64,000 nucleotides of DNA, taken from positions 3,631,126 to 3,695,125 of the forward strand of contig NZ_CP146275.1 of the NCBI RefSeq assembly GCF_037044555.1, written 5' to 3'. Position 1 is the stretch's first letter, and each line of letters opens with the position of its first letter. Positions 1 through 64,000 of this stretch are shown piece after piece. Source of the stretch: Pelagibacterium nitratireducens (GTDB lineage Bacteria; Pseudomonadota; Alphaproteobacteria; Rhizobiales; Devosiaceae). The position numbers and the translations under genes are program-made. Under the pieces are notes generated by a model. It was not told the origin of the DNA, searched no databases, and saw only the letters and a list, made by a program, of their open reading frames with translations.

Positions 1-613
1 CCGATTTGATGGCTTTGACCGCCGCGCCCACCGCCGCGCGGTTGCTGATTTCGGCGCCGGTGATGCCGGTCATCGAGACATAATAGACAAAGCCCGAGGC
101 GTTGTTGAGCACGGTGGGCAGGCGGTTTGCGTCGGTTGTGGGTGTGGTGAGGCGGACGAAGTTGAGCCCGGCCTTGATCGCGGGGATGCACAATTCGTCA
201 TCCTCCTCGGCGGGGAGGTCGACGACGATCAGGCCATCGACGCCCGATTTGACCGCTTCGGCAATGAAATTTTCGACGCCATAGATGTAGATGGGATTGT
301 AGTATCCCATCAAAACGATTGGGGTTTCATCGTCCTTTTCCCGGAAACGGGCGACCATCCGCAGGGTTTTTTCAAGGCTCATGCCGGCGGCAAGGGCACG
401 CTGGCCGGCGAGCTGGATGGCGACCCCATCGGCCATGGGATCGGAGAAGGGCATGCCCAGCTCGATCACATCGGCGCCGGCCTCGGGGAGCCCGGCGAGA
501 ATGGCGTCGGCGGTTTCGGGATCGGGATCGCCCGCCATGATGAAGGAGACGAAGGCGGGGCGGTTTTCGGCCCGCGTCTTTTCAAACCGCTTGTCGATGC
601 GCGAGGCGCCCAT
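1..613 (-). CDS. trpA: Tryptophan synthase alpha subunit, 3' end cut by window edge
   Basis: TrpA cleaves indole-3-glycerol phosphate to indole and glyceraldehyde 3-phosphate and channels indole to TrpB in the cytoplasmic alpha2-beta2 complex. The visible 204 residues begin [12 protein letters not shown]. They include the catalytic Glu region [10 protein letters not shown], the [10 protein letters not shown] segment and the DLPAEED loop. The reading frame is still open at base 1, so roughly 65-75 C-terminal residues are missing. The ATG at 611-613 follows a GGGAG ribosome site at good spacing. The gene normally directly follows trpB, but here trpB ends 2.9 kb away at 3496, with an unrelated ArsR operon between. 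It therefore probably needs its own promoter. Identity is certain from sequence. Confidence 0.97.
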
Positions 614-690
614 GAAATCTCCCGGTAGAAATGCCAGTTGTCGCGCGGATAAAGGACAGGTTGGGGGGTCAAGTCAACTCCGGCAACACA

Positions 691-720
691 AAAGGCACCC
701 GGCGTAAGCGGGGTGCCTTT
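691..720 (-). terminator. Rho-independent terminator of the DUF1127 gene
   Basis: A perfect 10-bp stem (AAAGGCACCC at 691-700 with GGGTGCCTTT at 711-720) encloses a 10-nt loop. Read on the minus strand it ends in TTTT just past the stop of the DUF1127 gene. It also has a T-run on the plus side, so it may act in both directions. It insulates trpA from its upstream neighbour. Confidence 0.8.
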
Positions 721-746
721 TTGATGTCGGTCGCGAAAGCGGAAAA

Positions 747-929
747 TTACTTGGAGTTGAACGCGGTATCGAAAGCGTGGCGAGCGAGATCGGACCGGTT
801 CAGACCGCGCGAGCGCAGCGCGTCGTCGGACATGCTGGACAGATCGGAATAAAGGTTCGAAGCATTGCGGGCGCGGCCCACGTCACCGAAAAAACCCGAT
901 ATGGAAGCGAAAACGCCGTTGCGTGCCAT
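747..929 (-). CDS. Small DUF1127 (YjiS-like) protein
   Basis: This 60-residue protein ends in the segment DDALRSRGLNRSDLARHAFD, which fits the DUF1127/YjiS signature of a short C-terminal helix with Arg-Gly-Leu and Arg-Asp-Ile/Leu elements. The N-terminal half (MARNGVFASISGFFGDVGRA) is a plausible amphipathic helix. Members of this family in alphaproteobacteria include small proteins linked to phosphate/carbon metabolism and to RNA binding, but function cannot be read from this sequence. The ATG follows AGGAG at suitable spacing, and a strong terminator follows the stop. It is monocistronic and lies between trpA and the SRPBCC gene, so it is part of the material separating trpB from trpA. Confidence 0.8.
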   Translation of the reverse strand: MARNGVFASISGFFGDVGRARNASNLYSDLSSMSDDALRSRGLNRSDLARHAFDTAFNSK

Positions 930-1075
930 TGTTCAAATCTCCTGAAAGGTGCTTGATTTCTTTAGATTTAAATGCGCTTACCAGGGGCAATAAACAAGAG
1001 CTCAATGGGTATTCCAGCCATGCGCAGAACGGAGGGCTGACGGCCAGGGACGCCCGAGACGTCAGCCCCGGTATG

Positions 1076-1495
1076 CTAGGCCTTGCCCTCGGCCAGCAGC
1101 TTTTCGAGGTTGGCCAGGTTTTCCTGCCAGCCCCATTTGGCGCCGCCGATGGCTTGTTTCTGGTTGGGGTTAAAGCCGGTCTGCTCCATGCGCAGACGGG
1201 TGCCCGTGGCAGTGGGAGTGAGGGTGAAGACCACGACGCTTTCGAGCGCGTAGGCGGGATCGGAGTGCGGGTGGTTCCAGGTGTAGGACAGGGTCTTTTC
1301 GGGCTCTATGGCCAGAACCTCACATTCCACGCCGCCCCAATCGCCGCGCAGGGTGAAATTGTGCCCGATCTCGGGCTTGAAGTCGGTCTTCATCAGCCAT
1401 TCCTCCATCAGGTGGGGCTGGGTGAGGGCGCGCCAGATCTTTTCGGGCGGGAAGGGGATTTCGCGTTCGACGGTGACGGTGACGGGCTGGGTCAT
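1076..1495 (-). CDS. SRPBCC (AHSA1/START-like) domain protein
   Basis: A 139-residue single-domain protein. It opens with a beta-strand, then IPFPPEKIWRALTQPHLMEEWL, the helix typical of the activator-of-Hsp90 (AHSA1) branch of the SRPBCC fold. LSYTWNHPHSDPAYALESVVVFTLTPTATGTRLRMEQTGF follows, matching the family's central sheet, and the C-terminal helix (WGWQENLANLEKLL) would cap the hydrophobic cavity. The fold binds lipids or other hydrophobic ligands, but the ligand is unknown. It is the last gene of an operon reading ArsR, small membrane protein, DUF1801, DUF1801, SRPBCC, with a 5-nt gap to the preceding stop. SRPBCC genes commonly sit beside ArsR regulators, which supports joint control. 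Confidence 0.88.
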   Translation of the reverse strand: MTQPVTVTVEREIPFPPEKIWRALTQPHLMEEWLMKTDFKPEIGHNFTLRGDWGGVECEVLAIEPEKTLSYTWNHPHSDPAYALESVVVFTLTPTATGTRLRMEQTGFNPNQKQAIGGAKWGWQENLANLEKLLAEGKA

Positions 1496-1500
1496 GGCGG

Positions 1501-1932
1501 TTAATCCGTGGCGGGCTTTTTGGACCGGGCCGGCTTCTTGACGGCGTTGAGCGCGGCGGCGGCAGAGATCAGAGCCTTGAAGGCATCCTCGTCGATTTCT
1601 GCGCCTTCATGGATATCGATGGCGCGGCGCATGTTGCCCTCGAGGCTCGAATTGAACAGGCCCTTGGGGTCATCGAGCGAGGCGCCCTTGGCGAAGGTGA
1701 GTTTGACGTAGGTCTTGTAGGTTTCGCCGGTGCAGATGATGCCGGCATGAGACCAGACCGGGGTGCCACGCCATTTCCATTCCTCGAGAACTTCGGGAAC
1801 GGCCTCGTGGATCAGCGCGCGGACACGGGCGAGGGTTTTTCCGCGCCAGTCGCCGAGATCGGCGATGCGGGCATCGATCAGGCGCGTCGCATCGGCCTGG
1901 GTGTTTTCACTGGTTTGAGGCGATTTTTTCAT
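1501..1932 (-). CDS. DUF1801 domain protein (first of two tandem genes)
   Basis: This 143-residue protein shows the DUF1801 pattern: an N-terminal helix, then VRALIHEAVPEVLEEWKWRGTPVW, then TYKTYVKLTFAKGASLDDPKGLFN, then MRRAIDIHEGAEIDEDAFKALI. The C-terminus is Lys-rich (KKPARSKKPATD), which suggests contact with nucleic acid or simply a soluble tail. The family has an SH3-like iron-chaperone (YdhG/Fra-type) fold, and its biochemical role is not settled. It lies 12 nt after a second DUF1801 gene and 5 nt before the SRPBCC gene, so the three are probably co-translated. The two DUF1801 copies are clearly diverged in sequence, so the pair is not a recent duplication. Confidence 0.88.
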   Translation of the reverse strand: MKKSPQTSENTQADATRLIDARIADLGDWRGKTLARVRALIHEAVPEVLEEWKWRGTPVWSHAGIICTGETYKTYVKLTFAKGASLDDPKGLFNSSLEGNMRRAIDIHEGAEIDEDAFKALISAAAALNAVKKPARSKKPATD

Positions 1933-1944
1933 AAGGCATACCGT

Positions 1945-2364
1945 TCAGAGTTTTTCGCCGGGCAGCTTGCTGGCCTGTTCGATCCATGCGGCGAACCGGT
2001 CCTCATCGAACCCTTTGTCCTCATAGATATCGAGATAGCGCACTGCCGGATATTTCGAGATGCCGGGCGGGGGTGGATCGAGATCGCTGCCCCTAAAGAA
2101 GGTCACCTTCACGTATTTCGTCATGCAGTGGTAGGAGGTGAACCAATAGTCCTTTTCGACCCCGTAAAAGGGCGAGTTCCATTTCACTGCCTTTTCGAGG
2201 TTGGGCACCACGCGCTCAATGATGGCATCGAGGCGGCGCCCGATATCGCCCTTCCAGCCCGGCATGGCGTCGAGGTAGGCGGCGACCGGGCCATTGCCAT
2301 AGCCCTTGGGAATCTGGGGATTTCCGCCGGACAACAGCACCGGCTTGTCGTTGGATTTGCTCAT
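1945..2364 (-). CDS. DUF1801 domain protein (second tandem gene)
   Basis: The frame extends further upstream, but the first part there has no family character. The ATG at 2362-2364 gives MSKSNDKPVLLSGG and a 139-residue product of normal size, starting 4 nt after the preceding gene stops. The DUF1801 signature is visible as LDAIIERVVPNLEKAVKWNSPFYG, then YHCMTKYVKVTFFRGSDLDPPPPG, then VRYLDIYEDKGFDEDRFAAWIEQA. It differs from its tandem neighbour in the loop after the WNSPFYG motif, and in this it resembles proteins annotated as YdeI/DUF1801 hybrids. Function is unknown. Co-transcription with the ArsR gene is inferred from the tight spacing. Confidence 0.85.
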   Translation of the reverse strand: MSKSNDKPVLLSGGNPQIPKGYGNGPVAAYLDAMPGWKGDIGRRLDAIIERVVPNLEKAVKWNSPFYGVEKDYWFTSYHCMTKYVKVTFFRGSDLDPPPPGISKYPAVRYLDIYEDKGFDEDRFAAWIEQASKLPGEKL

Positions 2365-2368
2365 GGGG

Positions 2369-2599
2369 TCATGCCCTTTCGCCAATGCGCCGCCCGCCGC
2401 GCCATTTGACGGCATAGGGTAGCACGAACAGGTAGAGCCCCGTAAAGAGCAACAGAAACAAGGGAATGAGGGCGAGCAGATAGACCCAGAAGGCGGGCTC
2501 TTCGCCACCGCCCAGAGCAATGAAATTGACGATGACGCCAAGCGTGAAGGCGATAGCGAGCCAGCGGTGAGCCTGGCGAAACCAAGCGTTGATTTTCAT
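2369..2599 (-). CDS. Small two-helix inner-membrane protein
   Basis: A 76-residue protein starting MKINAWFRQAHRWLAIAFTL. Two hydrophobic segments are evident, about residues 12-30 (AIAFTLGVIVNFIAL) and 38-60 (WVYLLALIPLFLLLFTGLYLF), followed by a basic cytoplasmic tail (KWRGGRRIGERA). The start ATG (2597-2599) overlaps the stop of the ArsR gene in an ATGA junction, which indicates translational coupling. No named family is recognised with certainty. Similar small proteins accompany ArsR-SRPBCC operons, where they are annotated only as membrane proteins. It may tether or sense a ligand for the operon, but that is inference. Confidence 0.75.
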   Translation of the reverse strand: MKINAWFRQAHRWLAIAFTLGVIVNFIALGGGEEPAFWVYLLALIPLFLLLFTGLYLFVLPYAVKWRGGRRIGERA

Positions 2600-2928
2600 T
2601 GATCCATTCTCCTCAACACATCTTCGAGATCGTCGAACCGGCTGTTCCAGAAGCCGGCCATTTGCCGGGTCCAGTCGGCCAGGGGGGCCAAAGCATCGAT
2701 GCGGGCGCTGTAATGGGTGTGGCGGCCCTCGTGGCGATCGCTGACCAGCCCGGCCTGCCGCAGCACGCCGAGATGCTTTGAGACCACCGGCTGGGACACA
2801 CCAGCGCCCTGAGTCAACGCGCCGACCGTAAGCTCGCCGTTTTTGCACAGGCGCTCGAACAGGGCCCGGCGGGTCGGGTCGGCGAGAGTGCGAAACAGAA
2901 CATCGGGGGTGGCGGACATCGATGACAT
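2596..2928 (-). CDS. ArsR-family winged-helix repressor
   Basis: This 110-residue protein has the ArsR fold: LFRTLADPTRRALFERLCKNGELTVGALTQ (helices 1-3), the recognition helix GVSQPVVSKHLGVLRQAGLV, then the beta-wing SDRHEGRHTHYSARIDAL. No Cys pair is present in the alpha-3 or alpha-5 helix, so it is probably not a metal sensor. It belongs to the metal-independent branch often paired with SRPBCC proteins. It is the first gene of a five-gene operon and presumably represses it. The start could be the first or the second Met (three codons downstream). The first follows a plausible GGGAT ribosome site and lies 23 nt from a good promoter -10. Confidence 0.93.
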   Translation of the reverse strand: MSSMSATPDVLFRTLADPTRRALFERLCKNGELTVGALTQGAGVSQPVVSKHLGVLRQAGLVSDRHEGRHTHYSARIDALAPLADWTRQMAGFWNSRFDDLEDVLRRMDQ

Positions 2929-2951
2929 ATATCCCGTTGGCTATGGGTCGA

Positions 2952-2981
2952 CGTATAGCTAGATAGGTATGTGTTTGTCAA
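2952..2981 (-). promoter_or_regulatory. Promoter of the ArsR five-gene operon
   Basis: On the minus strand a perfect -35 TTGACA (2976-2981) is separated by 18 nt from a -10 TATACG (2952-2957), placing transcription start a few bases before the ArsR ATG. The spacer and -10 are AT-rich compared with their surroundings. An ArsR operator would be expected to overlap here, but only a weak short palindrome around TAGCTA is visible. Confidence 0.65.
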
Positions 2982-3142
2982 GCTCCTTGGGCGGTAAGGA
3001 TATGAAGAGTTAGGTAGCGCGATAAACGCATACCATTTGGGGCATGTGTTTGGAGCGACGCTGAAAGATGGACGGCGAGAATTGACCCCCGGGGCGACAG
3101 GGGGCGGTGAGGCGTTTGGGCAAGCGTCGCAAGCGCTGGGGG

Positions 3143-3173
3143 TACTGGGTCCCGGGTCTTCGCCCGGGATGAC
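3143..3173 (+). repeat. Intergenic palindromic repeat, copy 1
   Basis: The unit reads TACTGGGT, then CCCGGGTCTTCGCCCGGG, then ATGAC. The core folds into a tight hairpin (CCCGGG with CCCGGG around a TCTTCG loop). Inverted or diverged copies lie at 3346-3376, 3413-3442 and 5785-5814. Similar GTCATCCCGGG-type repeats are widespread between genes in alphaproteobacteria. Confidence 0.8.
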
Positions 3174-3221
3174 GGTGGGGAGGGAGGGGAAGGCGACGTG
3201 ACACTGCCGGCGCTCAAGGCC

Positions 3222-3260
3222 CCCTCACCGGCATGCCGGCCTTCTCGCCTAAGGTGAGGG
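3222..3260. repeat. Hairpin-forming inverted repeat
   Basis: CCCTCACC (3222-3229) pairs with GGTGAGGG (3253-3260). The 23-nt interval contains its own palindrome CCGGCATGCCGG. It lies between copies 1 and 2 of the 30-bp repeat family but has a different sequence. It may be a second class of intergenic element. No T-tract follows, so a terminator role is not supported. Confidence 0.6.
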
Positions 3261-3345
3261 TAAATAATGCTTGCAGCGTTTGAGACAGGCACGGTGGATC
3301 GTCGCGGGTTTCCGGGTTCATCCCGAACCGGCCCCTCCTACCTAG

Positions 3346-3376
3346 GTCATCCCGGGCGAAGACCCGGGATCCAGTA
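3346..3376 (-). repeat. Intergenic palindromic repeat, copy 2 (inverted)
   Basis: This is the reverse complement of copy 1: GTCAT, CCCGGGCGAAGACCCGGG, ATCCAGTA. The core hairpin is identical. The outer flank differs from copy 1 at one position, GGATCC replacing GGGTCC. Its orientation is opposite to copies 1 and 3. Confidence 0.8.
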
Positions 3377-3412
3377 AGCGGCAGGCTTGCGGTTCTGTCT
3401 CGGTGCCGAGCA

Positions 3413-3442
3413 TACTGGGCCCCGGCTCAGGGCCGGGGTGAC
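3413..3442 (+). repeat. Intergenic palindromic repeat, copy 3 (variant core)
   Basis: It keeps the outer TACTGGGC and GGTGAC ends of the family, but its core is CCCCGGCTCAGGGCCGGGG. The stem is preserved by compensating changes, which suggests the structure rather than the sequence is selected. It is the copy nearest the end of trpB. Confidence 0.75.
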
Positions 3443-3495
3443 AGCGAGGTGGTTTTGGCAGGCAGGAGCCTTTGCCCCCGAAATGTCGATTGGCC

Positions 3496-4716
3496 CTAAA
3501 GCGCCATGCCCAGATGCTTGCCGACGGATTCGACGTCCTTGTCGCCGCGGCCGGAGAGGCAGAGGACGATGATGTCGTCCTTGGCCATTGTGGGGGCGAG
3601 CTTGATCACATGGGCAAGGCCGTGGGCGCTTTCGAGCGCAGGGATGATGCCTTCGAACTTGGTGCAGGCCATGAAGGCGTCGAGCGCCTCTTTGTCGGTT
3701 ATGGGCACGTAGCTGACCCGGCCGCTGTCGCGCAGGAAGGCGTGTTCGGGGCCGACACCGGGATAGTCCAGACCGGCGGAAATCGAATGGCCCTCGGTGA
3801 TCTGGCCGTCGGCATCCTGGAGGAGATAGGTGCGGTTGCCATGCAGCACGCCGGGGCGACCGCCGGTCATCGAGGCGGCGTGGCCGTCTTCCACGTCAAG
3901 GCCGTGTCCGCCTGCTTCGGTGCCGAAGATTTTCACATTCGGCTCATCGAGAAAATCGTGGAAGGTGCCGATGGCGTTCGAACCGCCGCCGATACAGGCG
4001 ACCAGCGCATCGGGGAGCCGGCCTTCGGCTTCCAGAATCTGGGTGCGGATTTCCTCGCCGATCACCTTTTGAAAGTCACGCACCATTTCAGGGTAAGGAT
4101 GCGGGCCGGCCGCCGTGCCGATCAGATAATAGGTGGTGTCGACATTGGTCACCCAGTCACGCAGCGCCTCGTTCATGGCATCCTTGAGCGTGCCGGCACC
4201 GGCGGTGACCGGACGGACCTCGGCGCCGAGCATTTTCATGCGCAACACGTTGGGCATCTGGCGCTCGACATCGGTGGCACCCATGAAAATGGTGCAGGGC
4301 AGGCCGAACCGGGCGCACACGGTTGCAGTGGCCACACCGTGCTGGCCGGCCCCGGTTTCGGCGATGATCCGGGTCTTGCCCATGCGCTTGGCCAAAAGGA
4401 TCTGGCCGATGCAGTTGTTGAGCTTGTGGGAGCCCGTGTGGTTGAGGTCTTCGCGCTTGAAATAGATCTTTGCGCCGCCCAGTTCGGCGCTCATGCGCTC
4501 GGCGAAATAGAGCGGGGAGGGGCGGCCGGCGAAATGGGTGCGCAAATCGTCCATTTCGGCGAGGAATTTCTCGTCGGCCTGGGCGGCGCGGTAGGCTTTT
4601 TCCAGATCGAGGATCAGGGGCATTAAGGTTTCGGCCACGAAGCGCCCACCATAAATGCCGAACTTGCCGTTTTCGTCGGGTCCCTGACGCAGGGAATTGG
4701 CGCTTTGCTGGCTCAT
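3496..4716 (-). CDS. trpB: Tryptophan synthase beta subunit
   Basis: TrpB condenses indole with L-serine to make tryptophan using pyridoxal phosphate. The 406-residue protein has the standard beta-chain landmarks. The PLP lysine is K98 in HTGSHKLNN. The substrate loop is ETGAGQHG, the phosphate-binding loop is GGGSNA, and the C-terminal SGRGDKD segment is present. Length is normal for the family. It starts 12 nt after trpF ends, so the two are co-transcribed with lapA upstream. Its usual partner trpA is not next. The following DNA is a repeat-rich spacer and an ArsR operon. Confidence 0.98.
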
Positions 4717-4728
4717 AGTCGTAAAACC

Positions 4729-5376
4729 TTACTGTGCCGCCGCCCGGGCGCTGGCGATGAACCGGGAAATCAGCCCGGCGTCCTTTACGCCCTTTTCGCG
4801 CTCGACGCCCGAAGAAACGTCGAGGCCGAAGGGTTTTAGGGTTTTGACGGCGCGGGCCACATTGTCGCTGTCAAGACCAGCGGAAAGCATGAAGCGGACC
4901 GCAGGGTCAAGACTTTCGAGCAGCGACCAATCGAACACGGTGCCCAGACCGCCTGGACGGGTGGCATTTTTTGGCGGCCGCGCATCGAGGATCAGCCGGT
5001 CGGAGACGGGGCGATAAAAGGGGACCTGACGCACGTCGTTTTTATCGCCGATGGGCAGGGCCTTGATGATTTTCAGCCCCGAGCGCTCACGAATATCGGC
5101 CACGCGGCCCTTGGGCTCAGACCCATGGAGCTGGAGCCATTGGGCGCCGGCTTCGACAGCGGCGGCGACGGTGTCGTTGTCGGGATCGACAAGCAGGATA
5201 ACCGTTTCGATGCGGTCACCGGCCTGGGCGACAAGCCCTGCAATCGTATCGAAGGAGATATGGCGCGGGCTTTTTTCGAAATGAACGAACCCTATCATGT
5301 CGGCGCCTTGCGCGATGACATGATCGAGGATGTCGGGGGTTTTGACCCCGCAGATCTTGATGATGGGCTGGTCCAT
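4729..5376 (-). CDS. trpF: Phosphoribosylanthranilate isomerase
   Basis: TrpF performs the Amadori rearrangement of N-phosphoribosylanthranilate, the third step of tryptophan synthesis, in the cytoplasm. The 215-residue TIM-barrel protein begins MDQPIIKICGVKTPDIL with the catalytic Cys in KICGVK. It carries the general-acid Asp in LILDARPPK and the phosphate-binding LSAGLDSDNV and GLDVSSGVE loops. The ATG shares one base with the lapA stop (TGATG), a sign of translational coupling. trpB follows after 12 nt. Coupling of lapA, trpF and trpB is common in Hyphomicrobiales. Confidence 0.97.
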   Translation of the reverse strand: MDQPIIKICGVKTPDILDHVIAQGADMIGFVHFEKSPRHISFDTIAGLVAQAGDRIETVILLVDPDNDTVAAAVEAGAQWLQLHGSEPKGRVADIRERSGLKIIKALPIGDKNDVRQVPFYRPVSDRLILDARPPKNATRPGGLGTVFDWSLLESLDPAVRFMLSAGLDSDNVARAVKTLKPFGLDVSSGVEREKGVKDAGLISRFIASARAAAQ

Positions 5377-5726
5377 CAGACCAATTCGTCCGTGGCGAGC
5401 AGCGCGGCATCGGGCTCACGCGCCGGGGCGCGGCGGGAGCGCTCGAGATCGGCCTTGAGCTTTTCGTTTTCGCGGCGCAGGCGGCGTTCGTGCTTGCGGT
5501 GCTGGCCTTGCGTGAACCAGACCGAGAGCCCACCGAGCGAAATGCCGATGAACAGCACGGCATAGATCACCAGAAACAGCGGCACGCCGAAGCCGGGTGC
5601 GGCCTCGTCGGCGGCAACAAGAGGATTGAAGTTGACGGCGACCGTGTGCCGGTTGGCCAACGCAAAGACCAGGACCAAAAGGCATAAAGGCACGAGAACG
5701 AGCCAGCCGACGATGCGTTTGCGCAT
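5376..5726 (-). CDS. lapA: LapA-domain (DUF1049) inner-membrane protein
   Basis: The 116-residue protein starts MRKRIVGWLVLVPLCLLVLV. It has two transmembrane helices (about residues 6-24 and 47-67) and the family motif ANRHTVAVNFNP between them. The C-terminal half is a highly charged coiled coil (HERRLRRENEKLKADLERSRR). LapA-domain proteins in gammaproteobacteria work with LapB in controlling LPS synthesis. In alphaproteobacteria the role is less studied and the name is by homology. It is the first gene of the lapA-trpF-trpB transcription unit, with a 1-base overlap with trpF. Confidence 0.85.
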   Translation of the reverse strand: MRKRIVGWLVLVPLCLLVLVFALANRHTVAVNFNPLVAADEAAPGFGVPLFLVIYAVLFIGISLGGLSVWFTQGQHRKHERRLRRENEKLKADLERSRRAPAREPDAALLATDELV

Positions 5727-5784
5727 AGAATTTCAATTCCATCTGTCGCGGCGGCGGACCGAAAGAGCCGCCGGCGCTGCCGGT

Positions 5785-5814
5785 TACTGGATCCCCGATC
5801 ATGTCCGCGATGAC
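5785..5814 (+). repeat. Diverged copy 4 of the palindromic intergenic repeat
   Basis: TACTGGATCC and CGCGATGAC at the ends match the outer parts of copies 1-3. The core (CCGATCATGTCCG) has lost most of the CCCGGG palindrome. It lies in the gap between ihfB and lapA. Assignment rests on the end sequences and spacing, so confidence is moderate. Confidence 0.5.
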
Positions 5815-5893
5815 AACCGGGCAAAGGCCGTCCCTATCACCTTTTCGCAATGGCGGGCGGCTTTTGTAAGGCCGGCTCGCCCTGGGGTCGGTG

Positions 5894-6175
5894 TCAGCCG
5901 CCGTTGAGCCGTTCGCGGATTTCCTTGCCGGCCTTGAATTGCGGCACGTATTTTTCGCCCACGTCGACCTGTTCGCCGGTGCGCGGGTTGCGGCCGACCC
6001 GTGCCGGACGGTTCTTGACCGAAAACGCCCCGAAACCGCGCAATTCGACCCGGTCGCCCCGAGCCAGCGCATCGCCGACCTCATCGAGGATGGCGTTGAC
6101 GATATTTTCGATATCGCGATGGAAAAGATGCGGGTTTTCCGCCGCGAGCGTTTCGATGAGTTCGGATTTTATCAT
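5894..6175 (-). CDS. ihfB: Integration host factor beta subunit
   Basis: IHF-beta pairs with IHF-alpha to bend DNA in promoters, recombination sites and origins. The 93-residue protein starts [17 protein letters not shown], the usual IHF-beta start, and contains the DNA-binding arm [23 protein letters not shown] with the intercalating Pro (RNPRTG). An in-frame GTG lies 12 bases upstream. The GGGGGG ribosome site sits one base from that GTG but 13 bases from the ATG. The ATG is preferred because it matches the family N-terminus. It lies between sppA and lapA, a normal order in this lineage, and is probably co-transcribed with sppA (62-nt gap between the sppA stop and the GTG). Confidence 0.95.
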
Positions 6176-6249
6176 TGTCTGTCGCACGCCCCCCGGCGCA
6201 AATTGGGGTGTTTGACACCCTCGGGCTAATTATCTGTGGGCTAGACGTT

Positions 6250-7185
6250 TTATCGGGCTTGAGGGTGCCAAAGCGAGACCAGCCCGTCAAGCGGCAAGCC
6301 GGGCCATCCTGTTTCGCCGAACGCACCGGCCAGCGAACCAAACAGCAGATCGAGCCAGCCAGGGGCGCGCTGGCGCGGCCAGACCGGGACAATATCGAGA
6401 CCGGGGTCGATTTCCCGCTCGGTCTGCAGCCAGGCGAGCGCCTCGGTCTCGCCGCCTGCGGCATCGATCAGCCCGGCATCGATTGCCATGACGCCCGACA
6501 GGATGCGGCCATCGGCCAGGGCGAGGGTATCGGACCGGGTGAGCCCCCGGCGTTCGGCGACCAGATCAACGAAATACCGGTAGGAGGAATCGACGAGTTC
6601 AACCAGGGAATCGCGCACTTGGGGGGAGATCGGCTCATCGAAATCGGGTTTGCCCTTGAGGGGGCCCGAGGCGACCTTGTCGAGATCGACGCCGAGCGTT
6701 TCAAACAGGCCCGAAGCATCGACGTGCTGGTAATAGACGCCGATGGAGCCGACGATGGAAAGATTGCGCGCATAGATACGATCGGTGGCGATTGCGGCCA
6801 TATAGGCCGCCGATGCCCCCAATTCGCCAATTGTCGAAACGACGGGTTTTTGTTCGGCCAGGGCGCGCAGGGAGGCATAAAGCTCCTCGCCGCCGGCCGT
6901 GGTGCCACCGGGGGAATTGATGGCGACAATGACCGCGGAGACCGAATCGTCTTCGGCGAGGTCCTCGAGCAGGGCTGTGCGTTCGGGATCGGTGGTGATG
7001 GTGCCCGAGATGGTGACGCGGGCAATCACATCACCCACCGGAGCCATGAGCGGGTAAAAACGGGCAAAGCCAACCAAAGCGGCGACGGCCAGCACCACGA
7101 AAGCGAAAATCCGCCAGCGGCCGCGCGAACGGCGCAGGGCGCGGGTGACGGGGATGGTGTCGACAGGATCGTCTTGAAGCGACAT
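6250..7185 (-). CDS. sppA: Signal peptide peptidase SppA, short form
   Basis: This membrane-anchored serine protease degrades leftover signal peptides in the inner membrane. The 311-residue length matches the short (single-domain, 36K) SppA type. A transmembrane helix lies at about residues 25-43 (RIFAFVVLAVAALVGFARF). The catalytic dyad fits Ser125 in GELGASAAYMAA and Lys177 in SGPLKGKPD. The oxyanion region NSPGGTTAGGE and the strand SIGVYYQHVD are also present. In relatives sppA usually follows rpsA. Here rpsA ends 12.3 kb away at 19504, with an accessory block between. Confidence 0.95.
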   Translation of the reverse strand: MSLQDDPVDTIPVTRALRRSRGRWRIFAFVVLAVAALVGFARFYPLMAPVGDVIARVTISGTITTDPERTALLEDLAEDDSVSAVIVAINSPGGTTAGGEELYASLRALAEQKPVVSTIGELGASAAYMAAIATDRIYARNLSIVGSIGVYYQHVDASGLFETLGVDLDKVASGPLKGKPDFDEPISPQVRDSLVELVDSSYRYFVDLVAERRGLTRSDTLALADGRILSGVMAIDAGLIDAAGGETEALAWLQTEREIDPGLDIVPVWPRQRAPGWLDLLFGSLAGAFGETGWPGLPLDGLVSLWHPQAR

Positions 7186-7218
7186 GAGGCGTCCGGATTG
7201 ATGGTCTCCCGAAGAGGG

Positions 7219-7719
7219 CTACCGCCAACGGGAGGCGGGTGCAACCATGTAGCGCGCGTCCGGGGCGTAGCTTTTGAGCTTTGCGGCGAGGCGGGGGGCA
7301 TCGGCCACGGCAAATCCCATGCGGGTCCAGAAGGGCGCCGAGTTATTGACGGCGACAAGACTGAGGGGGCCGAGGGGGGCGGCGCGGGAACTCAGGGTCT
7401 GGACAATCCGGCGCGCAGCCCCGCTGCCGCGCGCGACGGGCAACAGGGCCAGATCGTGGATATAAAGCGTGTCGCACGCCTCGGGCAGACGACCCAGGAC
7501 CGTATTGAGTGCGGGAAGGCTGCCGAAGCGGTAGGGGTGGGCAAGAACATATCCTGCGGGGGCAGCATCGATTTCAAAAAGGAAGCACAAATCCGGCGCG
7601 ATGGCCTGCCGGTCGGCAAACACCGCGTCGTCCTCGGGGAAATCGGGATGCACCCGTTGGGCGATGGCCGAGACGGCAGCAATGTCGGTGGGGAGAAGCG
7701 GGCGCCAGAGACCGTTCAC
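7219..7719 (-). CDS. GNAT-family N-acetyltransferase
   Basis: The 166-residue product shows the GNAT pattern: LRP-type start VNGLWRPLLPTDIAAVSAIAQRVHPDF, then YVLAHPYRFGSLP, then LYIHDLALLPVARGSGAARRIV. The last includes the acetyl-CoA pyrophosphate loop (R-x-x-G-x-G/A, here ARGSGAARR). NNSAPFWTRMGFAV forms the last strand. The frame runs upstream into the previous gene, but a GTG at 7717-7719 overlaps the stop of the VOC gene as GTGA, so this start is preferred. It is the last gene of an ArsR-VOC-GNAT operon. The acceptor substrate is unknown. The C-terminus ends 33 nt before the sppA start region. Confidence 0.88.
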   Translation of the reverse strand: MNGLWRPLLPTDIAAVSAIAQRVHPDFPEDDAVFADRQAIAPDLCFLFEIDAAPAGYVLAHPYRFGSLPALNTVLGRLPEACDTLYIHDLALLPVARGSGAARRIVQTLSSRAAPLGPLSLVAVNNSAPFWTRMGFAVADAPRLAAKLKSYAPDARYMVAPASRWR

Positions 7720-8114
7720 GGCGAACCGACCATTTGAACGATCTGGATGAGATTGCCGCATGTGTCGTCGAGGACGGCCATTTTGACCGGGCCGGCATCT
7801 GTGGGCGGCAGGGTGAAGGCGACGCCGAGGGCTGTGAGACGCTCATATTGGGCGCCAATGTCATCGACCTGAAACGAGGTCATCGGGATGCCGTCGGCGA
7901 CGAGGGCCTGTTTGAACGGCCTTACGGCTGGGTGGCCGGAGGGTTCGAGCAGCAGCTCCACGCCATCGGGCGCGTCGGGACTGACCACGGTGAGCCAGCG
8001 GTTTTCGCCATCGACGGGGATGTCGTTCTTTTTGATGAAGCCGAGCTTGCCGGTGTAGAAATCGAGGGCCTTGGCCTGGTCGTCGACAAAGACGGACGTG
8101 ACGTAGATTTTCAT
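7716..8114 (-). CDS. VOC (glyoxalase/bleomycin-resistance fold) protein
   Basis: The 132-residue protein starts MKIYVTSVFVDDQAKALDFY, the first beta-alpha-beta-beta-beta module of the vicinal oxygen chelate fold. The second module follows at TSFQVDDIGAQYERLTALGVAF, ending NLIQIVQMVGSP. The metal ligands usual in dioxygenases (His/Glu) are only partly apparent: the WLTVVSPDAPDGVELLLEPSG segment supplies Glu, but a first-strand His is absent. It may therefore be a binding protein rather than a metalloenzyme. Its ATG overlaps the ArsR stop (ATGA) and its stop overlaps the GNAT GTG, so the three are translationally coupled. Confidence 0.9.
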   Translation of the reverse strand: MKIYVTSVFVDDQAKALDFYTGKLGFIKKNDIPVDGENRWLTVVSPDAPDGVELLLEPSGHPAVRPFKQALVADGIPMTSFQVDDIGAQYERLTALGVAFTLPPTDAGPVKMAVLDDTCGNLIQIVQMVGSP

Positions 8115-8419
8115 TGGGGGTCCTCCTCCAAGGATTTCAGCCAGCCCGATTTGAGCTGCAGTATGGGATTGGCGTTGAGGCTGTGGAGTTTTGTGGTGCC
8201 CTGCCATTCGATTTCGATAAGCCCGGCCTCTTGCAGTGTTGTCAGGTGCCGGGAAAACCCCTGGCGGGTCTGACCGATGCCGTGGTTGGAAACCACGCGG
8301 GTGTAAAGCTCGAACAGGGACTGGTGGTCGCGTTTGCCCAGTTCGGTGATGATGTTTCGTCGCGTCGTATCGCCCAGGGCGCGGAACAGGCGGTTGAGGG
8401 ATTCGTCGTCGGTGGTCAT
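8111..8419 (-). CDS. ArsR-family regulator of the VOC-GNAT operon
   Basis: This 102-residue winged-helix protein has the N-terminal helix LNRLFRALGDTTRRNIITELGKRDHQSLFELY, recognition helix QTRQGFSRHLTTLQEAGLIEIEW and wing QGTTKLHSLNANPILQLKSGW. It has no Cys cluster, so an organic or protein ligand is more likely than a metal. It is the first gene of ArsR-VOC-GNAT. A perfect 20-bp palindrome 9-28 nt upstream of its ATG overlaps the promoter and is the likely operator, implying autorepression. It is one of two ArsR-led operons inserted into otherwise conserved gene strings in this window. Confidence 0.92.
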   Translation of the reverse strand: MTTDDESLNRLFRALGDTTRRNIITELGKRDHQSLFELYTRVVSNHGIGQTRQGFSRHLTTLQEAGLIEIEWQGTTKLHSLNANPILQLKSGWLKSLEEDPQ

Positions 8420-8424
8420 GCCAT

Positions 8425-8453
8425 TTAATGCAACAATATTGTTGCATAGTCAA
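8425..8453 (-). promoter_or_regulatory. Promoter with a perfect 20-bp palindromic operator
   Basis: The palindrome ATGCAACAAT/ATTGTTGCAT occupies 8428-8447. On the minus strand it lies between -35 TTGACT (8448-8453) and a -10 CATTAA (8425-8430) spaced by exactly 17 nt, so a bound dimer would cover the spacer. Transcription would start at or within a base or two of the ArsR ATG (8419), which hints at a leaderless message. The binding protein is inferred to be the adjacent ArsR regulator. Confidence 0.75.
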
Positions 8454-8706
8454 GCCATGGTTGGGCCCGGCACCGAAATCGACGAGCGACAGGTTGCGGA
8501 CAGCAACGCGGAGTAGGCTCGATCGTGCGATCGGGAGGTCTTCGATTGCAGTTCAATGAAGCGCCTGGGCTTCCGAGGAGGGGGCTGCCGGCAACTTCAT
8601 TTCCCAACAGCGCATGCCGGGCAGTCGTCCGGCGGCATCCGATATGGCCCGTCATGAATTCGAGCGGATTCGTGCACGCCGTCATGCTCAACTCAAGGAG
8701 GAGAAG

Positions 8707-10224
8707 ATGAGCATTTTGCGTTCCCTGACCATTGCGATGATCGCACCCTGCCTGGCGCTGGCCAGCCATGCCGTTGTTGCCCAGGACGGCCCGACCGTCG
8801 GACTGGCGTCCGGCACTGTGCAGGGCGTGGGCGGCGATGTCGTCAGTTTTCTCGGCATCCCCTACGCAACACCCCCGATCGACCAGTTGCGCTGGAGAGC
8901 GCCCGAACCGGCGGAACGCTGGGACGGAGTGCTCGAAGCCACCGCGTTCCGGCCGGCCTGCATGCAGCAGGGCGACCGAGTGATGAGCGAAGATTGCCTT
9001 TACCTCAATGTTTGGGCGCCGGAAGAGGCACTGGAGGAAGGCTCGAACCTGCCAGTGATCGTATGGGTATTCGGCGGCAGCTTTCACGGGGGTTCGGGGG
9101 ATATCGACGGCGCGCCACTGGCCAGCAAGGGGGCCATTGTGGTGTCGATGAATTATCGCGTAAGCACCATGGGTTTCATGGCCCATCCGGGGCTTTCGGC
9201 CGAGTCGTTGAGCGGCGTCTCGGGCAATTACGGGCTCATGGACGTCACCGAGTCGCTGCGCTGGGTCAAAAACAACATCCATGCCTTTGGCGGCGATCCG
9301 GACCGGGTGACGGTGTGGGGGCTGTCGTCGGGCGCCAGCCTTCTGACTGCGCTCATGGCCTCTCCGCTCGCCACCAACCTTTTCGACCAGGCTATCCTTC
9401 AAAGCCCTGGCGCCTTGCGCAACTGGCCGGGTCTTGATGACGCCGAAGCTGTCGGCCTGGGACTGGGAGAGGATATCGACACGCTGCGGGCCCTTGCGGC
9501 AACGGATATCGAACATATCCGCAATGTGGGTGGCGGCACCGATTTCCGCGACCTTGCTGGCACGCGGGTGATCGGGCCGGCTCTGGACGGTTTCGTCCTG
9601 CCCTTCAGCGAACGCCAGGCTTTTATGGAAGGTCGGGCCAATATGGTTCCCATCCTTATCGGATCGGTGACCGATGAGGGGGGCCTCTTCACACGCAACT
9701 ATCCGATCCAAACCGCTTCTGAGTATGCCGATTACCTTGAGCTGCCCACCATCTTTGGCGATGACGGGGCCGAAGCGCTCGAACTTTATCCGGTGGCATC
9801 GGACGATGACATCGGGCGGGCGGTGGCCGACAGCTTTGGTGACAACCAGTTCGTCTATGGCGTCCGGGGCGTGGCGCGAGCTGTCGCGGAAGCGGGGCTG
9901 CCGGTATACCGGTATATGTTCACGCGCCAGATCGATGGCGCGGACCCAACCCATGGCTCCGACCTTGCCTATTCCATGGGCAGCCAGGCACTGGAAGCCG
10001 CTCCTTATGACGCGTCCGACCTCGCGTTGTCAGAGGCCATTATGCAGGCATGGGTGGATTTCGCCGCAACCGGCAATCCCAACGGCGGTGCCATCTCCGA
10101 CTGGCCGGCCTATGATCTGGAAAATGAACCTGTGTACGTGCTCGACAGCAAATTCAGCACGGTCAATGCGCCACGCAGCGAGCAGCTCGACTTCATGGAG
10201 CGGCGGGCGAGCGTTGCACAATAA
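8707..10224 (+). CDS. Secreted type-B carboxylesterase
   Basis: The 505-residue protein starts with a signal peptide (MSILRSLTIAMIAPCLALAS, predicted cleavage after AVVAQ), so it acts in the periplasm or outside the cell. It has the alpha/beta-hydrolase carboxylesterase layout. GIPYATPP is at about 50, EDCLYLNVWAP at 95-105, and the oxyanion loop FGGSFHGGS near 122-130. The catalytic Ser is S207 in GLSSG, acid Glu324 lies in VTDEGGLF, and His416 in DPTHGSDL. The usual elbow is GESAG, so the change of the residue before Ser to Leu is unusual. The start is fixed by a near-perfect AAGGAGGAG ribosome site. It is monocistronic and divergent from the ArsR operon. The substrate is unknown. Confidence 0.93.
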   Translation: MSILRSLTIAMIAPCLALASHAVVAQDGPTVGLASGTVQGVGGDVVSFLGIPYATPPIDQLRWRAPEPAERWDGVLEATAFRPACMQQGDRVMSEDCLYLNVWAPEEALEEGSNLPVIVWVFGGSFHGGSGDIDGAPLASKGAIVVSMNYRVSTMGFMAHPGLSAESLSGVSGNYGLMDVTESLRWVKNNIHAFGGDPDRVTVWGLSSGASLLTALMASPLATNLFDQAILQSPGALRNWPGLDDAEAVGLGLGEDIDTLRALAATDIEHIRNVGGGTDFRDLAGTRVIGPALDGFVLPFSERQAFMEGRANMVPILIGSVTDEGGLFTRNYPIQTASEYADYLELPTIFGDDGAEALELYPVASDDDIGRAVADSFGDNQFVYGVRGVARAVAEAGLPVYRYMFTRQIDGADPTHGSDLAYSMGSQALEAAPYDASDLALSEAIMQAWVDFAATGNPNGGAISDWPAYDLENEPVYVLDSKFSTVNAPRSEQLDFMERRASVAQ

Positions 10225-10267
10225 GGTCAATATGCCGCCGTGGCCGCATTGATCGCGCGCGGCGGGC

Positions 10268-11239
10268 TCAGAGAGCGGAGGGCGGCGCAGTATCTTGCGC
10301 CGCCCGTTCCGGTTCACGCCCATCACTGTCGAAACTGACGCCCGTGAGCTCTTCGGACACGTCCCAGAGCCGTTCGGCGACCGCGCGGTCGGTGGCCTGG
10401 GGCGGAATTTTCGCTGGCGCGGGATGGCCGCGGGTTTCGCTCAATCCGTTCGGGCCGTAATAGGCGCCGGGCTTTGCCTGCGGCGCGGTGGCGGCGTAGA
10501 GGGTGGGGAGGGCGCCCTGGGCGGCGGGCTGGAACAGGAACCACAGGGCGGACCGCGTTATGCCGCTAACGCTCATGCGGCCGGGGGCGTTGTGCAGCAG
10601 GTCGGTGCGGGAGACACCGGGATGGGCGGCAAAGCCGGATACGCCCCAGCCGCCCGCTTCGGAGCGGCGTTGCAGCTCGAAGGCAAACATCAGGCAGGCG
10701 AGCTTGGATTGGCTGTAGGCCTGCATGGGGACGTAGGCGGCCTGCGATTGGAGATCGGCAAGATCGACCCTTCCTTGACGGGCGGCAATGCTGGAGAGGG
10801 ACACCACGCGCGGGTCAGAACCCCTGGTCAGCAGTGGCATGAGACGGGCCGTCAAAGCGAAATGGCCAAGATAATTGGTGCCGAACTGGAGTTCGAAACC
10901 GTCTTCGGTGAGCTGGCGCCGGGGCGGCACCATGACGCCGGCATTGTTGATGAGGATATCGAGGCTGTCGCGCTGCTGGCGCAGCCGGACACCGAAGGCT
11001 TCGACCGATTTGAGGTTGGCCAGATCAAGCTGCTCGAAGCTGATATTGGCACCGGAGACCTCGTTCCTGATCCGGTCGAGCGCAGCCTTGCCCTTTTGCG
11101 GGTTGCGGCCGGCGAGGATGATTTCAGCGCCGGCGCGCGCCAGGGCCAGCGCGTCCTCGAACCCCAGGCCGCCGGTCCCGGTGATGACGGCCGAGCGGCC
11201 GGTGAGAGGGGGGATTTCCAACGCTGTCCATTTTGCCAT
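10268..11239 (-). CDS. Short-chain dehydrogenase/reductase (retinol-dehydrogenase-like)
   Basis: The 323-residue SDR has the NAD(P) fold ITGTGGLGFEDALALARAGA, a slightly altered form of TGxxxGxG. ILAGRN follows the second strand and suggests NADPH use. NNAGVM, the catalytic Ser region VSLSSIAARQG and the active-site YSQSK are also present. The C-terminal extension (GAYYGPNGLSETRGHPAPAK) is typical of the RDH11-14/WW-oxidoreductase-like branch. It is divergent from a TetR-family gene. The 76-nt gap between them holds two palindromes, so it is probably the target of that regulator. The substrate is unknown, likely a ketone or aldehyde. Confidence 0.9.
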   Translation of the reverse strand: MAKWTALEIPPLTGRSAVITGTGGLGFEDALALARAGAEIILAGRNPQKGKAALDRIRNEVSGANISFEQLDLANLKSVEAFGVRLRQQRDSLDILINNAGVMVPPRRQLTEDGFELQFGTNYLGHFALTARLMPLLTRGSDPRVVSLSSIAARQGRVDLADLQSQAAYVPMQAYSQSKLACLMFAFELQRRSEAGGWGVSGFAAHPGVSRTDLLHNAPGRMSVSGITRSALWFLFQPAAQGALPTLYAATAPQAKPGAYYGPNGLSETRGHPAPAKIPPQATDRAVAERLWDVSEELTGVSFDSDGREPERAAQDTAPPSAL

Positions 11240-11261
11240 AAATTCTACCCTTCGATAAAAG

Positions 11262-11297
11262 ATGCACTCGGTGCATATTTATATTGCACTGAGTGCA
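11262..11297. promoter_or_regulatory. Two tandem TetR-type operators
   Basis: Two palindromes share the arms TGCAC/GTGCA with a 3-nt centre: 11262-11276 (centre TCG) and 11285-11297 (centre TGA). Their centres are 22 bp apart, close to two helical turns, so two dimers could bind on one face of the DNA. They cover the likely SDR promoter (TTGTCA at 11302-11307, 17-nt spacer, AATATA) and lie upstream of the TetR start. The TetR protein next door is the obvious candidate ligand-responsive repressor. Confidence 0.8.
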
Positions 11298-11315
11298 TTT
11301 TTTGACAAGGGCAAT

Positions 11316-11927
11316 GTGGTGACGAACGCAAAAGAGCCGCGCGAATCGGGTCTGCGCGAGCAAAAGCGCAAACAGACGCATGCGCGCATTACCGAGGCGG
11401 GACTGCGGCTGTTCCGGGCGCAGGGGTATGAGGCGACGACGCTGGACGCCATTGCCGCCGAGGCAGGAATTTCGCGCCGGACCTTTTTTCACTATTTCAA
11501 ATCCAAGGACGACATTTTGCTCTCGCTGCAAAGCGGGCCGGGGGAGGCGCTAGCTGCGGCATTGGCCGCGCGGCACGAGGGGCTGACGCCGTTTGCGGCG
11601 GTGCGCGGGGCGATGCTGGCGCTGGTGGCGCAATACCCGCCCGACGAGTTGATTGCGCTCGACAGGCTGATGCGATCGAGCGAAGCGATCCAGGCGCGCA
11701 AACAGGCAAGCTACGCGCGCGACGAGGCGCTGGTTCTCGAAGCGTTGCGGACCCATTGGCCCGAAAAGAGCGACACCCATCTGCGGATGGTTGCCATGCT
11801 GGCCATCGGAGTGTCGCGGGTGGCGCTGGATGGATGGAACAAGGATGGCGGGCGACGGCCGCTCGCCGATTTTCTGGCCGAGGGGTTCGATGCCATCGAA
11901 GCGGTGGGCGGGCAACAAAGCGGTTGA
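11316..11927 (+). CDS. TetR-family transcriptional repressor
   Basis: The DNA-binding domain is unmistakable: KQTHARITEAGLRLFRAQGYEATTLDAIAAEAGISRRTFFHYFKSKDDIL, with the recognition helix RRTFFHYF. The C-terminal domain is a generic TetR_C helical bundle with ALVAQYPPDELIALDRLMRS, which resembles the AcrR-like groups. An upstream ATG would lie inside the operator palindrome. The GTG pair at 11316/11319 gives a normal 203-residue protein and is preferred. It is divergent from the SDR gene and probably regulates both itself and the SDR through the operator pair. Confidence 0.92.
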   Translation: MVTNAKEPRESGLREQKRKQTHARITEAGLRLFRAQGYEATTLDAIAAEAGISRRTFFHYFKSKDDILLSLQSGPGEALAAALAARHEGLTPFAAVRGAMLALVAQYPPDELIALDRLMRSSEAIQARKQASYARDEALVLEALRTHWPEKSDTHLRMVAMLAIGVSRVALDGWNKDGGRRPLADFLAEGFDAIEAVGGQQSG

Positions 11928-12033
11928 AATTCTGACCCGCAGCGCTGGGAGAAGGGTGTCGATTAAGACCCCGTTAACCCTATTGGGACCTGATGGGGCC
12001 GATTGTGTATTGGCTGATTTGGGGTTGTTGGAG

Positions 12034-12909
12034 ATGAAGCAGGCAGGCGCGCATATCATTGCTGTGGGCAATGAAAAGGGTGGGTCGGGCAAATCGACGA
12101 CCTCGCTGCATCTGGCGGTCTATCTGCTCCATCTCGGGTTTCGCGTGGGGACCGTCGACGTGGACAGCCGTCAGCAGACGCTGACGCGCTATGTGCGCAA
12201 CCGGCGAGCCAGCGCTGAGGCGCGTGGGCGCGACGTGCCGATGCCCAAGCACCTTTATATCCCGACGGCCTGGGGGGATTCGATTTCGGAAAACCAGGCG
12301 GCCGAGCGCGAGATTTTCGACCGCTCGGTTACGGGATTGCGCAAGGAGGTCGATTTCATCGTGATCGACACGCCGGGGTTCGACTGCAACCTGGCGCGGG
12401 CAGCGCTGGAGATTGCCGATACGCTGGTGACCCCGCTCAACGATTCGATGATCGATCTGGACGTTCTGGCCCGCATCGACGAACAGAGCGGGCAGCCGAT
12501 CCAGACCAGCCCCTATTCGCGAAACGTGCAAAAGGCGCGCGCCGAGCGGCTGGAGCACACGGGCCAGACGATCGACTGGGTGCTGGTACGCAACCGGATT
12601 GCGCAACTGGGCTCACGCAACGCCAGCGAGGTGCAGCAGACCATCGAGATGGTCGCCGAGCGGTTGGGGTGCCGGGTGGCCGAGGGGATCGCCGAGCGGG
12701 TGATCTTTCGCTCGCTGTTCAAACTGGGCATGACCGTGTTCGACCCGCTGGACGCCGAGACGCTGGGGGCAGCGCCCTCGATGTCGCATGTCAATGCGCG
12801 GCAGGAATATCGGCGGCTGGTGGCGGCGATGCGGCTGCCGGTGGGCCTGCCGGTGCCCGAGGCGGACAATGGAGCGACCGCGGCGGGAGTCGAGCGGCGT
12901 TCGGCTTAG
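12034..12909 (+). CDS. mipZ: MipZ-like division-site ATPase (ParA superfamily)
   Basis: MipZ forms a gradient from the ParB-bound origin and blocks FtsZ assembly, placing the division site at mid-cell. The 291-residue protein starts MKQAGAHIIAVGNEKGG. It has the deviant Walker A GNEKGGSGKST (about 12-22), a DVDSRQQTLTRYVRNR segment equal to the MipZ-specific DLDxRQ..R..NR, and the Walker B IVIDTPGFD. NDSMIDLDVL, WVLVRNR and ARQEYRRL near the C-terminus also match MipZ as recalled. The in-frame ATG with a nearby GGAG at short spacing fits the family length. It follows the TetR gene by 106 nt and has no parB neighbour, which is usual for mipZ. Confidence 0.88.
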   Translation: MKQAGAHIIAVGNEKGGSGKSTTSLHLAVYLLHLGFRVGTVDVDSRQQTLTRYVRNRRASAEARGRDVPMPKHLYIPTAWGDSISENQAAEREIFDRSVTGLRKEVDFIVIDTPGFDCNLARAALEIADTLVTPLNDSMIDLDVLARIDEQSGQPIQTSPYSRNVQKARAERLEHTGQTIDWVLVRNRIAQLGSRNASEVQQTIEMVAERLGCRVAEGIAERVIFRSLFKLGMTVFDPLDAETLGAAPSMSHVNARQEYRRLVAAMRLPVGLPVPEADNGATAAGVERRSA

Positions 12910-12982
12910 AGGCTAGGGTCGGCGGCAGGTCGCCGCGTTCTGCGACTGGCCCGTGTGGATCAGGAAATTTTTTGATGCACAC

Positions 12983-13024
12983 TTGATGTTTATGTGCAGC
13001 AAACTATAATTTGATGCACATAAA
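12983..13024 (+). promoter_or_regulatory. Promoter with inverted repeat flanking the -10
   Basis: A -35 TTGATG (12983-12988), 16-nt spacer and consensus -10 TATAAT (13005-13010) precede the nucleotidyltransferase gene. A 10-bp inverted repeat, TTTATGTGCA (12989-12998) and TGCACATAAA (13015-13024), brackets the -10. The sequence TTTGATGCACA is directly repeated at 12971-12981 and 13010-13020. The layout strongly suggests a repressor that blocks open-complex formation. The regulator is not identified, as the adjacent genes encode no obvious candidate. Confidence 0.75.
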
Positions 13025-13035
13025 CGGGGTTCGAC

Positions 13036-14055
13036 ATGGAACCGGTATCTCTGAGCCGCTCGGCGGTGGTGGCCTATCAGGATCTCTTGCGCCTTCATCT
13101 CGATGAGCGGGCGGCGAGCCTTATGGGCAGTATCGAGGAGCGGCACCGCAACGGGCGGGTCTATCTTTACGAGCGGTTCCGGATCGGGACCGAGATGGTA
13201 AGCCGGTATCTGGGCGAGGACAGGCCGGAGCTGCGGGCGCGGCTGGAAAAGGCCGAAACCCTGAAACAGCAATCGGAGGGGCGCCGGCAGCGGATGAGCC
13301 AACTGGCGCGGACGCTGCGGGCAGAAGGGCTTTTGACGACCGACCGGGACACCGGCTCGCTGCTGCTTGCCTTTTCGAGGGCGGGAGTGTTCCGGTTGGG
13401 GGGAACGCTGGTGGGCACTTCAGCCTATGGGCTCTATCAGGGCGAACTCGGGGCGCGCATGGATGCCGAGGAGCTGGCGCAGACCGGCGATATCGATATC
13501 GCCAGTTTCGGGCGGCTTTCGGTGGCGCTGGACGATACCGTGGAGGAAAGCCCTGCCGACATTCTCAATGTGCTCAAATTCGATCCCGTGCCGGGGATCA
13601 ACGACCGGCAGGTGTGGCGATGGCGGCAGAGCCATTCGGACGCCATTGTGGAGTTTTTGACGCCCGCCTTCGGGGAGGAAAGCGTCAAGCCGCTGCCCGC
13701 CTTGGGGGTGAGCGCGCAGGGGCTCAATTATCTCAACTTCCTGCTTGCCGACCCGATCCAAGCGGTTGCGCTCTACCGCTCGGGGGTTCTGGTGCAGGTT
13801 CCGCGGCCGGAACGCTTTGCCATTCACAAGCTCATCGTGGCCGACCGGCGCCAGGGCGGGCCGGACCAGATCAAGGCGCGCAAGGACCGGGCGCAGGCGG
13901 CGTTTCTGGTGGCGGTTCTGGCGCAGGACCGGCCCGACGATCTCGCCGAAGCCTATGAGGATGCCCTATCGCGCGGCCCGCGCTGGCGCGAGCGGATCGG
14001 GGCGAGCTTGAAGCGGATGCCGGAAACGGCGGGGGTGATGAAGGGATTGGGGTGA
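13036..14055 (+). CDS. GSU2403-family nucleotidyltransferase-fold protein
   Basis: This 339-residue protein resembles the GSU2403/NTP_transf_8 family. An N-terminal helical region (1-100, charged coiled-coil stretch around 62-90) precedes a nucleotidyltransferase fold. That fold has GTLVGTSAYGLYQGE (123-137, standing in for the GS motif) and TGDIDIASF (150-158) with the two metal-binding Asp residues. The C-terminal half includes PALGVSAQGLNYLNFLLADP and PRPERFAIHKLIVADRR, conserved-looking features of MNT/AbiEii-like folds. GGGG gives a ribosome site 6 nt before the ATG. Function is unknown. Related folds act as toxins that modify RNA or protein, or as tRNA modifiers. Its operator-like promoter suggests conditional expression. 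Confidence 0.82.
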   Translation: MEPVSLSRSAVVAYQDLLRLHLDERAASLMGSIEERHRNGRVYLYERFRIGTEMVSRYLGEDRPELRARLEKAETLKQQSEGRRQRMSQLARTLRAEGLLTTDRDTGSLLLAFSRAGVFRLGGTLVGTSAYGLYQGELGARMDAEELAQTGDIDIASFGRLSVALDDTVEESPADILNVLKFDPVPGINDRQVWRWRQSHSDAIVEFLTPAFGEESVKPLPALGVSAQGLNYLNFLLADPIQAVALYRSGVLVQVPRPERFAIHKLIVADRRQGGPDQIKARKDRAQAAFLVAVLAQDRPDDLAEAYEDALSRGPRWRERIGASLKRMPETAGVMKGLG

Positions 14056-14169
14056 GGGGTGATACCCAGGGCCGCAGTCGACGCCATGGTGGGCGTTCAC
14101 GGGGGAGTTCCAAAAAATCGAAAGCCGACATTCGGCCTGGTGGACTAGCCTCCAATTCCACGAGTCCAT

Positions 14170-15537
14170 TTACTTCGTCGTGCTCCACAGTGCTGCTGCG
14201 AGAGCGGGTACGGTCACGTCGCCTCCAGCGGCGGCAGTGTCGATGCTGACGATGCGCCAGAACGTGGTGCCAACCTTGGTGATAAGCATCGATGCGCGCC
14301 AGCCTTCGCTGTCGAAGGTGCCGTCCGCGCGCAGAACGCCCGGTGTTTGCGTTTGGGCAAAGTCTCCGAAGGTCATCGTGCCCGCGACGCCAGCCTTGAG
14401 TGCCCTGCCGTAGGTTACCAAGTCGGTGACGCCGGCAACCTCATCCTCTGCGCCGAAGATCGCCTGCTTCGTGCCGTCTGCATTGTTGAAGACGTAGACC
14501 GTTGCACCTTGGCCATTGTCCTCAGCCGAAGCGGTCCAACCTGCCGGCAACATCACGCGCTTATCGGTGTTTGGGTTGGTCCACTCCATCGTGATGACCG
14601 AAGCCGGACTGGGTGGGCTATAGTTAACGGGCTCGGGCCAGACGCTGTACGCGATCCCACCAACGAAGACCAAGGCGCAAAAGAGCATCCCGATGGCGCG
14701 ACGCCATCCAGGCATATCGTCCTGCTTCACCAGCACGATTCCTTCGTCGTAGCTCGCCGGCAGACCCCTAGTTACACGGCGGTATTGGAAGACGCCGGAG
14801 AAGATCGACACGATCGGAATGCCGAAGGCGAGGCCTTGAATCCATACCTTGAGTTCGCGGACGATCTGACCCACCAGACCGAGGTGGCCGGCGAGGTAGG
14901 TGAACCGCAGCGCCATTACCGACTTGCCGATCGTTGTGCCGAAGATGCCGGTCACGATTCCGTTGAGGATCAATGCGACCGGCAACAGGAGCAGGTTTTG
15001 GACCTGAGCCTGTTGACTCACAAGCTGCAAGTAGAGGCTCGGTTGCAGGTAAGCCAAGGCATAGCCGACGCCCAAGCCTGCAAGATAGCTGGTGATAGTC
15101 AGATCCAGTGCCCGAGCGAAATAGCGAGACCAAGGGCTGTTCTGGCTCAGCTCGTGCCGCTCGGCGGCCGGAACGAAAATCGGCTCGCCCCAACCATCGG
15201 GTTTCTCGTCTTCGGACGCGACAGGCTCGTCCCTCACGGGTGCCCAAGAATTGCGGGAAATAGGCAAAGGCTTCGGCTCCACCTTCTCAACCACGGGAGC
15301 CGCAGCCGAGGGCGCTGGAATGTCCTTCACCATTGGCTCTTGAGGCGGCAACGGTGGCGGTGGGACGCGAAGGTTCTGAAACGGCTTCTGCAGCCGGAGC
15401 AATGCCCATTGTTGCATGCCCTCGCTCCAGACGAGAGTGTCGCCATTCAACCGGCCCGATAGAAAAAGGCCGCGAATGGCTTCTTCATTGTGCGGACCAT
15501 CGGGCGCCCCCTCCGCGGCGAAATACCAGTCGGCCAA
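14170..15537 (-). CDS. GYF_2 and RDD domain membrane protein
   Basis: The 455-residue protein starts MADWYFAAEGAPDGPHNEEAIRGLF. Together with LVWSEGMQQWALL this is the GYF_2 domain (1-50) that reads prolines or peptides on the cytoplasmic side. A Pro-rich linker (55-105) follows. Next is an RDD-like membrane region (about 140-310) with SPWSRYFARALDLTITSYLAG and four or so hydrophobic helices, including a GTTIGKSVMALRFTYLAG loop. The C-terminal 120 residues form a soluble, probably periplasmic domain (VMLPAGWTASAEDNGQGATV). Function is unknown. Base composition is less GC-rich than the core genes. It is monocistronic, with the stop 114 nt from the converging nucleotidyltransferase gene. Confidence 0.82.
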   Translation of the reverse strand: MADWYFAAEGAPDGPHNEEAIRGLFLSGRLNGDTLVWSEGMQQWALLRLQKPFQNLRVPPPPLPPQEPMVKDIPAPSAAAPVVEKVEPKPLPISRNSWAPVRDEPVASEDEKPDGWGEPIFVPAAERHELSQNSPWSRYFARALDLTITSYLAGLGVGYALAYLQPSLYLQLVSQQAQVQNLLLLPVALILNGIVTGIFGTTIGKSVMALRFTYLAGHLGLVGQIVRELKVWIQGLAFGIPIVSIFSGVFQYRRVTRGLPASYDEGIVLVKQDDMPGWRRAIGMLFCALVFVGGIAYSVWPEPVNYSPPSPASVITMEWTNPNTDKRVMLPAGWTASAEDNGQGATVYVFNNADGTKQAIFGAEDEVAGVTDLVTYGRALKAGVAGTMTFGDFAQTQTPGVLRADGTFDSEGWRASMLITKVGTTFWRIVSIDTAAAGGDVTVPALAAALWSTTK

Positions 15538-15764
15538 GTCGAATCCCCCAATGGCCCAAGTCTTTGCCGAGATTGTGCCACAATTAGGCGGAGCTCGTCA
15601 CGACCTACTTCATGACACTTGGTCACGGTCCGAAATCACCCACCGCCAACGACTGCTTTTCCCGCTGAATTGACGAAAAGCAGTCAGTCCCCTTCCCACC
15701 CCCTTACTGTCACCCGTTTCCACGATCCAATGCGCTCGCTAGCGCTCAATAAGAGAGCTCGCAG

Positions 15765-16199
15765 TTACTTCTCGATTCTTGTGTCGAACGTGTCGCGGGC
15801 TTGCTCCACCGCGTCAAGATTTTGTGCCGCCCATATCCAAACGCCGCAAAAGGCTGCTCCGAGCGACAGTCCCAGGGGCGTCAACTTGTACTCGACCTTT
15901 GGCGGAACCACAGGATGGACGGTGCGCTCAACCAAGCCGTCGCGCTCCATGCCCCTCAGGGTCTGCGTGAGCATCTTCTGGCTGACATTGCCAATTTCTC
16001 GGGCAAGCTGGGTAAAGCGCAATGTTCCCTTCTCGGCCAGTATTTCCAGCACCAGCATGGTCCACTTATCCGCTACCCGGCCAATCAGTGCGGTCACCAA
16101 GGCCTCGATCCGTGGGTCGACATGATCGGGTGGCGTCAGTTCCGATTGACGCTGCGCTTCCGCAATCTGCTCATGAGAGAACTTGGTGATCACCTGCAT
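15765..16199 (-). CDS. HxlR-family transcriptional regulator
   Basis: The 144-residue winged helix has the HxlR signature: IGRVADKWTMLVLEILAEKGTLRFTQLAREIGNVSQKMLTQTLRGMERDGLVER, then the wing TVHPVVPPKVEYKLTPLGLSL. It is divergent from an SDR gene across a 102-nt gap carrying an inverted repeat CTTAC-N12-GTAAG. HxlR proteins commonly sense electrophiles or aldehydes through a Cys. Here the only Cys lies in the C-terminal helix (GAAFCGVWIWAA), so redox sensing is possible but unproven. It very likely controls the neighbouring SDR. Lower GC than the core suggests recent acquisition. Confidence 0.93.
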   Translation of the reverse strand: MQVITKFSHEQIAEAQRQSELTPPDHVDPRIEALVTALIGRVADKWTMLVLEILAEKGTLRFTQLAREIGNVSQKMLTQTLRGMERDGLVERTVHPVVPPKVEYKLTPLGLSLGAAFCGVWIWAAQNLDAVEQARDTFDTRIEK

Positions 16200-16203
16200 T
16201 TCT

Positions 16204-16225
16204 TACACTCTCTTTTGGGTAAGTA
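16204..16225. promoter_or_regulatory. Inverted repeat in the HxlR/SDR gap, candidate operator
   Basis: CTTAC (16204-16208) and GTAAG (16221-16225) are inverted around a 12-nt centre. They lie immediately upstream of the HxlR ATG, and a further CTTAC half-site follows near 16246. HxlR-type proteins recognise similarly spaced short inverted half-sites, so this is a reasonable but unproven operator. Confidence 0.45.
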
Positions 16226-16301
16226 TAGATTTTTTTGGTGCCTTCTTACTGCTGGAGAGCGTAACCACTAATTTGGGCGAAACTCAATGAAAGGCGCCCA
16301 A

Positions 16302-17054
16302 ATGAAACTATCTGGCAGAACCATCCTGATCACCGGTGGAAGCAGTGGCATTGGATATGAATTCGCCACCCAGTTGCTCGCCAGGGGCAACCGGGTGATA
16401 GTCACCGGACGAAATCAGGCCGCAATGGACAAGGCTAAGGCGCAATTGCCCCAGCTAGAAACGATCCGCAGCGATGTGGACGATGTCGCTGCCATACGCG
16501 CACTCTGTGATGACCTTATCACCCGCTTTCCCAAACTCGATACTCTGATCAACAACGCAGGGATCATGCGCATCATCAAGCTCGGCGAGGGCATTGACCT
16601 TGATGAGTTGACCGATGAAGTGGACATAAATCTCAATGGCACAATGCGGATGACCGAGCTGCTGCTGCCTCACCTCAAGCGGCATCGCAATGGGCTGATC
16701 GTCAATGTGTCCTCGGGACTGGCGTTTGTTCCGATGCCGATCTCACCGGCATATTCGGCAGCAAAGGCTGGTGTACACGCCTACACACGCTGCCTTCGCG
16801 CGCAGATGGCAGACACCGCCCTTACGGTTGTGGAACTGGCACCGCCACTGACTGAAACACCGCTCTATCAAGCAGAATTCTCGCGCAGGATGAATGGGCA
16901 GCGCGGCATGCCTGTCGTGACTTTGGTGAAAAAGGCCATAGCTGGCATCGAAGCGGGCAAAACGGAGATCCGTCCGGGTCAAGCCAACGCCTTAAAGATT
17001 GCAAGCAGGATCGCCCCGGGCCTGATATTTCGAGCTCTGAGCCGGGTTACTTAA
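16302..17054 (+). CDS. Short-chain dehydrogenase/reductase (DltE-like)
   Basis: The 250-residue SDR has TGGSSGIGYEFATQLLARG (NADP-binding), VTGRN, the Asp of DVDDVAAI, NNAGIM, the catalytic Ser in VNVSSGLAF, and YSAAK with the catalytic Tyr/Lys. VVELAPPLTETPLY is the substrate-loop segment seen in the DltE/YoxD group. Two in-frame ATGs exist, at 16287 and 16302. The second begins MKLSGRTILITGG, as family members do, and follows AAAGGCG. It is divergent from HxlR and probably its regulated target. The substrate is unknown. Composition is less GC-rich than the core. Confidence 0.9.
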   Translation: MKLSGRTILITGGSSGIGYEFATQLLARGNRVIVTGRNQAAMDKAKAQLPQLETIRSDVDDVAAIRALCDDLITRFPKLDTLINNAGIMRIIKLGEGIDLDELTDEVDINLNGTMRMTELLLPHLKRHRNGLIVNVSSGLAFVPMPISPAYSAAKAGVHAYTRCLRAQMADTALTVVELAPPLTETPLYQAEFSRRMNGQRGMPVVTLVKKAIAGIEAGKTEIRPGQANALKIASRIAPGLIFRALSRVT

Positions 17055-17248
17055 AAGGACCTCGGCTGGCAGCTTCTCGCTTCAGCGATGACGACTTGTT
17101 GTTTGATTTCCAGCTCGGCGGCGGTCCGTGCCGGGACCGCGCATGGCTGACGCGATGATTTCGGCGCCCTCAAGTTTGGCATCGGCGTTGCCGCTCCATG
17201 AGCATTTGGATTGCGGTCGACGCAATTGATCGAAGCGGCTTTGGGTGG

Positions 17249-18265
17249 CTATCGCCTGAGGCTTTCGGGGGTCATTCCTGTCCATCGACGAAAAGCCCGA
17301 TAAAACGAGTTGGGCTCGTCAAAGCCGAGCAAAAACGAAATTTCTGCGGCCGGTAGCTTGGTTTTGGACAGGTAGTGGCGGGCCAGCTTTTCGCGAACTT
17401 CCTGCACAACAGCTTGGAAACTCGTGCCTTCTGCCGCCATGTTTCGCTGCAGGGTACGCTTGCTCAGGCCTAACCGCCTTGCGACAGTCTCCATGTCCAA
17501 AGTTCCACTTGGGATCGTCTCGTTCAGAACTGCCCGCACGCGGGTCGAAAAACCCGCCAGTTCCTGTAGGTTAGACAGGCGCGTACGCAGCTCGGGCTCA
17601 TATGTATCCCATAGCCAGTCATTGCCTGTGACGAACGGGTGTATGGCGTCAGACCCGCTGAACGAGACCGCGTGAGTGTCACTTGGTGATATGGGAATAC
17701 GCAGGAACTCTTCGTAAGCCCATGCATCGGTTGGGCAGACGGACGTGGTCACTGCCAGCGGGCGGATCGGGTGGCGCGTGCCCATTCGCGCCAAGGCCAC
17801 GACGAACAGTAATTCCATCAATACCAGGGAATCCGGTGGCCGATGCGGCGTATCGAGCCACCTGAACTCGACAGTCACACGATCTTGGTTCTCGGTGATC
17901 ACGAGGTCCATGGGGCCGATCAGCTTCTTATACTTGGCAACGCGCTGTAGAGCGGTGACCAGATTGGGGCTGCAGAGCGCGGCGAACAGTAAGGGCGAAA
18001 ACGTCTCTGCCTTGATGGCGTCGAGAACGCGAATGGGCAATGGCGCCCCGGTCGTCGCGCACTCTATCGCATTCCACAGGCGATAATATTCCGCCGATGA
18101 CAGGCGAACGGTCGGGTTGAGAAGCAGATCATCGGGCAAGCCCGCCTGGCGCAGGACATCGGCAGCGGGAATGCCGAGATCCTTGAGCAGGGTGCGCCAG
18201 GTGGTGTCGAGGGCATAGCTCTGGTCTGGGATTGTCGATCGTCCCGGCAAGAATGTTACCCTCAT
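17249..18265 (-). CDS. AraC-family regulator with Arabinose_bd N-domain
   Basis: The 338-residue protein has an N-terminal ligand domain of the Arabinose_bd (PF12625) type: LLKDLGIPAADVLRQAGLPDDLLLNPTVRLSSAEYYRLW. A typical AraC double helix-turn-helix spans about 245-335: LDMETVARRLGLSKRTLQRNMAAEGTSFQAVVQEVREKLARHYL, ending in EISFLLGFDEPNSFYRAFRRWTGMTPESLRR. Such OruR/ArgR-like proteins are usually activators of a nearby catabolic or redox gene. It starts 14 nt after the SDR gene stops, so the two form one transcript, and it likely activates that operon. Composition is lower in GC than the core. Confidence 0.93.
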   Translation of the reverse strand: MRVTFLPGRSTIPDQSYALDTTWRTLLKDLGIPAADVLRQAGLPDDLLLNPTVRLSSAEYYRLWNAIECATTGAPLPIRVLDAIKAETFSPLLFAALCSPNLVTALQRVAKYKKLIGPMDLVITENQDRVTVEFRWLDTPHRPPDSLVLMELLFVVALARMGTRHPIRPLAVTTSVCPTDAWAYEEFLRIPISPSDTHAVSFSGSDAIHPFVTGNDWLWDTYEPELRTRLSNLQELAGFSTRVRAVLNETIPSGTLDMETVARRLGLSKRTLQRNMAAEGTSFQAVVQEVREKLARHYLSKTKLPAAEISFLLGFDEPNSFYRAFRRWTGMTPESLRR

Positions 18266-18279
18266 ACGATTGGGATGGC

Positions 18280-19098
18280 TCAGGCGAGACCGAATTGCTG
18301 CTTCATGCCCGCATAGAATGCATCATCGTCGGTTGCTCGTCGCTGGGCAAGCATGGACACGGCATCGGGTCCGGCTTCGAAGCACAGGCGGTCTGAACTA
18401 TCGATGGCAGCGGCATAGACGATCTCGGCAATCGCTTCGGGTGTCGAGCCCTGTTCGAGCATCGGGCCGAGCAGGTCGAACAACGACTGGGCCAAGGGCT
18501 GGTACTCGCTCATTGTCGCGTCGTTGTTCAATTCGAAAGAGCGGCCGGCAAATTCGGTGCGCATGCCGCCGGGCTCGACCACTTTTACACGAGCGCCGAT
18601 GGCAGACAGCTCATATTGAAGAGCTTCGGAAATGCCTTCGACAGCGAATTTCGTGCCATGATAGAGGCTGCCAAGTGGAAAGGCCAAGCGACCGCCCACC
18701 GAAGAGATGTTGACGATCGTCCCCCGGCGATTGGTGCGAAAAGTCGGCAAGACCGCACGTGTCGTGGCCAGCAGGCCCAAAACATTAACTTCGAACTGTC
18801 GGCGGATACTGTCGATCGGCGTGGCTTCCAGCGGCCCGTAAGCTCCATAGCCGGCGTTGTTGATCAAAACATCCAAAGCGCCGAAACGATCCAGAGCTGC
18901 CTCCACCGCGCTGTCGATGGACGCGGGGTCCTGCACGTCGAGCCGAGTGACGATGGTCCGATCAAGCTGGTTGAGTTCGGTCTCGCGATCGGGACCACGC
19001 ATGGTGGCGACGACGTTCCAACCCTTGGCGTGGAAAAATTTGGCTGTTTGCCGTCCGAGGCCGCTCGAGGCTCCGGTGATGAGGACGGTTTTGCTCAT
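18280..19098 (-). CDS. Short-chain dehydrogenase/reductase (oxidoreductase)
   Basis: The 272-residue classical SDR shows TGASSGLGRQTAKFFHAKGW, then MRGP, LDVQDPASID, NNAGYGAYGPLE, the catalytic Ser in NISSVGGRLAF, and YHGTK as the active-site Tyr/Lys. FAGRSFELNN follows the VVEPGGMRTEF turn. This arrangement (NNAGYG, YHGTKFAVEG) is typical of the group annotated as 3-oxoacyl or ketone reductases of broad specificity. It is the first gene of an SDR-AraC transcript. It is divergent from nothing nearby, as a 405-nt gap without a clear gene precedes it. Confidence 0.92.
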   Translation of the reverse strand: MSKTVLITGASSGLGRQTAKFFHAKGWNVVATMRGPDRETELNQLDRTIVTRLDVQDPASIDSAVEAALDRFGALDVLINNAGYGAYGPLEATPIDSIRRQFEVNVLGLLATTRAVLPTFRTNRRGTIVNISSVGGRLAFPLGSLYHGTKFAVEGISEALQYELSAIGARVKVVEPGGMRTEFAGRSFELNNDATMSEYQPLAQSLFDLLGPMLEQGSTPEAIAEIVYAAAIDSSDRLCFEAGPDAVSMLAQRRATDDDAFYAGMKQQFGLA

Positions 19099-19448
19099 GC
19101 TAGATCTCCATTTCGATACCGCCTTCTAGCTGCGGACCATCGCGTAAGCAGTTGCAGGAGGCGCCAAATGACTATCTGAGAACGCCAATGCCAATGAAGA
19201 TGCCTGCAGGAGGAAGTGAGTAAAGTGGTTACCACCCAACAGGGCTTTCTGAATCCATCCTGTCATTGGCATGCTGGTAACCCAAGCGAACTGGAAGCTT
19301 TCAGGACGTCGTTGGAGCCCTCAGAAAGGCTGGGATGGCGGCCCGTTGCCGTCGAAGCACGACAGCCACCTGAATGGCAGCTTTCCTAGTTCTGCTGGTA
19401 AAAAGCGGTCAGGCAGGAAACCACCCGATTACGGACAGACCCCCAACT
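19099..19448. other. Gene-poor gap between the accessory block and rpsA
   Basis: About 350 bases carry no gene that can be supported. The promoter of the SDR-AraC unit must lie near 19099-19200. One 57-codon frame begins with GTG at 19216 just after AGGAGG and ends at 19389. It matches no family that can be recognised and may be a gene remnant. The stretch is AT-richer than the adjacent rpsA gene and marks the edge of the inserted block. Confidence 0.4.
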
Positions 19449-19477
19449 AAAAAGGGCCCGCGCTTTCGCGCGAGCCC
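19449..19477 (-). terminator. rpsA terminator
   Basis: On the minus strand GGGCTCGCGC pairs with GCGCGGGCCC around a GAAA tetraloop (one G-U pair) and is followed by TTTTT. It lies 27 bases past the rpsA stop. It is a textbook intrinsic terminator, and it separates rpsA from its usual downstream neighbours. Confidence 0.92.
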
Positions 19478-19503
19478 CATAAAGGTCAAACACACTACGT
19501 GTG

Positions 19504-21207
19504 TTACTTCTTGTCCTGGCCCTTGAGGGCTGCGCCAAGGATGTCGCCGAGGGAGGCGCCGGAGTCCGAGGAACCGTACTGAGCGACGGCTTCTTTTTCT
19601 TCGGCAATTTCCAGGGCCTTGATCGAAAGGCCGATGCGGCGGGTCTTCTTGTCGAACTGGGTGATGCGGGCATCGACCTTTTCGCCGACGGCGAAGCGTT
19701 CGGGGCGCTGGTCTTCACGGTCGCGGCTCAGATCGGAGCGGCGGATGAAGGCGCTGAGGTCGGTTTCGGAAATCCGCACCTCGAGGCCACCATCGGTAAC
19801 GGCGGTGACTTCGGTGGTAACGATCGCACCCTTGCGCAGGCCATCGGAGCCGGCAGCGGCATCGGCCATTGCATCGGAGCCAAGCTGCTTGATGCCGAGG
19901 GAAATGCGTTCCTTGTCGATATCGACGTCGAGAACCCTGGCCTTGACGATATCGCCACGGTTGTAATCCTCAAGCGCTTCTTCGCCCGGACGGTTCCAGT
20001 CGAGATCGGAGAGGTGGACCATGCCGTCCACATCGCCATCGAGGCCGATGAACAGGCCGAATTCGGTCTTGTTCTTGACTTCGCCTTCGATCTCGGCGCC
20101 GATCGGGAACTTATCGGCAAAGCTTTCCCACGGATTGGCGAGGGTCTGCTTGAGGCCGAGCGAGATGCGGCGCTTTTCGGGATCGACTTCGAGAACGACC
20201 ACTTCGACTTCCTGGGAGGTCGAGACGATCTTGCCCGGATGGACGTTTTTTTTGGTCCAGCTCATTTCCGAAACGTGGATCAGGCCTTCGATGCCCGGCT
20301 CGAGTTCGACGAACGCACCGTAATCGGTGATGTTGGTCACGCGGCCAGTGAACTTGGCTTCCACCGGATACTTGGCGGCAATGCCTTCCCAGGGGTCGGC
20401 CTGGAGCTGCTTCATGCCCAGCGAAATACGATGGCTTTCCTGATTGACGCGGATGATCTGGACCTTGATCGTCTCGCCGATCGCCAGGACTTCGTTGGGG
20501 TGATTGACGCGGCGCCATGCGATGTCGGTGACGTGGAGGAGGCCATCGATGCCCCCCAGATCAACGAACGCACCGTAATCGGTGATGTTCTTGACGACGC
20601 CTTCGACCACCTGGCCCTCTTCGAGCTGCTGGACGATTTCCGAACGCTGTTCGGCGCGGCTCTCTTCGAGAATGGCGCGGCGCGAGACAACGATATTGCC
20701 GCGGCGCTTGTCCATTTTCAGGATCTGGAAGGGCTGCGGCACGTTCATCAGGGGAGCGATGTCGCGGATGGGGCGGATATCGACCTGGGAGCGCGGCAGG
20801 AAGGCCACGGCACCATCGAGATCGACGGTGAAGCCGCCCTTGACCTGGTTGAAGATCTGGCCTTCGACCTTTTCGCCCTTGTCGTAAAGGACTTCGAGGC
20901 GGACCCAGCTTTCTTCGCGGCGGGCCTTCTCACGGGAGAGGACAGCCTCGCCCATCGCGTTTTCGACGCGGTCGACATAGACTTCGACTTCCGAGCCAAC
21001 GGCAATGGTGCCGTCGCGGCCGGCGGCGCCGAATTCCTTCATCGGCACGCGGCCTTCGGTCTTCAATCCCACGTCGATGATGGCGAGGTCTTTTTCGATT
21101 GCGACGACCTTGCCTTTGACAACGGTGCCCTCGACGGGATCGATGTCCTGAAAGCTCTCAAAAAGGAGCTGTTCGAAATCTTCTGCAGATGCGGTCTGGT
21201 TAGCCAT
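19504..21207 (-). CDS. rpsA: 30S ribosomal protein S1
   Basis: S1 unwinds structured mRNA leaders and brings them to the 30S subunit. The 567-residue length is right for the six-S1-domain form. Repeats begin at about residues 25, 110, 195 (VEGVVKNITDYGAFVDLGGIDG), 280 (FTGRVTNITDYGAFVELEPGIEG), 365 (IEGEVKNKTEFGLFIGLDGDVDG) and 450. The start MANQTASAEDFEQLL with GGAG 7 nt upstream is preferred over more distant in-frame Mets. cmk ends 218 nt upstream. That leader contains a small CCCCAGATGGGG hairpin (21297-21308) and could hold the S1 autoregulatory site. The downstream partner sppA has been displaced. Confidence 0.97.
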   Translation of the reverse strand: MANQTASAEDFEQLLFESFQDIDPVEGTVVKGKVVAIEKDLAIIDVGLKTEGRVPMKEFGAAGRDGTIAVGSEVEVYVDRVENAMGEAVLSREKARREESWVRLEVLYDKGEKVEGQIFNQVKGGFTVDLDGAVAFLPRSQVDIRPIRDIAPLMNVPQPFQILKMDKRRGNIVVSRRAILEESRAEQRSEIVQQLEEGQVVEGVVKNITDYGAFVDLGGIDGLLHVTDIAWRRVNHPNEVLAIGETIKVQIIRVNQESHRISLGMKQLQADPWEGIAAKYPVEAKFTGRVTNITDYGAFVELEPGIEGLIHVSEMSWTKKNVHPGKIVSTSQEVEVVVLEVDPEKRRISLGLKQTLANPWESFADKFPIGAEIEGEVKNKTEFGLFIGLDGDVDGMVHLSDLDWNRPGEEALEDYNRGDIVKARVLDVDIDKERISLGIKQLGSDAMADAAAGSDGLRKGAIVTTEVTAVTDGGLEVRISETDLSAFIRRSDLSRDREDQRPERFAVGEKVDARITQFDKKTRRIGLSIKALEIAEEKEAVAQYGSSDSGASLGDILGAALKGQDKK

Positions 21208-21425
21208 TAAAACTCCATTCCGAGCGGGTGCGCGGAACATTTGGTTGGTGTTGATGATGTGGATAGTCGTGCCGATATAGCCAACGGCGTTCCCACCCCA
21301 GATGGGGTTTGGAGCGCTGATTTTCAAACCGGCGAATACTGACAGGGCAGGTGAACCCTTAAGGCGGGTTCGGGTGCGAAAGATTTGTGGCCCAACGCCG
21401 CAAGTTTGGATTTTGCCCTGGCTCT

Positions 21426-23539
<2,114 letters not shown>

Positions 23540-23683
23540 GAACCCCAACGTGGCCGCCCTTATTGAGAGAGGGTGTTGCGCCCGCACTTTATGCCTGTTG
23601 CGCCCCTCTATGAAAACCCGGTAGCGTTTTTCCGGGGCGCTCGAAATACCAACCCTACAGCAGCAGATGAATGGGGAATTGCC

Positions 23684-24127
23684 TTGGCCAGTGACGAACG
23701 CGGTACCAAGCGGACATGCCCGGTGACGGGCAAGAAATTTTACGATTTGGGCAAGGACCCGGTGGTCTCGCCCTATACCGGCAAATCCTATCCCGTGAGC
23801 TTTTTCGAAGCCGCTCAGGAAAAGTCTGCCGCCAAGTTCGGCGCCAAGGAGCGCAAGGCGGACAAGGTTGTGGAGGAGGCCGAGGTCGAGGAAGCCGACG
23901 TCGATGTCGCCGCCAAGGAAGCGGGCGCCGAGGTCATTTCGCTCAATGACGCGGAAACCAATACCGACGACGACGATGATGACGACAACGAGGACGATAT
24001 CCCCGAAGTCGAAGACGTCGAAGTCGACGAAGAATTGGGCGGGGATGACGACGACACCTTCCTCGAAGAAGACGACGACGATGACGATATCGGCATCGAA
24101 GTGGATGTGGACGACGACGAGCGGTAG
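23684..24127 (+). CDS. TIGR02300 (FYDLN-acid) family protein
   Basis: A 147-residue protein of alphaproteobacteria named for its FYDLN motif and acidic tail. The N-terminus MASDERGTKRTCPVTGKKFYDLGKDPVVSPYTGKSYP resembles a zinc-ribbon. Only one Cys remains of the four ligands expected for a true ribbon, and Leu-Gly replaces Leu-Asn. The rest is an extremely acidic, disordered tail with runs of five to seven Asp. The upstream frame has no family similarity, while a TTG at 23684 follows GGGGA at ideal spacing and gives the usual start. Function is unknown. It lies opposite aroA, with the promoter between. Confidence 0.85.
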   Translation: MASDERGTKRTCPVTGKKFYDLGKDPVVSPYTGKSYPVSFFEAAQEKSAAKFGAKERKADKVVEEAEVEEADVDVAAKEAGAEVISLNDAETNTDDDDDDDNEDDIPEVEDVEVDEELGGDDDDTFLEEDDDDDDIGIEVDVDDDER

Positions 24128-24140
24128 AGGTTTCTCTGTT

Positions 24141-24230
24141 TCACGGCGCGCACCGCTTCGGGCATGACGCGCTAAAACCGCGCTATGCCCTTAGCTGCGC
24201 CTGCGACGGCGCGGCGAACGATCGCCCCAG
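24141..24230. repeat. Long dispersed intergenic repeat, copy A
   Basis: The stretch matches two others in the window (24647-24739 and 55589-55701). Shared blocks are TCACGGGC/G-like start, a GCACG-CATGACG-GCTAAAACCG block, CTATGCC, and the end GGCGGCGAACGATCG. Copies A and C both keep the CTAAAACCGC block, while B lacks it. The 24228-24255 portion adds a hairpin (GCGAGC with GCTCGC). It sits in the 384-base gap between the TIGR02300 gene and tRNA-Ala, where nothing else but an inverted repeat was found. Confidence 0.7.
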
Positions 24231-24392
24231 CCCGCGAGCATAGCTCGCTTGGGCGTTCTGCCTTCAAATCGATCCACCGGATCGATTTGCCCCGCAAAGC
24301 GGTCAGGCAAAACTCCTCACCTAAGGCTCGTCCATGTGACCCACGGACTTGCCGTGCAGGGTAGACAGGGCTTTTAGGGGCTGCATGAAAAA

Positions 24393-24430
24393 TTTGCGAC
24401 GCCGGACAATATTTGCTCTTGCGTCGCAAA
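24393..24430. repeat. Perfect 10-bp inverted repeat upstream of tRNA-Ala
   Basis: TTTGCGACGC (24393-24402) and GCGTCGCAAA (24421-24430) form a perfect stem around an 18-nt AT-rich loop, 81 bases before tRNA-Ala. No T-tract follows, so it is not an obvious terminator. It may be another intergenic palindrome or an operator at the tRNA promoter. Confidence 0.55.
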
Positions 24431-24511
24431 ACACTTCTCACTAGGTTCCGCCCGTTCGCTCGGGCCACCCGAGGAACCACCCGGACGGCGCGTTTTGCGC
24501 CACCCAACGAT

Positions 24512-24587
24512 GGGGCCATAGCTCAGCTGGGAGAGCGCCTGCATGGCATGCAGGAGGTCAGCGGTTCGATCCCGCTTGGCTCCACCA
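24512..24587 (+). tRNA. tRNA-Ala (anticodon GGC)
   Basis: A 76-nt cloverleaf. The acceptor arm GGGGCCA pairs with TGGCTCC (one G-U), and the D-arm GCTCAGCTGGGAGAGC is intact. The anticodon stem CCTGC/GCAGG encloses loop ATGGCAT with anticodon GGC. The T-arm GCGGTTCGATCCCGC is present, and CCA is encoded. It decodes GCC and GCU. The 3' flank is partly duplicated 150 bases downstream (see repeats). Confidence 0.97.
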
Positions 24588-24588
24588 T

Positions 24589-24650
24589 TCTTCCCTCGAT
24601 GTTCGTGCTTTTCGCAAGCCTTCGTGCCACGAATGGTCTTGTTTGGCCTC
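24589..24650 (+). repeat. Direct repeat after tRNA-Ala, copy 1
   Basis: A 62-bp sequence starting TCTTCCCTCGATG immediately after the tRNA CCA end. It recurs almost unchanged at 24740-24804. Differences are a 3-base insertion (TTC) and A-to-G in copy 2. The repeat ends TGGTCTTGTTTGGCCTC, after which the long dispersed repeat B begins. The duplication involves only the flank, not the tRNA. Confidence 0.85.
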
Positions 24651-24739
24651 ACGGGCCGCACCGCGCACGGCATGACGCGCGCTGGCCCTCCGGCCGGGCG
24701 GCGAACGATCGCCGGGGGCCTCGGCTTCGCCTCGTCCAG
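24647..24739. repeat. Long dispersed intergenic repeat, copy B
   Basis: It lies between the two copies of the tRNA-flank direct repeat. It shares CACGGGC, GCACGGCATGACG and GGCGGCGAACGATCG with copies A and C but lacks the internal CTAAAACCGC block. It overlaps the last bases of the direct repeat. The nesting suggests a repeat inserted or expanded next to the tRNA. Confidence 0.65.
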
Positions 24740-24804
24740 TCTTCCCTCGATGTTCGTGCTTTTCGCAAGCCTTCTTCGTGCCGCGAATGGTCTTGTTTGG
24801 CCTC
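24740..24804 (+). repeat. Direct repeat after tRNA-Ala, copy 2
   Basis: Second copy of the 62-bp flank sequence, with a TTC triplet added in the CTTCGTGCC region. The following 95 bases up to the YdeI-like gene contain only a ribosome site. Confidence 0.85.
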
Positions 24805-24899
24805 GCCCAGGGCTCGTCCAGCCCACCCACCGGCTTCACTGACACCATCACTTGCGCGGAAAACGCCTCTCGGTAGAGTTGGGGAAAAGAGGAGTCGTC

Positions 24900-25517
24900 A
24901 TGCCGCCTGTCATTCCCGATCCGGAAAAAATCCGTCCGTTTGCCGATTTCGAGAGCTTTTATGGCTGGCTGGCCCAGCATGGAGGCGCGTGGGACGAGGT
25001 TTGGGTGCAGTTTTTCAAGAAGGGGTCGGGGGTCGAGACGATCGGTTACGAGGAGGCGGTGCGCGCCGGGTTGTGCTGGGGATGGATCGACGGGATCAAG
25101 AAAAAGCACGACGAAAAATCGTATCTCCTGCGCTTTACGCCACGGCGGAAAAAGTCGATCTGGAGCCTGATCAATACACGTCATGCCGAACGCCTGATCG
25201 AAGAGGGTCTGATGCGTGAGCCGGGGCTGGCGCAGGTTGAGGCGGCAAAGGCGGATGGGCGCTGGGACGCTGCCTATTCGTCGGGGGCCGAGTTCACCAT
25301 GCCCGAGGATTTTGTCGCGGCGGTGCGAGCCAACCCCGAGGCGCTTGCGGTTTATGAAACGCTCAACCGCGCCAATCTCTATGCACTGATGTTCCGGATC
25401 AACGGGGTCAAAAAGGCGGAAACGCGGGCCCGCAATATCGAAAAATTCGTCGCCATGCTGGCGCGGGGGAAACGCTGCATCCCAATGGGAGAGCGAAGGC
25501 GTAATGCCAAGATTTGA
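24900..25517 (+). CDS. YdeI/OmpD-associated family protein
   Basis: The 205-residue protein starts MPPVIPDPEKIRPFADFESFYGWLAQHGG. It has the family motifs EVWVQFFKKGSG, YEEAVRAGLCWGWIDGIKKKHDEKSYLLRFTPRRKKSIWS, and the C-terminal YETLNRANLYALMFRINGVKKAETRARNIEKFVAML. YdeI-like proteins are linked to resistance to antimicrobial peptides in enterobacteria, but the biochemical function is unclear. AGAGGAG precedes the chosen ATG. It is convergent with the TadG gene, with only 3 bases between stops. Confidence 0.88.
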   Translation: MPPVIPDPEKIRPFADFESFYGWLAQHGGAWDEVWVQFFKKGSGVETIGYEEAVRAGLCWGWIDGIKKKHDEKSYLLRFTPRRKKSIWSLINTRHAERLIEEGLMREPGLAQVEAAKADGRWDAAYSSGAEFTMPEDFVAAVRANPEALAVYETLNRANLYALMFRINGVKKAETRARNIEKFVAMLARGKRCIPMGERRRNAKI

Positions 25518-25520
25518 GCC

Positions 25521-27173
25521 TTATTGAACCAGGGCGGCATTGCGGCAATCGAAGCTGTGGACGGCGACGTCGACTTCGCCCAGGCCGATGCCCAGGGCGT
25601 CGAACAGCACGATCAGGACCTCATCGAGAACGATGGCGACAGGGTCAAGCAGCGTTTCGACGGCGTCGAGCGCACCCGAAAGCAGGGAACCGAGCAGGTT
25701 GATCGAAAGAACCTCCAGTTCAAGATCGAGATTGCCGATCAGTGAGCCGGTCAGGCTTGAAACGGGAGTGCGGGTGGTTGCCGTGCGGATGGTGTCGTTG
25801 GCGGCGTCGTGCGCCGTGAAATAAAGCGGGACGGGGCTTGTCTGGCTCATTGAAACATCGGCGCGGGCGTTGACTCGGGCGATGCCGCCCAGAAGCGAAA
25901 CGATGGGGGTCTTGGCGATCTCGAGCGGGCTTTTTGTATCCAGAAACGCCGATTGGGGCGTGTTGCCTATGGCCAGCCGCAGCACGCCGGGGCTTGCATC
26001 GATGGTGGCGGTGCCCTGATCGGGGCGACCGGGGGGACAGGACAGGGACGCCATGCGCGCCTCGGCGGGGGCAAGCTCGGCATAAACGGGCAAGGTGATG
26101 TCGAGCAGGCCCAGCCCGCCGCCATTGCCCAGAACCGAGACGTCGAGACGAAGCCTGGTCTGGGCGGTGCGCAGATAATCGCCCTCGCCCGAGAGCGTGA
26201 ACCAGCCGGTGACCGGCGGTTCGCCCACAACCAGTGCCACATCGATGCCGGCAATGCCGGGCACGCCTGCACCAAGTTCGAGGCCGATATGGCGGTTGCC
26301 ATCAGCGACCAGAGCGGCGGCCGACAAAAGGCCCAACGCATCGACGCTGGCCTCGACCGCTGCCGAAGTGCCAAGCGCCAGCCCCGCCAGCCCGTCGGCG
26401 ACGATCAGGCGTGCCATGTCCACGCTGAGTGTTTCGTCGACCAGCCCGGCCAGGTGCACAAGGACCGCATTTCCCCCCGAAGCCGAGGCGATGGCGGCGG
26501 CGATGGCGCCAAGGGAGATATCGGCATTGAGGAGTTCGGAGTAGGTGCCGACCTCCAGATCCACCTCTCCGGACAGGGCGTCAAGGAAATCGAGGAGCGA
26601 AATATCGACATCGGCGATGGCGTTATAGTCGAGCAGCGAAAGCGACAACTCGGTGCCCAACAGGCCACCCAGCACGGCGTTGAGGACGCCGCCATTGAGG
26701 CTGGCGAGGCGTGAGCCGATGGACCAGCCGGCCATGGGGGTGGCGCTGGCGGTGGCCACGACACCGATGAGAGGCGGCGGAAAGCCGAAAAGCGACGCGA
26801 AATGGACGGTGCCCTCGCGCCGCAGGGTGACGCGAGCCGCATTTATGGGGCCGGTATCGGGAGCAAAACGCTCGGCGGGCGCAAGAGAGGGATCGGGAGC
26901 GTAGTGACCGGTCTGAACGATGATCGTTTCGGGGAGGGGATCGTATCCGGCGTCGCGCAGGCTCAGGCGCACCTGTTGGGCGGCGTTGGCCGGGTCGCCT
27001 GCGGCGTGGATGGCAGCCAGATCGGCGACCGATTGCAGGCGGCGTTTTTCGAGATGGAGGGAGGCCTCATCGATTGCAAAGGCGGCAAGGCCGAGCAGGA
27101 CAGGCGCGCCGGCAGCGAACAGGGTGACCACATTGGCCCTGACATCGACGAGGAAGCGGGCGATCGGGCCCAT
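25521..27173 (-). CDS. TadG-like pilus-locus protein
   Basis: The 550-residue protein has an N-terminal hydrophobic helix (TLFAAGAPVLLGLAAFAIDEA, about 17-37). The segment LHLEKRRLQSVADLAAIHAAGD is the standard TadE/G (DUF2134) start. The body is rich in Leu-Ala-Gly repeats (SLLDYNAIADVDISLLDFLDALSG, LGAIAAAIASASGGNAV) and is predicted periplasmic. Two Cys near the middle and C-terminus could form a disulfide. TadG proteins are minor pseudopilins or assembly factors of Flp/tad pili. It follows TadE by 3 bases. No other tad/cpa gene lies in the window, so it is either an orphan or part of a pilus system split across the genome. Confidence 0.8.
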   Translation of the reverse strand: MGPIARFLVDVRANVVTLFAAGAPVLLGLAAFAIDEASLHLEKRRLQSVADLAAIHAAGDPANAAQQVRLSLRDAGYDPLPETIIVQTGHYAPDPSLAPAERFAPDTGPINAARVTLRREGTVHFASLFGFPPPLIGVVATASATPMAGWSIGSRLASLNGGVLNAVLGGLLGTELSLSLLDYNAIADVDISLLDFLDALSGEVDLEVGTYSELLNADISLGAIAAAIASASGGNAVLVHLAGLVDETLSVDMARLIVADGLAGLALGTSAAVEASVDALGLLSAAALVADGNRHIGLELGAGVPGIAGIDVALVVGEPPVTGWFTLSGEGDYLRTAQTRLRLDVSVLGNGGGLGLLDITLPVYAELAPAEARMASLSCPPGRPDQGTATIDASPGVLRLAIGNTPQSAFLDTKSPLEIAKTPIVSLLGGIARVNARADVSMSQTSPVPLYFTAHDAANDTIRTATTRTPVSSLTGSLIGNLDLELEVLSINLLGSLLSGALDAVETLLDPVAIVLDEVLIVLFDALGIGLGEVDVAVHSFDCRNAALVQ

Positions 27174-27176
27174 CGA

Positions 27177-27617
27177 TCACACCCCACCATTGCGGATGGT
27201 GGAGGCAAAGACGATGGTTTTGCCGGGGAGGGGCAGCGGGGGGTGGAGATTCCAGATGGGCAGCGCCGAGGCATCATAGCTGACGCTGACCAGGAACTGG
27301 TCGGGATCGGACGGGCTGGGGGCGGCCGCTATGGTCAAGAGATCGGGGTCGATCAGCACATAAGAGCCGCCATTGTTGGCGAGGAAGGCCGTGGCGAGGG
27401 CGGTGCGCTCAGCTCCCGAGAGCCCGGCCACCGCCGCGCGGGCCGCATCGGCGGCCAGTTGCTGGACCGAGTGGGCGGCGCCAAAATAAATGCCATAGCC
27501 GATGGCGCCGAACAAAAGCAGCAGGAAGATGGGCGCGATCAGGGCAAATTCGACGGCGGAGGTGCCCGCCTGGTCCTGCCAGGTGCACGCCAGGAACCGA
27601 CGGCGGCCGTTTGGCAT
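27177..27617 (-). CDS. TadE-like pseudopilin
   Basis: The 146-residue protein starts MPNGRRRFLACTWQDQAGTSAVEFALIAPIFLLLLFGAIGYGI. This is the TadE motif: basic cytoplasmic start, then GTSAVEFALIAPIFLLLL, with the conserved Glu at about residue 23 and the prepilin-like transmembrane helix. The rest is a short periplasmic domain. GGGGG lies 9 nt before the ATG. TadE is a minor pseudopilin processed by TadV. No tadV gene is seen here. It is the first gene of TadE-TadG. Confidence 0.85.
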   Translation of the reverse strand: MPNGRRRFLACTWQDQAGTSAVEFALIAPIFLLLLFGAIGYGIYFGAAHSVQQLAADAARAAVAGLSGAERTALATAFLANNGGSYVLIDPDLLTIAAAPSPSDPDQFLVSVSYDASALPIWNLHPPLPLPGKTIVFASTIRNGGV

Positions 27618-27728
27618 GAAATCCCCCTTTGTGCCGGTCATCGGGGGAAAAAATACGGGGCAAAACGCTACCAAGTTCTCTTTGGCGGCCTATGGGCGTT
27701 GACCATGCGTATATCTACGGCCCGCAGC

Positions 27729-27758
27729 AAAAAACCGGCACCTTGGGCAAGGCGCCGG
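27729..27758 (-). terminator. Terminator of the GlsB-like gene
   Basis: On the minus strand CCGGCGCCTTG and CAAGGTGCCGG form a stem around a 2-4 nt loop (one G-U pair), followed by TTTTTT. It begins 27 bases past the stop of the gene at 27786-28037. Confidence 0.85.
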
Positions 27759-27785
27759 TCGAGATATCGCATTATGAAAATCGTT

Positions 27786-28037
27786 TTACCGTCGGACGGC
27801 CCTGACGAGCGCGATGAGAATACACGCGCCGATCAGACCGGCGATCAGGTAACCGAACCAGCCGCCGAACGAAACACCGATCAGGCCGAACAAAAAGCTG
27901 GCAATCGCCGCGCCGACGATGCCGAGAACGATGTTGAGAAAGATTCCCGTGCCGGTCTTCATGATGGCCGAGGCTATCCAGCCGGCCAGACCGCCGATGA
28001 TGATGGCTGCAATCCAGCCGACTCCCATTTCGTCCAT
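27786..28037 (-). CDS. GlsB/YeaQ/YmgE family membrane protein
   Basis: The 83-residue protein is almost entirely hydrophobic. GWIAAIIIGGLAGWIASAIMKTGTGIFLNIVLGIVGAAIASFLFGLIGV is followed by a third helix (LIAGLIGACILIALV). The GGLAGW and GLIG-VxxG pattern is the transglycosylase-associated protein family. It sits in the inner membrane and the role is unknown, often stress-linked. It has its own terminator, and its promoter lies in the gap from the divergently oriented LysR locus (85 nt). It is monocistronic. Confidence 0.9.
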   Translation of the reverse strand: MDEMGVGWIAAIIIGGLAGWIASAIMKTGTGIFLNIVLGIVGAAIASFLFGLIGVSFGGWFGYLIAGLIGACILIALVRAVRR

Positions 28038-28122
28038 TTTAACCCCACAACAGCATTGTTAATGATCGTCCCCAAAAGGACGTTCTTATAACGCGCAAAG
28101 GGGCGAACTGGTTGCGTTGGGC

Positions 28123-29019
28123 CTATGACGGCTTGTGCATCATTGCATGGAAACCGGCAACTAGCGTATCGAACGCGGCGCGGACGCGGGGTACGCGGGC
28201 CAGGTTTTCGTGGGTTACGATCCAGGTGCCCATTTGCACTGGCGCGTAATCGGGCAGGATGCGCACAAGGCGCGGGTCGGCCTCGCACAGCGGGACCTGT
28301 GCCACGGCGATGCCCACGCCGGCCCGGGCTGCGGCGATCTGGGCGGGATGGCTGTCGGTGCGCAGCACCATGCGGTTGAGCGCAAAGGTCAGCCCCAGGC
28401 GCCGGGCAAATTCAAGATCAAGCGGATCGCGGTCGGGCCCGATCATGTCATGGTTGGCCAGATCCTCGAGCGTTTCGGGCCGGCCGCGCCGCGCCACATA
28501 GGCGTGACTGGCAAACATGCCCAAAGGGATGGTCGCGACCTTGCGGGCCAGAAGCGCCTGCTGGTCCGGCGCGACGGTGCGGACGGCAAGATCGACCTCC
28601 TGGCTCAACAGATCGGCCCGCTGATTGGACAATGACAACTCGATGCGAATGGCAGGGTGTGACACCCTGAGGGTCTCGAGCATCGCCGGAATGACTTCGA
28701 TTCCCATAAATTCGGGCACGCTCAGCCGCACGATGCCGGCGATTTCTCCAAAGGGTGCCGAAGCACGGCGCGTAAAGACATCCGATGCAATGGCCATGGC
28801 ATGAGCCGGTTCGCGCAGGGCTTCCGCCGCCTCGGTGGGCGTGAGCCCGGTCATCGAGCGGGTGAACAGTACGGTGCCCAGATCGGCCTCGAGCGCCTCG
28901 ATGCGGCTGCGCACCGTGGGATGGGACAGGCCAAGCCGTCGCGCCGCACCCGAAAGGCTGCCTTGCTCAAGCACGGCAAGAAAGATGCGCTGGTCGTCCC
29001 AGTTGATCGTCTGCTTCAT
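28123..29019 (-). CDS. LysR-family transcriptional regulator
   Basis: The 298-residue protein starts MKQTINWDDQRIFLAVLEQGSLSGAARRLGLSHPTVRSRIEALEADLG, the LysR winged helix. The ligand-binding periplasmic-protein fold follows from residue 90 (FGEIAGIVRLSVPEFMGIEVIPAML). This WDDQRIFLAV start is typical of a group that regulates adjacent NAD-dependent oxidoreductases. It is divergent from such a gene across 99 bases, so mutual regulation is likely, with the inducer unknown. The gap between the two starts contains an AT-rich stretch (about 29020-29065) suited to the shared promoters. Confidence 0.93.
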   Translation of the reverse strand: MKQTINWDDQRIFLAVLEQGSLSGAARRLGLSHPTVRSRIEALEADLGTVLFTRSMTGLTPTEAAEALREPAHAMAIASDVFTRRASAPFGEIAGIVRLSVPEFMGIEVIPAMLETLRVSHPAIRIELSLSNQRADLLSQEVDLAVRTVAPDQQALLARKVATIPLGMFASHAYVARRGRPETLEDLANHDMIGPDRDPLDLEFARRLGLTFALNRMVLRTDSHPAQIAAARAGVGIAVAQVPLCEADPRLVRILPDYAPVQMGTWIVTHENLARVPRVRAAFDTLVAGFHAMMHKPS

Positions 29020-29118
29020 AAGTTTTTTGTAGGCGATACTCCAAGTTTTGCCAATATATTTTTAGGCCTGCCGAGCCCATCTTTCGTCCATCGCAAACGC
29101 AGACAAAGGATTTCGATC

Positions 29119-30120
29119 ATGGATACGGAAAAAAGGACGGCATTGGTTCTGGGGGCCACGGGCGGGGTGGGCGGCGCCATCGCCACAGCCCTGATCGGCA
29201 ACAGCTGGACGGTGCGCGGGCTGGCGCGGAACCTCGATGCGGCGCGGCGCAGCGGGGTGGCTGGAATCGACTGGGTGGCCGGCGATGCCATGAACCGGGC
29301 GGATGTGATCGGCGCGGCGCAAGGGGTTTCCACCATCGTGCACGCGGTCAACCCGCCAGGCTACAGAAACTGGGGCGAGCTGGTGCTGCCGATGATCGAC
29401 AACACCATCGCCGCGGCGCGGGATGTGGGGGCGCGGGTGGTGCTGCCGGGCACTGTCTATAATTTCGATCCGGCGCACACACCGGTGCTGAGCGAGACAA
29501 GCCCGCAGACCCCGAAAAGCTTCAAGGGCCGTATCCGTGCCGAGCTCGAGGCCCGGCTGGAGCGGGCGGCTCCTGAGGTGGAAAGCCTTATTCTGCGGGC
29601 CGGGGACTTTTTCGGGCCGGGTGCCCGATCGAGCTGGTTCGCCCAGGGCATGGTGGCGGCCGGCAAGCCGGTGCGGCGGATCGTCAAGATTGCCCGTGGG
29701 GCCGGGCACAGCTGGGCGTATCTGCCCGACCTTGCCCAGGCGTTTGCGCAGGTGCTCGAACGCCCTGAGGCCTTGCGCCCGTTCGAGCGGCTGCAGTTCG
29801 AGGGTATTTACGATGAGAGCGGGACGGTGATGATCGAGGCCATCGAGCGGCAGGTGGGACGCAAGCTGCCGGTCTATCGCTTTCCCTGGTGGGCGATGCA
29901 CCTTCTGGCACCGTTCGGGGGATTTGCGCGCGAGGCGGCCGATATCGCGGCGGTCTGGCGCCATCCGATGCGGATGGACAACACACGGCTTGTCGAACTG
30001 CTCGGCGCCGAGCCGCGCACGCCGCTCGACACCGCCATGCACCAATCGCTCGTGGCAATGGGGTGCATTGAGCCGAAAGCTGCTCAGGTTGGCATGCCCG
30101 GCCTTACCCTATCGCTTTAA
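29119..30120 (+). CDS. NAD(P)-dependent epimerase/dehydratase-like oxidoreductase
   Basis: The 333-residue Rossmann protein starts MDTEKRTALVLGATGGVGGAIATALIGNSW. GATGGVGG is the atypical SDR nucleotide motif. NAVNPPGYRNWGELVLPMIDNTIAAARDVGARVVLPGTVYNF provides the strand leading to the active region. The classical Tyr-x-x-x-Lys is not obvious (YNFDPAHTP instead). It belongs to the extended or atypical group near NmrA and epimerases. The preceding frame reads through without family similarity, so the ATG at 29119 is chosen. It is divergent from LysR. Its stop runs into the convergent glycosyltransferase gene, sharing 12 bases. Confidence 0.85.
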   Translation: MDTEKRTALVLGATGGVGGAIATALIGNSWTVRGLARNLDAARRSGVAGIDWVAGDAMNRADVIGAAQGVSTIVHAVNPPGYRNWGELVLPMIDNTIAAARDVGARVVLPGTVYNFDPAHTPVLSETSPQTPKSFKGRIRAELEARLERAAPEVESLILRAGDFFGPGARSSWFAQGMVAAGKPVRRIVKIARGAGHSWAYLPDLAQAFAQVLERPEALRPFERLQFEGIYDESGTVMIEAIERQVGRKLPVYRFPWWAMHLLAPFGGFAREAADIAAVWRHPMRMDNTRLVELLGAEPRTPLDTAMHQSLVAMGCIEPKAAQVGMPGLTLSL

Positions 30121-30954
30121 CAGCGGCTCGATGTGGTCTTCAAACAGGTCTGGCGGGTTGGCGCCGGGTCGCGGGGCGTAGGTTTTTTCGGCGGCAAGCG
30201 AGATGTCGAGAAAACGGCCCATGCCCACAAGGCCGGTCGGGTCGGCCAGGGGGTAGCGCCCCTCGGCCAGCCCCTTGCGCATAATGGTCTTGGACGCGAC
30301 CATCCTTTGGGTGACGTCGGGGCCGTTGGAGATCGAAACGGGCATCTTCACGTAATCGTGCAATGGCGCGCCCACATGAAAGCATGCCGGCACGCTGGCG
30401 AAGATTTTTAGCAGGAATTCGAGATCGGTCATGGAGCGTTGGGCGGTCGAATAGCGCGGATCGGCCCGGCGGCGGTCATAGACCAGCATGGAATCCATGG
30501 AAAAATTGGTGAATTTGTACTCCCCGGGCGTCAGCAGCCGGTTTTCGCCCTTGCCCACATGGCGCAGATGGGTGCCATCGGGTGTTGTGACGTCAAGCGC
30601 GCAGGACACCAGCCCGTACTGGATGGCCAGCGGCACCATGATCTCGAGCTTTTCGGGCTTGAAGGCATCATCGGCGTCCAGAATGGCCGCGATTTCATAG
30701 CGGGCGGCATCCAGGCCGACATTGCGCGCCGGGCACGAGCCCGCACCGATCAGGCCCGAAGAGAAAAAGCGCAGCCGCGGATCGGCAACGCCGGACCGCC
30801 CGAGAACGGCCTCGTAATCTTGCCCGTCGTCGGCGACCACGATCAATTCGAAATGCACATGGGACTGGGCCAGCGCCGAGGCGACGGCGCGGGCGATGGT
30901 GTCGTGCGCCTTGTAGGCGGGCATGACGATGGAAACGGCAAGTTTCTTAAGCAT
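30109..30954 (-). CDS. Family 2 glycosyltransferase
   Basis: The 281-residue protein starts MLKKLAVSIVMPAYKAHDTIARAVASALAQ, the GT2 nucleotide-sugar strand. The Asp of VVADDGQD (about 37-44) and the DxD-type ILDADDAFKPEKLE (about 92-105) would bind the metal and sugar nucleotide. The C-terminal part lacks transmembrane segments, so it acts in the cytoplasm or at the membrane face. The acceptor is unknown. It overlaps the oxidoreductase stop by 12 bases tail to tail. An alternative start 48 bases upstream is less likely, as AGAGAGC precedes the chosen ATG. Confidence 0.88.
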   Translation of the reverse strand: MLKKLAVSIVMPAYKAHDTIARAVASALAQSHVHFELIVVADDGQDYEAVLGRSGVADPRLRFFSSGLIGAGSCPARNVGLDAARYEIAAILDADDAFKPEKLEIMVPLAIQYGLVSCALDVTTPDGTHLRHVGKGENRLLTPGEYKFTNFSMDSMLVYDRRRADPRYSTAQRSMTDLEFLLKIFASVPACFHVGAPLHDYVKMPVSISNGPDVTQRMVASKTIMRKGLAEGRYPLADPTGLVGMGRFLDISLAAEKTYAPRPGANPPDLFEDHIEPLLKR

Positions 30955-30965
30955 CGAAAAGCTCT

Positions 30966-30993
30966 CTTGAACGGGCTGCCGTGCGCCCCATAT
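30966..30993 (+). promoter_or_regulatory. Sigma-32 (RpoH) heat-shock promoter of hsp20
   Basis: CTTGAA (30966-30971), a 14-nt spacer and CCCCATAT (30986-30993) match the RpoH consensus CTTGAA-N13..17-CCCCATnT. It lies just upstream of the hsp20 gene, overlapping the start region of the divergent glycosyltransferase. Transcription would start about 31000, giving a 70-nt leader. Confidence 0.88.
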
Positions 30994-31020
30994 CATAGCC
31001 AAGCGACGATGAAGCCTGAA

Positions 31021-31069
31021 GCAGGTTCAAAGTTGCGATGTTGCTTGTTATCAAGGACATGAACGACCG
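31021..31069 (+). promoter_or_regulatory. ROSE-like RNA thermometer candidate in the hsp20 leader
   Basis: The last 50 bases of the leader hold TTGCT (31041-31045), an 8-nt loop, and the ribosome site AAGGA (31053-31057). In ROSE elements of rhizobial small heat-shock genes, as recalled, a U(U/C)GCU block pairs with AGGA and masks it until the temperature rises. A four-codon frame (ATG at 31059, then AACGACCGA, TGA) ends inside the hsp20 start codon region and might couple translation. Confidence 0.5.
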
Positions 31070-31492
31070 ATGACACGGGTATCGCTGTTTTCCGCCCCTT
31101 TTCTTCTGGGCTTTGATGCGTTCGAAGAGCGTTTCGACCGGCTTGCACGGGCCTCCGAAGGCTATCCCCCCTACAATATCGAGCGGATGACCGCCGAAGC
31201 CGGGGATGAGACCTATTCGATCGCCATTGCGGTCGCCGGATTTTCGCGTAACGATCTGGAAGTGATTGGAGAGGATAATCAGCTGATCGTGCGGGGCCGG
31301 CAGACTGAAGACGGTGCGCGCCAATATCTGCATCGCGGCATCGCCGCACGGCAGTTTCAGCGCACTTTCCTGCTTGCCGACGGCATGAGGATAGAGGGTG
31401 CCGAACTGAAAGACGGCCTCCTCGTTATCACCGTATACCGGCCCGTCACCGAGACCGTGACCCGCCGTATCGAGATCCGTTCGGTCGAGTAG
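31070..31492 (+). CDS. ibpA: Small heat-shock protein (Hsp20/IbpA)
   Basis: This ATP-independent chaperone binds unfolding proteins in the cytoplasm. The 140-residue protein starts MTRVSLFSAPFLLGFDAFEERFDRL. It has the alpha-crystallin domain YNIERMTAEAGDETYSIAIAVAGFSRNDLEVIGEDNQLIVRG, the loop RQYLHRGIAARQFQRTFLLADG, and the end VITVYRPVTETVTRRIEI. A sigma-32 promoter and a ROSE-like leader precede it. DUF1150 follows after 13 bases, then a VOC protein, and a terminator ends the unit at 32227-32255. This Hsp20-DUF1150 pair is common in Hyphomicrobiales. Confidence 0.94.
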   Translation: MTRVSLFSAPFLLGFDAFEERFDRLARASEGYPPYNIERMTAEAGDETYSIAIAVAGFSRNDLEVIGEDNQLIVRGRQTEDGARQYLHRGIAARQFQRTFLLADGMRIEGAELKDGLLVITVYRPVTETVTRRIEIRSVE

Positions 31493-31505
31493 AGAGGTAT
31501 GCGTT

Positions 31506-31808
31506 ATGAACAAGCCCATTGAAAAGACAGCGTTCACTGACGCCCATCTGGGTGTCGAGGCCGAACCGCTCAAGACGCTGACCGCCGCACAGTTCGCAGC
31601 ACTGGGCGCCGGGGACATCGTGTTCCGCAAGCAGATGGACGCGGGCGAACTGGCCGAGTTCATCCCCCAGGCCGCCATGGCGCCTGCCGAACAACGCCTG
31701 GAATTGCTCATGAGTGCCGACGGCGCTCCCGTTCTGATCGCCGACACCGAAGAAGCGATCATGGACTGGATCGACGGCCACGAGGTGCAGTTGGCGACAT
31801 TGCATTAG
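31506..31808 (+). CDS. DUF1150 family protein
   Basis: The 100-residue protein carries the DUF1150 pattern: KTLTAAQFAALGAGDIVFRKQMDAGELAEFIPQAAMAPAEQRLELLMSADGAPVLIADTEEAIMDWI. The family is found next to Hsp20 genes in alphaproteobacteria and is thought to be heat-shock-associated, with no biochemistry known. A GAGAGG-type ribosome site precedes the ATG. It is the middle gene of hsp20-DUF1150-VOC. The VOC gene starts 2 bases after its stop. Confidence 0.9.
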   Translation: MNKPIEKTAFTDAHLGVEAEPLKTLTAAQFAALGAGDIVFRKQMDAGELAEFIPQAAMAPAEQRLELLMSADGAPVLIADTEEAIMDWIDGHEVQLATLH

Positions 31809-31810
31809 CC

Positions 31811-32218
31811 ATGAATGAGCCTGCCAAGAGCGCGCCGGTGCTGCGTGTCGCCCGCCCAACCGACAACATCGACGCGCTCCTGCATTTCTATCGCGAGGGG
31901 ATGGGATTTGAACTTTTATCCCGTTTCGAGGGACATAACGGATTCGATGGCATAATCCTGGGCGGATCTGGCGCGCCCTATCACCTCGAATTTACCCGCG
32001 CGCATGGCCATAGGGCCGGACGCGCGCCGACCGAGGACAATCTTCTGGTCTTTTACCTGCCAGACGAAACCGCCTATGAGCAGGCGCGCGACCGCATGGA
32101 AGCTGTGGGCTATGCGCCGGTCAAATCCTTCAACCCATGGTGGGACGCCGAAGGCGTGACGTTTGAGGATCCTGACGGCTACCGCGTCGTATTCTATAAC
32201 GACAGCTGGAAGCGCTAA
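31811..32218 (+). CDS. VOC (glyoxalase-fold) protein
   Basis: The 135-residue protein has one VOC module: LRVARPTDNIDALLHFYREGMGFELLSRFEGHNGFDGIILG, then APYHLEFTRAHGH, then NLLVFYLPDETAYEQARDRMEAVGYAPV, then WWDAEGVTFEDPDGYRVVFYND. Candidate metal ligands are the His and Glu in HLEF and the Glu in TFEDPDG. It could be a glyoxalase or dioxygenase-like enzyme with an unknown substrate. Its position as third gene of the heat-shock unit suggests induction by heat. A strong terminator follows within 10 bases. Confidence 0.88.
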   Translation: MNEPAKSAPVLRVARPTDNIDALLHFYREGMGFELLSRFEGHNGFDGIILGGSGAPYHLEFTRAHGHRAGRAPTEDNLLVFYLPDETAYEQARDRMEAVGYAPVKSFNPWWDAEGVTFEDPDGYRVVFYNDSWKR

Positions 32219-32226
32219 ACGAAAAA

Positions 32227-32255
32227 GGGCCGTCCCGCATGGGATGGCCCTTTTT
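32227..32255 (+). terminator. Terminator of the hsp20-DUF1150-VOC unit
   Basis: GGGCCGTCCC (32227-32236) pairs with GGGATGGCCC (32241-32250, one G-U) around a GCAT loop and is followed by TTTTT. It defines the end of the heat-shock operon. Confidence 0.92.
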
Positions 32256-32330
32256 GGTATCACGCAGGTTGGCCGGGCTTTTGTGCCTGAAAACTGTTAT
32301 CCATGCTCAAGAAGCGCTGTGGAGGGAGCC

Positions 32331-32930
32331 ATGAAGCGGATTGGATTTGCGGTGATGGCTATGCTTTTGGGTATGGCCGGGGCGTCGGCCCAGACCATCG
32401 AGAGCGTCTATACCGATTTCGACGCAACCCGGTGCGTCATGTTTGCGCCGGGCGAGGCGGACACGGGAATACCGCGGCAGGCGGTTTGCCCCGGTTATGG
32501 CGGCTATCCTGTGTTGCTCCAGACAATGGGGGACAATCACAGCCTTTATTTCGGGTTTCCCCCGCAGGGCGATCTGGTCTCACGCTGGGCAAGCTTTGTC
32601 GATACGGGCACGCCGCACGATGTGATCGAATGGCGGGTGTTGAGCGAGGGGGAGCGGCAGATCCCATTGGCCACCATACAGCGCTGGTTCGTGGCCGCGC
32701 CCGAGCGGGACGCGCCCGTCGAGGTGCTGCTCGTCCAGAAGGTGGGGCTGATCGAAGTCTGGCAGGGGTGCATCGTGGGTTATGTGGTGGCAACCGGCAA
32801 TCCGGGCGCCAATGAGACGGCGCGCAAGGTCGCCGATACGCTGGCGCGCGAGCCGGAATGCCGGGCCATAGAGCCGGTGATCGAAGAGGGAACGGTGCCG
32901 CTGCCTGAACACATGCTCTACGGCTACTAG
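32331..32930 (+). CDS. Secreted protein of unknown function
   Basis: The 199-residue product starts with a signal peptide (MKRIGFAVMAMLLGMAGASAQ, cleavage predicted after ASA). The mature part has five Cys (TRCVMF, QAVCPG, WQGCIV, PECRAI and none in between as pairs). It has a conserved-looking LVSRWASFVDTGTPHDVIEWRVLSEGE segment. No domain name can be given. Several alphaproteobacterial hypothetical proteins of about 200 residues have this outline. GGAGGGAG precedes the ATG closely, fixing the start. It is monocistronic, between the hsp20 terminator and a palindromic repeat. Confidence 0.75.
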   Translation: MKRIGFAVMAMLLGMAGASAQTIESVYTDFDATRCVMFAPGEADTGIPRQAVCPGYGGYPVLLQTMGDNHSLYFGFPPQGDLVSRWASFVDTGTPHDVIEWRVLSEGERQIPLATIQRWFVAAPERDAPVEVLLVQKVGLIEVWQGCIVGYVVATGNPGANETARKVADTLAREPECRAIEPVIEEGTVPLPEHMLYGY

Positions 32931-32972
32931 AGCTTGTCCAGCAAAGGTGGAAGCGGTTTTGCTGGACAAGCT
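32931..32972. repeat. Perfect 15-bp inverted repeat, rhizobial-type palindromic unit
   Basis: AGCTTGTCCAGCAAA (32931-32945) and TTTGCTGGACAAGCT (32958-32972) are exact complements around a 12-nt loop GGTGGAAGCGGT. This layout, including the GTGGAA-CGGTT centre, resembles intergenic palindromes common in Rhizobiales. No T-run follows, so it is a repeat unit more than a terminator. Confidence 0.7.
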
Positions 32973-33004
32973 CCAGGGCGGCAGATGCCTCACGCCGAAA
33001 TCGA

Positions 33005-33028
33005 AAGGCCGCCCCAAAGGGCGGCCTT
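33005..33028 (-). terminator. Terminator of ptsN
   Basis: AAGGCCGCCC (33005-33014) pairs with GGGCGGCCTT (33019-33028) around a 4-nt loop. On the minus strand TTTC follows the stem, 29 bases past the ptsN stop. The T-tract is short, so activity may be moderate. Confidence 0.65.
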
Positions 33029-33056
33029 ATCGGTATCACGTGCCAAAGCGCGGAGA

Positions 33057-33524
33057 TCAGGCCGCGTTGATGGCTTCGGACGGCGTGGTGAGAATATCGC
33101 GCAACTTGGTTCCGTCCTTGGTGGCGCGGAGGCGGTCGACCACACCATCGGCACGCAACAGGCGCGCGACGCGACTGAGGGCCTTGAGATGATCGGCGCC
33201 CGAGCCTTCGGGGGCTAGGAGCATCATGACAAGATCCACAGGCTGATCGTCGACCGCATCGAAATCGATGGGTTGGGCAAGGCGGGCGAAGACCGCCGTG
33301 ACGCAGGGCAGGCCCTTGATCTTGCCGTGGGGGATGGCGATGCCATTGCCCAGGCCGGTCGATCCCAGCTGTTCGCGGTTCTGCAGGGTCTCGAAGATCA
33401 CCTGCGAATCGATACCGACAAGTTCAGACGCACGATCAGCCAGAAGTTGAAGGAGCTGGCGTTTGCTCGCGACCTTAGCGCAGGCAATGATCGAATCCTG
33501 CGACAGGATGTCAGCAAGTTCCAT
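33057..33524 (-). CDS. ptsN: PTS nitrogen regulatory IIA protein (EIIA-Ntr)
   Basis: The final phosphoacceptor of the nitrogen phosphotransferase system, regulating potassium, nitrogen and stress functions in the cytoplasm. The 155-residue protein starts MELADILSQDSIIACAKVASK. The phosphorylated His is H66 in GNGIAIPHGKIKG. The domain ends with the LKALSRVARLLRADGVVDRLRAT region. Normal length. It follows hpf by 166 bases on the same strand. This pair usually lies directly downstream of rpoN, but here rpoN is 18 kb away on the other strand. Confidence 0.96.
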   Translation of the reverse strand: MELADILSQDSIIACAKVASKRQLLQLLADRASELVGIDSQVIFETLQNREQLGSTGLGNGIAIPHGKIKGLPCVTAVFARLAQPIDFDAVDDQPVDLVMMLLAPEGSGADHLKALSRVARLLRADGVVDRLRATKDGTKLRDILTTPSEAINAA

Positions 33525-33690
33525 TTAACAAACCTTTTGGGTGACGTTTCTCTTTATGACCGCTGACAATCTCGTCTCAAGCCCACGCCTTTTCCATCGT
33601 CCAATACAATGGTCGGCGGGCGGTGTGTCCGGCGCGCTTCCGGACCGAAAGGGCGGCATGCGCCCTTTGCCGGAAACGCGCCAATGCGTG

Positions 33691-34266
33691 TCATGTTTGC
33701 GACAAGGCCGGATCGATCCATCCAATGTTCCCGTCGGCCCGGCGGTAAACCACATTCATGCCCCCATGTCCAGCGTGCCGGAAGACAATTACATCGGACT
33801 GTGACAGATCGAGCTCCATGACGGCCTCGCCCACGCTCATGGTGCGCAGATTGGAGGTCGCCTCGGCTATGACGGGGGGTGCGAAATCCTCGTCGAGTTC
33901 GATATCGTCATCGGGCGCGGCCAGCACATAGGCCGAATAGCCATCGCCTGCCCCATTGCCGTTGGCGCTGCGCCTGTGGTTCTTGAGCTTGCGCTTGTAG
34001 CGCCGCAGGCGCTTTTCGATGTGGGTGGCCATATCCTCATAGGCCGCTATGGCATCGTTGGCAGAGGCTGTCGCCTGCAGGACGACGCCGGTATCGAGAT
34101 GAATCATGCAATCGGCCTTGAACCCGATGCCTTCGGGCTCGAGGGTCAGATGACCGTCATATCCTCCATCGAAATATTTGCCGACCACGGCATCGATCCG
34201 ATCGGTGGCGGTGCCGCGGAGCGTTTCTCCCACGTCCATGTTTTTGCCAGATACGCGCAAGCTCAT
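33691..34266 (-). CDS. hpf: Ribosome hibernation-promoting factor, long form
   Basis: Long HPF dimerises 70S ribosomes into 100S particles in stationary phase. The 191-residue protein starts MSLRVSGKNMDVGETLRGTATDRIDAVVGKYFDGGYDG. It contains the N-terminal beta-alpha-beta-beta-beta-alpha domain with the basic helix IEKRLRRYKRKLKNHRR (about 85-101). The C-terminal dimer domain is VGEAVMELDLSQSDVIVFRHAGHGGMNVVYRRADGNIGWIDPA. A Gly/Asn linker joins them. AAGAGG precedes the ATG. It is the first gene of hpf-ptsN. Upstream across 337 bases lies irr in the other direction, where rpoN would be expected. Confidence 0.96.
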   Translation of the reverse strand: MSLRVSGKNMDVGETLRGTATDRIDAVVGKYFDGGYDGHLTLEPEGIGFKADCMIHLDTGVVLQATASANDAIAAYEDMATHIEKRLRRYKRKLKNHRRSANGNGAGDGYSAYVLAAPDDDIELDEDFAPPVIAEATSNLRTMSVGEAVMELDLSQSDVIVFRHAGHGGMNVVYRRADGNIGWIDPALSQT

Positions 34267-34535
34267 GATGGCCTCTTGGTCTGGTTTCGGATGCCCGGCA
34301 CTGGAGCCAACCTCATCTGTACCCAAGCTCTGACGGGCACTGTGGAGTCTAGACCCCTTGGCTGACCCTTGGCAATCAGAACCGGGCCGGCGCCATCACT
34401 TTCGAGTGGTGGCGGTGGATAACACCGAGCCCGCAGCCGACGTTCCCGGGGCAAGGAATTTTTCAATATATTCTTTGTTTTCAAAGGTTTGAAGATCGGT
34501 GCCGCTGGCATGAAAGCGGCAGGCCGGGAGCGTTC

Positions 34536-34564
34536 TTGTGTCGGGGTGCCCCGACCGGTATAGT
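34536..34564 (+). promoter_or_regulatory. Promoter of irr with palindrome in the spacer
   Basis: -35 TTGTGT (34536-34541) and -10 TATAGT (34559-34564) are 17 nt apart. GTCGGGG-TG-CCCCGAC (34540-34555) fills the spacer, an exact 7-bp inverted repeat. Upstream are a TTCAAA-GG-TTTGAA palindrome (34480-34493) and a hairpin TGCCGCT/AGCGGCA (34500-34521). The rest of the 34267-34603 gap has no gene. The regulator of these sites is unknown; Irr itself or RirA-type factors are candidates. Confidence 0.6.
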
Positions 34565-34603
34565 CCGGCCCAACAATGGCAATTCCAAACGCTAAAAGAG
34601 CCA

Positions 34604-35044
34604 ATGACTGCAACGATTAGGGCCGAGGCGCATCCCTCACGCGGCCCCTGCCTTATGGCCGTGCTGCGCATGGCCGGGCTGCGGCCCACCCGCCAGCGGC
34701 TCGCGCTGGCCGAGCTTCTGTTTTCCGGTCCGCACCGGCACGTCAACGCCGAGCAGCTCCATTCGGAGGCCGAGGGCGCGGGCGTTTCGGTTTCGCTGGC
34801 CACGATCTACAATTCGCTGCACCAGTTCCGCCAGGCCGGGCTGTTGCGCGAGATTTCAGTGGATGCGGCGCGGTCTTATTTCGATACCGACACAACCGAC
34901 CACCATCACTTCTTTATCGAGGATGAGCAGCGGATCGAGGACATTCCGTCCGATTCGATCAAGATCGCCGGCATTCCCGATGCGCCCGAGGGCATGAAAG
35001 TGACCCATGTGGATGTGATCGTTCGGGTCAAGCGCACCCAATAG
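34604..35044 (+). CDS. irr: Iron response regulator Irr (Fur superfamily)
   Basis: Irr is the haem-responsive global iron regulator of alphaproteobacteria. The 146-residue protein has the winged helix LRPTRQRLALAELLFSGPHRHVNAEQLHSEAEGAGVSVSLATIYNSLHQFRQAGLL. The Irr-specific TTDHHHFFIEDEQRIEDIPSDSIKI carries the three-His haem site. No N-terminal GCPW haem motif is seen, as in many Irr outside Bradyrhizobium. The ATG at 34604 follows AAGAG. A later Met (34653) is possible. It is followed convergently by the SH3-like gene. In relatives irr is adjacent to fabA, but here fabA lies 18.7 kb away. Confidence 0.93.
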   Translation: MTATIRAEAHPSRGPCLMAVLRMAGLRPTRQRLALAELLFSGPHRHVNAEQLHSEAEGAGVSVSLATIYNSLHQFRQAGLLREISVDAARSYFDTDTTDHHHFFIEDEQRIEDIPSDSIKIAGIPDAPEGMKVTHVDVIVRVKRTQ

Positions 35045-35091
35045 GGTCTTGTGGGCATGAGGTGGTTGGGCTCCGGCCCCCCACAATTGTC

Positions 35092-35667
35092 TCAGTCGAA
35101 GACTTCGCCTTCATAGACACCCCAGAGCGTCTGCTGGGCGACAAAACCCTGATATGAGCTCGTGCGGCCATCGAGGCCGGTGTGGTTGAGGCGGATTTCG
35201 CAGGCCGTGCCGGTACAGGTGCGCACCGAGACCAGCATTTTTGGAGAAAGCCAGGCGCGGACGGCCGATTCGGGGCTGGCGGATACGCGCAGGGCAATTG
35301 GACCCTCAGCCTGCCAGGGAGCGACAAGGGCCGTCCTGTCGCCGACAACCAGGTTCTGGTGAACCCAGCCCTCATCGCCCTCCACATCGCGAATACGGCG
35401 CCATGTGTCGAATTCGGCCGTGATTTCGACGGGAACCCCGGGGCGCAGAAAGGTAAAGGCAATATCATAATTGGTGCCCGGCCCGACGCGGACATTGGTG
35501 GGGGCGTTGCGCATGGAAACAAAGCGCGGGATGGGCAGGCCGCTGGAGGCGCCAACCTGCGCATTCTGGGCGAGGAGCGGGGTGACCGAAAACGCCGGGG
35601 CGCCAAGGGCCAGAGCCAACACCAAAAGCAGGCGAAGGGAGATGAAAGGGCGCACGATTTTACTCAT
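35092..35667 (-). CDS. Bacterial SH3-like domain periplasmic protein
   Basis: The 191-residue protein starts with a signal peptide (MSKIVRPFISLRLLLVLALALGAPAFS, cleavage near LAQ). The SH3 motif SMRNAPTNVRVGPGTNYDIAFTFLRPGVPVEITAEFDTWRRIRDVEGDEGWVHQNLV follows. A second SH3-like half is LRVSASPESAVRAWLSPKMLVSVRTCTGTACEIRL, with two Cys that could pair. SH3_3/SH3_4 proteins bind peptidoglycan peptides or other ligands. Adjacent to irr and divergent from the dehydrogenase, a neighbourhood also seen in other Hyphomicrobiales. The role is unknown. Confidence 0.88.
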   Translation of the reverse strand: MSKIVRPFISLRLLLVLALALGAPAFSVTPLLAQNAQVGASSGLPIPRFVSMRNAPTNVRVGPGTNYDIAFTFLRPGVPVEITAEFDTWRRIRDVEGDEGWVHQNLVVGDRTALVAPWQAEGPIALRVSASPESAVRAWLSPKMLVSVRTCTGTACEIRLNHTGLDGRTSSYQGFVAQQTLWGVYEGEVFD

Positions 35668-35811
35668 TGAACAGGCTGAACGCTGCGCCGGCGTGCGCGG
35701 CAGGACTTTGCAGCACGGCGCTTTTTCCCTAACAGTAATCGCGCGATCTTAATGCGCGCTGAAAATCATAGAGAACCGGTGCCGGAGCTAGTCTGCAATA
35801 ATGGTGATCGT

Positions 35812-36819
35812 GTGACCCGGGACCGGGCCAAAATCGTCGTTTCCCGCCGCCTGCCCGAGCCGGTCGAGGCGCGCATGGCGGCGCTGTTCGACGTCACATT
35901 CAACCAGAGCGACGCTCCACTCGATTCGACGGCTCTCCTGAGCGCGCTCAAGGGGGCCGAGGTTCTGGTCTCATCGATCACCGACCGCATCGATTCGGAT
36001 TTCATCGCCCAGATGCCTGCGGGCGTCAAACTGATCGCCCAGTTCGGCAACGGATTCGACAACATCAACATCGAAGCGGCCCATGCGGCGGGAGTAACCG
36101 TAACCAACACGCCCTCGGTTCTGACCGAGGACACCGCCGACATGGCGATGGCGCTGATGCTGTGCGTGCCGCGCCGGGTGACCGAGGGCGCTCGGGTGCT
36201 GCTCAAGGACGGAACATGGCCGGGCTGGTCGCCGACCTGGATGCTGGGCCGGCGGCTGGGCGGCAAGGCGCTGGGGATCGTGGGGCTGGGTCGGATCGGC
36301 ACCGCGGTGGCACGGCGGGCGAGGGCGTTCGGACTTTCCATCCATTATTGCGGGCGGACTCGAAAAGCCCCCCAGATCGAGGAATCGCTGAGGGCGACCT
36401 ATTGGGCCTCGCTCGACAAGATGGTCGAGCATGTCGATATCATTTCGCTGCACACGCCCCATACGCGCGATACCGTCGACATCCTTTCAGCGGACCGGAT
36501 GAAACGGCTCAAGCCCGGGGCGTTCGTGGTCAACATCTCCCGTCCCGAACTGGTGGACGAGGACGCGCTGGCCGATCTTGTGGCTTCAGGGCACCTTTCG
36601 GGTGCGGCGCTGGATGTTTTCGAGCACAAGAGGGGGGTGAACCCCAAGCTGCTCGAATTGGCGCGGGCCGACAAGGTGATGCTGACCCCGCATATGGGCT
36701 CGGCAACGCTCGAAGCGCGGATCGAGATGGGCGAGACGGTGATCGTCAATATCCGCACCTTTCTCGACGGCCACACGCCACCGCATCGCGTTTTGCCCGA
36801 GGGGCGGTCGCAGCTTTAA
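35812..36819 (+). CDS. D-2-hydroxyacid dehydrogenase (glyoxylate/hydroxypyruvate reductase type)
   Basis: This NAD(P)H-dependent enzyme probably reduces glyoxylate or hydroxypyruvate. The 335-residue product has the dinucleotide motif GIVGLGRIGTAVARRARAFG (about 150-170). The catalytic triad is Arg in NISRPELVDEDAL (about 240), Glu in VFEHKRGVNP and His in LTPHMGSATLEAR. The substrate-loop QFGNGFDNINIEAA is present. The frame could extend to ATG 35752, but the extra 20 residues have no family similarity. A GTG at 35812 is preferred, although its ribosome site is weak. Divergent from the SH3-like gene. The stop is 9 bases from the convergent GFA gene. Confidence 0.9.
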   Translation: MTRDRAKIVVSRRLPEPVEARMAALFDVTFNQSDAPLDSTALLSALKGAEVLVSSITDRIDSDFIAQMPAGVKLIAQFGNGFDNINIEAAHAAGVTVTNTPSVLTEDTADMAMALMLCVPRRVTEGARVLLKDGTWPGWSPTWMLGRRLGGKALGIVGLGRIGTAVARRARAFGLSIHYCGRTRKAPQIEESLRATYWASLDKMVEHVDIISLHTPHTRDTVDILSADRMKRLKPGAFVVNISRPELVDEDALADLVASGHLSGAALDVFEHKRGVNPKLLELARADKVMLTPHMGSATLEARIEMGETVIVNIRTFLDGHTPPHRVLPEGRSQL

Positions 36820-36827
36820 GTCCCGCC

Positions 36828-37253
36828 CTAGAGATAAGCTGTGACTGAAGGCGCCTGCATTTGCCGGTCGTGCAGGCCGTCCTCGTAGAGGATCGGGGTG
36901 GCATCGAGTTCTTCGGGCGTCACATCGTCAAGAGTCGAGACGTTGACGGCGTGGAACCAGCCGTTGAAGGGCTCGAATTCGAGATAGCCGCGCGAGAAAA
37001 CCTGCGTGCCGCATTTCGTGCAGAACATGTGATCAATGGTGCCCTGTGGCCATGAGGACGGGTCGGCAGCGTAGTGGCCGATACGGGCTTCACCCTCGGT
37101 CACGATGACCGAATCGCCATAGACGAAGGCTTTGCGATAGCCGGTCTTGAAGCAATAGGTACAATTGCATTTGCGGATTCCCTCATCGAGATCGATGGGG
37201 GCGGTAAAACGGATGGCACCGCAATGGCACGAGCCGGAATGGGTCTTTTTCAT
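36828..37253 (-). CDS. GFA-family protein (glutathione-dependent formaldehyde-activating type)
   Basis: The 141-residue protein has the zinc-binding pattern of the GFA fold: GSCHCGAIRF (CxC), KCNCTYCFK (CxCxxC), and FCTKCGTQVFSRG (CxxC). Length and motif spacing are typical. GFA was first described as adding glutathione to formaldehyde, but most members have no proven activity. The ATG overlaps the stop of the alpha/beta-hydrolase gene (ATGA), so it is translationally coupled to it and ends the transcript hydrolase-GFA with a DGPF gene upstream. A second GFA gene lies at 48656. Confidence 0.92.
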   Translation of the reverse strand: MKKTHSGSCHCGAIRFTAPIDLDEGIRKCNCTYCFKTGYRKAFVYGDSVIVTEGEARIGHYAADPSSWPQGTIDHMFCTKCGTQVFSRGYLEFEPFNGWFHAVNVSTLDDVTPEELDATPILYEDGLHDRQMQAPSVTAYL

Positions 37254-38050
37254 TTCGGTGCCTCGGTGAAAAAGGCGGTGATGACCGGTGCGATGGCTTC
37301 CGGTTGGGGGCCATGGCCCTGATCGGGCAGGGTTTTCCGCATTGCGTTGGGCAGCGCTGCGGCGGCGATGTCAGCGGCGGCGGCCATGAAATCGAAACTC
37401 TTGTCGCCATTGACGACGAGCACAGGCTGGGCGATGCCGCGCCAGCGGGCTTTCATGTCGGTCTTTGTGGCTTCGGCCAAGATGCGGAAATCGTGGGCGA
37501 TGGTGGTTCCGACAGCAGCGTAGGCCTCCCATTGCGGGCTCTGCTTGAACCCCTGGACGTGCTCGGGGGGCGTGCCAACCGAAAGCATGAAGTCCTCCAT
37601 GGCGCCGGCCCCGTCGCCGTGGGCCTTGAAGGCTTCCATCCGGGCAAGGTCGGCTAATGCCTCGTCTCTGGATTGCGCGGAGTTTATGGGCGGTTCGTAG
37701 CAGATGACCCGCGTGACCTGGCGCGGAAGCGACGCGGCGGCCTCTAGCGCCAGGACGGCACCCGAACTCATGCCAAACAGCATGGCAGTGCCGCCAAGCG
37801 CATCGATCAGAGCCTGGATGTCTTCGATCTCGCGGTTGACGGCGTAAGGCTCCGTGTTGCCGCTTTCCCCGCGCCCGCGGCGGTCGTAGAGCACGGACGT
37901 GAAACGCTGGGCGAGGAGATCGGCCAGCCTGGGGGTATCGGCATCGACGGCGCGATACTGGGTCGCGCCAGCGACAATGATCACGAGCGGGCCGGTGCCA
38001 CGGGTCTCATAGCCGATGGATGTGCCGTCGGCGGAGGTGACGTGGGGCAT
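37250..38050 (-). CDS. Alpha/beta-hydrolase
   Basis: The 266-residue protein shows GTGPLVIIVAGATQYRAVDADTPRLADLLAQ and YDRRGRGESGNTEPYAV, typical of the alpha/beta-hydrolase fold. The nucleophile elbow is GMSSGA (Ser at about 98). The C-terminal acid and His lie in VVNGDKSF and PDQGHGPQPEAI. No lid domain is apparent. Likely an esterase of unknown substrate. It is 2 bases downstream of the DGPF gene, and its stop overlaps the GFA start. The three-gene set (DGPF, hydrolase, GFA) is a compact transcript. Confidence 0.9.
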   Translation of the reverse strand: MPHVTSADGTSIGYETRGTGPLVIIVAGATQYRAVDADTPRLADLLAQRFTSVLYDRRGRGESGNTEPYAVNREIEDIQALIDALGGTAMLFGMSSGAVLALEAAASLPRQVTRVICYEPPINSAQSRDEALADLARMEAFKAHGDGAGAMEDFMLSVGTPPEHVQGFKQSPQWEAYAAVGTTIAHDFRILAEATKTDMKARWRGIAQPVLVVNGDKSFDFMAAAADIAAAALPNAMRKTLPDQGHGPQPEAIAPVITAFFTEAPK

Positions 38051-38052
38051 GG

Positions 38053-38478
38053 TCAGGCTCCCGACTTTTGCGCCGCGAGTTCGGCTTCAACCTTCTTGTG
38101 TTGCTCATAGCCTTCGCCTTCGGTGGCGAAATCTTCAAGCTCGTGCATCTGGCGGATTTCGAAACGGTCCTGGCCGTGGGCGATGGGGCATTTTGCGACC
38201 CAGTCGATGGCCTCCTGCAGCGAAGAACAGTTCCAGATCCAGAACCCGGCGATCACTTCCTTGATCTCGGTGAAGGGGCCGTCGGTGACGATGGGCTTTC
38301 CATCAGCGACCTGAACGCGAGCGCCTTTTGACGTCGACATCAGGCCCGCGCCATCGACCATGATACCGGCCTTGACCAGATCCTCGTTGTATTTGCCCAT
38401 TTCGAGCAGCAGGCCCTCCTGGGGCTCGACGTCGGCCTCGCTGTCGGCGGAGGCCTTTATCATCACCATGAAGCGCAT
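38053..38478 (-). CDS. YciI/DGPF-domain protein
   Basis: The 141-residue protein starts MRFMVMIKASADSEADVEPQEG. The domain signature MVDGAGLMSTSKGARVQVADGKPIVTDGPFTEIKEVIAGFWIWNCSSLQEAIDWVAKCP contains the DGPF motif that names the family. DGPF proteins have a YciI-like ferredoxin fold, and their catalytic role is unknown. They are often encoded next to ECF sigma factors, but none is here. GGGAGA precedes the ATG. It is the first gene of a DGPF-hydrolase-GFA transcript. The upstream frame reading through to 38547 has no support. Confidence 0.9.
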   Translation of the reverse strand: MRFMVMIKASADSEADVEPQEGLLLEMGKYNEDLVKAGIMVDGAGLMSTSKGARVQVADGKPIVTDGPFTEIKEVIAGFWIWNCSSLQEAIDWVAKCPIAHGQDRFEIRQMHELEDFATEGEGYEQHKKVEAELAAQKSGA

Positions 38479-38568
38479 TTTTCTCTCCCTTGGATGCGTG
38501 TCTGTTGCCAGGACGTTGCCCAACACGCCCTGCCGACATCTCATCACGATTTTTTTGCTCGCGACATG

Positions 38569-38600
38569 AAAAAACCCGGCGCTCCTTTCGGGGCGTCGGG
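38569..38600 (-). terminator. Terminator of pnp
   Basis: On the minus strand CCCGACGCCCCGAAAGGAGCGCCGGG folds with a short loop and one or two mismatches, then TTTTTT. It lies just past the pnp stop (38629) and prevents read-through into the DGPF unit. Confidence 0.85.
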
Positions 38601-38628
38601 CTGATCGCTTGGGAGAAACGCTGGCCGA

Positions 38629-40767
38629 TTATTCGGCGGCTTCGTCTTCCTTGGCCTTTTCCTTGCCGGTCTCCTGATCAATGACCTTCATGGAAAGGCG
38701 AACCTTGCCGCGCTCGTCGAAGCCTAAAAGCTTGACCCAGACCTTGTCGCCTTCCTTGACGACGTCGGTGGTCTTGCCCACGCGCTCTTCGGCGAGCTGG
38801 GAGATGTGCACGAGGCCGTCCTTTGCACCAAAGAAGTTCACGAACGCGCCGAAATCGGCGGTCTTGACCACGGTGCCCTGATAGACTTCGCCCACTTCGG
38901 GTTCGTCGGTGATCGACTTGATCCACTTGATGGCCGCATCGATCTGCTTGCCGTCCGAGGACGAGACCTTGACGGTGCCATCGTCTTCGATGTTGATCTT
39001 GGCGCCGGTCTTTTCGACGATCTCACGGATCACCTTGCCGCCGGTGCCGATCACTTCACGGATCTTGTCGGTCGGGATTTTGAGCGTTTCGATGCGCGGG
39101 GCGAACTCGCCCACTTCCGAACGGGCCGTGTCGATGGCCTTGGCCATTTCCTCGAGGATGTGCTTGCGCCCATCCTTGGCCTGGCCCAGAGCGATCTTCA
39201 TGATCTCTTCGGTGATGCCGGCAATCTTGATGTCCATCTGCAGGCTGGTCACGCCGTCATGGGTGCCCGCAACCTTGAAGTCCATGTCGCCGAGGTGATC
39301 TTCGTCACCCAGGATATCGGACAGCACGGCGAATTTTTCGCCTTCCAGGATCAGGCCCATGGCGATGCCGGCGACGGCTTTCTTCATGGGAACGCCCGCA
39401 TCCATCAGCGCCAGCGAGGTGCCGCACACGGTTGCCATGGAAGACGAACCGTTGGATTCGGTGATTTCGGAAACCACACGCAGGGTGTAGGGGAATTCCT
39501 CGGCCGAGGGGCGGACCGGGTTGATGGCGCGCCAGGCAAGCTTGCCGTGGCCGATTTCGCGGCGTCCGGGCGAACCCATGCGGCCAGCTTCACCGACCGA
39601 ATAGGGCGGGAAGTTGTAGTGGAGCAGGAAGTTCTGCTTGTAGGTACCTTCGAGCGAATCGATGAACTGCTCATCGTCCGCCGTACCCAGCGTCGCAACG
39701 ACCAGCGCCTGGGTTTCACCGCGAGTGAAGATGGCCGAACCGTGAGTGCGGGGCAGGACGCCGACTTCGGACACGATCGGGCGGACCGTTTCGAGGTCGC
39801 GACCGTCAATCCGGGTCTTGGTGTCGAGAATGTTCCAGCGCACGACCTTGGCCTGGAGCGACTTGAACACCGCGCCGACCTGTTCGGGGGTGTAGGCCGC
39901 TTCGCCCTCTTCGGGGATGAAGTGAGCCTTGACCTTGGCCTTGACCGCGTCGACGGCGTCGTAGCGCACCATCTTGTCGGTGTTCTTGTAGGCGTCACGC
40001 AGATCGCTTTCGATCAGCGCGAGCATTTCGGTTTCGAGCGCGCTCATATCGGCGGGTTCGAATTCGCGGGGCTCCTTGGCGGCCAGTTCGGCGAGCTTGA
40101 TGATCGCATCGATCACCTTCTGGCTCTGCTGGTGGCCAAACATGACGGCGCCGAGCATGACGTCCTCGGAGAGCTCCTTGGCTTCCGATTCCACCATCAG
40201 GACGGCGTCGGCAGTGCCAGCCATCACGAGGTCGAGCTTGGAATCATCGCGACGGTCGATGGGCAGGTTCAAAACATACTCGCCATCGACATAACCGACG
40301 CGGGCCGCGCCGATGGGGCCCATGAAGGGCACGCCCGAAATGGTGAGCGCCGCTGAAGCCGCGACCATGGCGAGCACGTCGGGCTGATTTTCCATGTCGT
40401 GCTGAAGCACGGTGATGATGACCTGGGTCTCGTTCTTGTACCCGGCGGGGAACAGGGGGCGGATCGGGCGATCGATCAGGCGCGAGGTCAGCGTCTCGGC
40501 CTCGGTGGGGCGGCCTTCACGCTTGAAATAGCCACCCGGGATCTTGCCGGCGGCAAAATACTTTTCCTGGTAGTTGACGGTCAGCGGGAAGAAATCGATG
40601 CCGGCCTTTGGCGTCTTGGCGGAAACGACGGTGGCCAGAACCACGGTTTCGCCCAGGGTGGCGAGCACGGCGCCATCGGCCTGACGCGCGATCTTGCCGG
40701 TTTCGAGCGTGAGGGGTTGTCCGCCCCAGTCGAGCTCGACTTTGTGGTGGTCGAAATTGAGTGTCAT
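38629..40767 (-). CDS. pnp: Polyribonucleotide nucleotidyltransferase (PNPase)
   Basis: PNPase degrades RNA 3'-to-5' by phosphorolysis and is part of the degradosome. The 712-residue protein starts [16 protein letters not shown]. The first RNase PH domain ([33 protein letters not shown]) is followed by an alpha domain and the catalytic second RNase PH domain ([22 protein letters not shown], and [13 protein letters not shown] with the metal-binding Asp). The KH ([23 protein letters not shown]) and S1 ([32 protein letters not shown]) domains follow. Normal length. rpsO lies 272 bases upstream, the usual pair. A strong terminator follows. Confidence 0.98.
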
Positions 40768-41039
40768 GAGACATTCCTTCTTGTGCGAGGAGCCGCCGAC
40801 GCGCTTCCAAGCGGCATCGGGCGGATCGCGTCGCAGGTGGCGCCAGAGGCGTCCCTCAAGTTCCGGAACATGGACAAGACGGCGAGAGGCTCAAGCTTCC
40901 GTTGAGAAGTGACCGGAGCCTCCGGCGATCCTGCCATGCCCCCAAAGGGCGCTTCCGGCAGTTTGCGCTTGCCGGCCCCATTGCCGGCAGGCGATACGAC
41001 AAGGGGTCAGCAAATGGCGCCGACCCCCCGTCAATTGCT

Positions 41040-41309
41040 CTAGCGGCGGATGCCGAGCCGTTCGATCAGGCTCTGGTACCGCGCTTGGTCGCCGCGCTTG
41101 ACATAGTCGAGAAGCGAACGGCGGGTCGCAACCATTTTCAGAAGACCGCGGCGCGAGTGATTGTCCTTGCCGTGGCTCTTGAAATGTTCGGTGAGGTTGG
41201 TGATCCGCTCGGTCAGGATGGCGACCTGAACTTCCGGAGACCCGGTATCGCCAGCCTTCGTTGCATAATCCTTGATCAGCTCAGCCTTGCGCTCAGCAGT
41301 AATCGACAT
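41040..41309 (-). CDS. rpsO: 30S ribosomal protein S15
   Basis: S15 binds the 16S rRNA three-way junction and is essential for platform assembly. The 89-residue protein has the full family sequence from [36 protein letters not shown] through [40 protein letters not shown] to LIERLGIRR. The AAAGGGATTTT before the ATG is the ribosome site. It precedes pnp with a 272-base gap, and the histidine kinase gene ends 155 bases upstream. The usual upstream neighbour truB is displaced by that kinase. Confidence 0.98.
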
Positions 41310-41463
41310 CGTAAAATCCCTTTCAAAACAAGGAGTTGCGTGACGCCAATACCGGGATGCCGTCCAGGAATGGCCATTTTATGCACAAAGGGAAACCCTT
41401 TTGCTGGCGCCCATATAGGGTATCGGGGGGCAAATGAGAAGTTTTTTCTCGTTTACGGGCCGA

Positions 41464-43197
41464 TCAGAGTCCCGCTTCAGGCTCGTCGGTATCGGGGGTG
41501 TCACGGTCGGGGTCGATCTGTTCGAGCGGGATGGAAAACGTCCATTCGATGCCGTCCTCGTGCACGGTGCGCTCGACATCGGCCTTGAGCGCGCCGGCAA
41601 CCATGGTCTGAAGCACGACGGTGCCGAACCCCTTGTGATCGGCAGGCGGGGTGAAACCGGGCACGGTTTCGCGCCAGACCAGTTGCAACCTGTCCCCGCC
41701 GGCCCGGTTCCAGTTGACGGTGAGCTTGCCGCCATCGCGAGAAAACGCGCCGTATTTGGAGGCGTTGGTGGCCAGTTCATGGGCAGCCATGCCCAGAACC
41801 TGTGCCGCCTGGACGTTGAGATAGACATTGACCCCGGTCTTGACCACGCGCGAGGGATCTTCTGGACGGAAAGGATCGATCTGGGTGCGAAAGAGATCGC
41901 GCAACCCGATCCCCTGGGTGCCATGGGTCAAAAGCAGATCGGTGGACCGGGCCAGGCCGTAAAGCCGGTTCTGGAAGTTCTCGACGAATTTTTCCACATC
42001 GGCGGCGCCGCGCGCCGTCTGCTTGGCCATGGCCGAAATGACGGTGAGCTGGTTTTTGGAGCGATGCGCCACCTCGCGCATCAAAAACCGCGATTCGGTC
42101 TCGGCCTGGCGCCGCTTGGCCCCGGCGTCGGCCAGTGCCTCAGACACGGTTGCCAGTTCCTGAACCGGGTAGGGAATGGCGACGATCTCCTGGCCGGCGC
42201 CCATGGCACGGGCCTGACGGGCGAGCCCGCGCACAGAGGAGGCAATCTGACGGCCGACGAGTGATGCGGCAAAACCGGCCAGCACGACAATGACCAGCGC
42301 CCCGGCCAGAAGCCACAAAAGCGTTGTGCGCAGAGGCTCGGTGACCATCGAAGAGGGTGCCCAGGCGACCACATACCATCCGGTCAGAATCGAATACTGG
42401 GTGATGGTCTTGTAGTCCTCGCCGGAGATTGTTGTGTCGATCCATCGTGTTCCGCCGGCGTCCTCGCGCAACGGAATGAACAGGGGTTCGCCGATACGGG
42501 CCGCGTCCTCGGAGGCCGCAAGGACCGTATTGTTGGAATCGACAAGCGCCACATGCCAGCCCTGGGGCAGTTCGCGCGTGAGCAGGGCGTTGGAAAGGGA
42601 CGAGGCATTCTGGGTGAGAATGGCGAGTTGGGGCGGGATGATGCCGGGGCGCTGGCGCACCACGTTGAACACATATTCCTGTGCGGTCTGACCGAAAAAG
42701 ATGTCCGACACCACAGCATCAGGCGTTTCGAGGGCCCGACGTACGGATTGACGTTCGGTTACCTGAGTCAGCGGCGCGCCGTATTCGACACGGGTGTTGA
42801 GCAACTGGTTGAACTGATCGTCGGCAATGATGAAATACGAGCCCGTGCCGGCCAGCGCCGTCTGGGCGTGCTCGTGAAATTCGGCCAGATTGCCCGCATT
42901 GAGCGCCTCGATGCTCATGAGCACCCTTTGTGTGGTGATCATGCCCGCAATCTCGCGCTCGACCGACTGGAGGACCGAGCGGGCCGTTGCAACGGTAAAG
43001 GTCTGGACAGTTTCTTCCTGGGCAACGTTGTGGCGAGCCAAAAGCACCGCGGTGAACGCCGTGGCGGGCAGGACGACGAAGGCAACCAGAAAGGCGAGAT
43101 AGAAGATAATCGGAATTGAAAGCGGACCGCTACGCGGCGTTTTCCGCTCCTCGGATTCGGCCGGATGGCTCTCGTTCTGCGGGGCGGATTGAGACAT
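41464..43197 (-). CDS. Orphan sensor histidine kinase (HWE/HisKA_2 type)
   Basis: The 577-residue protein has a first membrane helix at about 27-54 (IPIIFYLAFLVAFVVLPATAFTAVLL) and a periplasmic sensor (about 55-290, double-Cache-like outline). A second helix lies at 292-312 (LLWLLAGALVIVVLAGFA), then a HAMP-like linker. The HisKA_2 phospho-His is H378 in REVAHRSKNQLTVISAMAKQ. The ATPase includes HELATNASKYGAFSRDGG and GFGTVVLQTMV. This is the HWE/HisKA_2 group common in Rhizobiales, many of which signal through PhyR-type or single-domain regulators. No response regulator is adjacent. It lies between rpsO and truB, so it interrupts a normally tight set. Confidence 0.92.
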   Translation of the reverse strand: MSQSAPQNESHPAESEERKTPRSGPLSIPIIFYLAFLVAFVVLPATAFTAVLLARHNVAQEETVQTFTVATARSVLQSVEREIAGMITTQRVLMSIEALNAGNLAEFHEHAQTALAGTGSYFIIADDQFNQLLNTRVEYGAPLTQVTERQSVRRALETPDAVVSDIFFGQTAQEYVFNVVRQRPGIIPPQLAILTQNASSLSNALLTRELPQGWHVALVDSNNTVLAASEDAARIGEPLFIPLREDAGGTRWIDTTISGEDYKTITQYSILTGWYVVAWAPSSMVTEPLRTTLLWLLAGALVIVVLAGFAASLVGRQIASSVRGLARQARAMGAGQEIVAIPYPVQELATVSEALADAGAKRRQAETESRFLMREVAHRSKNQLTVISAMAKQTARGAADVEKFVENFQNRLYGLARSTDLLLTHGTQGIGLRDLFRTQIDPFRPEDPSRVVKTGVNVYLNVQAAQVLGMAAHELATNASKYGAFSRDGGKLTVNWNRAGGDRLQLVWRETVPGFTPPADHKGFGTVVLQTMVAGALKADVERTVHEDGIEWTFSIPLEQIDPDRDTPDTDEPEAGL

Positions 43198-43284
43198 TGT
43201 CGAGTGGCCGATCCTTATGGACCCGCAAACCTTTAGCCTGTCACAGAGAGAGGGTAAAGAGCCCCCGCGCGGGCCCCGATCCCC

Positions 43285-44196
43285 TCAGCCCAGAATAACC
43301 CGCCTGGGTTTGAACTGGCCCGCCTGGACAAAGCCGAGCGCCACCGCCTCGCCCTTGAGCGATGCCCATGCCTCGTCAAGGGCGATGGGGGCGTCGCGGC
43401 CGGTCAACAGCACCGGGTTTCCCAGCCTTATGGTTGCGGCCTGTCGGGCATCGAGACGGATTTCGGGCAGATCGGCCAGCCCGGCGGCAATGGGCAGCAG
43501 CAAGCCATCGCGGGCCGGAAGCTCTACGGATTCGATCGTTTCGAGGGTAACGGCGTCAGCATCGGAGAAATTGCCCACCCGGGCGCGGTGCAAAGCGCCG
43601 ACATGGCCCCTGGTTCCGAGCGCCTCGGCAATGTCGCGGGCCAGGGCGCGAACATAGGTGCCCTTGGAACAGGTGACCGAGAGTTTGCTGCGCTCGGGGG
43701 CGTGCGCGATCACTTCGAGGGCGTCGATTTCGACCTCGCGGGACGGCATTTCGAGGGTGTGGCCGGCGCGGGCCAGATCATAGGCGCGCTCGCCGCCGAT
43801 CCTGATGGCCGAAAAGGCGGGCGGGATCTGGGTGATCAATCCGATAAACCGCGGCAGGACGGCCTCGAGCGCTTGTTCGGTGGGGCGAACTTCGGAGTTG
43901 GCGATCACTTCGCCTTCGATATCGTCGGTTGAGGTGGCCTGGCCCCAGACGATATCGAAATGATAGACCTTGGTGCCGTCCTGGACGATGGGCACGGTCT
44001 TTGTGGCCTCACCGAAAGCAATGGGAAGGATGCCGGTGGCCAGCGGATCGAGCGTGCCGGCGTGACCGGCTTTTTTGGCGCCATAGAGCCAGCGCAGCTT
44101 GCCTACCGCTTCGGTGGAGCTCATGTCATAGGGCTTGTTGAACACAAGCCAGCCGGACAGGTCGCGCTTGACGCGCTTTTTTTGAGCTTGGCTCAC
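43285..44196 (-). CDS. truB: tRNA pseudouridine-55 synthase
   Basis: TruB converts U55 of the T-loop to pseudouridine in all elongator tRNAs. The 303-residue protein has KRDLSGWLVFNKPYDMSS and the catalytic Asp of GHAGTLDPLATGILPIAFGEATK. YHFDIVWGQATSTDDIEGEV and the C-terminal thumb region (IRLGNPVLLTGRDAPIALDEAWASL) are present. rbfA lies 14 bases upstream, so both are co-transcribed. The pair rbfA-truB is normal, but infB is missing upstream. Confidence 0.97.
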   Translation of the reverse strand: MSQAQKKRVKRDLSGWLVFNKPYDMSSTEAVGKLRWLYGAKKAGHAGTLDPLATGILPIAFGEATKTVPIVQDGTKVYHFDIVWGQATSTDDIEGEVIANSEVRPTEQALEAVLPRFIGLITQIPPAFSAIRIGGERAYDLARAGHTLEMPSREVEIDALEVIAHAPERSKLSVTCSKGTYVRALARDIAEALGTRGHVGALHRARVGNFSDADAVTLETIESVELPARDGLLLPIAAGLADLPEIRLDARQAATIRLGNPVLLTGRDAPIALDEAWASLKGEAVALGFVQAGQFKPRRVILG

Positions 44197-44210
44197 TGCA
44201 CGTCCTTTAT

Positions 44211-44618
44211 TCAGTCTTCGCTGTCGTCGTCGCTCGCCAGATCGCGCTGCACGCGTTCCGAGCGCAAGATCGCGTCGATGCGGCCATATTCGTCGAACGT
44301 CTTGTCGACGAAAAAGCGGAACTGGGGCGCGTATTTCAGATCGAGCGCCGGGGTGACGCGGCCACGGATGAACTTGGCGTGGGTATTGAGCGCGGACACC
44401 ACGTCCTCGGCATTTTCCCCGCCAAGGGGCATGACATAGACATTGGCGAGCTTGAGATCGGGTGTCATGCGCACTTCGGGAACCGTGACGGTAACGGTTT
44501 CGAGCAGCGGATCGATGATCTCGTTGCGCGAGAGCAGAGCCGCGATCTCGTGGCGCACACGTTCGCCGACGCGAAGCATGCGCTGGGAGGGAGCCGATGT
44601 TGATGCCTTTTTGACCAT
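44211..44618 (-). CDS. rbfA: Ribosome-binding factor A
   Basis: RbfA assists the last stage of 30S assembly and is cold-shock related. The 135-residue protein starts MVKKASTSAPSQRMLRVGERVRHEIAALLSRNE. It has the KH-like core VTVPEVRMTPDLKLANVYVMPLGGENAEDVVSALNTHAKFIRGRVTPALDLKYAPQFRFFVDKTFDEYGRIDAIL. The reading frame continues to 44804, but the upstream 62 residues are unrelated. In most genomes infB precedes it. Here the upstream gene is an unrelated NAD-binding protein, 31 bases away. Confidence 0.96.
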   Translation of the reverse strand: MVKKASTSAPSQRMLRVGERVRHEIAALLSRNEIIDPLLETVTVTVPEVRMTPDLKLANVYVMPLGGENAEDVVSALNTHAKFIRGRVTPALDLKYAPQFRFFVDKTFDEYGRIDAILRSERVQRDLASDDDSED

Positions 44619-44649
44619 CCGCGCGAGATAGGGTGCAATTGGCTGCGCG

Positions 44650-45528
44650 TCAATCGTCACGTTGGCGCAATATGGCCGCATGGCCCTCGCGATAGGTGGG
44701 ATATTTGAGGCTGTAGCCGAGCGCGGACTTGATCCTGGCGTTGGAAACGCGGCGGTTTCCCGCATAAAAGGTGCGGGCCATAGGCGAGAGATCGGCGTCC
44801 TCAAAGGCGATTTCGGGCGGTGGAGCCATGGCGAGCAATCGGGCGGCGTCGGCGATCACGTCCTGGGGCGGGGCCGGCTCGTCGTCGCAGACGTTGAAGA
44901 TGCCATCGAGGCGCTGGGTGGCGGCAAGGGCGGTGATGGCCCCGATATCGTGAACATGGATGCGGTTGAAGACCTGGCCGGGCTTGACGATTCGGCGCGC
45001 CGTGCCCGATCTGAGTTTTTCAAATGGCGAGCGCGTCGGGCCGTAGATGCCGGCGAGACGGAGAATGGCGAGCGGGATCGACTTTTCTTCGGCCAGCGCC
45101 TGCCAGCCTGCTTCGGCATCGAGCCGATAGCGGTTACGGGCCGAGAGCGGTTCGGTGGGCGCGGTTTCGTCGATCCACTCCCCCTTGGCGTCGCCATAAA
45201 CGCCGATTGTGGAAAAATAGCCGATCCATTTGAGATTGGGGGCGGCGCGCAGGTCGGGCGCGTGTTGGGCAAGGACCGGATCGCCATTGGGGCCGGGGGA
45301 AATCGAGACCAGAAGATGGGTCGCTGCCTCCAGCGCGGGCTGCAGGGCAGGAGCGGGCGCGGTGCCGTCAAAAATCTGGGCGGCGATGCCCTTTCGGGTC
45401 AGGTCGTCGGCTTTTTCGGCGGAACGGGTTGTGGCCGTCACCGAGACATCGCAACCCGAGCGCAGGGCAGTGATTGCTGCCTGCGCTGAATAGCCGGCGC
45501 CGAAGACGAATATGTTCAATGGCTCCAT
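44650..45528 (-). CDS. Atypical SDR / NAD-dependent epimerase-like protein
   Basis: The 292-residue protein starts MEPLNIFVFGAGYSAQAAITALRSG with a Rossmann GAGYSA motif. It continues TATTRSAEKADDLTRKG, then STIGVYGDAKGEWIDETAPTEPLSARNRYRLDAEAGWQALAE. RLAGIYGPTRSPF is the YeeZ-like segment. The catalytic YxxxK is not evident. These YeeZ-type proteins are conserved in Rhizobiales next to queG and a GST gene. The start lies 13 bases inside the queG coding end. The function is unknown. It is the third gene of GST-queG-SDR. Confidence 0.85.
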   Translation of the reverse strand: MEPLNIFVFGAGYSAQAAITALRSGCDVSVTATTRSAEKADDLTRKGIAAQIFDGTAPAPALQPALEAATHLLVSISPGPNGDPVLAQHAPDLRAAPNLKWIGYFSTIGVYGDAKGEWIDETAPTEPLSARNRYRLDAEAGWQALAEEKSIPLAILRLAGIYGPTRSPFEKLRSGTARRIVKPGQVFNRIHVHDIGAITALAATQRLDGIFNVCDDEPAPPQDVIADAARLLAMAPPPEIAFEDADLSPMARTFYAGNRRVSNARIKSALGYSLKYPTYREGHAAILRQRDD

Positions 45529-46637
45529 TCGGCTCTGACCTCCGGATCGGGTTCGGTTGCAAGTGATCTGGCCCGCTGGGCGTCTGCCTCGCCCTCCCCG
45601 GTCAGCTGCCGCAGGGCCCAGATGGCCATGCCACGCACCAGCGGGCTGTCATGGGCGATCAGCCGCTCGATGGCGGCAAGATACGCCGTGTCGCCCGAAT
45701 TGCCCGCCGCAACGAGGCAATTGCGCAAAAAACGGTCCGAGCCGAGGCGCTTGACGGGTGTCTGGGCGAAAAAATCGCGGAATGCTGCATCGCTCAGAGC
45801 GAGCATGTCGCTCAAGCCGGCATTGCGGATGGATTGGCGGGCCGAGAGTTTGGCGTCGCGGGTGGCGCTGGCGAACTTGTTCCATGGGCAGACCGCGAGA
45901 CAATCGTCGCAGCCGAAGACGCGATTGCCCATGGGTTTGCGGAATTCGACAGGGATCTGGCCCTTATGCTCGACCGAATAATAGGCAAGGCATTTGCGGG
46001 CATCGAGGCGGAATGGGGCGGGGAAGGCATCTGTGGGGCAGATGTCGAGGCATTTGGTGCAGGTGCCGCATTTTTCCTCTGCCGGTGTGCTGGCGGGCAG
46101 ATCGGCCGAAGTGAAAATCGCCCCCAGAAACAGCCACGAGCCCGCATCGCGCGAGAGCAACACCGTGTGCTTGCCCTGCCAACCCAAGCCCGCGGCTTCG
46201 GCGAGGGGCTTTTCCATCACCGGTGCGGTATCGACGAACACTTTGACCTCGGCGCCGGTGCGGCGGGCGAGAAGGCCTGCGAGATCCTTGAGGCGACCCT
46301 TGATGACGTCATGGTAGTCGCGCATCTGGGCGTAGACCGAGACGTTGGCGAGGGAAGTGTCGGCGAGACGGTCGAGCGGGTTTTCCTCCGGGCCGTAATT
46401 GGCGCCCACCATGATAACCGATTTCACATCGGGCCAGAGTGCGGCAGGGGATTTGCGGCGCTCCTCGGTGTCGGCCATCCAGTCCATATCGGCGTGCCAG
46501 CCGCTTTGTAGCGCCGATTGCAGCTTTTGCGGCAGGTCGGGGCGGGCATCGGCAGGCGCGATGCCGAAACCGGCAAAGCCCAGTTCGGCAGCGCGGGCGC
46601 GCAGTTCGGCAACTATGCTGTCGCCCTTAGCACTCAA
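45516..46637 (-). CDS. queG: Epoxyqueuosine reductase
   Basis: QueG reduces epoxyqueuosine to queuosine in tRNA with a cobalamin and two 4Fe-4S clusters. The 373-residue product has the two ferredoxin motifs CGTCTKCLDICP and CDDCLAVCPWN, the N-terminal YGPEENPLDRLA segment, and the HEAT-like C-terminus. No Met lies near the expected start. A TTG at 46637 overlaps the GST stop as TTGA and starts the family-like LSAKGDSIVAELRARAAELGF, so it is chosen. It is coupled with GST upstream and the SDR downstream (13-base overlap). Confidence 0.93.
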   Translation of the reverse strand: MSAKGDSIVAELRARAAELGFAGFGIAPADARPDLPQKLQSALQSGWHADMDWMADTEERRKSPAALWPDVKSVIMVGANYGPEENPLDRLADTSLANVSVYAQMRDYHDVIKGRLKDLAGLLARRTGAEVKVFVDTAPVMEKPLAEAAGLGWQGKHTVLLSRDAGSWLFLGAIFTSADLPASTPAEEKCGTCTKCLDICPTDAFPAPFRLDARKCLAYYSVEHKGQIPVEFRKPMGNRVFGCDDCLAVCPWNKFASATRDAKLSARQSIRNAGLSDMLALSDAAFRDFFAQTPVKRLGSDRFLRNCLVAAGNSGDTAYLAAIERLIAHDSPLVRGMAIWALRQLTGEGEADAQRARSLATEPDPEVRAEWSH

Positions 46638-47314
46638 AAATCGAGGTCCGCGTAGCTCGTCGAGGCCGGCATGCCCACGATGCGGTCGCCCAGCAGTGGA
46701 CGGAAAGCGGGGCGCGATTTGATGCGGGCGTACCAATCCTTGATTTCGCCGGCCTTTTCCCAGGCGATGTCGCCCATATAATCGAGCACGGAAATATGGG
46801 CGGCGAGTGCAAAATCGGCCAGAGTCAGCGTATCGCCGGCCAGCCAGCGGCGAGTGGCCAGAACCCAGGAAAAATAGGCAAGGTGTTCGGTGAGGTTGGC
46901 CTTGGCGATGCGGATGACCGAAGGCTCGGGAGCGCCAGAGCGCAGATCGCGCTTTATGAGCTTTTCCTCGAGAAGATAGGCGGTCACTTCAGGGCCGAGC
47001 TTTAACAGAACCCATTCGAGCAGGCGCCAGACTTCGATCTTTTCGCCTGCATTTTCGGGCAACAGGGCCTCGATATGGCCTTCGGGGCCGAAATTGTCCT
47101 CGATATGGGCGATGGTGGCCAGAATGCCGACAATAGGCGGAAACGGCTCGTCGAGCATGACGGGGACGGATGCCGCGGGGTTGATTTCAAGAAAATCGGG
47201 ATCGCGCCGCCAGGGCGCCACGTCGACCAGACCGACATCGACACCGTATTCGGCAAGCATGAGGCGGATGAGCCGGCTTGAGGGATCGAGCTTATGATGC
47301 AAAAGCTGGGGCAT
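46634..47314 (-). CDS. Glutathione S-transferase-like protein
   Basis: The 226-residue protein starts MPQLLHHKLDPSSRLIRLMLAEYGVDVGLVDVAPWRRDPDFLEINPAASVPVMLDEPFPPIVG, the thioredoxin-like GST N-domain with the cis-Pro loop (SVPVML). The alpha-helical C-domain has RRWLAGDTLTLADFALAAHISVLDYMG, which contains the LADF N-capping motif. The Ser of DPSSRL is the likely catalytic residue. The start at 47314 avoids 19 unrelated residues. It is the first gene of the GST-queG-SDR transcript. Confidence 0.93.
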   Translation of the reverse strand: MPQLLHHKLDPSSRLIRLMLAEYGVDVGLVDVAPWRRDPDFLEINPAASVPVMLDEPFPPIVGILATIAHIEDNFGPEGHIEALLPENAGEKIEVWRLLEWVLLKLGPEVTAYLLEEKLIKRDLRSGAPEPSVIRIAKANLTEHLAYFSWVLATRRWLAGDTLTLADFALAAHISVLDYMGDIAWEKAGEIKDWYARIKSRPAFRPLLGDRIVGMPASTSYADLDF

Positions 47315-47504
47315 GGACCAATCATAAAAATGTTGCGGCACCCGATCCAGGTGGAAGCCGGAGGGCCGCAAACCTCAACACGCGATTAGGCCGCGTAAAC
47401 TGAGGGCCAATCAAGGTGTTTTTGTGCCCAAGCCGCCAAGCCTGCGCGCATTTTTCCTTAACCGGTCAACGATCGGTTAACCGCAACCGGGTCCAGCGAG
47501 CCAA

Positions 47505-48485
47505 TCAGCCATTGACCAGCGGATTGATGTGCCGGTCGAATTCGCCATGCTTGCGGAAGCGCCACATATAGGTGGGGAGGATGGCGTCCATTGTGGTGGG
47601 CGCGATGCCGAACGCTTCAAGGGTTCGTTTCTGCTTTATCGCTTCGGGCGAGACGACATTGTCGATGCCGAGCTGGATGACCTGATCAGGGGTCAGGAGC
47701 GGCCTGGGCAGGAGCGAAAGAACGCTGGCGACCGGCTTTGCGACAAATTCGGGCAAGGGCAGGACAACCCGCTTGCGGCGGGTCTGTTCGAGCACGCGCT
47801 CGATCACCTGTTCCATGGTGACGATTTCAGGGCCGCCCAGCTCATAGACCTTGCCGGTCTTGACGGCGCCCTGGGAAGCGAGAGCGATGGCCTCGGCGAC
47901 GTCGGCTACGTAAACGGGCTGGAATTTTGTATCACGCCCGATCAGCGGCATAATCGGGGACATGCGGGCGATAAAGCCGAACAGGTTGAAAAACCCGTCC
48001 TCGGCCCCGAACACCAGGGACGGCCGAATGACAATGGCCTCGGGGAAAGCCTTGAAAACTTCGTCCTCGCCCAGCGCCTTGGCGCGCTGATAGGCCGAGG
48101 GCGATTGGGTATCGGCCCCTATGGCCGACATGTGAATGAGGGTGGGCACGCCGGCGTCGCGGGCCGCTTCCGCAACGGCCTTGGCGCCCTGGGTCTGGAC
48201 GGCGCGGAAGCGCTGCTTGCCCTTTTCGAAAAGAATGCCGACCAGATTGATGACCACGTCGGACCCGCGCACGGCGGAAGCGACCGATTCGGGATAGCGC
48301 AGATTGGCCTGGACCGGCTGGATCTGACCGGGGAAACCGAACATGCGCACATGGCCGGCCAGATCGGGGCGCCTGACGGCCACCCTTACCGAATACCCAC
48401 GCCGCGCCAGATCCTGGGTGAGCTGGGAGCCGATAAAGCCCGAGCCACCGAAGATCGTCGCGATTTTTCTTGTCTTTTCGGTCAT
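47505..48485 (-). CDS. NDUFA9-like complex I-associated NAD(P)-binding protein
   Basis: The 326-residue atypical SDR starts MTEKTRKIATIFGGSGFIGSQLTQDLARRGYSVRVAVRRPDLAGHVRMFGFPGQIQPVQANLRY. VINLVGILFEKGKQRFRAVQTQGAKAVAEAARDAGV and YQRAKALGEDEVFKAFPEAIVIRPSLVFGAEDGFFNLF match the NDUFA9/YbjT-like group. In alphaproteobacteria the family is linked to respiratory complex I and is usually annotated as NAD(P)H-binding. Its neighbours give no further hint. It is monocistronic. An ATG 69 bases upstream would add unrelated residues. Confidence 0.9.
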   Translation of the reverse strand: MTEKTRKIATIFGGSGFIGSQLTQDLARRGYSVRVAVRRPDLAGHVRMFGFPGQIQPVQANLRYPESVASAVRGSDVVINLVGILFEKGKQRFRAVQTQGAKAVAEAARDAGVPTLIHMSAIGADTQSPSAYQRAKALGEDEVFKAFPEAIVIRPSLVFGAEDGFFNLFGFIARMSPIMPLIGRDTKFQPVYVADVAEAIALASQGAVKTGKVYELGGPEIVTMEQVIERVLEQTRRKRVVLPLPEFVAKPVASVLSLLPRPLLTPDQVIQLGIDNVVSPEAIKQKRTLEAFGIAPTTMDAILPTYMWRFRKHGEFDRHINPLVNG

Positions 48486-48655
48486 GAGAAGGATCCCGCC
48501 GCCAAAACGAACGCCTGTGAAGATGGCCCGTTCTAGCCCCGGTGGCTTGCCCATTGCAATCGGTTTGCGACGCGATACGGCTGCATGGGCAAAGGGGATT
48601 GACTCTTCAATCCATATGTTCTTGATTTGTTCTTATATTTTCGAGGAGAGTAACA

Positions 48656-49024
48656 GTGGGTGAACAAACCGAAATTGCTGTTTATGAAGGCAGTTGCCAG
48701 TGCGGTGCCGTCCGCTTTACCGCCCGCACACGGCTCGAGGCGCCGTTTCAATGCAATTGCTCGCGCTGCCGGAGGCTGAACGCGGTCATGCATTCGGTGC
48801 GGGGGGATGATTTCACGCTTTTGAGTGGCAGCGAGGCGCTGAAAATCTACAGGTTCAATTCCCACACCATCGCGCATCAGTTCTGCACCCAATGCGGTAT
48901 CCAGCCTTTTGCATCTGGAAGCGATCGGGAGGGCAACACGATCCATGTCATAAACGTGCACTGTCTCGATGAGCCGCGTTATGACAGGAACGCCGTAAGC
49001 CACTTCAACGGGTCCGATTTCTGA
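48656..49024 (+). CDS. GFA-family protein
   Basis: The 122-residue zinc-binding protein shows EGSCQCGAVRF (CxC), QCNCSRCRR (CxCxxC), and QFCTQCGIQPF (CxxC), the GFA fold pattern. It differs from the GFA protein at 36828-37253 in both length and C-terminal half (SDREGNTIHVINVHCLDEPRYD here). A GTG start at 48656 follows GAGGAGAG at good spacing, stronger than any alternative. It is monocistronic, divergent from the NDUFA9-like gene, and precedes tRNA-Leu by 89 bases. Confidence 0.9.
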   Translation: MGEQTEIAVYEGSCQCGAVRFTARTRLEAPFQCNCSRCRRLNAVMHSVRGDDFTLLSGSEALKIYRFNSHTIAHQFCTQCGIQPFASGSDREGNTIHVINVHCLDEPRYDRNAVSHFNGSDF

Positions 49025-49072
49025 GCCGCGGCCCGCCGCGCATAAATTGCTGTCGGGCCGGTGCAAGCTGCA

Positions 49073-49099
49073 TTGACAAAGCCCAAAGGGCACTCTAAA
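49073..49099 (+). promoter_or_regulatory. Candidate promoter of tRNA-Leu
   Basis: -35 TTGACA (49073-49078) and a -10 TCTAAA (49094-49099) lie just upstream of the tRNA. The 15-nt spacer is shorter than the ideal; an alternative -10 one base later (CTAAAG) gives 16. The palindrome GCCC-AAA-GGGC sits in the spacer. Confidence 0.5.
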
Positions 49100-49112
49100 G
49101 CGTGCCCCCGTT

Positions 49113-49199
49113 GCCCAGATGGCGGAATTGGTAGACGCGCTAGCTTCAGGTGCTAGTTCCCGAAAGGGAGTGGAAGTTCGAGTCTTCTTCTGGGCACCA
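49113..49199 (+). tRNA. tRNA-Leu (anticodon CAG)
   Basis: An 87-nt type II tRNA. The acceptor arm GCCCAGA pairs with TCTGGGC, and the D-arm contains GGTAGACGCGC. The anticodon stem GCTAG/CTAGT-like region frames a loop TTCAGGT with anticodon CAG. The long variable arm is TTCCCGAAAGGGAGT, the T-arm GAAGTTCGAGTCTTC, and CCA is encoded. It decodes CUG. A run of eight Ts follows 3 bases past CCA (49203-49210). Confidence 0.96.
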
Positions 49200-49382
49200 T
49201 CGTTTTTTTTCGGCCTTGCCGAACTTTCCAGAAATATCGGGTTTTATCGGCCGTCCCCTGTTGCCAGGGGAGGCGGGGCGCGATTGGTCGCAGCCCTGCC
49301 TTGGGCTGGAAGGTCTAGGCAAAACGCTGCGGGGTGTGGCATCTAGGGAAACCTTTGCCTCTCCCCGGAGTTATGAGACGAC

Positions 49383-50000
49383 ATGAGCGTTCGACTGCAC
49401 AAGGGCGATCTGCCCGACCTTTCCCGCTACACCGGACGGCAGGTGGCGATCGATACCGAGACGATGGGGCTCAACCCGATGCGCGACCGGCTGTGCGTCG
49501 TGCAGCTTTCGCCCGGTGACGGCACTGCCGATGTGGTCCAGATCCTGCCCGGGCAGACCGAGGCACCCAACCTTGCGGCGCTTTTGGCCGATGAGACCAA
49601 GACAAAACTGTTTCATTTCGCCCGGTTCGACATGGCGGCGCTTTTTGCCGCGTTCGGGGTAATGACCACGCCGGTCTATTGCACCAAGATCGCCTCGAAA
49701 CTCGTGCGCACCTATACCGACCGGCATGGGCTCAAAGACCTCTCGCGCGAGCTTTTGGGCGTCGACATGAGCAAGCAGCAGCAATCGTCGGACTGGGGGG
49801 CGGAAACGCTGAGCCAGGCCCAGCTCGATTATGCCGCATCGGATGTGCTCTATCTGCACGATCTGCGCCGCCACCTGGACCGGATGCTGGCACGAGAGGG
49901 CCGGGTGGACATGGCGAAGGCCTGTTTCGAATTCCTGCCCACGCGCGCCCAACTCGATCTCGCCGGCTGGCCCGAGACCGATATCTTTGCCCACAGCTAG
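49383..50000 (+). CDS. RNase D-like 3'-5' exonuclease
   Basis: The 205-residue protein has the DEDD exonuclease signatures: VAIDTETMGL (ExoI), FHFARFDMAAL (ExoII) and YAASDVLYLHDLRRHL (ExoIII, DEDDy type). It lacks the C-terminal HRDC domains of full-length RNase D, so it is the short alphaproteobacterial form that trims stable RNA 3' ends. It begins the exonuclease-lptC-lptA-lptB string. The lptC ATG follows its stop by 3 bases, so they are co-transcribed. The common name rnd is used loosely for this short type. Confidence 0.93.
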   Translation: MSVRLHKGDLPDLSRYTGRQVAIDTETMGLNPMRDRLCVVQLSPGDGTADVVQILPGQTEAPNLAALLADETKTKLFHFARFDMAALFAAFGVMTTPVYCTKIASKLVRTYTDRHGLKDLSRELLGVDMSKQQQSSDWGAETLSQAQLDYAASDVLYLHDLRRHLDRMLAREGRVDMAKACFEFLPTRAQLDLAGWPETDIFAHS

Positions 50001-50003
50001 CCA

Positions 50004-50678
50004 ATGATCGCGCCCACCGCCAGCGTCCGACACGAGACCTATCTGCGGTTTGCCCGGCACAACCGGCGGATCGCGGTGTTGCGCTGGGTGGTGCCTGTGG
50101 CGGGCATCGTTGTTCTGTCGGTGCCCGCGCTCCAGGTTGCCGCCAGCATGGTCGGCGATATCGTGCCGATAGAGGGCATAAGGCTGGAAAACGACACGCT
50201 GGTGATCGAGGGACCGCGTTTTGAAGGCCGCACGGCAACCGGCTCGAACTATACGCTGGAAGCGGCTCGGGCGGAGACGCGGGTGGGCAATCTCGATACG
50301 GCCGACCTTTACGAGCTTACCGTCGATATTTCCGACGATGACGGCTATTCGGCCCATATCGAATTTGCCTCGGCCGAATGGACGATGAGCAGCGAATACC
50401 TGACTTCCAACGAGGATGTCACGGTTTCCGATTCCACCGGTGCGCAAGGTGTTCTGGCTGGGGTCGAAGTGGACTGGCCGGCCCAGATCATCACGTCGGA
50501 CGGCCCTGTGCGTTTCGCCTTCGATAGCGGCGCGCACCTTTATGCCGATACGATGGAACACGATCTGGACGCTGCGCGCTGGCAGTTTAGCGGCGTCAAT
50601 CTCGATATGATGCCCCAACCCGATGCCGGAGAGGTGCGGGATCCTTTTGCTGCGGAGACGGACAATGACGCGCTTTAG
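50004..50678 (+). CDS. lptC: LPS export bitopic protein LptC
   Basis: LptC spans the inner membrane once and passes lipopolysaccharide from LptB2FG to LptA. The 224-residue protein has a single N-terminal helix (about 23-47, LRWVVPVAGIVVLSVPALQVAAS) after a basic start. The periplasmic beta-jellyroll follows (LVIEGPRFEGRTATGSNYTLEAARAETR, then DVTVSDSTGAQGVLAGVEVDW). Family similarity is diffuse, as usual, and the position before lptA and lptB supports it. The lptA start lies 14 bases inside its end. Confidence 0.9.
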   Translation: MIAPTASVRHETYLRFARHNRRIAVLRWVVPVAGIVVLSVPALQVAASMVGDIVPIEGIRLENDTLVIEGPRFEGRTATGSNYTLEAARAETRVGNLDTADLYELTVDISDDDGYSAHIEFASAEWTMSSEYLTSNEDVTVSDSTGAQGVLAGVEVDWPAQIITSDGPVRFAFDSGAHLYADTMEHDLDAARWQFSGVNLDMMPQPDAGEVRDPFAAETDNDAL

Positions 50679-51177
50679 CCTGGCGATCGCATGTTTCGCC
50701 CTTCTTGCCGGACCGGCATTGGCCCAGAGCACGGCCAGCGATCCCGCCGGGTTCGGCGGCCTGGCCGGCGAGGCGGACGAACAGGTCAACGTGACGGCCG
50801 ACAACCTCGACGTGCTCGAAAACGAAAGTACGGCGCTGTTTACCGGCAATGTGGTGATTACCCAGGGCACGATGGAGCTCGAAGCGCCCCAGGTCGAGAC
50901 CGTTTACGGCGAAGGCGGGCCTTCGGACCTTGAAAGCTTTTCGGCCTCGGGTGGGCGGGTGAAAATGGCGTTCGACGACCAGACCGTGGAAGCCGATACC
51001 GCCGATTACGATTTCGGCGACCGGGTGCTGGTGTTCACCGGCTCGGTGGTGGTGGTCAATGCCAGCGGCACCGTCAATGCCGATCGGCTGGTGATCGACA
51101 CGCGGGCCGGCACCTCCTCGTTCAGCTCCGCGGGTGGTGGCGGGCGCGTCACCAGCACCTTTACGCCGGGGGGCTGA
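50665..51177 (+). CDS. lptA: LPS transport periplasmic protein LptA
   Basis: LptA bridges the periplasm and carries LPS from LptC to LptD. The 170-residue protein starts with a signal peptide (MTRFSLAIACFALLAGPALAQ). The OstA-type repeats VNVTADNLDVLENESTALFTGNVVITQGTMELEAPQVETVYG and VLVFTGSVVVVNASGTVNADRLVIDTRAG form the jellyroll. It overlaps lptC by 14 bases, and lptB starts on its last stop base (TGATG). Both overlaps point to translational coupling in lptCAB. Confidence 0.95.
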   Translation: MTRFSLAIACFALLAGPALAQSTASDPAGFGGLAGEADEQVNVTADNLDVLENESTALFTGNVVITQGTMELEAPQVETVYGEGGPSDLESFSASGGRVKMAFDDQTVEADTADYDFGDRVLVFTGSVVVVNASGTVNADRLVIDTRAGTSSFSSAGGGGRVTSTFTPGG

Positions 51178-51917
51178 TGGGCGGCATCGACCAGACCGGC
51201 TGGCTCGTCGCCCACGGTCTTGCCAAGAGTTTTGGAAGGCGCGCCGTGGTGCGCGACGTCTCGATTGCGGTGCGGCGCGGTGAGGCGGTGGGTCTGCTCG
51301 GACCCAACGGGGCGGGCAAGACGACGGTTTTTACCATGATCATGGGACTGGTTCGGCCCGATGGCGGCGAGGTGCTACTCGACGGGCTTTCGATCACCCA
51401 TCTGCCGCTCTATCAGCGCGGACGGCTGGGCATCGGCTATCTGCCGCAAGAGGCCTCGATCTTTCGCGGGCTGAGCGTGAAGGACAATGTGCTGGCCGTG
51501 CTCGAAGGGCATATCAAAAACAAGAAAGAGCGCCATGCACGGCTCGACGAATTGCTCGACGAGTTTTCGGTTTCCCACCTGCGCGATGCCGATGCGCTGG
51601 CGCTGTCGGGGGGTGAGCGGCGGCGTGTGGAAATTGCCCGCGCGCTGGCGGCGGACCCCAAATTCATGCTGCTCGACGAACCGTTTGCCGGGGTCGATCC
51701 GATTGCGGTGGCCGATATCCAGGGGCTGGTGCGCCAGCTCACCCAGCGCGGCATCGGAGTTCTAATCACCGACCATCAGGTGCGTGAAACTTTCGGGTTG
51801 GTGGACAGGGCCTATCTGATCCACGGCGGCAAGGTAATGATCCAGGGCCGGCCCGAGACCATCATGGCCGACCCCGACGCGCGGCGGGTTTATCTGGGCG
51901 AAAGCTTCAAGCTCTAG
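51177..51917 (+). CDS. lptB: LPS export ABC transporter ATP-binding protein LptB
   Basis: LptB powers LptF/LptG extraction of LPS from the inner membrane. The 246-residue ATPase has Walker A GPNGAGKTTVF (about 42-52), the Q-loop LPQEASIF, signature LSGGERRRVEIARALA, Walker B FMLLDEPFAGVDPIAV and the H-loop ITDHQVRET, all matching LptB. The start shares a base with the lptA stop. rpoN follows after 188 bases with its own sigma-54-type promoter, but read-through from lptB is possible. Confidence 0.97.
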   Translation: MGGIDQTGWLVAHGLAKSFGRRAVVRDVSIAVRRGEAVGLLGPNGAGKTTVFTMIMGLVRPDGGEVLLDGLSITHLPLYQRGRLGIGYLPQEASIFRGLSVKDNVLAVLEGHIKNKKERHARLDELLDEFSVSHLRDADALALSGGERRRVEIARALAADPKFMLLDEPFAGVDPIAVADIQGLVRQLTQRGIGVLITDHQVRETFGLVDRAYLIHGGKVMIQGRPETIMADPDARRVYLGESFKL

Positions 51918-51931
51918 CCTTTGGCACCACT

Positions 51932-51947
51932 TGGCACGGAAATTGTA
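51932..51947 (+). promoter_or_regulatory. Sigma-54 type promoter upstream of rpoN
   Basis: The sequence TGGCACGGAAATTGTA fits the -24/-12 consensus TGGCACG-N4-TTGCA with one mismatch (T for C in the -12 GC), and the spacing between the GG and the GT is the required 10 bp. It lies 159 bases upstream of the rpoN ATG, just past the lptB stop. It would let RpoN control its own gene, which occurs in some rhizobia. Confidence 0.7.
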
Positions 51948-52105
51948 TGGCATGCCTTGAAGGGCTGTCACAAAGCCGCTAGGTTCGCCCAGTCGACGTC
52001 CTTGGTTGTCGCGTGTCCGAACCGAACAACCGTTTCCACTTATTCTGGACACGCTCCGGCGTGGGACGCTTCGATTTGGGGGAATTGAGTGGGAGCTCTT
52101 TAGGC

Positions 52106-53605
52106 ATGGCGCTGTCGCCACGGCTGGATGTCCGGCAAACCCAGACATTGACGCTGACGCCGCAACTGATGGCGTCGATCCGGCTGTTGCAGCTGAGCCA
52201 TCTTGAGCTGAGCGCTTTCGTCGATGCCGAGCTGATGCGCAATCCGCTGCTCGAAAGCACCGATGCGCCCGATGGCGATACGCCCATGGAGCGCGAGCGG
52301 GCCGAGGAGATCGACCCCTATCGCGACGTTGTCGACTATTCCGATCATCTGGGCAGCGCAACGAGTATCGCGAACAGTTTCGATACCGAGGCTTCCAACC
52401 TTTTTCCCGAGCAGTCAGGGCAGGATTCGCTGAGCCAGTCGAGCTCGTGGCCCGAAGGCAAGGGCGGCGCGTTGGGCGGCGAGGCGCCCGATATCGACCA
52501 ATATGTGTCTGCCCAGATCTCGCTGGCCGACCATCTGGCCGATCAGGTCAACCTGATCGTAAACGACCCCGCCGAACGGCTGATCGCCCGCAGCCTCGTC
52601 GATAACCTCGACGAGCGCGGGTATCTGATGGCCGAGATCGACCAGATCGCCGAGCAGCTCGGTGCCGATGCCGGAACCGTCGAGGCCGTGCTGGGCAAGG
52701 TGCAGGGGTGCGAGCCGCTTGGGGTTTTTGCGCGCTCGCTTTCGGAATGCCTGTCTATCCAGCTGGCCGAAAAGGACAGGCTGGATCCCATGATGGCCGG
52801 GCTGCTGGCCCATCTCGATCTGGTGGCCAGTCACGATCTGGCGCTGCTGGGCAAAAAGATCGGGGCGGACCGCGAGGATATTTTCGACATGCTGGCCGAA
52901 TTGCGCGAACTCGATCCACGTCCAGGCCGGGCGTTCGATTTTTCGCCGGTGCAATCGGTGGTGCCCGATGTGTTCGTCAAACGCGGCAATGACGGCGGAT
53001 GGCAGGTCGAGCTCAATTCCGACGTGCTGCCGCGGGTTCTGGTCAACCGGGTCTATTATGCCTCGATTTCCAAAAAAACCCGCGACCCGGAGGAAAAGAC
53101 CTTCCTTGTCGATTGTCTCAATACGGCGAACTGGCTTACCAAGAGCCTCGACCAGCGTGCCCAGACGATCCTAAAAGTGGCCACCGAAATCGTCAAACAG
53201 CAGGACGGGTTCCTGCGGCACGGCGTTTCCCATCTGCGGCCGATGACGCTCAAGGCCGTTGCCACCGAGATCGAGATGCACGAATCGACGGTGTCGCGGG
53301 TGACGGCGAACAAATATATCGCGACGCCGCGCGGGCTGTTCGAGATGAAATATTTCTTCACGACCGCGCTCAATTCCTCCTCGGGCGGCGACGATCATTC
53401 GGCCGAGGCGGTGCGCCACCGTATCCGCCAGCTGATCGAGGGAGAAAAGCCCGAGGCGATCCTGTCGGACGACACGATTGCCGAAATGCTCAAGCGCGAA
53501 CAGGGAATCGATGTGGCCCGCCGGACCGTTGCCAAGTACCGCGAAGGCATGGGCATTGCCTCCTCGGTGATCCGGCGCCGCCAGAAGAAGGCACAGATGG
53601 CGTAG
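52106..53605 (+). CDS. rpoN: RNA polymerase sigma-54 factor
   Basis: RpoN directs polymerase to -24/-12 promoters that need AAA+ activators, mainly nitrogen and motility genes. The 499-residue protein starts MALSPRLDVRQTQTLTLTPQLMASIRLLQLSHLEL, the Gln-rich region I. Region II is acidic and variable. The core-binding and DNA-binding regions follow, including the C-terminal RpoN box ARRTVAKYRE. The frame extends 31 codons upstream without family similarity, so this ATG is preferred. The usual downstream genes hpf and ptsN are absent, and fabA follows instead. Confidence 0.97.
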   Translation: MALSPRLDVRQTQTLTLTPQLMASIRLLQLSHLELSAFVDAELMRNPLLESTDAPDGDTPMERERAEEIDPYRDVVDYSDHLGSATSIANSFDTEASNLFPEQSGQDSLSQSSSWPEGKGGALGGEAPDIDQYVSAQISLADHLADQVNLIVNDPAERLIARSLVDNLDERGYLMAEIDQIAEQLGADAGTVEAVLGKVQGCEPLGVFARSLSECLSIQLAEKDRLDPMMAGLLAHLDLVASHDLALLGKKIGADREDIFDMLAELRELDPRPGRAFDFSPVQSVVPDVFVKRGNDGGWQVELNSDVLPRVLVNRVYYASISKKTRDPEEKTFLVDCLNTANWLTKSLDQRAQTILKVATEIVKQQDGFLRHGVSHLRPMTLKAVATEIEMHESTVSRVTANKYIATPRGLFEMKYFFTTALNSSSGGDDHSAEAVRHRIRQLIEGEKPEAILSDDTIAEMLKREQGIDVARRTVAKYREGMGIASSVIRRRQKKAQMA

Positions 53606-53794
53606 AGCCTGTCCCAGCCCGATTGGATCAGGCTTTGGCTTTGTTTTGTCGTGTGACCGAACCGGAAAAGCCTGCAACGTTTCGCCTCGCGGCCCTCCGG
53701 GTCCGATCACACTCAAGGTGCATCGGGCAAATGGTCTATTGACCCTCCTAGCGATTGCCCTCTACACAGTTTTTTCCAGATTTGCGGGGAGTCC

Positions 53795-54310
53795 ATGGCA
53801 GAACGCGCCCATTCTTACGATTACGACCAGTTGCTGGCCTGTGGGCGCGGTGAGCTTTTTGGACCGGGAAATGCGCAATTGCCGCTCCCGCCCATGCTCA
53901 TGTTCGACCGCATTACGCGGATCGACGACGATGGCGGGCCACATGGCAAGGGGCAGGTGCGGGCCGAACTCGACGTTTCTCCCGACCTGTGGTTTTTTGC
54001 CTGCCATTTCCACGGCGATCCGGTCATGCCGGGCTGCCTGGGGCTGGATGCACTGTGGCAGATGACCGGATTTTTTCTCGGCTGGGGCGGATCGCCCGGG
54101 CGTGGGCGGGCGTTGGCGGGTGAGATCAAGTTTACCGGCCAGGTTACAAACGACGTCAAAATGGTCGAATATGGTATCGACATCAAACGCGTCGTACGCT
54201 CGCGCCTGACGCTGGGAATCGCCGACGGCTATGTAAAAGCCGATGGAAAGACCATATATGAGGCCAAGGATCTGCGGGTCGGCCTTTTTACGGACATGGG
54301 CGCCCTTTAA
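53795..54310 (+). CDS. fabA: 3-hydroxydecanoyl-ACP dehydratase/isomerase
   Basis: FabA dehydrates 3-hydroxydecanoyl-ACP and isomerises the trans-2 product to cis-3-decenoyl-ACP, starting unsaturated fatty acid synthesis. The 171-residue protein starts [23 protein letters not shown]. The catalytic His71 and Asp85 lie in the segment from [14 protein letters not shown] to CLGLDALWQ (about 67-89). Length and motif match FabA. fabB follows after 47 bases, so the two are co-transcribed. In relatives irr is next to fabA, but here rpoN is upstream. Confidence 0.97.
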
Positions 54311-54357
54311 GTTTCGGGCCGAACTATACGTCTGACAGGAAAGACCAAGGGGCATAA

Positions 54358-55584
54358 ATGAAGCGCGTTGTGGTCACCGGCATGGGGATCGTCTCCTCGA
54401 TCGGAAACACTCTCGACGAGGTGCTCGACAGCCTTAAAAACGCGCGTCCGGGAATTTCCCGGGCGCAGGATTATGTCGATCTGGGCTTTCGCTGCCAGGT
54501 GCATGGCGCGCCCACGCTCGACCCTTTCGAAGTGCTCGACCGGCGCACAACGCGCTTTATGGCCAAGGGCGCTGCCTGGAACTATATCGCCATGCAGCAG
54601 GCCATCGAAATGGCCGGGCTCGAGGAAAAGGACGTCAAAAACCCGCGCACAGGAATCGTGATGGGGTCAGGCGGGCCTTCGACCCGGGCCGTTGTGGAAG
54701 CGGCCGATATCACGCGGGAGAAAAAAAGCCCCAAGCGCATCGGCCCGCTGGCCGTGCCCAAGGCGATGAGTTCGACCGCTTCGGCAACGCTGGCCACGGC
54801 CTATGGCATTCTGGGGGTCAATTATTCGATCTCCTCGGCCTGCGCGACGTCGAAACACTGCATTGGCAACGCGTACGAACAGATTCAGCTGGGCAAGCAG
54901 GATATCGTTTTTGCCGGCGGCCACGAGGATTTGGACTGGTCGATGTCGAATTTGTTCGATGCGATGGGCGCCATGAGTTCGGACTTCAACGATACGCCCG
55001 AAAAGGCATCGCGCGCCTATGACGCCAATCGCGACGGGTTCGTGATTGCCGGGGGCGCTGGCGTTCTGGTGCTCGAGGAATATGAACACGCCAAGGCGCG
55101 CGGTGCCAACATCATTGCCGAGTTGATCGGCTATGGCGCGACTTCGGACGGCTACGACATGGTGGCCCCTTCGGGGGAGGGCGCGATCCGCTGCATGCGC
55201 ATGGCGCTTGAAACCGTCAAGGCGCCGGTCGACTATATCAACCCGCACGCCACCTCGACCCCGGTGGGTGACCGCAAGGAAATCGAAGCCTTGCGTGAAG
55301 TGTTCGGCAATGAGGACAAGTGCCCTCCGCTGTCGGCCACCAAGTCGCTGACCGGGCATTCGCTGGGCGCAACGGGTGTTCAGGAATGCATCTATTCGCT
55401 TTTGATGATGCAGAACCGCTTTATCTGCGAGAGCGCCAATATCGAAACCCTCGATCCCGATTTTGCGGACATGCCGATTTTGCGCGAGCGCCGCGACAAT
55501 GTCGATCTCGGCGTCGTGCTGTCCAACAGCTTCGGCTTCGGCGGTACCAACGCAACGCTGGTGTTCAAGCATATGGATGCTTGA
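54358..55584 (+). CDS. fabB: Beta-ketoacyl-ACP synthase I
   Basis: FabB elongates acyl-ACPs and is needed to extend the cis-3-decenoyl product of FabA. The 408-residue thiolase-fold enzyme has the catalytic triad Cys162 ([12 protein letters not shown]), His297 ([11 protein letters not shown]) and His334 ([12 protein letters not shown]). The gating segment is GFGGTN near the C-terminus. Normal length. It ends the fabA-fabB transcript. The third gene of the common fabA-fabB-fabI set is not present; a repeat and an oppositely oriented ThiF gene follow. Confidence 0.97.
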
Positions 55585-55588
55585 TTCG

Positions 55589-55701
55589 GCCTCACGGGCG
55601 GTACCCACGCACGTCATGACGGGCTAAAACCGCCCTATGCCTTTCGCTGGCCTTCCGGCGGGGCGGCGAACGGTCGTCGAGGGTCCTCGCTGCACTCGTC
55701 C
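55589..55701. repeat. Long dispersed intergenic repeat, copy C
   Basis: This copy keeps all parts of the family: CCTCACGGGC, GCACGTCATGACGGGCTAAAACCGCCCTATGCC, CGCTGGCCTTCCGGC, and GGCGGCGAACGGTCG. It fills most of the convergent gap between fabB and the ThiF gene. Related copies lie at 24141-24230 and 24647-24739, more than 30 kb away. The GGGCTAAAACCGCCC part can fold into a small hairpin. Confidence 0.7.
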
Positions 55702-55737
55702 GCGATGGCAATTGCCCGATTGTAGAGCGGCAGCCCG

Positions 55738-56478
55738 CTATCTGTAACCCATGATCCGGCTCTCGCCGGTGCGGGCCGAGTAGATCAGCACCTTTCCCAG
55801 AAGCGGCTCGCCGAAGCCGGCAAGGTATTTGATGGCTTCGTTGGCCATCATGGTGCCGACGATGCCCGGCAGGACGTTGAGAACGCCGACAAGCTCGCAT
55901 GGCGGGCTGCCTTCGGGGGTAGGGTCGACGGGGTAGAGGGCTGCAAAGTCGGGCCAATGGCTGCCGTTTTCGCGCTTCAGGAAGGGCGCGAGCACGGTGA
56001 CCGAACCGTCGAACGGGCCAAGCGCGCCAGTGACCAGCGGGATTTCAAGATCCGCACAGGCCGCAGCCACGGCGCGTTTGGCGGCAAAGCTATCGGTGCC
56101 TTCAACGACAAGGTCTGCGCCGGATAGCAACTTTTTTGCGTTGTCGGGGGTGAGACTTTCCACCTTGGCCATCGGCGTGATCTCGGGATTGAGGCGCGCG
56201 GCGAAACGGGCGGCCGCGTTGGCCTTGGGGCTGTCCAGATCGGCGTCCGAATAAATGACCTGCCGAGCAAGATTGGAGAGCGAGATCGTATCGGGATCGA
56301 TGATGGTGAGCTTGCCGATTCCGGCCCCGGCCAAATAGGCGATGACCGGCGCGCCCAATCCGCCGGCGCCGACAATTGCGATATGAGCCGCGCTGAGCCT
56401 TTGCTGGCCGGCCCCGCCCATATCCTTGAGGACGATGTGGCGGGCATAGCGGGCCGATTGGGCAGGGGTGAGCGCCAC
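55738..56478 (-). CDS. ThiF/MoeB/HesA-family adenylating protein
   Basis: The 246-residue protein has the E1-like fold. LTPAQSARYARHIVLKDMGGAGQQRLSAAHIAIVGAGGLGAPVIAYLAGAGIGKLTIIDPDTISLSNLARQVIYSDADL contains the ATP-binding GAGGLG and the Asp and Arg residues of the adenylation site. It lacks the rhodanese domain. A single CxxC-type zinc pair is not seen. It may activate a ThiS- or MoaD-like partner, which is not adjacent. The start is a GTG 1 base after the previous stop (TAAGGTG), with the family beginning at VALTPAQSARY. It is the last gene of the dut-DUF2259-ThiF string. Confidence 0.9.
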   Translation of the reverse strand: MALTPAQSARYARHIVLKDMGGAGQQRLSAAHIAIVGAGGLGAPVIAYLAGAGIGKLTIIDPDTISLSNLARQVIYSDADLDSPKANAAARFAARLNPEITPMAKVESLTPDNAKKLLSGADLVVEGTDSFAAKRAVAAACADLEIPLVTGALGPFDGSVTVLAPFLKRENGSHWPDFAALYPVDPTPEGSPPCELVGVLNVLPGIVGTMMANEAIKYLAGFGEPLLGKVLIYSARTGESRIMGYR

Positions 56479-56479
56479 C

Positions 56480-57211
56480 TTATTCCACGTCTCCCACGGG
56501 CAGGGCGATAAAGCGCCGGTCCGGGCCCTCGAACCCATGCGACCAGACCGAAAGGACGGCGACGGACGATGAATTGTCCCAGGAATTGAAGGGGCCGAAG
56601 ATACCATAGAATTTGTAGGTGATGACGCAATGGCGCGATGCGGGGACGCGCGTGTCGCGATAGATTTCCTCGGTGATGCCGCCGGTTTGCAGGGTCACGG
56701 CAACGCCCATCGGGCTGCCTTCAAACAATTCGCAATCCTGACTGGACGGGGCTTTGAAAATATCGAGGTTCAGGGTGTATTCGCCGTCGATTTCGGCAAG
56801 GCCATAGCTGGGGATGCCGTACGCGATCGAGAGACCGTCATCGGCCAGCTCGCCGTCGCCGCGAAGAGCGAGAGGAACGGCGGGACGGGAAATTCCATAT
56901 TCGGTCAAAGCCGATTCGGCATCGGCATGTGCCTGGGCGCGGGCGGCGGCCACTGGAGCCAATTCGGTGTCGATGCGCGTCTCGAAGGGTGCGCCGCCAA
57001 CGAAACTGTCGGTTGTCAGATCGATCAGGAAGATTTCGGCATAGGCAAAGCCTGAGCCATCCTGAATGCCGAACTGTTCGAAGGCGAAATAGCGACCGTC
57101 TTCGGAATAGCCGATGGCATCGAACTGCGCACTCTCGCCGGCGAGGGCCGATGTAAATGCGCCAAGAGCCAGAATGAGACTAGCTGATGCCCGTCGAGCC
57201 AAATCCACCAT
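56480..57211 (-). CDS. DUF2259 family secreted protein
   Basis: The 243-residue protein starts with a likely signal peptide ([26 protein letters not shown]). It contains [44 protein letters not shown], the typical opening of DUF2259 proteins. Function is unknown; probably periplasmic. It overlaps the 3' end of dut by 32 bases in another frame, an unusually long overlap. An alternative start 45 bases upstream would overlap even more. The ThiF gene follows after 1 base. Confidence 0.82.
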
Positions 57212-57629
57212 TGCCACGTTCGGTCTCCTCGAGTTCGTCCACTTCGACAAGCGCAATATCGGGCACGGCTGCGATCACCATCTGGGCGATCCTATCGCCG
57301 CGCCGGATTTCGAACGGGCCGGTGCCGTGATTGACCAGGATCGCCTTGACCTCTCCGCGGTAATCGGCGTCGACCGTGCCAGGCGCGTTGAGCACGGTAA
57401 CACCGAGCCTGGCGGCAAGGCCAGAGCGCGGCCGGATCTGGGCTTCGTAACCGACCGGCAGCGCGAGCGCGAAGCCGCACGGCACGAGCCCAAAGGCACC
57501 GGGCGCGATGACAAGGGTTTGACCCTCTGCCACCGCAGCCGCAAGATCATAGCCTGATGCACCCTTGCTCTGGCGCGTGGGCAGGGGAAGACCCCGGCCG
57601 TGTTCGAGCCATTTGAACCTGACTGTCAT
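57180..57629 (-). CDS. dut: dUTP diphosphatase
   Basis: Dut removes dUTP to keep uracil out of DNA and supplies dUMP. The 149-residue protein shows all five trimeric dUTPase motifs in order: [40 protein letters not shown] and GNGGFGSTG. Length is normal. It lies between coaBC and the DUF2259 gene. A lipoprotein gene separates it from coaBC by 3 bases. The final motif overlaps the DUF2259 start region. Confidence 0.97.
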
Positions 57630-57632
57630 GGT

Positions 57633-58235
57633 CTATTTCTGGACAACCGCGTAGATTTCCTCTGGCATTTCAAGGGTCGCGGCGAACAGGTCCACGAAGG
57701 GAATTTCGTAGTTTGCCGACATTCCGTCAGCGGAAATTTCCATATTGGTGTCCACGATAGTGCCGCCGGTCACCGCAATGGTGATGGCGTGGCCCTCAAA
57801 CATCGAGGTGATCATCGCCTGCATCTGCGGGTCCTGTTCCTCGCCCATGCTTTCATCAAGGGAGGCTGCAAGATCGCCGGTGGGGAAGGTGACGCGCACC
57901 TGGCCACCGCCAATGGCTTCGATCAGCGGGCCCTGTCCTTGTTCGTCGCCGAAATCGAGGTCTTCGAAGGCGCCGGACTCAACGACGACGCAATCGATCG
58001 CGTCGCCATTCTCGATCAGCTCGCCATCGGCACAGAATTCTTCCTCGCTGCCCTCGGCCTGGGCGTTCATCAATTCGACCATGTCGGCGGCCATGGAGGT
58101 GACCATGGTGGCCTCGGCCTCGGTTTCGCTTTGCACGTCGACGGTCATCGAAACGTCCATACATGCAGTGAGCAACAGGGCCAGACCGCTGGCACCGGCC
58201 AGACGGGTCATCGTGGTCATGGTCATTGGGTGCAT
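57633..58235 (-). CDS. Lipoprotein of unknown function
   Basis: The 200-residue product has a lipoprotein signal (MTMTTMTRLAGASGLALLLTAC) with a lipobox LTAC, so it is anchored in a membrane facing the periplasm. The mature part begins MDVSMTVDVQSETEAEATMVTSMAADMVELMNAQ and is acidic. It contains two Cys (FCADGELIENGDAIDC) that may pair. No domain was recognised. Two starts are possible (58235 and 58226). GAGG is 5 nt before the first. It lies 3 bases before dut and 63 after coaBC, interrupting a usual coaBC-dut pair. Confidence 0.8.
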   Translation of the reverse strand: MHPMTMTTMTRLAGASGLALLLTACMDVSMTVDVQSETEAEATMVTSMAADMVELMNAQAEGSEEEFCADGELIENGDAIDCVVVESGAFEDLDFGDEQGQGPLIEAIGGGQVRVTFPTGDLAASLDESMGEEQDPQMQAMITSMFEGHAITIAVTGGTIVDTNMEISADGMSANYEIPFVDLFAATLEMPEEIYAVVQK

Positions 58236-58298
58236 CCCTTCCTCAGAAAATCTGGCGCACTGTGGTCGGAAACGACCCGCTTTTGCAAGACGGCAGGC

Positions 58299-59522
58299 TC
58301 AGTTGCCGCCGGCAAAATGTTTGCCGATGCGGTCGGCGAGTTTTGTAGCCACAGCGGTTTTCGATTGCGGGCCCCAATCATCGGTAACCGTGCCATCGAG
58401 AAACAGTATGCGCGTATCGGCGCCACCGAAAACCCCGCTGCCGGGACTCACATCATTGGCGAGCAGCCAGTCGCACCCCTTGCGGGCCAGCTTGTTGCGG
58501 GCGTGGGTTTCAAGGTTTCCCGTTTCGGCAGCAAAACCGATAACCAGCGCGGGGCGTTCGCCTGCCGGAAGGTGGGCGACCGAAGCGAGAATATCGGGGT
58601 TGGCGATGAAGTCGAGCGCGGGCGCGGTGCCCGACCCATCCTTTTTGAGCTTGGCATCGGCCGGCTGGGCGATACGCCAATCGGCAACGGCGGCGGCAAA
58701 GATCGCGGCGTCGGCGGGAAGGGCTGCGGTAACGGCCGCTTCCATTTCGAGCGCCGTTTCAACCGGGATGATTTCGCAGCCCCTGGGCTTTGAAAACTCG
58801 GCCGGGCCTGTGACGAATTTGACAATGGCGCCCTGCGAAGCCAGCGCCTCAGCAATGGCAGTGCCCTGGCGGCCCGAGGAGGCGTTGGAAATGTAACGGA
58901 CCGGATCAATGGGCTCCCGGGTGGGGCCGGAGGTGACGATGACCGTGCGACCTTCCAGGGGGCACGGTCCAGATCCATGGGTGAAGTGATCGGCGATGGC
59001 GGCAAGAATATCTTCGGGCTCGGCCATGCGGCCCGCGCCGAATTCGCCGCAGGCCATGTCACCCTCTTCGGGGCCGACAAAGGCAATGTTATCGCGGCGC
59101 AAGATTTCGATGTTGCGCCGGGTGGAGGGCGCTTCCCACATGCGCACATTCATGGCCGGGGCGGCGAGGACGGGGGTGATGGTGGCCAGAAGGCAGGTGG
59201 TGGCAAGATCGTCGGCCAGCCCGTTGGCCATGCGCGCCAGGATGTTGGCGGTGGCAGGAGCGACAACGACAAGATCGGCCGAGCGGGACAGCTCGATATG
59301 GCCAATCTCGGCCTCGCGGGTGAGATCGAAAAGATCGGACAGGGCCGGGCGACCGCAGAGCGTGGAAATGGTCAGGGGGGAAACAAACTGTTTTGCCCCT
59401 TCGGTCAGGATCACCTGCACGGTGCCGCCCGCTTTCTGGATCAGGCGGATCAGCGTGATGGCCTTATAGGCGGCAATGCCGCCCGAGATGATCAAGAGAA
59501 TATGCTTGCCGGCTACACTCAC
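58299..59522 (-). CDS. coaBC: Bifunctional phosphopantothenoylcysteine decarboxylase/synthetase
   Basis: CoaBC makes 4'-phosphopantetheine from 4'-phosphopantothenate and cysteine in coenzyme A synthesis. The 407-residue protein has the flavin-dependent CoaC half (ILLIISGGIAAYKAITLIRLIQKAGG, the active His in EIGHIELSRSADLVVVAPATANILA, PAMNVRMWEAP). The CoaB half has TSGPTREPIDPVRYISNASSGRQGTAIAEAL and KKDGSGTAPALDF. There is no Met at the expected start. A GTG at 59522 overlaps the ubiB stop as GTGA and begins SVAGKHILLI, so it is chosen. It is third in ubiE-ubiB-coaBC. Confidence 0.96.
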   Translation of the reverse strand: MSVAGKHILLIISGGIAAYKAITLIRLIQKAGGTVQVILTEGAKQFVSPLTISTLCGRPALSDLFDLTREAEIGHIELSRSADLVVVAPATANILARMANGLADDLATTCLLATITPVLAAPAMNVRMWEAPSTRRNIEILRRDNIAFVGPEEGDMACGEFGAGRMAEPEDILAAIADHFTHGSGPCPLEGRTVIVTSGPTREPIDPVRYISNASSGRQGTAIAEALASQGAIVKFVTGPAEFSKPRGCEIIPVETALEMEAAVTAALPADAAIFAAAVADWRIAQPADAKLKKDGSGTAPALDFIANPDILASVAHLPAGERPALVIGFAAETGNLETHARNKLARKGCDWLLANDVSPGSGVFGGADTRILFLDGTVTDDWGPQSKTAVATKLADRIGKHFAGGN

Positions 59523-61066
59523 AGCGCGCCTCCCAGATGGGCGATCAGGCTGATGATCGCCAAAACGATTGTCGCAAGGCTCCCCCATTTGAGGATTTCG
59601 ATCAACGGGTCCTTTTTGTCCTGGCGCAACTGATCGGCCTCGAGCCGGGTCAGGACGCGTTCGGCGCGGCGGCCCAGATCGGGCAGCCGTTTGGCCAGAT
59701 CGAGCGCCTCGTCGATGGCCTCTTTGGCGATGTCGAGCCTCCCCTGCGGCCCGACGGTGCGGCGCACCCATTCGGACACCACCGGTTCGGCGGCGGTCCA
59801 CATGTTAAATTGCGGATCGAGCAGGCGTGCCGTGCCTTCGGCCAGCACCATGTTTTTTTGCAAAAGGACAAGTTCGGGCCGGGCGGTCATGTCGAACAGT
59901 TCGGTCACTTCGATCAGCTGGGCGAGAACACGGGCCATGGAAATCTCGTCGGCCCCGCGCCCGACCAGCGGCTCGCCGATGGCACGGATCGCCTGGGCGA
60001 AATCGTCGATGGTGTGGGTTTGCGGTACATAGCCGATATCGAGATGGAGTTCGGCCACGCGGTAATAATCACGGGTGATGAAGCCATAGAGGATTTCGGC
60101 CAGGAAGCGCTGCTCGCGCTTACCTATGCGGCCCATGATGCCGAAATCGACGGCGATGATCCCGCCGGTCTTGGGGTCGGCAAACAGATTGCCCGGGTGC
60201 ATGTCGGCATGGAAAAAGCCATCACGGATGGCCTGGCGCAGAAAGCTCTGGATGAGGCTGGCGGCCAATTTGGCACGGTCCATGCCGGCCGCTTGGATCT
60301 TTTCGACCTCGCGGATGGGGATGGCGTCGATCCAGCCGGTGGTGAGAACCGAACGCCCGGTCTGTTCCCAAAAGACATCGGGCACGCCGAAATCGCCGTC
60401 ACTGCCCAGATTGTCGGCCAGCTCGGACATGGCAGCCGCTTCCATGCGCAGATCCATCTCGAGCAGGGCCGAGCGGGCCAAAGCATCGACGACCTTTTTG
60501 CCGTTGAAGCGCCGCGTTGCCGGCATGAAGCGCTCGGCCACGCCAGCCAAAGCATAGAGCCCGTCGAGGTCGCGGGCGAAGCGCTCGCGGATCTTGGGGC
60601 GCAGGAGCTTGACGGCCACCATGCGCTCGCCCTGCGGCGTTTGCAGGCGGGCCTTATGAACCTGGGCGATGGAGGCCGCGGCGAGAGGGGGCGAAATGTC
60701 CTTGAGCGCGGCCGCCTTTTCACCCAGTGCTTGGGCCAGAAGACCGGGGACAAGCTTTTCATCGAACGGGGGCAGCGCGTCCTGAAGGGCGGCGAGATCG
60801 GAGGCGATTTCAAACCCGATGATGTCGCGGCGAGTGGCGAGGACCTGGCCGAGCTTGACGTAAACCGGGCCGAGCCGGGTCAGGGCATTGGCCAGCCGCG
60901 TGACGCGGCCGGTCTTGCGCACGTCTCGCTTCTCGATCAGCCGGGCGATGCCGACCATAAGCTTGGCCGAGGGCGGAATGGGCTGGCCCTCGGCGAGCGA
61001 GAACGCTCCCTCGCGGGCCAGAACGAAGCCGGCCCGTGCGAGCCTTAGATAGGTCCCCAGCCCCAT
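59519..61066 (-). CDS. ubiB: Ubiquinone biosynthesis kinase-like protein UbiB
   Basis: UbiB is an atypical ATPase needed for ubiquinone synthesis, bound to the inner membrane. The 515-residue protein has the ABC1/UbiB pattern. LGPVYVKLGQVLATRRDIIGFEIASDLAALQDALPPF is the KxGQ motif region. ASIAQVHKARLQ and VAVKLLRPKI follow, then the DGFFHADMHPGNLF and VDFGIMGRI motifs with catalytic Asp residues. Two C-terminal helices (about 490-512, LATIVLAIISLIAHLGGAL) anchor it. The stop overlaps the coaBC GTG, and ubiE ends 2 bases upstream of its start. Confidence 0.97.
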   Translation of the reverse strand: MGLGTYLRLARAGFVLAREGAFSLAEGQPIPPSAKLMVGIARLIEKRDVRKTGRVTRLANALTRLGPVYVKLGQVLATRRDIIGFEIASDLAALQDALPPFDEKLVPGLLAQALGEKAAALKDISPPLAAASIAQVHKARLQTPQGERMVAVKLLRPKIRERFARDLDGLYALAGVAERFMPATRRFNGKKVVDALARSALLEMDLRMEAAAMSELADNLGSDGDFGVPDVFWEQTGRSVLTTGWIDAIPIREVEKIQAAGMDRAKLAASLIQSFLRQAIRDGFFHADMHPGNLFADPKTGGIIAVDFGIMGRIGKREQRFLAEILYGFITRDYYRVAELHLDIGYVPQTHTIDDFAQAIRAIGEPLVGRGADEISMARVLAQLIEVTELFDMTARPELVLLQKNMVLAEGTARLLDPQFNMWTAAEPVVSEWVRRTVGPQGRLDIAKEAIDEALDLAKRLPDLGRRAERVLTRLEADQLRQDKKDPLIEILKWGSLATIVLAIISLIAHLGGAL

Positions 61067-61068
61067 GG

Positions 61069-61833
61069 TCAGAGCTTCCAGCCCCCATGCAATGCAGCGA
61101 TGTTGCCCGAGAATGCGGTGTGGGTGACGCGCTTGAAGCCCGCGGTTTCGATCATGGTCGAGAAGGTGGCCGGATCGGGGAAGTTGCGAATGGATTCAAC
61201 GAGATACTGATAGGGCTCGGCATCGCCGGTGACCATCCTGCCCATGGGCGGGATCAGGCGGTCGGAAAAAAGGTCATAGACCTTGTCGAGCACCGGGACA
61301 TCGACCTTTGAGAATTCGAGCACCAGAAGGCGACCGCCGCGTTTGAGGACCCGGTACGCTTCGGAAAGGGCCTTGTCGATGCGGGGCACGTTGCGGATGC
61401 CGAAGGCGATGGTGTAGGCATCGAAACTGTTGTTTTCAAACGGCAATTGTTCGGCGTTGGCCTCGACGAAATCGACATTGGCCGGGTAGCGCCAGGATCT
61501 GGCGCGTTCGGCGCCCACAGCAAGCATGTCGGCATTGATGTCGGAGACCGTGACCTTTGCGTAGCCGTGGCTGGCATCGAGGATGCGCATGGCGACATCG
61601 CCGGTGCCGCCGGCCATGTCGAGCACCTTGTAATCGCGCGATCCGGAACGGGGCGGAGCGAGGCGGGCGACCATCAAGTCCTTCCAGACTCTATGGATTC
61701 CGCCGCTCATCAGGTCGTTCATCAGGTCGTAGCGCGAGGCCACTTTGAAAAAGACATCGTTGACCAGGCCCTGCTTTTCGCCCAGCGGGACGGTGCGCGT
61801 TCCGAAATGGGTGGTCTGAGCGTTTTCGGTCAT
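61069..61833 (-). CDS. ubiE: Ubiquinone/menaquinone C-methyltransferase UbiE
   Basis: UbiE methylates demethoxyubiquinol (and, where present, demethylmenaquinol) with S-adenosylmethionine. The 254-residue protein has the family start [49 protein letters not shown] motif I is [15 protein letters not shown], with NADMLAVG and [25 protein letters not shown] after it. The C-terminal motif [13 protein letters not shown] matches UbiE. It is the first gene of ubiE-ubiB-coaBC. It is divergent from mutM across 125 bases. Confidence 0.97.
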
Positions 61834-61958
61834 TTCGAGCCTCTCTGCTTGGCTTAGAGCCCGGTTATGGGCTTGGCCGCGCCATAACGCAAGGTGTAGA
61901 GCTTTGGCGAAATCGTCGCAAACAATGGCGGCAAAATGTATGGACTTGAGTGAAATTC

Positions 61959-62822
61959 ATGCCTGAATTGCCCGAAGTTGAAACCGTGCGGCGTGGGCTG
62001 GCTCCCTACATCGAAGGGGCGCGGATCGAAGCGGTCACGCTCAACCGTCCCGACCTGCGGTTTCCGTTTCCCGAGGGGTTCGTTTCCGGGTTGGAAGGGC
62101 ACACGATCACCCATCTGGGGCGGCGGGCCAAATATCTGATTGCCACCCTCTCGAATGGCGGGGCGTGGCTGTCGCATCTGGGGATGACGGGGGCGTTTCT
62201 TGTCGCCGATCAATTGCTCGAGGAGGCGAGCCGTCTCAACCCAGGCGATTCGAGCGGCAAGCATGTCCATGTGAGGGTCCATCTGGTCCATCCCGCGCGC
62301 GGGCGCGTGACTCTATCCTATAGCGACCCGCGCCGGTTCGGGTTCATGGATCTGTTTGCGCCGGGCGCGGCGAACCCCTTTACCGATTCGCTGGGTCCCG
62401 AACCGCTGGGCAACGATCTGAGCGCGCCCTATCTGGCCGAAAGGCTGAGAGCCAGGAAGGGGCCGATCAAAACGGCGCTGCTCGATCAGCGGGTGATTGC
62501 CGGGCTGGGCAATATCTATGTGTGCGAGGCCTTGCATATGAGCGGGATCGATCCGCGCCGGGCCGGCGGCACTCTGGATGGAGGGGAAATCGAAGAGCTG
62601 GTGGCGGCGATCCGGCAGGTGCTGGCGGCGGCGATCGCGGCGGGGGGATCAACGCTTAAAGATTTTGCCAGGGCGGACGGGCAGCCGGGCTATTTCCAGC
62701 ATAGCTTTGCCGTCTATGGCCACGAAGGCGACCCCTGTCCGCGGCCGGGATGTGGCGGCACCATAAAGCGAATCGTTCAGGCGGGGCGTTCGACGTTTTT
62801 CTGCCCAACCTGCCAGCGCTAA
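61959..62822 (+). CDS. mutM: Formamidopyrimidine-DNA glycosylase
   Basis: MutM excises 8-oxoguanine and formamidopyrimidines from DNA and nicks the strand. The 287-residue protein must begin MPELPEVETVRRGL, since Pro2 is the nucleophile and Glu3 the acid, so the ATG three codons upstream is rejected. The H2TH region has LDQRVIAGLGNIYVCEALHMSGIDP. The C-terminal zinc finger is CPRPGCGGTIKRI and FFCPTCQR. The lysine of GRRAKYLI is also present. Divergent from ubiE. rpsT follows on the same strand after 135 bases, the usual order before dnaA. Confidence 0.97.
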   Translation: MPELPEVETVRRGLAPYIEGARIEAVTLNRPDLRFPFPEGFVSGLEGHTITHLGRRAKYLIATLSNGGAWLSHLGMTGAFLVADQLLEEASRLNPGDSSGKHVHVRVHLVHPARGRVTLSYSDPRRFGFMDLFAPGAANPFTDSLGPEPLGNDLSAPYLAERLRARKGPIKTALLDQRVIAGLGNIYVCEALHMSGIDPRRAGGTLDGGEIEELVAAIRQVLAAAIAAGGSTLKDFARADGQPGYFQHSFAVYGHEGDPCPRPGCGGTIKRIVQAGRSTFFCPTCQR

Positions 62823-62957
62823 AGCGTTTGACTCTCTTTGCCCCGCTCTCTATAGAGCAGCCTTCGCTGGGCGTGCCGCAAGGTGCGCCCGTTCCGGTTG
62901 TGCTTGCCCGATGGGTTCAAGCACGCAAGGCACACCGCCACGAGGAATTTCAAAACC

Positions 62958-63224
62958 ATGGCAAATACCCCTTCGGCCAAGAAGGCCACCCGCAAGATCG
63001 AAACCCGTACCGCCAAGAACACGGCGCGCCGCTCCCGCGTGCGCACCTATCTGCGCAAGGTCGAAGAAGCGATTGCTTCGGGCGACCAGGCCGCGGCAAT
63101 GGCAGCGCTGCGCGCCGCCGAACCCGAGCTGCAGCGCGCTGCCGGCAAGGGCGTGTTCCACAAGAACATGGCCGACCGCAAGGTTTCGCGTCTCGCCAAG
63201 CGCGTGAAGGCCCTGAGCGCGTAA
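62958..63224 (+). CDS. rpsT: 30S ribosomal protein S20
   Basis: S20 binds 16S rRNA helix 44 and the 5' domain. The 88-residue protein starts [39 protein letters not shown] and ends [13 protein letters not shown], a standard three-helix S20. GAGGAA precedes the ATG. The earlier in-frame Met at 62883 is unrelated. Strong terminator at 63294-63315. S20 genes are usually single and autoregulated. The next gene on this strand is probably dnaA. Confidence 0.97.
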
Positions 63225-63293
63225 AGCCGCGGCGGAAACACCTTTATCGATCCTATCGACCCGATCGTGTTTCGGGTTTGAGAACAAGTTTCC

Positions 63294-63315
63294 AAGGCCC
63301 CCGTCGGGGGCCTTT
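63294..63315 (+). terminator. rpsT terminator
   Basis: AAGGCCCCC (63294-63302) pairs with GGGGGCCTT (63306-63314) around a 3-nt loop, followed by T-rich TTTGTCATTTTT. It lies 70 bases past the rpsT stop and isolates the dnaA region. Confidence 0.9.
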
Positions 63316-63931
63316 GTCATTTTTGAAACCGTGCCAAATTTGCGTGACATTTCCGTCATGGCAGGGTCACAAAAAGTCCATGCAACGGTCCTGATGACGG
63401 GCCGCGGAAAAAATAATCCGTTGAGACTCAAAACGGCCCGAACCGGAATCTGCGAGGAGTCCCATACCCTTAATTTTCCCTTGCGGGGCGGGGCCGGGCC
63501 AGCGGAGAGCGCAGGGGACGAGTCAAGCGGATTTTTGACCAAATCGGCGGTTGTGCGCAAAAATTTGACTGTCTAAAATGGCCCCGTTGGATCAGAAAGA
63601 GGCTGGCGAGAGACAAGTCTAACGCCTCCTTTTAACGGGTAGACCAAGGGGACAGCGATGAACGGTTTAAATCATTTTCGGCTCATTGCGGGCCGTCATG
63701 GTGTGATGACCGTGCATCCCAAGTTCCTGGTTCATCTCTAGACTGACAAAGACGGGATTTCGTCTTTTCCTCTGGCGCGGACGCGCCAATTTCAATTTGT
63801 AACGATAGGGTACTGCGCAAGAAATGCTTGCGCGGGGGCGTAAATTTGTTGTCCCGATGAACGGGATGCGACGGGGAAACAGGGGTGCCGCCGGGGTGGG
63901 CGGGACGTCACAGCTATAAGAGGCAACAGCA
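63316..63931. other. Long leader/intergenic region before dnaA
   Basis: About 615 bases contain no gene that can be supported. No clear cluster of DnaA boxes (TTATCCACA-like) was found, so nothing here marks a replication origin. This agrees with alphaproteobacteria in which the origin lies elsewhere. The region is less GC-rich than the genes around it (for example 63405-63480 and 63545-63580) and probably holds the dnaA promoter and a long untranslated leader. No stop-free frame enters dnaA from upstream, since TAA precedes its ATG by four codons. Confidence 0.6.
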
Positions 63932-64000
63932 ATGGATTCGATCGCGGCTGCGGATCGCGGAACCTGGGGAACAGTTGGAGGCAAAGCGGGCACAGCTCCG
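63932..64000 (+). CDS. dnaA: Probable DnaA N-terminus, cut by window edge
   Basis: Only 23 codons are visible: MDSIAAADRGTWGTVGGKAG and three more. They are too short to show any domain. The call rests on position: mutM-rpsT-dnaA is the usual order in Hyphomicrobiales, and a long leader precedes dnaA in that lineage. The ATG follows TAAGAGGC with a weak ribosome site, and an in-frame stop 12 bases upstream fixes this as the earliest start. If correct, this is the chromosomal replication initiator. The downstream sequence would settle it at once. Confidence 0.5.
   Translation, partial: MDSIAAADRGTWGTVGGKAGTAP

Follow-up and report, generated by a model that had tools for sequence, protein, structure and literature searches.

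Exchanged neighbours of rpoN and irr in Pelagibacterium: a probable single inversion in the stem lineage of the genus

Lineage-specific local inversions of the chromosome are a textbook kind of event in bacteria. The rearrangement described here in the genus Pelagibacterium resembles them in that a block is reversed in both order and strand between collinear flanks, is joined to these flanks through two reciprocal intergenic junctions, and is fixed in a clade. It differs in that it has broken the divergent irr-fabA pair, which is otherwise kept in nearly all the loci of the order that were examined (the best 30 of 60), and in that no leftover repeats are shared between the two gaps of the sequence studied. 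It adds one more example to a familiar kind of event, and is otherwise ordinary genome evolution. For one of the two loci involved, PMC3162934 describes a conserved rpoN neighbourhood that comprises lptABC, HPF and PTS-Ntr. Compared with the neighbourhood given there, Pelagibacterium retains lptC-lptA-lptB-rpoN; however, rpoN is followed by fabA-fabB and no longer by hpf-ptsN. Our literature search found no paper on this rearrangement. The arrangement provides a clean gene-order marker for Pelagibacterium, as well as a natural experiment in which rpoN has been parted from hpf-ptsN and irr from fabA with promoter-like elements left in place, and it offers a way to ask whether keeping such genes together is important for their regulation.

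Layout of the window and distribution of the gene pairs

The sequence studied (the window) is the whole stretch of 64,000 nt from Pelagibacterium nitratireducens, contig NZ_CP146275.1, and all positions are window coordinates. From left to right it carries 30.1-30.9-ptsN-hpf on the minus strand, irr on the plus strand, the rest of the block considered below, lptC-lptA-lptB-rpoN-fabA-fabB on the plus strand, and thiF with others. The genes between irr and rnd are SH3, a 2-hydroxyacid dehydrogenase (DH), GFA, abhydrolase, YCII, pnp, rpsO, HWE kinase, truB, 44.6 (our shorthand for the gene at 44.65 kb, 44650-45528), queG, GST and epimerase; rnd-lptC-lptA-lptB-rpoN are all on the plus strand, directly before fabA-fabB on the same strand. 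Pfam supports the identities of ptsN, hpf, irr, lptA, lptB, rpoN, fabA and fabB, matched only the exonuclease domain of rnd, and matched no family to lptC; the names rpsO, lptC and rnd are ones that we assume from position. The initial annotation had described hpf-ptsN (minus) beside irr and rpoN (plus) followed by fabA-fabB, with intergenic gaps at 34267-34603 and 53606-53794, and the domain matches and coordinates bear out this layout and both gaps. The features are as follows.

33057..33524, minus strand: ptsN (PTS EIIA-Ntr; Pfam PF00359), in the same place in Devosia nitrariae (G115); collinear left flank
33691..34266 (end approximate), minus strand: hpf (ribosome hibernation factor; PF02482, PF16321), start codon taken from the sequence; has lost its upstream neighbour rpoN
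34267..34603, no strand: left breakpoint gap, the new, divergent intergenic spacer between hpf and irr
34349..34422, minus strand: hpf promoter-like element GATTGCC-N-CTAGACTC with the genus-specific TTATCCACC upstream (sequence pattern)
34535..34564, plus strand: irr promoter-like element CTTGT-N-TATAGT, of the same kind as in irr-fabA spacers outside the genus
34604..35044, plus strand: irr (Fur-family regulator; PF01475), left end of the probable inverted block
34604..53605, no strand: probable inverted block, irr-SH3-DH-..-pnp-rpsO-HWE kinase-truB-44.6-queG-GST-epimerase-rnd-lptC-lptA-lptB-rpoN, delimited by gene-order comparison
44197..44649, no strand: stretch within the block, from truB to the 44.65 kb gene; a new, genus-wide neighbourhood holding part of the ORF 44211-44804 (minus strand)
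52013..53605, plus strand: rpoN (sigma-54; PF04552, PF04963, PF00309), right end of the probable inverted block
53606..53794, no strand: right breakpoint gap, intergenic between rpoN and fabA, with a later insertion holding a dispersed repeat in this species
53739..53765, plus strand: fabA promoter-like element TTGACC-N-CTCTAC, of a kind found in irr-fabA spacers outside the genus
53795..54310, plus strand: fabA (PF07977), collinear right flank
54358..55584, plus strand: fabB (PF00109, PF02801)

RpoN, Hpf, Irr and FabA served as queries against 121 genomes from the family (13 Pelagibacterium and 108 others), and genes within 3 kb of each other were scored as neighbours. The Pelagibacterium members include P. 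luteolum (G050), P. lentulum (G041), P. sediminicola (G035), P. montanilacus (G053), P. xiamenense (G016) and the metagenome-assembled genome (MAG) UBA3584 (G065). In this 3-kb tally, rpoN followed by fabA and divergent hpf and irr were each found in 13/13 Pelagibacterium genomes vs 0/108 others. Outside the genus, rpoN and fabA share a contig but are widely separated in 57 of the 108 genomes, and are on separate contigs in 47, one of them being missing in 4; for hpf and irr the corresponding counts are 57, 48 and 3. A second genome of the same species (G062, n=1) has the same two junctions, its block being split over two contigs. Both new pairs are common to every member of the genus examined, which is more than chance.

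The old pairs, rpoN followed by hpf-ptsN and irr divergent from fabA, had been given in the initial annotation as the state in relatives, and this holds for most of the family outside the genus. Within 3 kb, rpoN-hpf is kept in 90 of the 108 genomes, the exceptions being 9 in which the genes share a contig at a greater distance (only 3.4 kb in one case), 6 with separate contigs and 3 with a gene missing, while divergent irr-fabA is kept in 104 (3 on separate contigs, 1 missing). Since rpoN-hpf has also been disrupted in several other lineages of the family, its loss alone is not special.

Beyond the family, an order-wide search with Irr matched 60 of 61 genomes, and the best 30 of these 60 loci were read. 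Among these 30, irr and fabA are divergent within 0.7 kb in both loci from the same family and in 25 of the 27 that come from other families; one of the remaining two shows the same divergence at 0.9 kb and the other has no fabA in the sequence examined, and the window's own locus has no fabA beside irr. Among the matches listed there are 80 named rpoN loci; the gene after rpoN is hpf in 58 of these and fabA in six, which belong to the UBA3584 MAG and to five named Pelagibacterium; the other 16 have neither gene next to rpoN within the limits used, five of them having ptsN close behind it. Because irr-fabA is found in so many of the other-family loci and rpoN-hpf in so many of the listed matches, the old order is the ancestral one.

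Gene-order comparison and the size of the block

In the outgroups read, apart from local variation, one locus runs truB..pnp..DH-SH3-irr|fabA-fabB-thiF..62.9 and the other 44.6-queG-GST-epimerase-rnd-lptC-lptA-lptB-rpoN|hpf-ptsN-30.9-30.1. Compared with these, the halves are swapped in Pelagibacterium, irr being joined to hpf and rpoN to fabA, and the long flanks move along. Both loci are found together in Devosia nitrariae (NZ_BSNS01000003.1), in the order 30.1-30.9-ptsN-hpf-rpoN-lptB-lptA-lptC-rnd-epimerase-GST-queG-44.6-..-irr|fabA-fabB-thiF..62.9, this unflipped order spanning about 16 kb from hpf-rpoN through 44.6 to irr-fabA. The two species share both flanks and 24 genes; they differ in that the inner block has the opposite orientation and in that Devosia nitrariae is without the SH3-DH-..-pnp-..-truB stretch. 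Of the 35 genes named in the window, 11 have no match in Devosia nitrariae and were excluded from the count; over the 24 that are shared the window shows 2 breakpoints, and flipping irr..rpoN leaves 0, a result unique among 300 single inversions, the next best of which leaves three. The inverted block with collinear flanks and breakpoints in the two gaps that the initial annotation had proposed to look for is thus seen in this comparison, and its single inversion restoring both adjacencies is the one that yields the Devosia nitrariae order.

Because the block is flipped between collinear flanks, the new pairs are reciprocal and occur together, and the old junctions are ancestral, we consider that one reciprocal inversion in the Pelagibacterium stem lineage explains both new pairs, with a probability of roughly 0.87. 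One cut would have fallen after the rpoN stop codon and before the hpf promoter, the other in the stretch that separates the promoters of irr and fabA, with the ends rejoined in reverse, so that rpoN followed by hpf-ptsN and irr divergent from fabA-fabB would have become rpoN followed by fabA-fabB and ptsN-hpf divergent from irr.

The initial annotation put the inverted segment at about 19.4 kb. From the irr start to the rpoN stop the block now measures 19,002 bp; its size when it was inverted, about 19 kb, is inferred, since the truB/44.6 junction also lies inside it and may be older or younger than the event. The inversion could have covered about 19 kb if this junction is the older, and more if it is the younger. 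Genes truB and 44.6 lie within 3 kb of each other in 13/13 Pelagibacterium vs 0 of the 69 outside genomes in which both were entered, three of the 69 having them within 8 kb in a different arrangement. Among the outside genomes none combines truB close to 44.6 with both old pairs still in place, as an immediate precursor would, the nearest being Devosia nitrariae, which is without the pnp-truB stretch; the block may therefore have differed in size. Orientation could be scored in 51 of the 108 outside genomes, those with both old pairs on one contig, and not in the other 57. One inversion would give both new pairs in 21 of the 51, with rpoN and irr facing each other in 14 and hpf and fabA in 7; the 14 all belong to genus g16, which includes Devosia nitrariae, and have the loci 16-119 kb apart. 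The orientation in the other 30 (rpoN-fabA facing in 22, hpf-irr in 8) is not convertible by one inversion. A candidate path of several inversions, starting from a G018-like order, was derived by hand.

These data bear on a variant of the single inversion in which the same two cuts enclosed a longer block, of tens to hundreds of kb, that was later shortened or reshuffled, bringing truB near the 44.65 kb gene. We regard this variant as possible, if unlikely: the two loci are 27-464 kb apart in 50 of the 51 scored outside genomes, and the closeness of truB to 44.6 is confined to the genus just as the two new pairs are, but further events in the stem would be required, and Devosia nitrariae has both loci only 16 kb apart in the needed orientation.

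Two separate moves, one placing fabA-fabB behind rpoN and the other hpf-ptsN beside irr, could be imagined in a region that is often reshuffled in the family and in which the rpoN-hpf junction has been broken in several other lineages. However, long flanks went with each pair (hpf-ptsN-30.9-30.1 and fabA-fabB-thiF-..-62.9), all four ends match reciprocally, and none of the 121 genomes has one new pair without the other, although in many of the outside ones the genes are on separate contigs; we therefore judge such a double move very unlikely. It is still harder to believe that the window order is ancestral and that of the relatives derived, for although both new pairs are present in all 13 genus members, the counts for irr-fabA and rpoN-hpf given above point the other way, and the new pairs are lacking in the deep outgroup loci that were examined. 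An assembly artefact can be set aside, as the same junctions recur in 13 genomes, including the single-contig assemblies G056 and G059.

Elements in the junction spacers

The promoter-like patterns described here were picked after the spacers had been viewed and, not being mapped starts, are resemblances; nor do the spacers count as independent samples, those of the window genome (G000) and G062 and those of G065 and G056 being near-identical. TTGACC occurs in 13/13 genus rpoN-fabA spacers, 55-60 bases before fabA in 12 of them and 164 in P. lentulum, and in 12/13 outside irr-fabA spacers, with the nearest copy 42-80 bases before fabA; shuffled spacers gave means of 0.4 (genus) and 0.6 (outside), with maxima of 3 and 4. 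The full form of the fabA element was found in 13/13 genus vs 7/13 outside spacers. For hpf, a loose CTAGACTC-type word is present in 13/13 genus and 10/13 outside spacers (one outside copy being far upstream), and ATTGC-N-CTA in 11/13 vs 8/13; for irr, the CTTGT-N-TATA type is present in 9/13 vs 8/13. It thus seems that hpf, irr and fabA each retained a promoter-like element of their own. Such elements are seen in genomes with the old as well as the new order, and the cuts were therefore probably made between promoters; as TTGACC begins 25 to 134 bases past the rpoN stop, the right cut probably lies within that stretch. With each gene keeping its own element, the change would probably have been near-neutral for expression and become fixed.

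The hpf-irr spacer also contains an element specific to the genus. In 10/13 Pelagibacterium genomes a TTATCCACC-like word, which we take to be one base from a DnaA box, lies 44-46 bases (start to start) upstream of the hpf GATTGCC, and in G029 it is present with no exact GATTGCC on that strand. Its loose form is found in 11/13 genus hpf-irr and 2/13 genus rpoN-fabA spacers vs 0/13 outside rpoN-hpf and 0/13 outside irr-fabA spacers (shuffled means 0.2-0.3), and the full module has one match in each of 8/13 genus genomes, always in the hpf-irr spacer. The presence of this word in the genus spacer and its absence from the 26 outgroup spacers are the basis of a further, doubtful reading, namely that the inversion was not only neutral reshuffling and made a shared hpf/irr control region, which would put ribosome hibernation under a new genus-specific input, with fabA-fabB being partly co-transcribed behind rpoN.

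As to the molecular route, the window's two gaps share no inverted match of at least 8 bases, and hence no inverted end repeats of an invertible (phase-variable) element were found between them at this length. When the best two matches of at least 9 bases were taken in each of the 13 genus members, one was inverted, in P. lentulum. The dispersed repeat in the rpoN/fabA gap was considered as a cause of the inversion and rejected: it is absent from the 86-base spacers of G065, G056 and G046, so it arrived later. GC skew is 0.060 to the left of the block, 0.064 inside and 0.068 to the right; the step at the breakpoints suggested in the initial annotation is thus absent from this comparison, a signature that an old event could have lost.

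Age of the order and later rearrangements

A tree was built from nine proteins of these same loci in 33 genomes, some of which have proteins missing and two of which (G081 and G083) are represented in the fabA row by a second, more distant copy. In this tree Pelagibacterium is monophyletic with support 100, and its sister group is not fixed. P. xiamenense, which branches near the base of the genus (support 58-95), carries the window order, and so do members across the crown; the basal position of P. montanilacus has a support of only 66. The inversion is older than the genus crown, and the P. nitratireducens genome shares it with the other members. That close relatives keep the window order, which the initial annotation had set against an inversion, is true within Pelagibacterium, as follows from an event in the genus stem, but relatives outside the genus keep the old pairs, and the reading as one inversion is supported.

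Gene order within the genus was compared with the window by breakpoint counts, from which G029 and G062 were left out, the block spanning contig ends there. G065, G056, G046, G059 and P. xiamenense have 0 breakpoints. Three were counted in P. luteolum and P. sediminicola though their gene-order strings are collinear, and these probably reflect noise in the best hits of the small accessory genes gfa, abh and 48.6. The ArsR, AHSA1 and DUF1801 genes near truB in some outgroups, also accessory, were dropped as a marker of ancestral order. P. lentulum differs from the window by exactly one inversion, truB..62.9. An inversion of SH3..fabB lowers the breakpoints from 5 to 3 in G023, and one of epimerase..fabB from 6 to 4 in P. 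montanilacus; as neither reaches zero, further events have occurred there. By its later inversion, G023 has irr and fabA again within 3 kb, with fabB between them. None of the rearrangements in these three genomes has split rpoN-fabA or hpf-irr, and both pairs are intact in 13/13 members.

Sequence features of the two intergenic gaps and of the fabB/thiF gap

Three intergenic features of the P. nitratireducens window are considered here:

34349-34422, hpf/irr gap: TTATCCACC-like word together with the minus-strand promoter-like element of hpf
53639-53711, rpoN/fabA gap: insertion carrying a dispersed intergenic repeat
55585-55737: fabB/thiF gap between convergent genes (related loci L073, L074, L084)

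The TTATCCACC-like word lies upstream of the hpf promoter-like element at a constant spacing and is conserved across most of Pelagibacterium, and none was found in the outgroup rpoN-hpf and irr-fabA spacers examined. The repeat within the rpoN/fabA insertion has 21 matches in its own genome, itself included, most of them ~30 bases in length; when the 86-base spacer strings were compared, the insertion was not found in the Pelagibacterium genomes G065, G056 and G046. The convergent fabB/thiF gap appears to have served as an inversion endpoint twice within the genus, i.e. in G023 and in P. montanilacus (G053).

Breaks and possible breaks of the old gene pairs in other genomes

In three small-genome relatives (G009, G025 and G031; L264-L275), GST, queG and the gene at 44.65 kb of the window are arranged divergently to hpf, and irr and fabA sit on separate contigs. 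These genomes may represent a second lineage in which both old pairs, rpoN-hpf and irr-fabA, have been broken.

The rpoN-hpf pair is also broken in another genus, coded g16, at L194, L195, L197, L198-L203, L204, L220, L221, L276 and L277. HWE kinase-rpsO-pnp comes after rpoN in G081, G083 and G097, the 2-hydroxyacid dehydrogenase and SH3 genes adjoin hpf in G113 and G119, and rpoN and hpf are separated in G052, G071 and G086. G081, G083 and G097 (L194, L220 and L276) each have an additional, more distant copy of fabA, which is encoded on the strand opposite to hpf and ~2 kb away from it.
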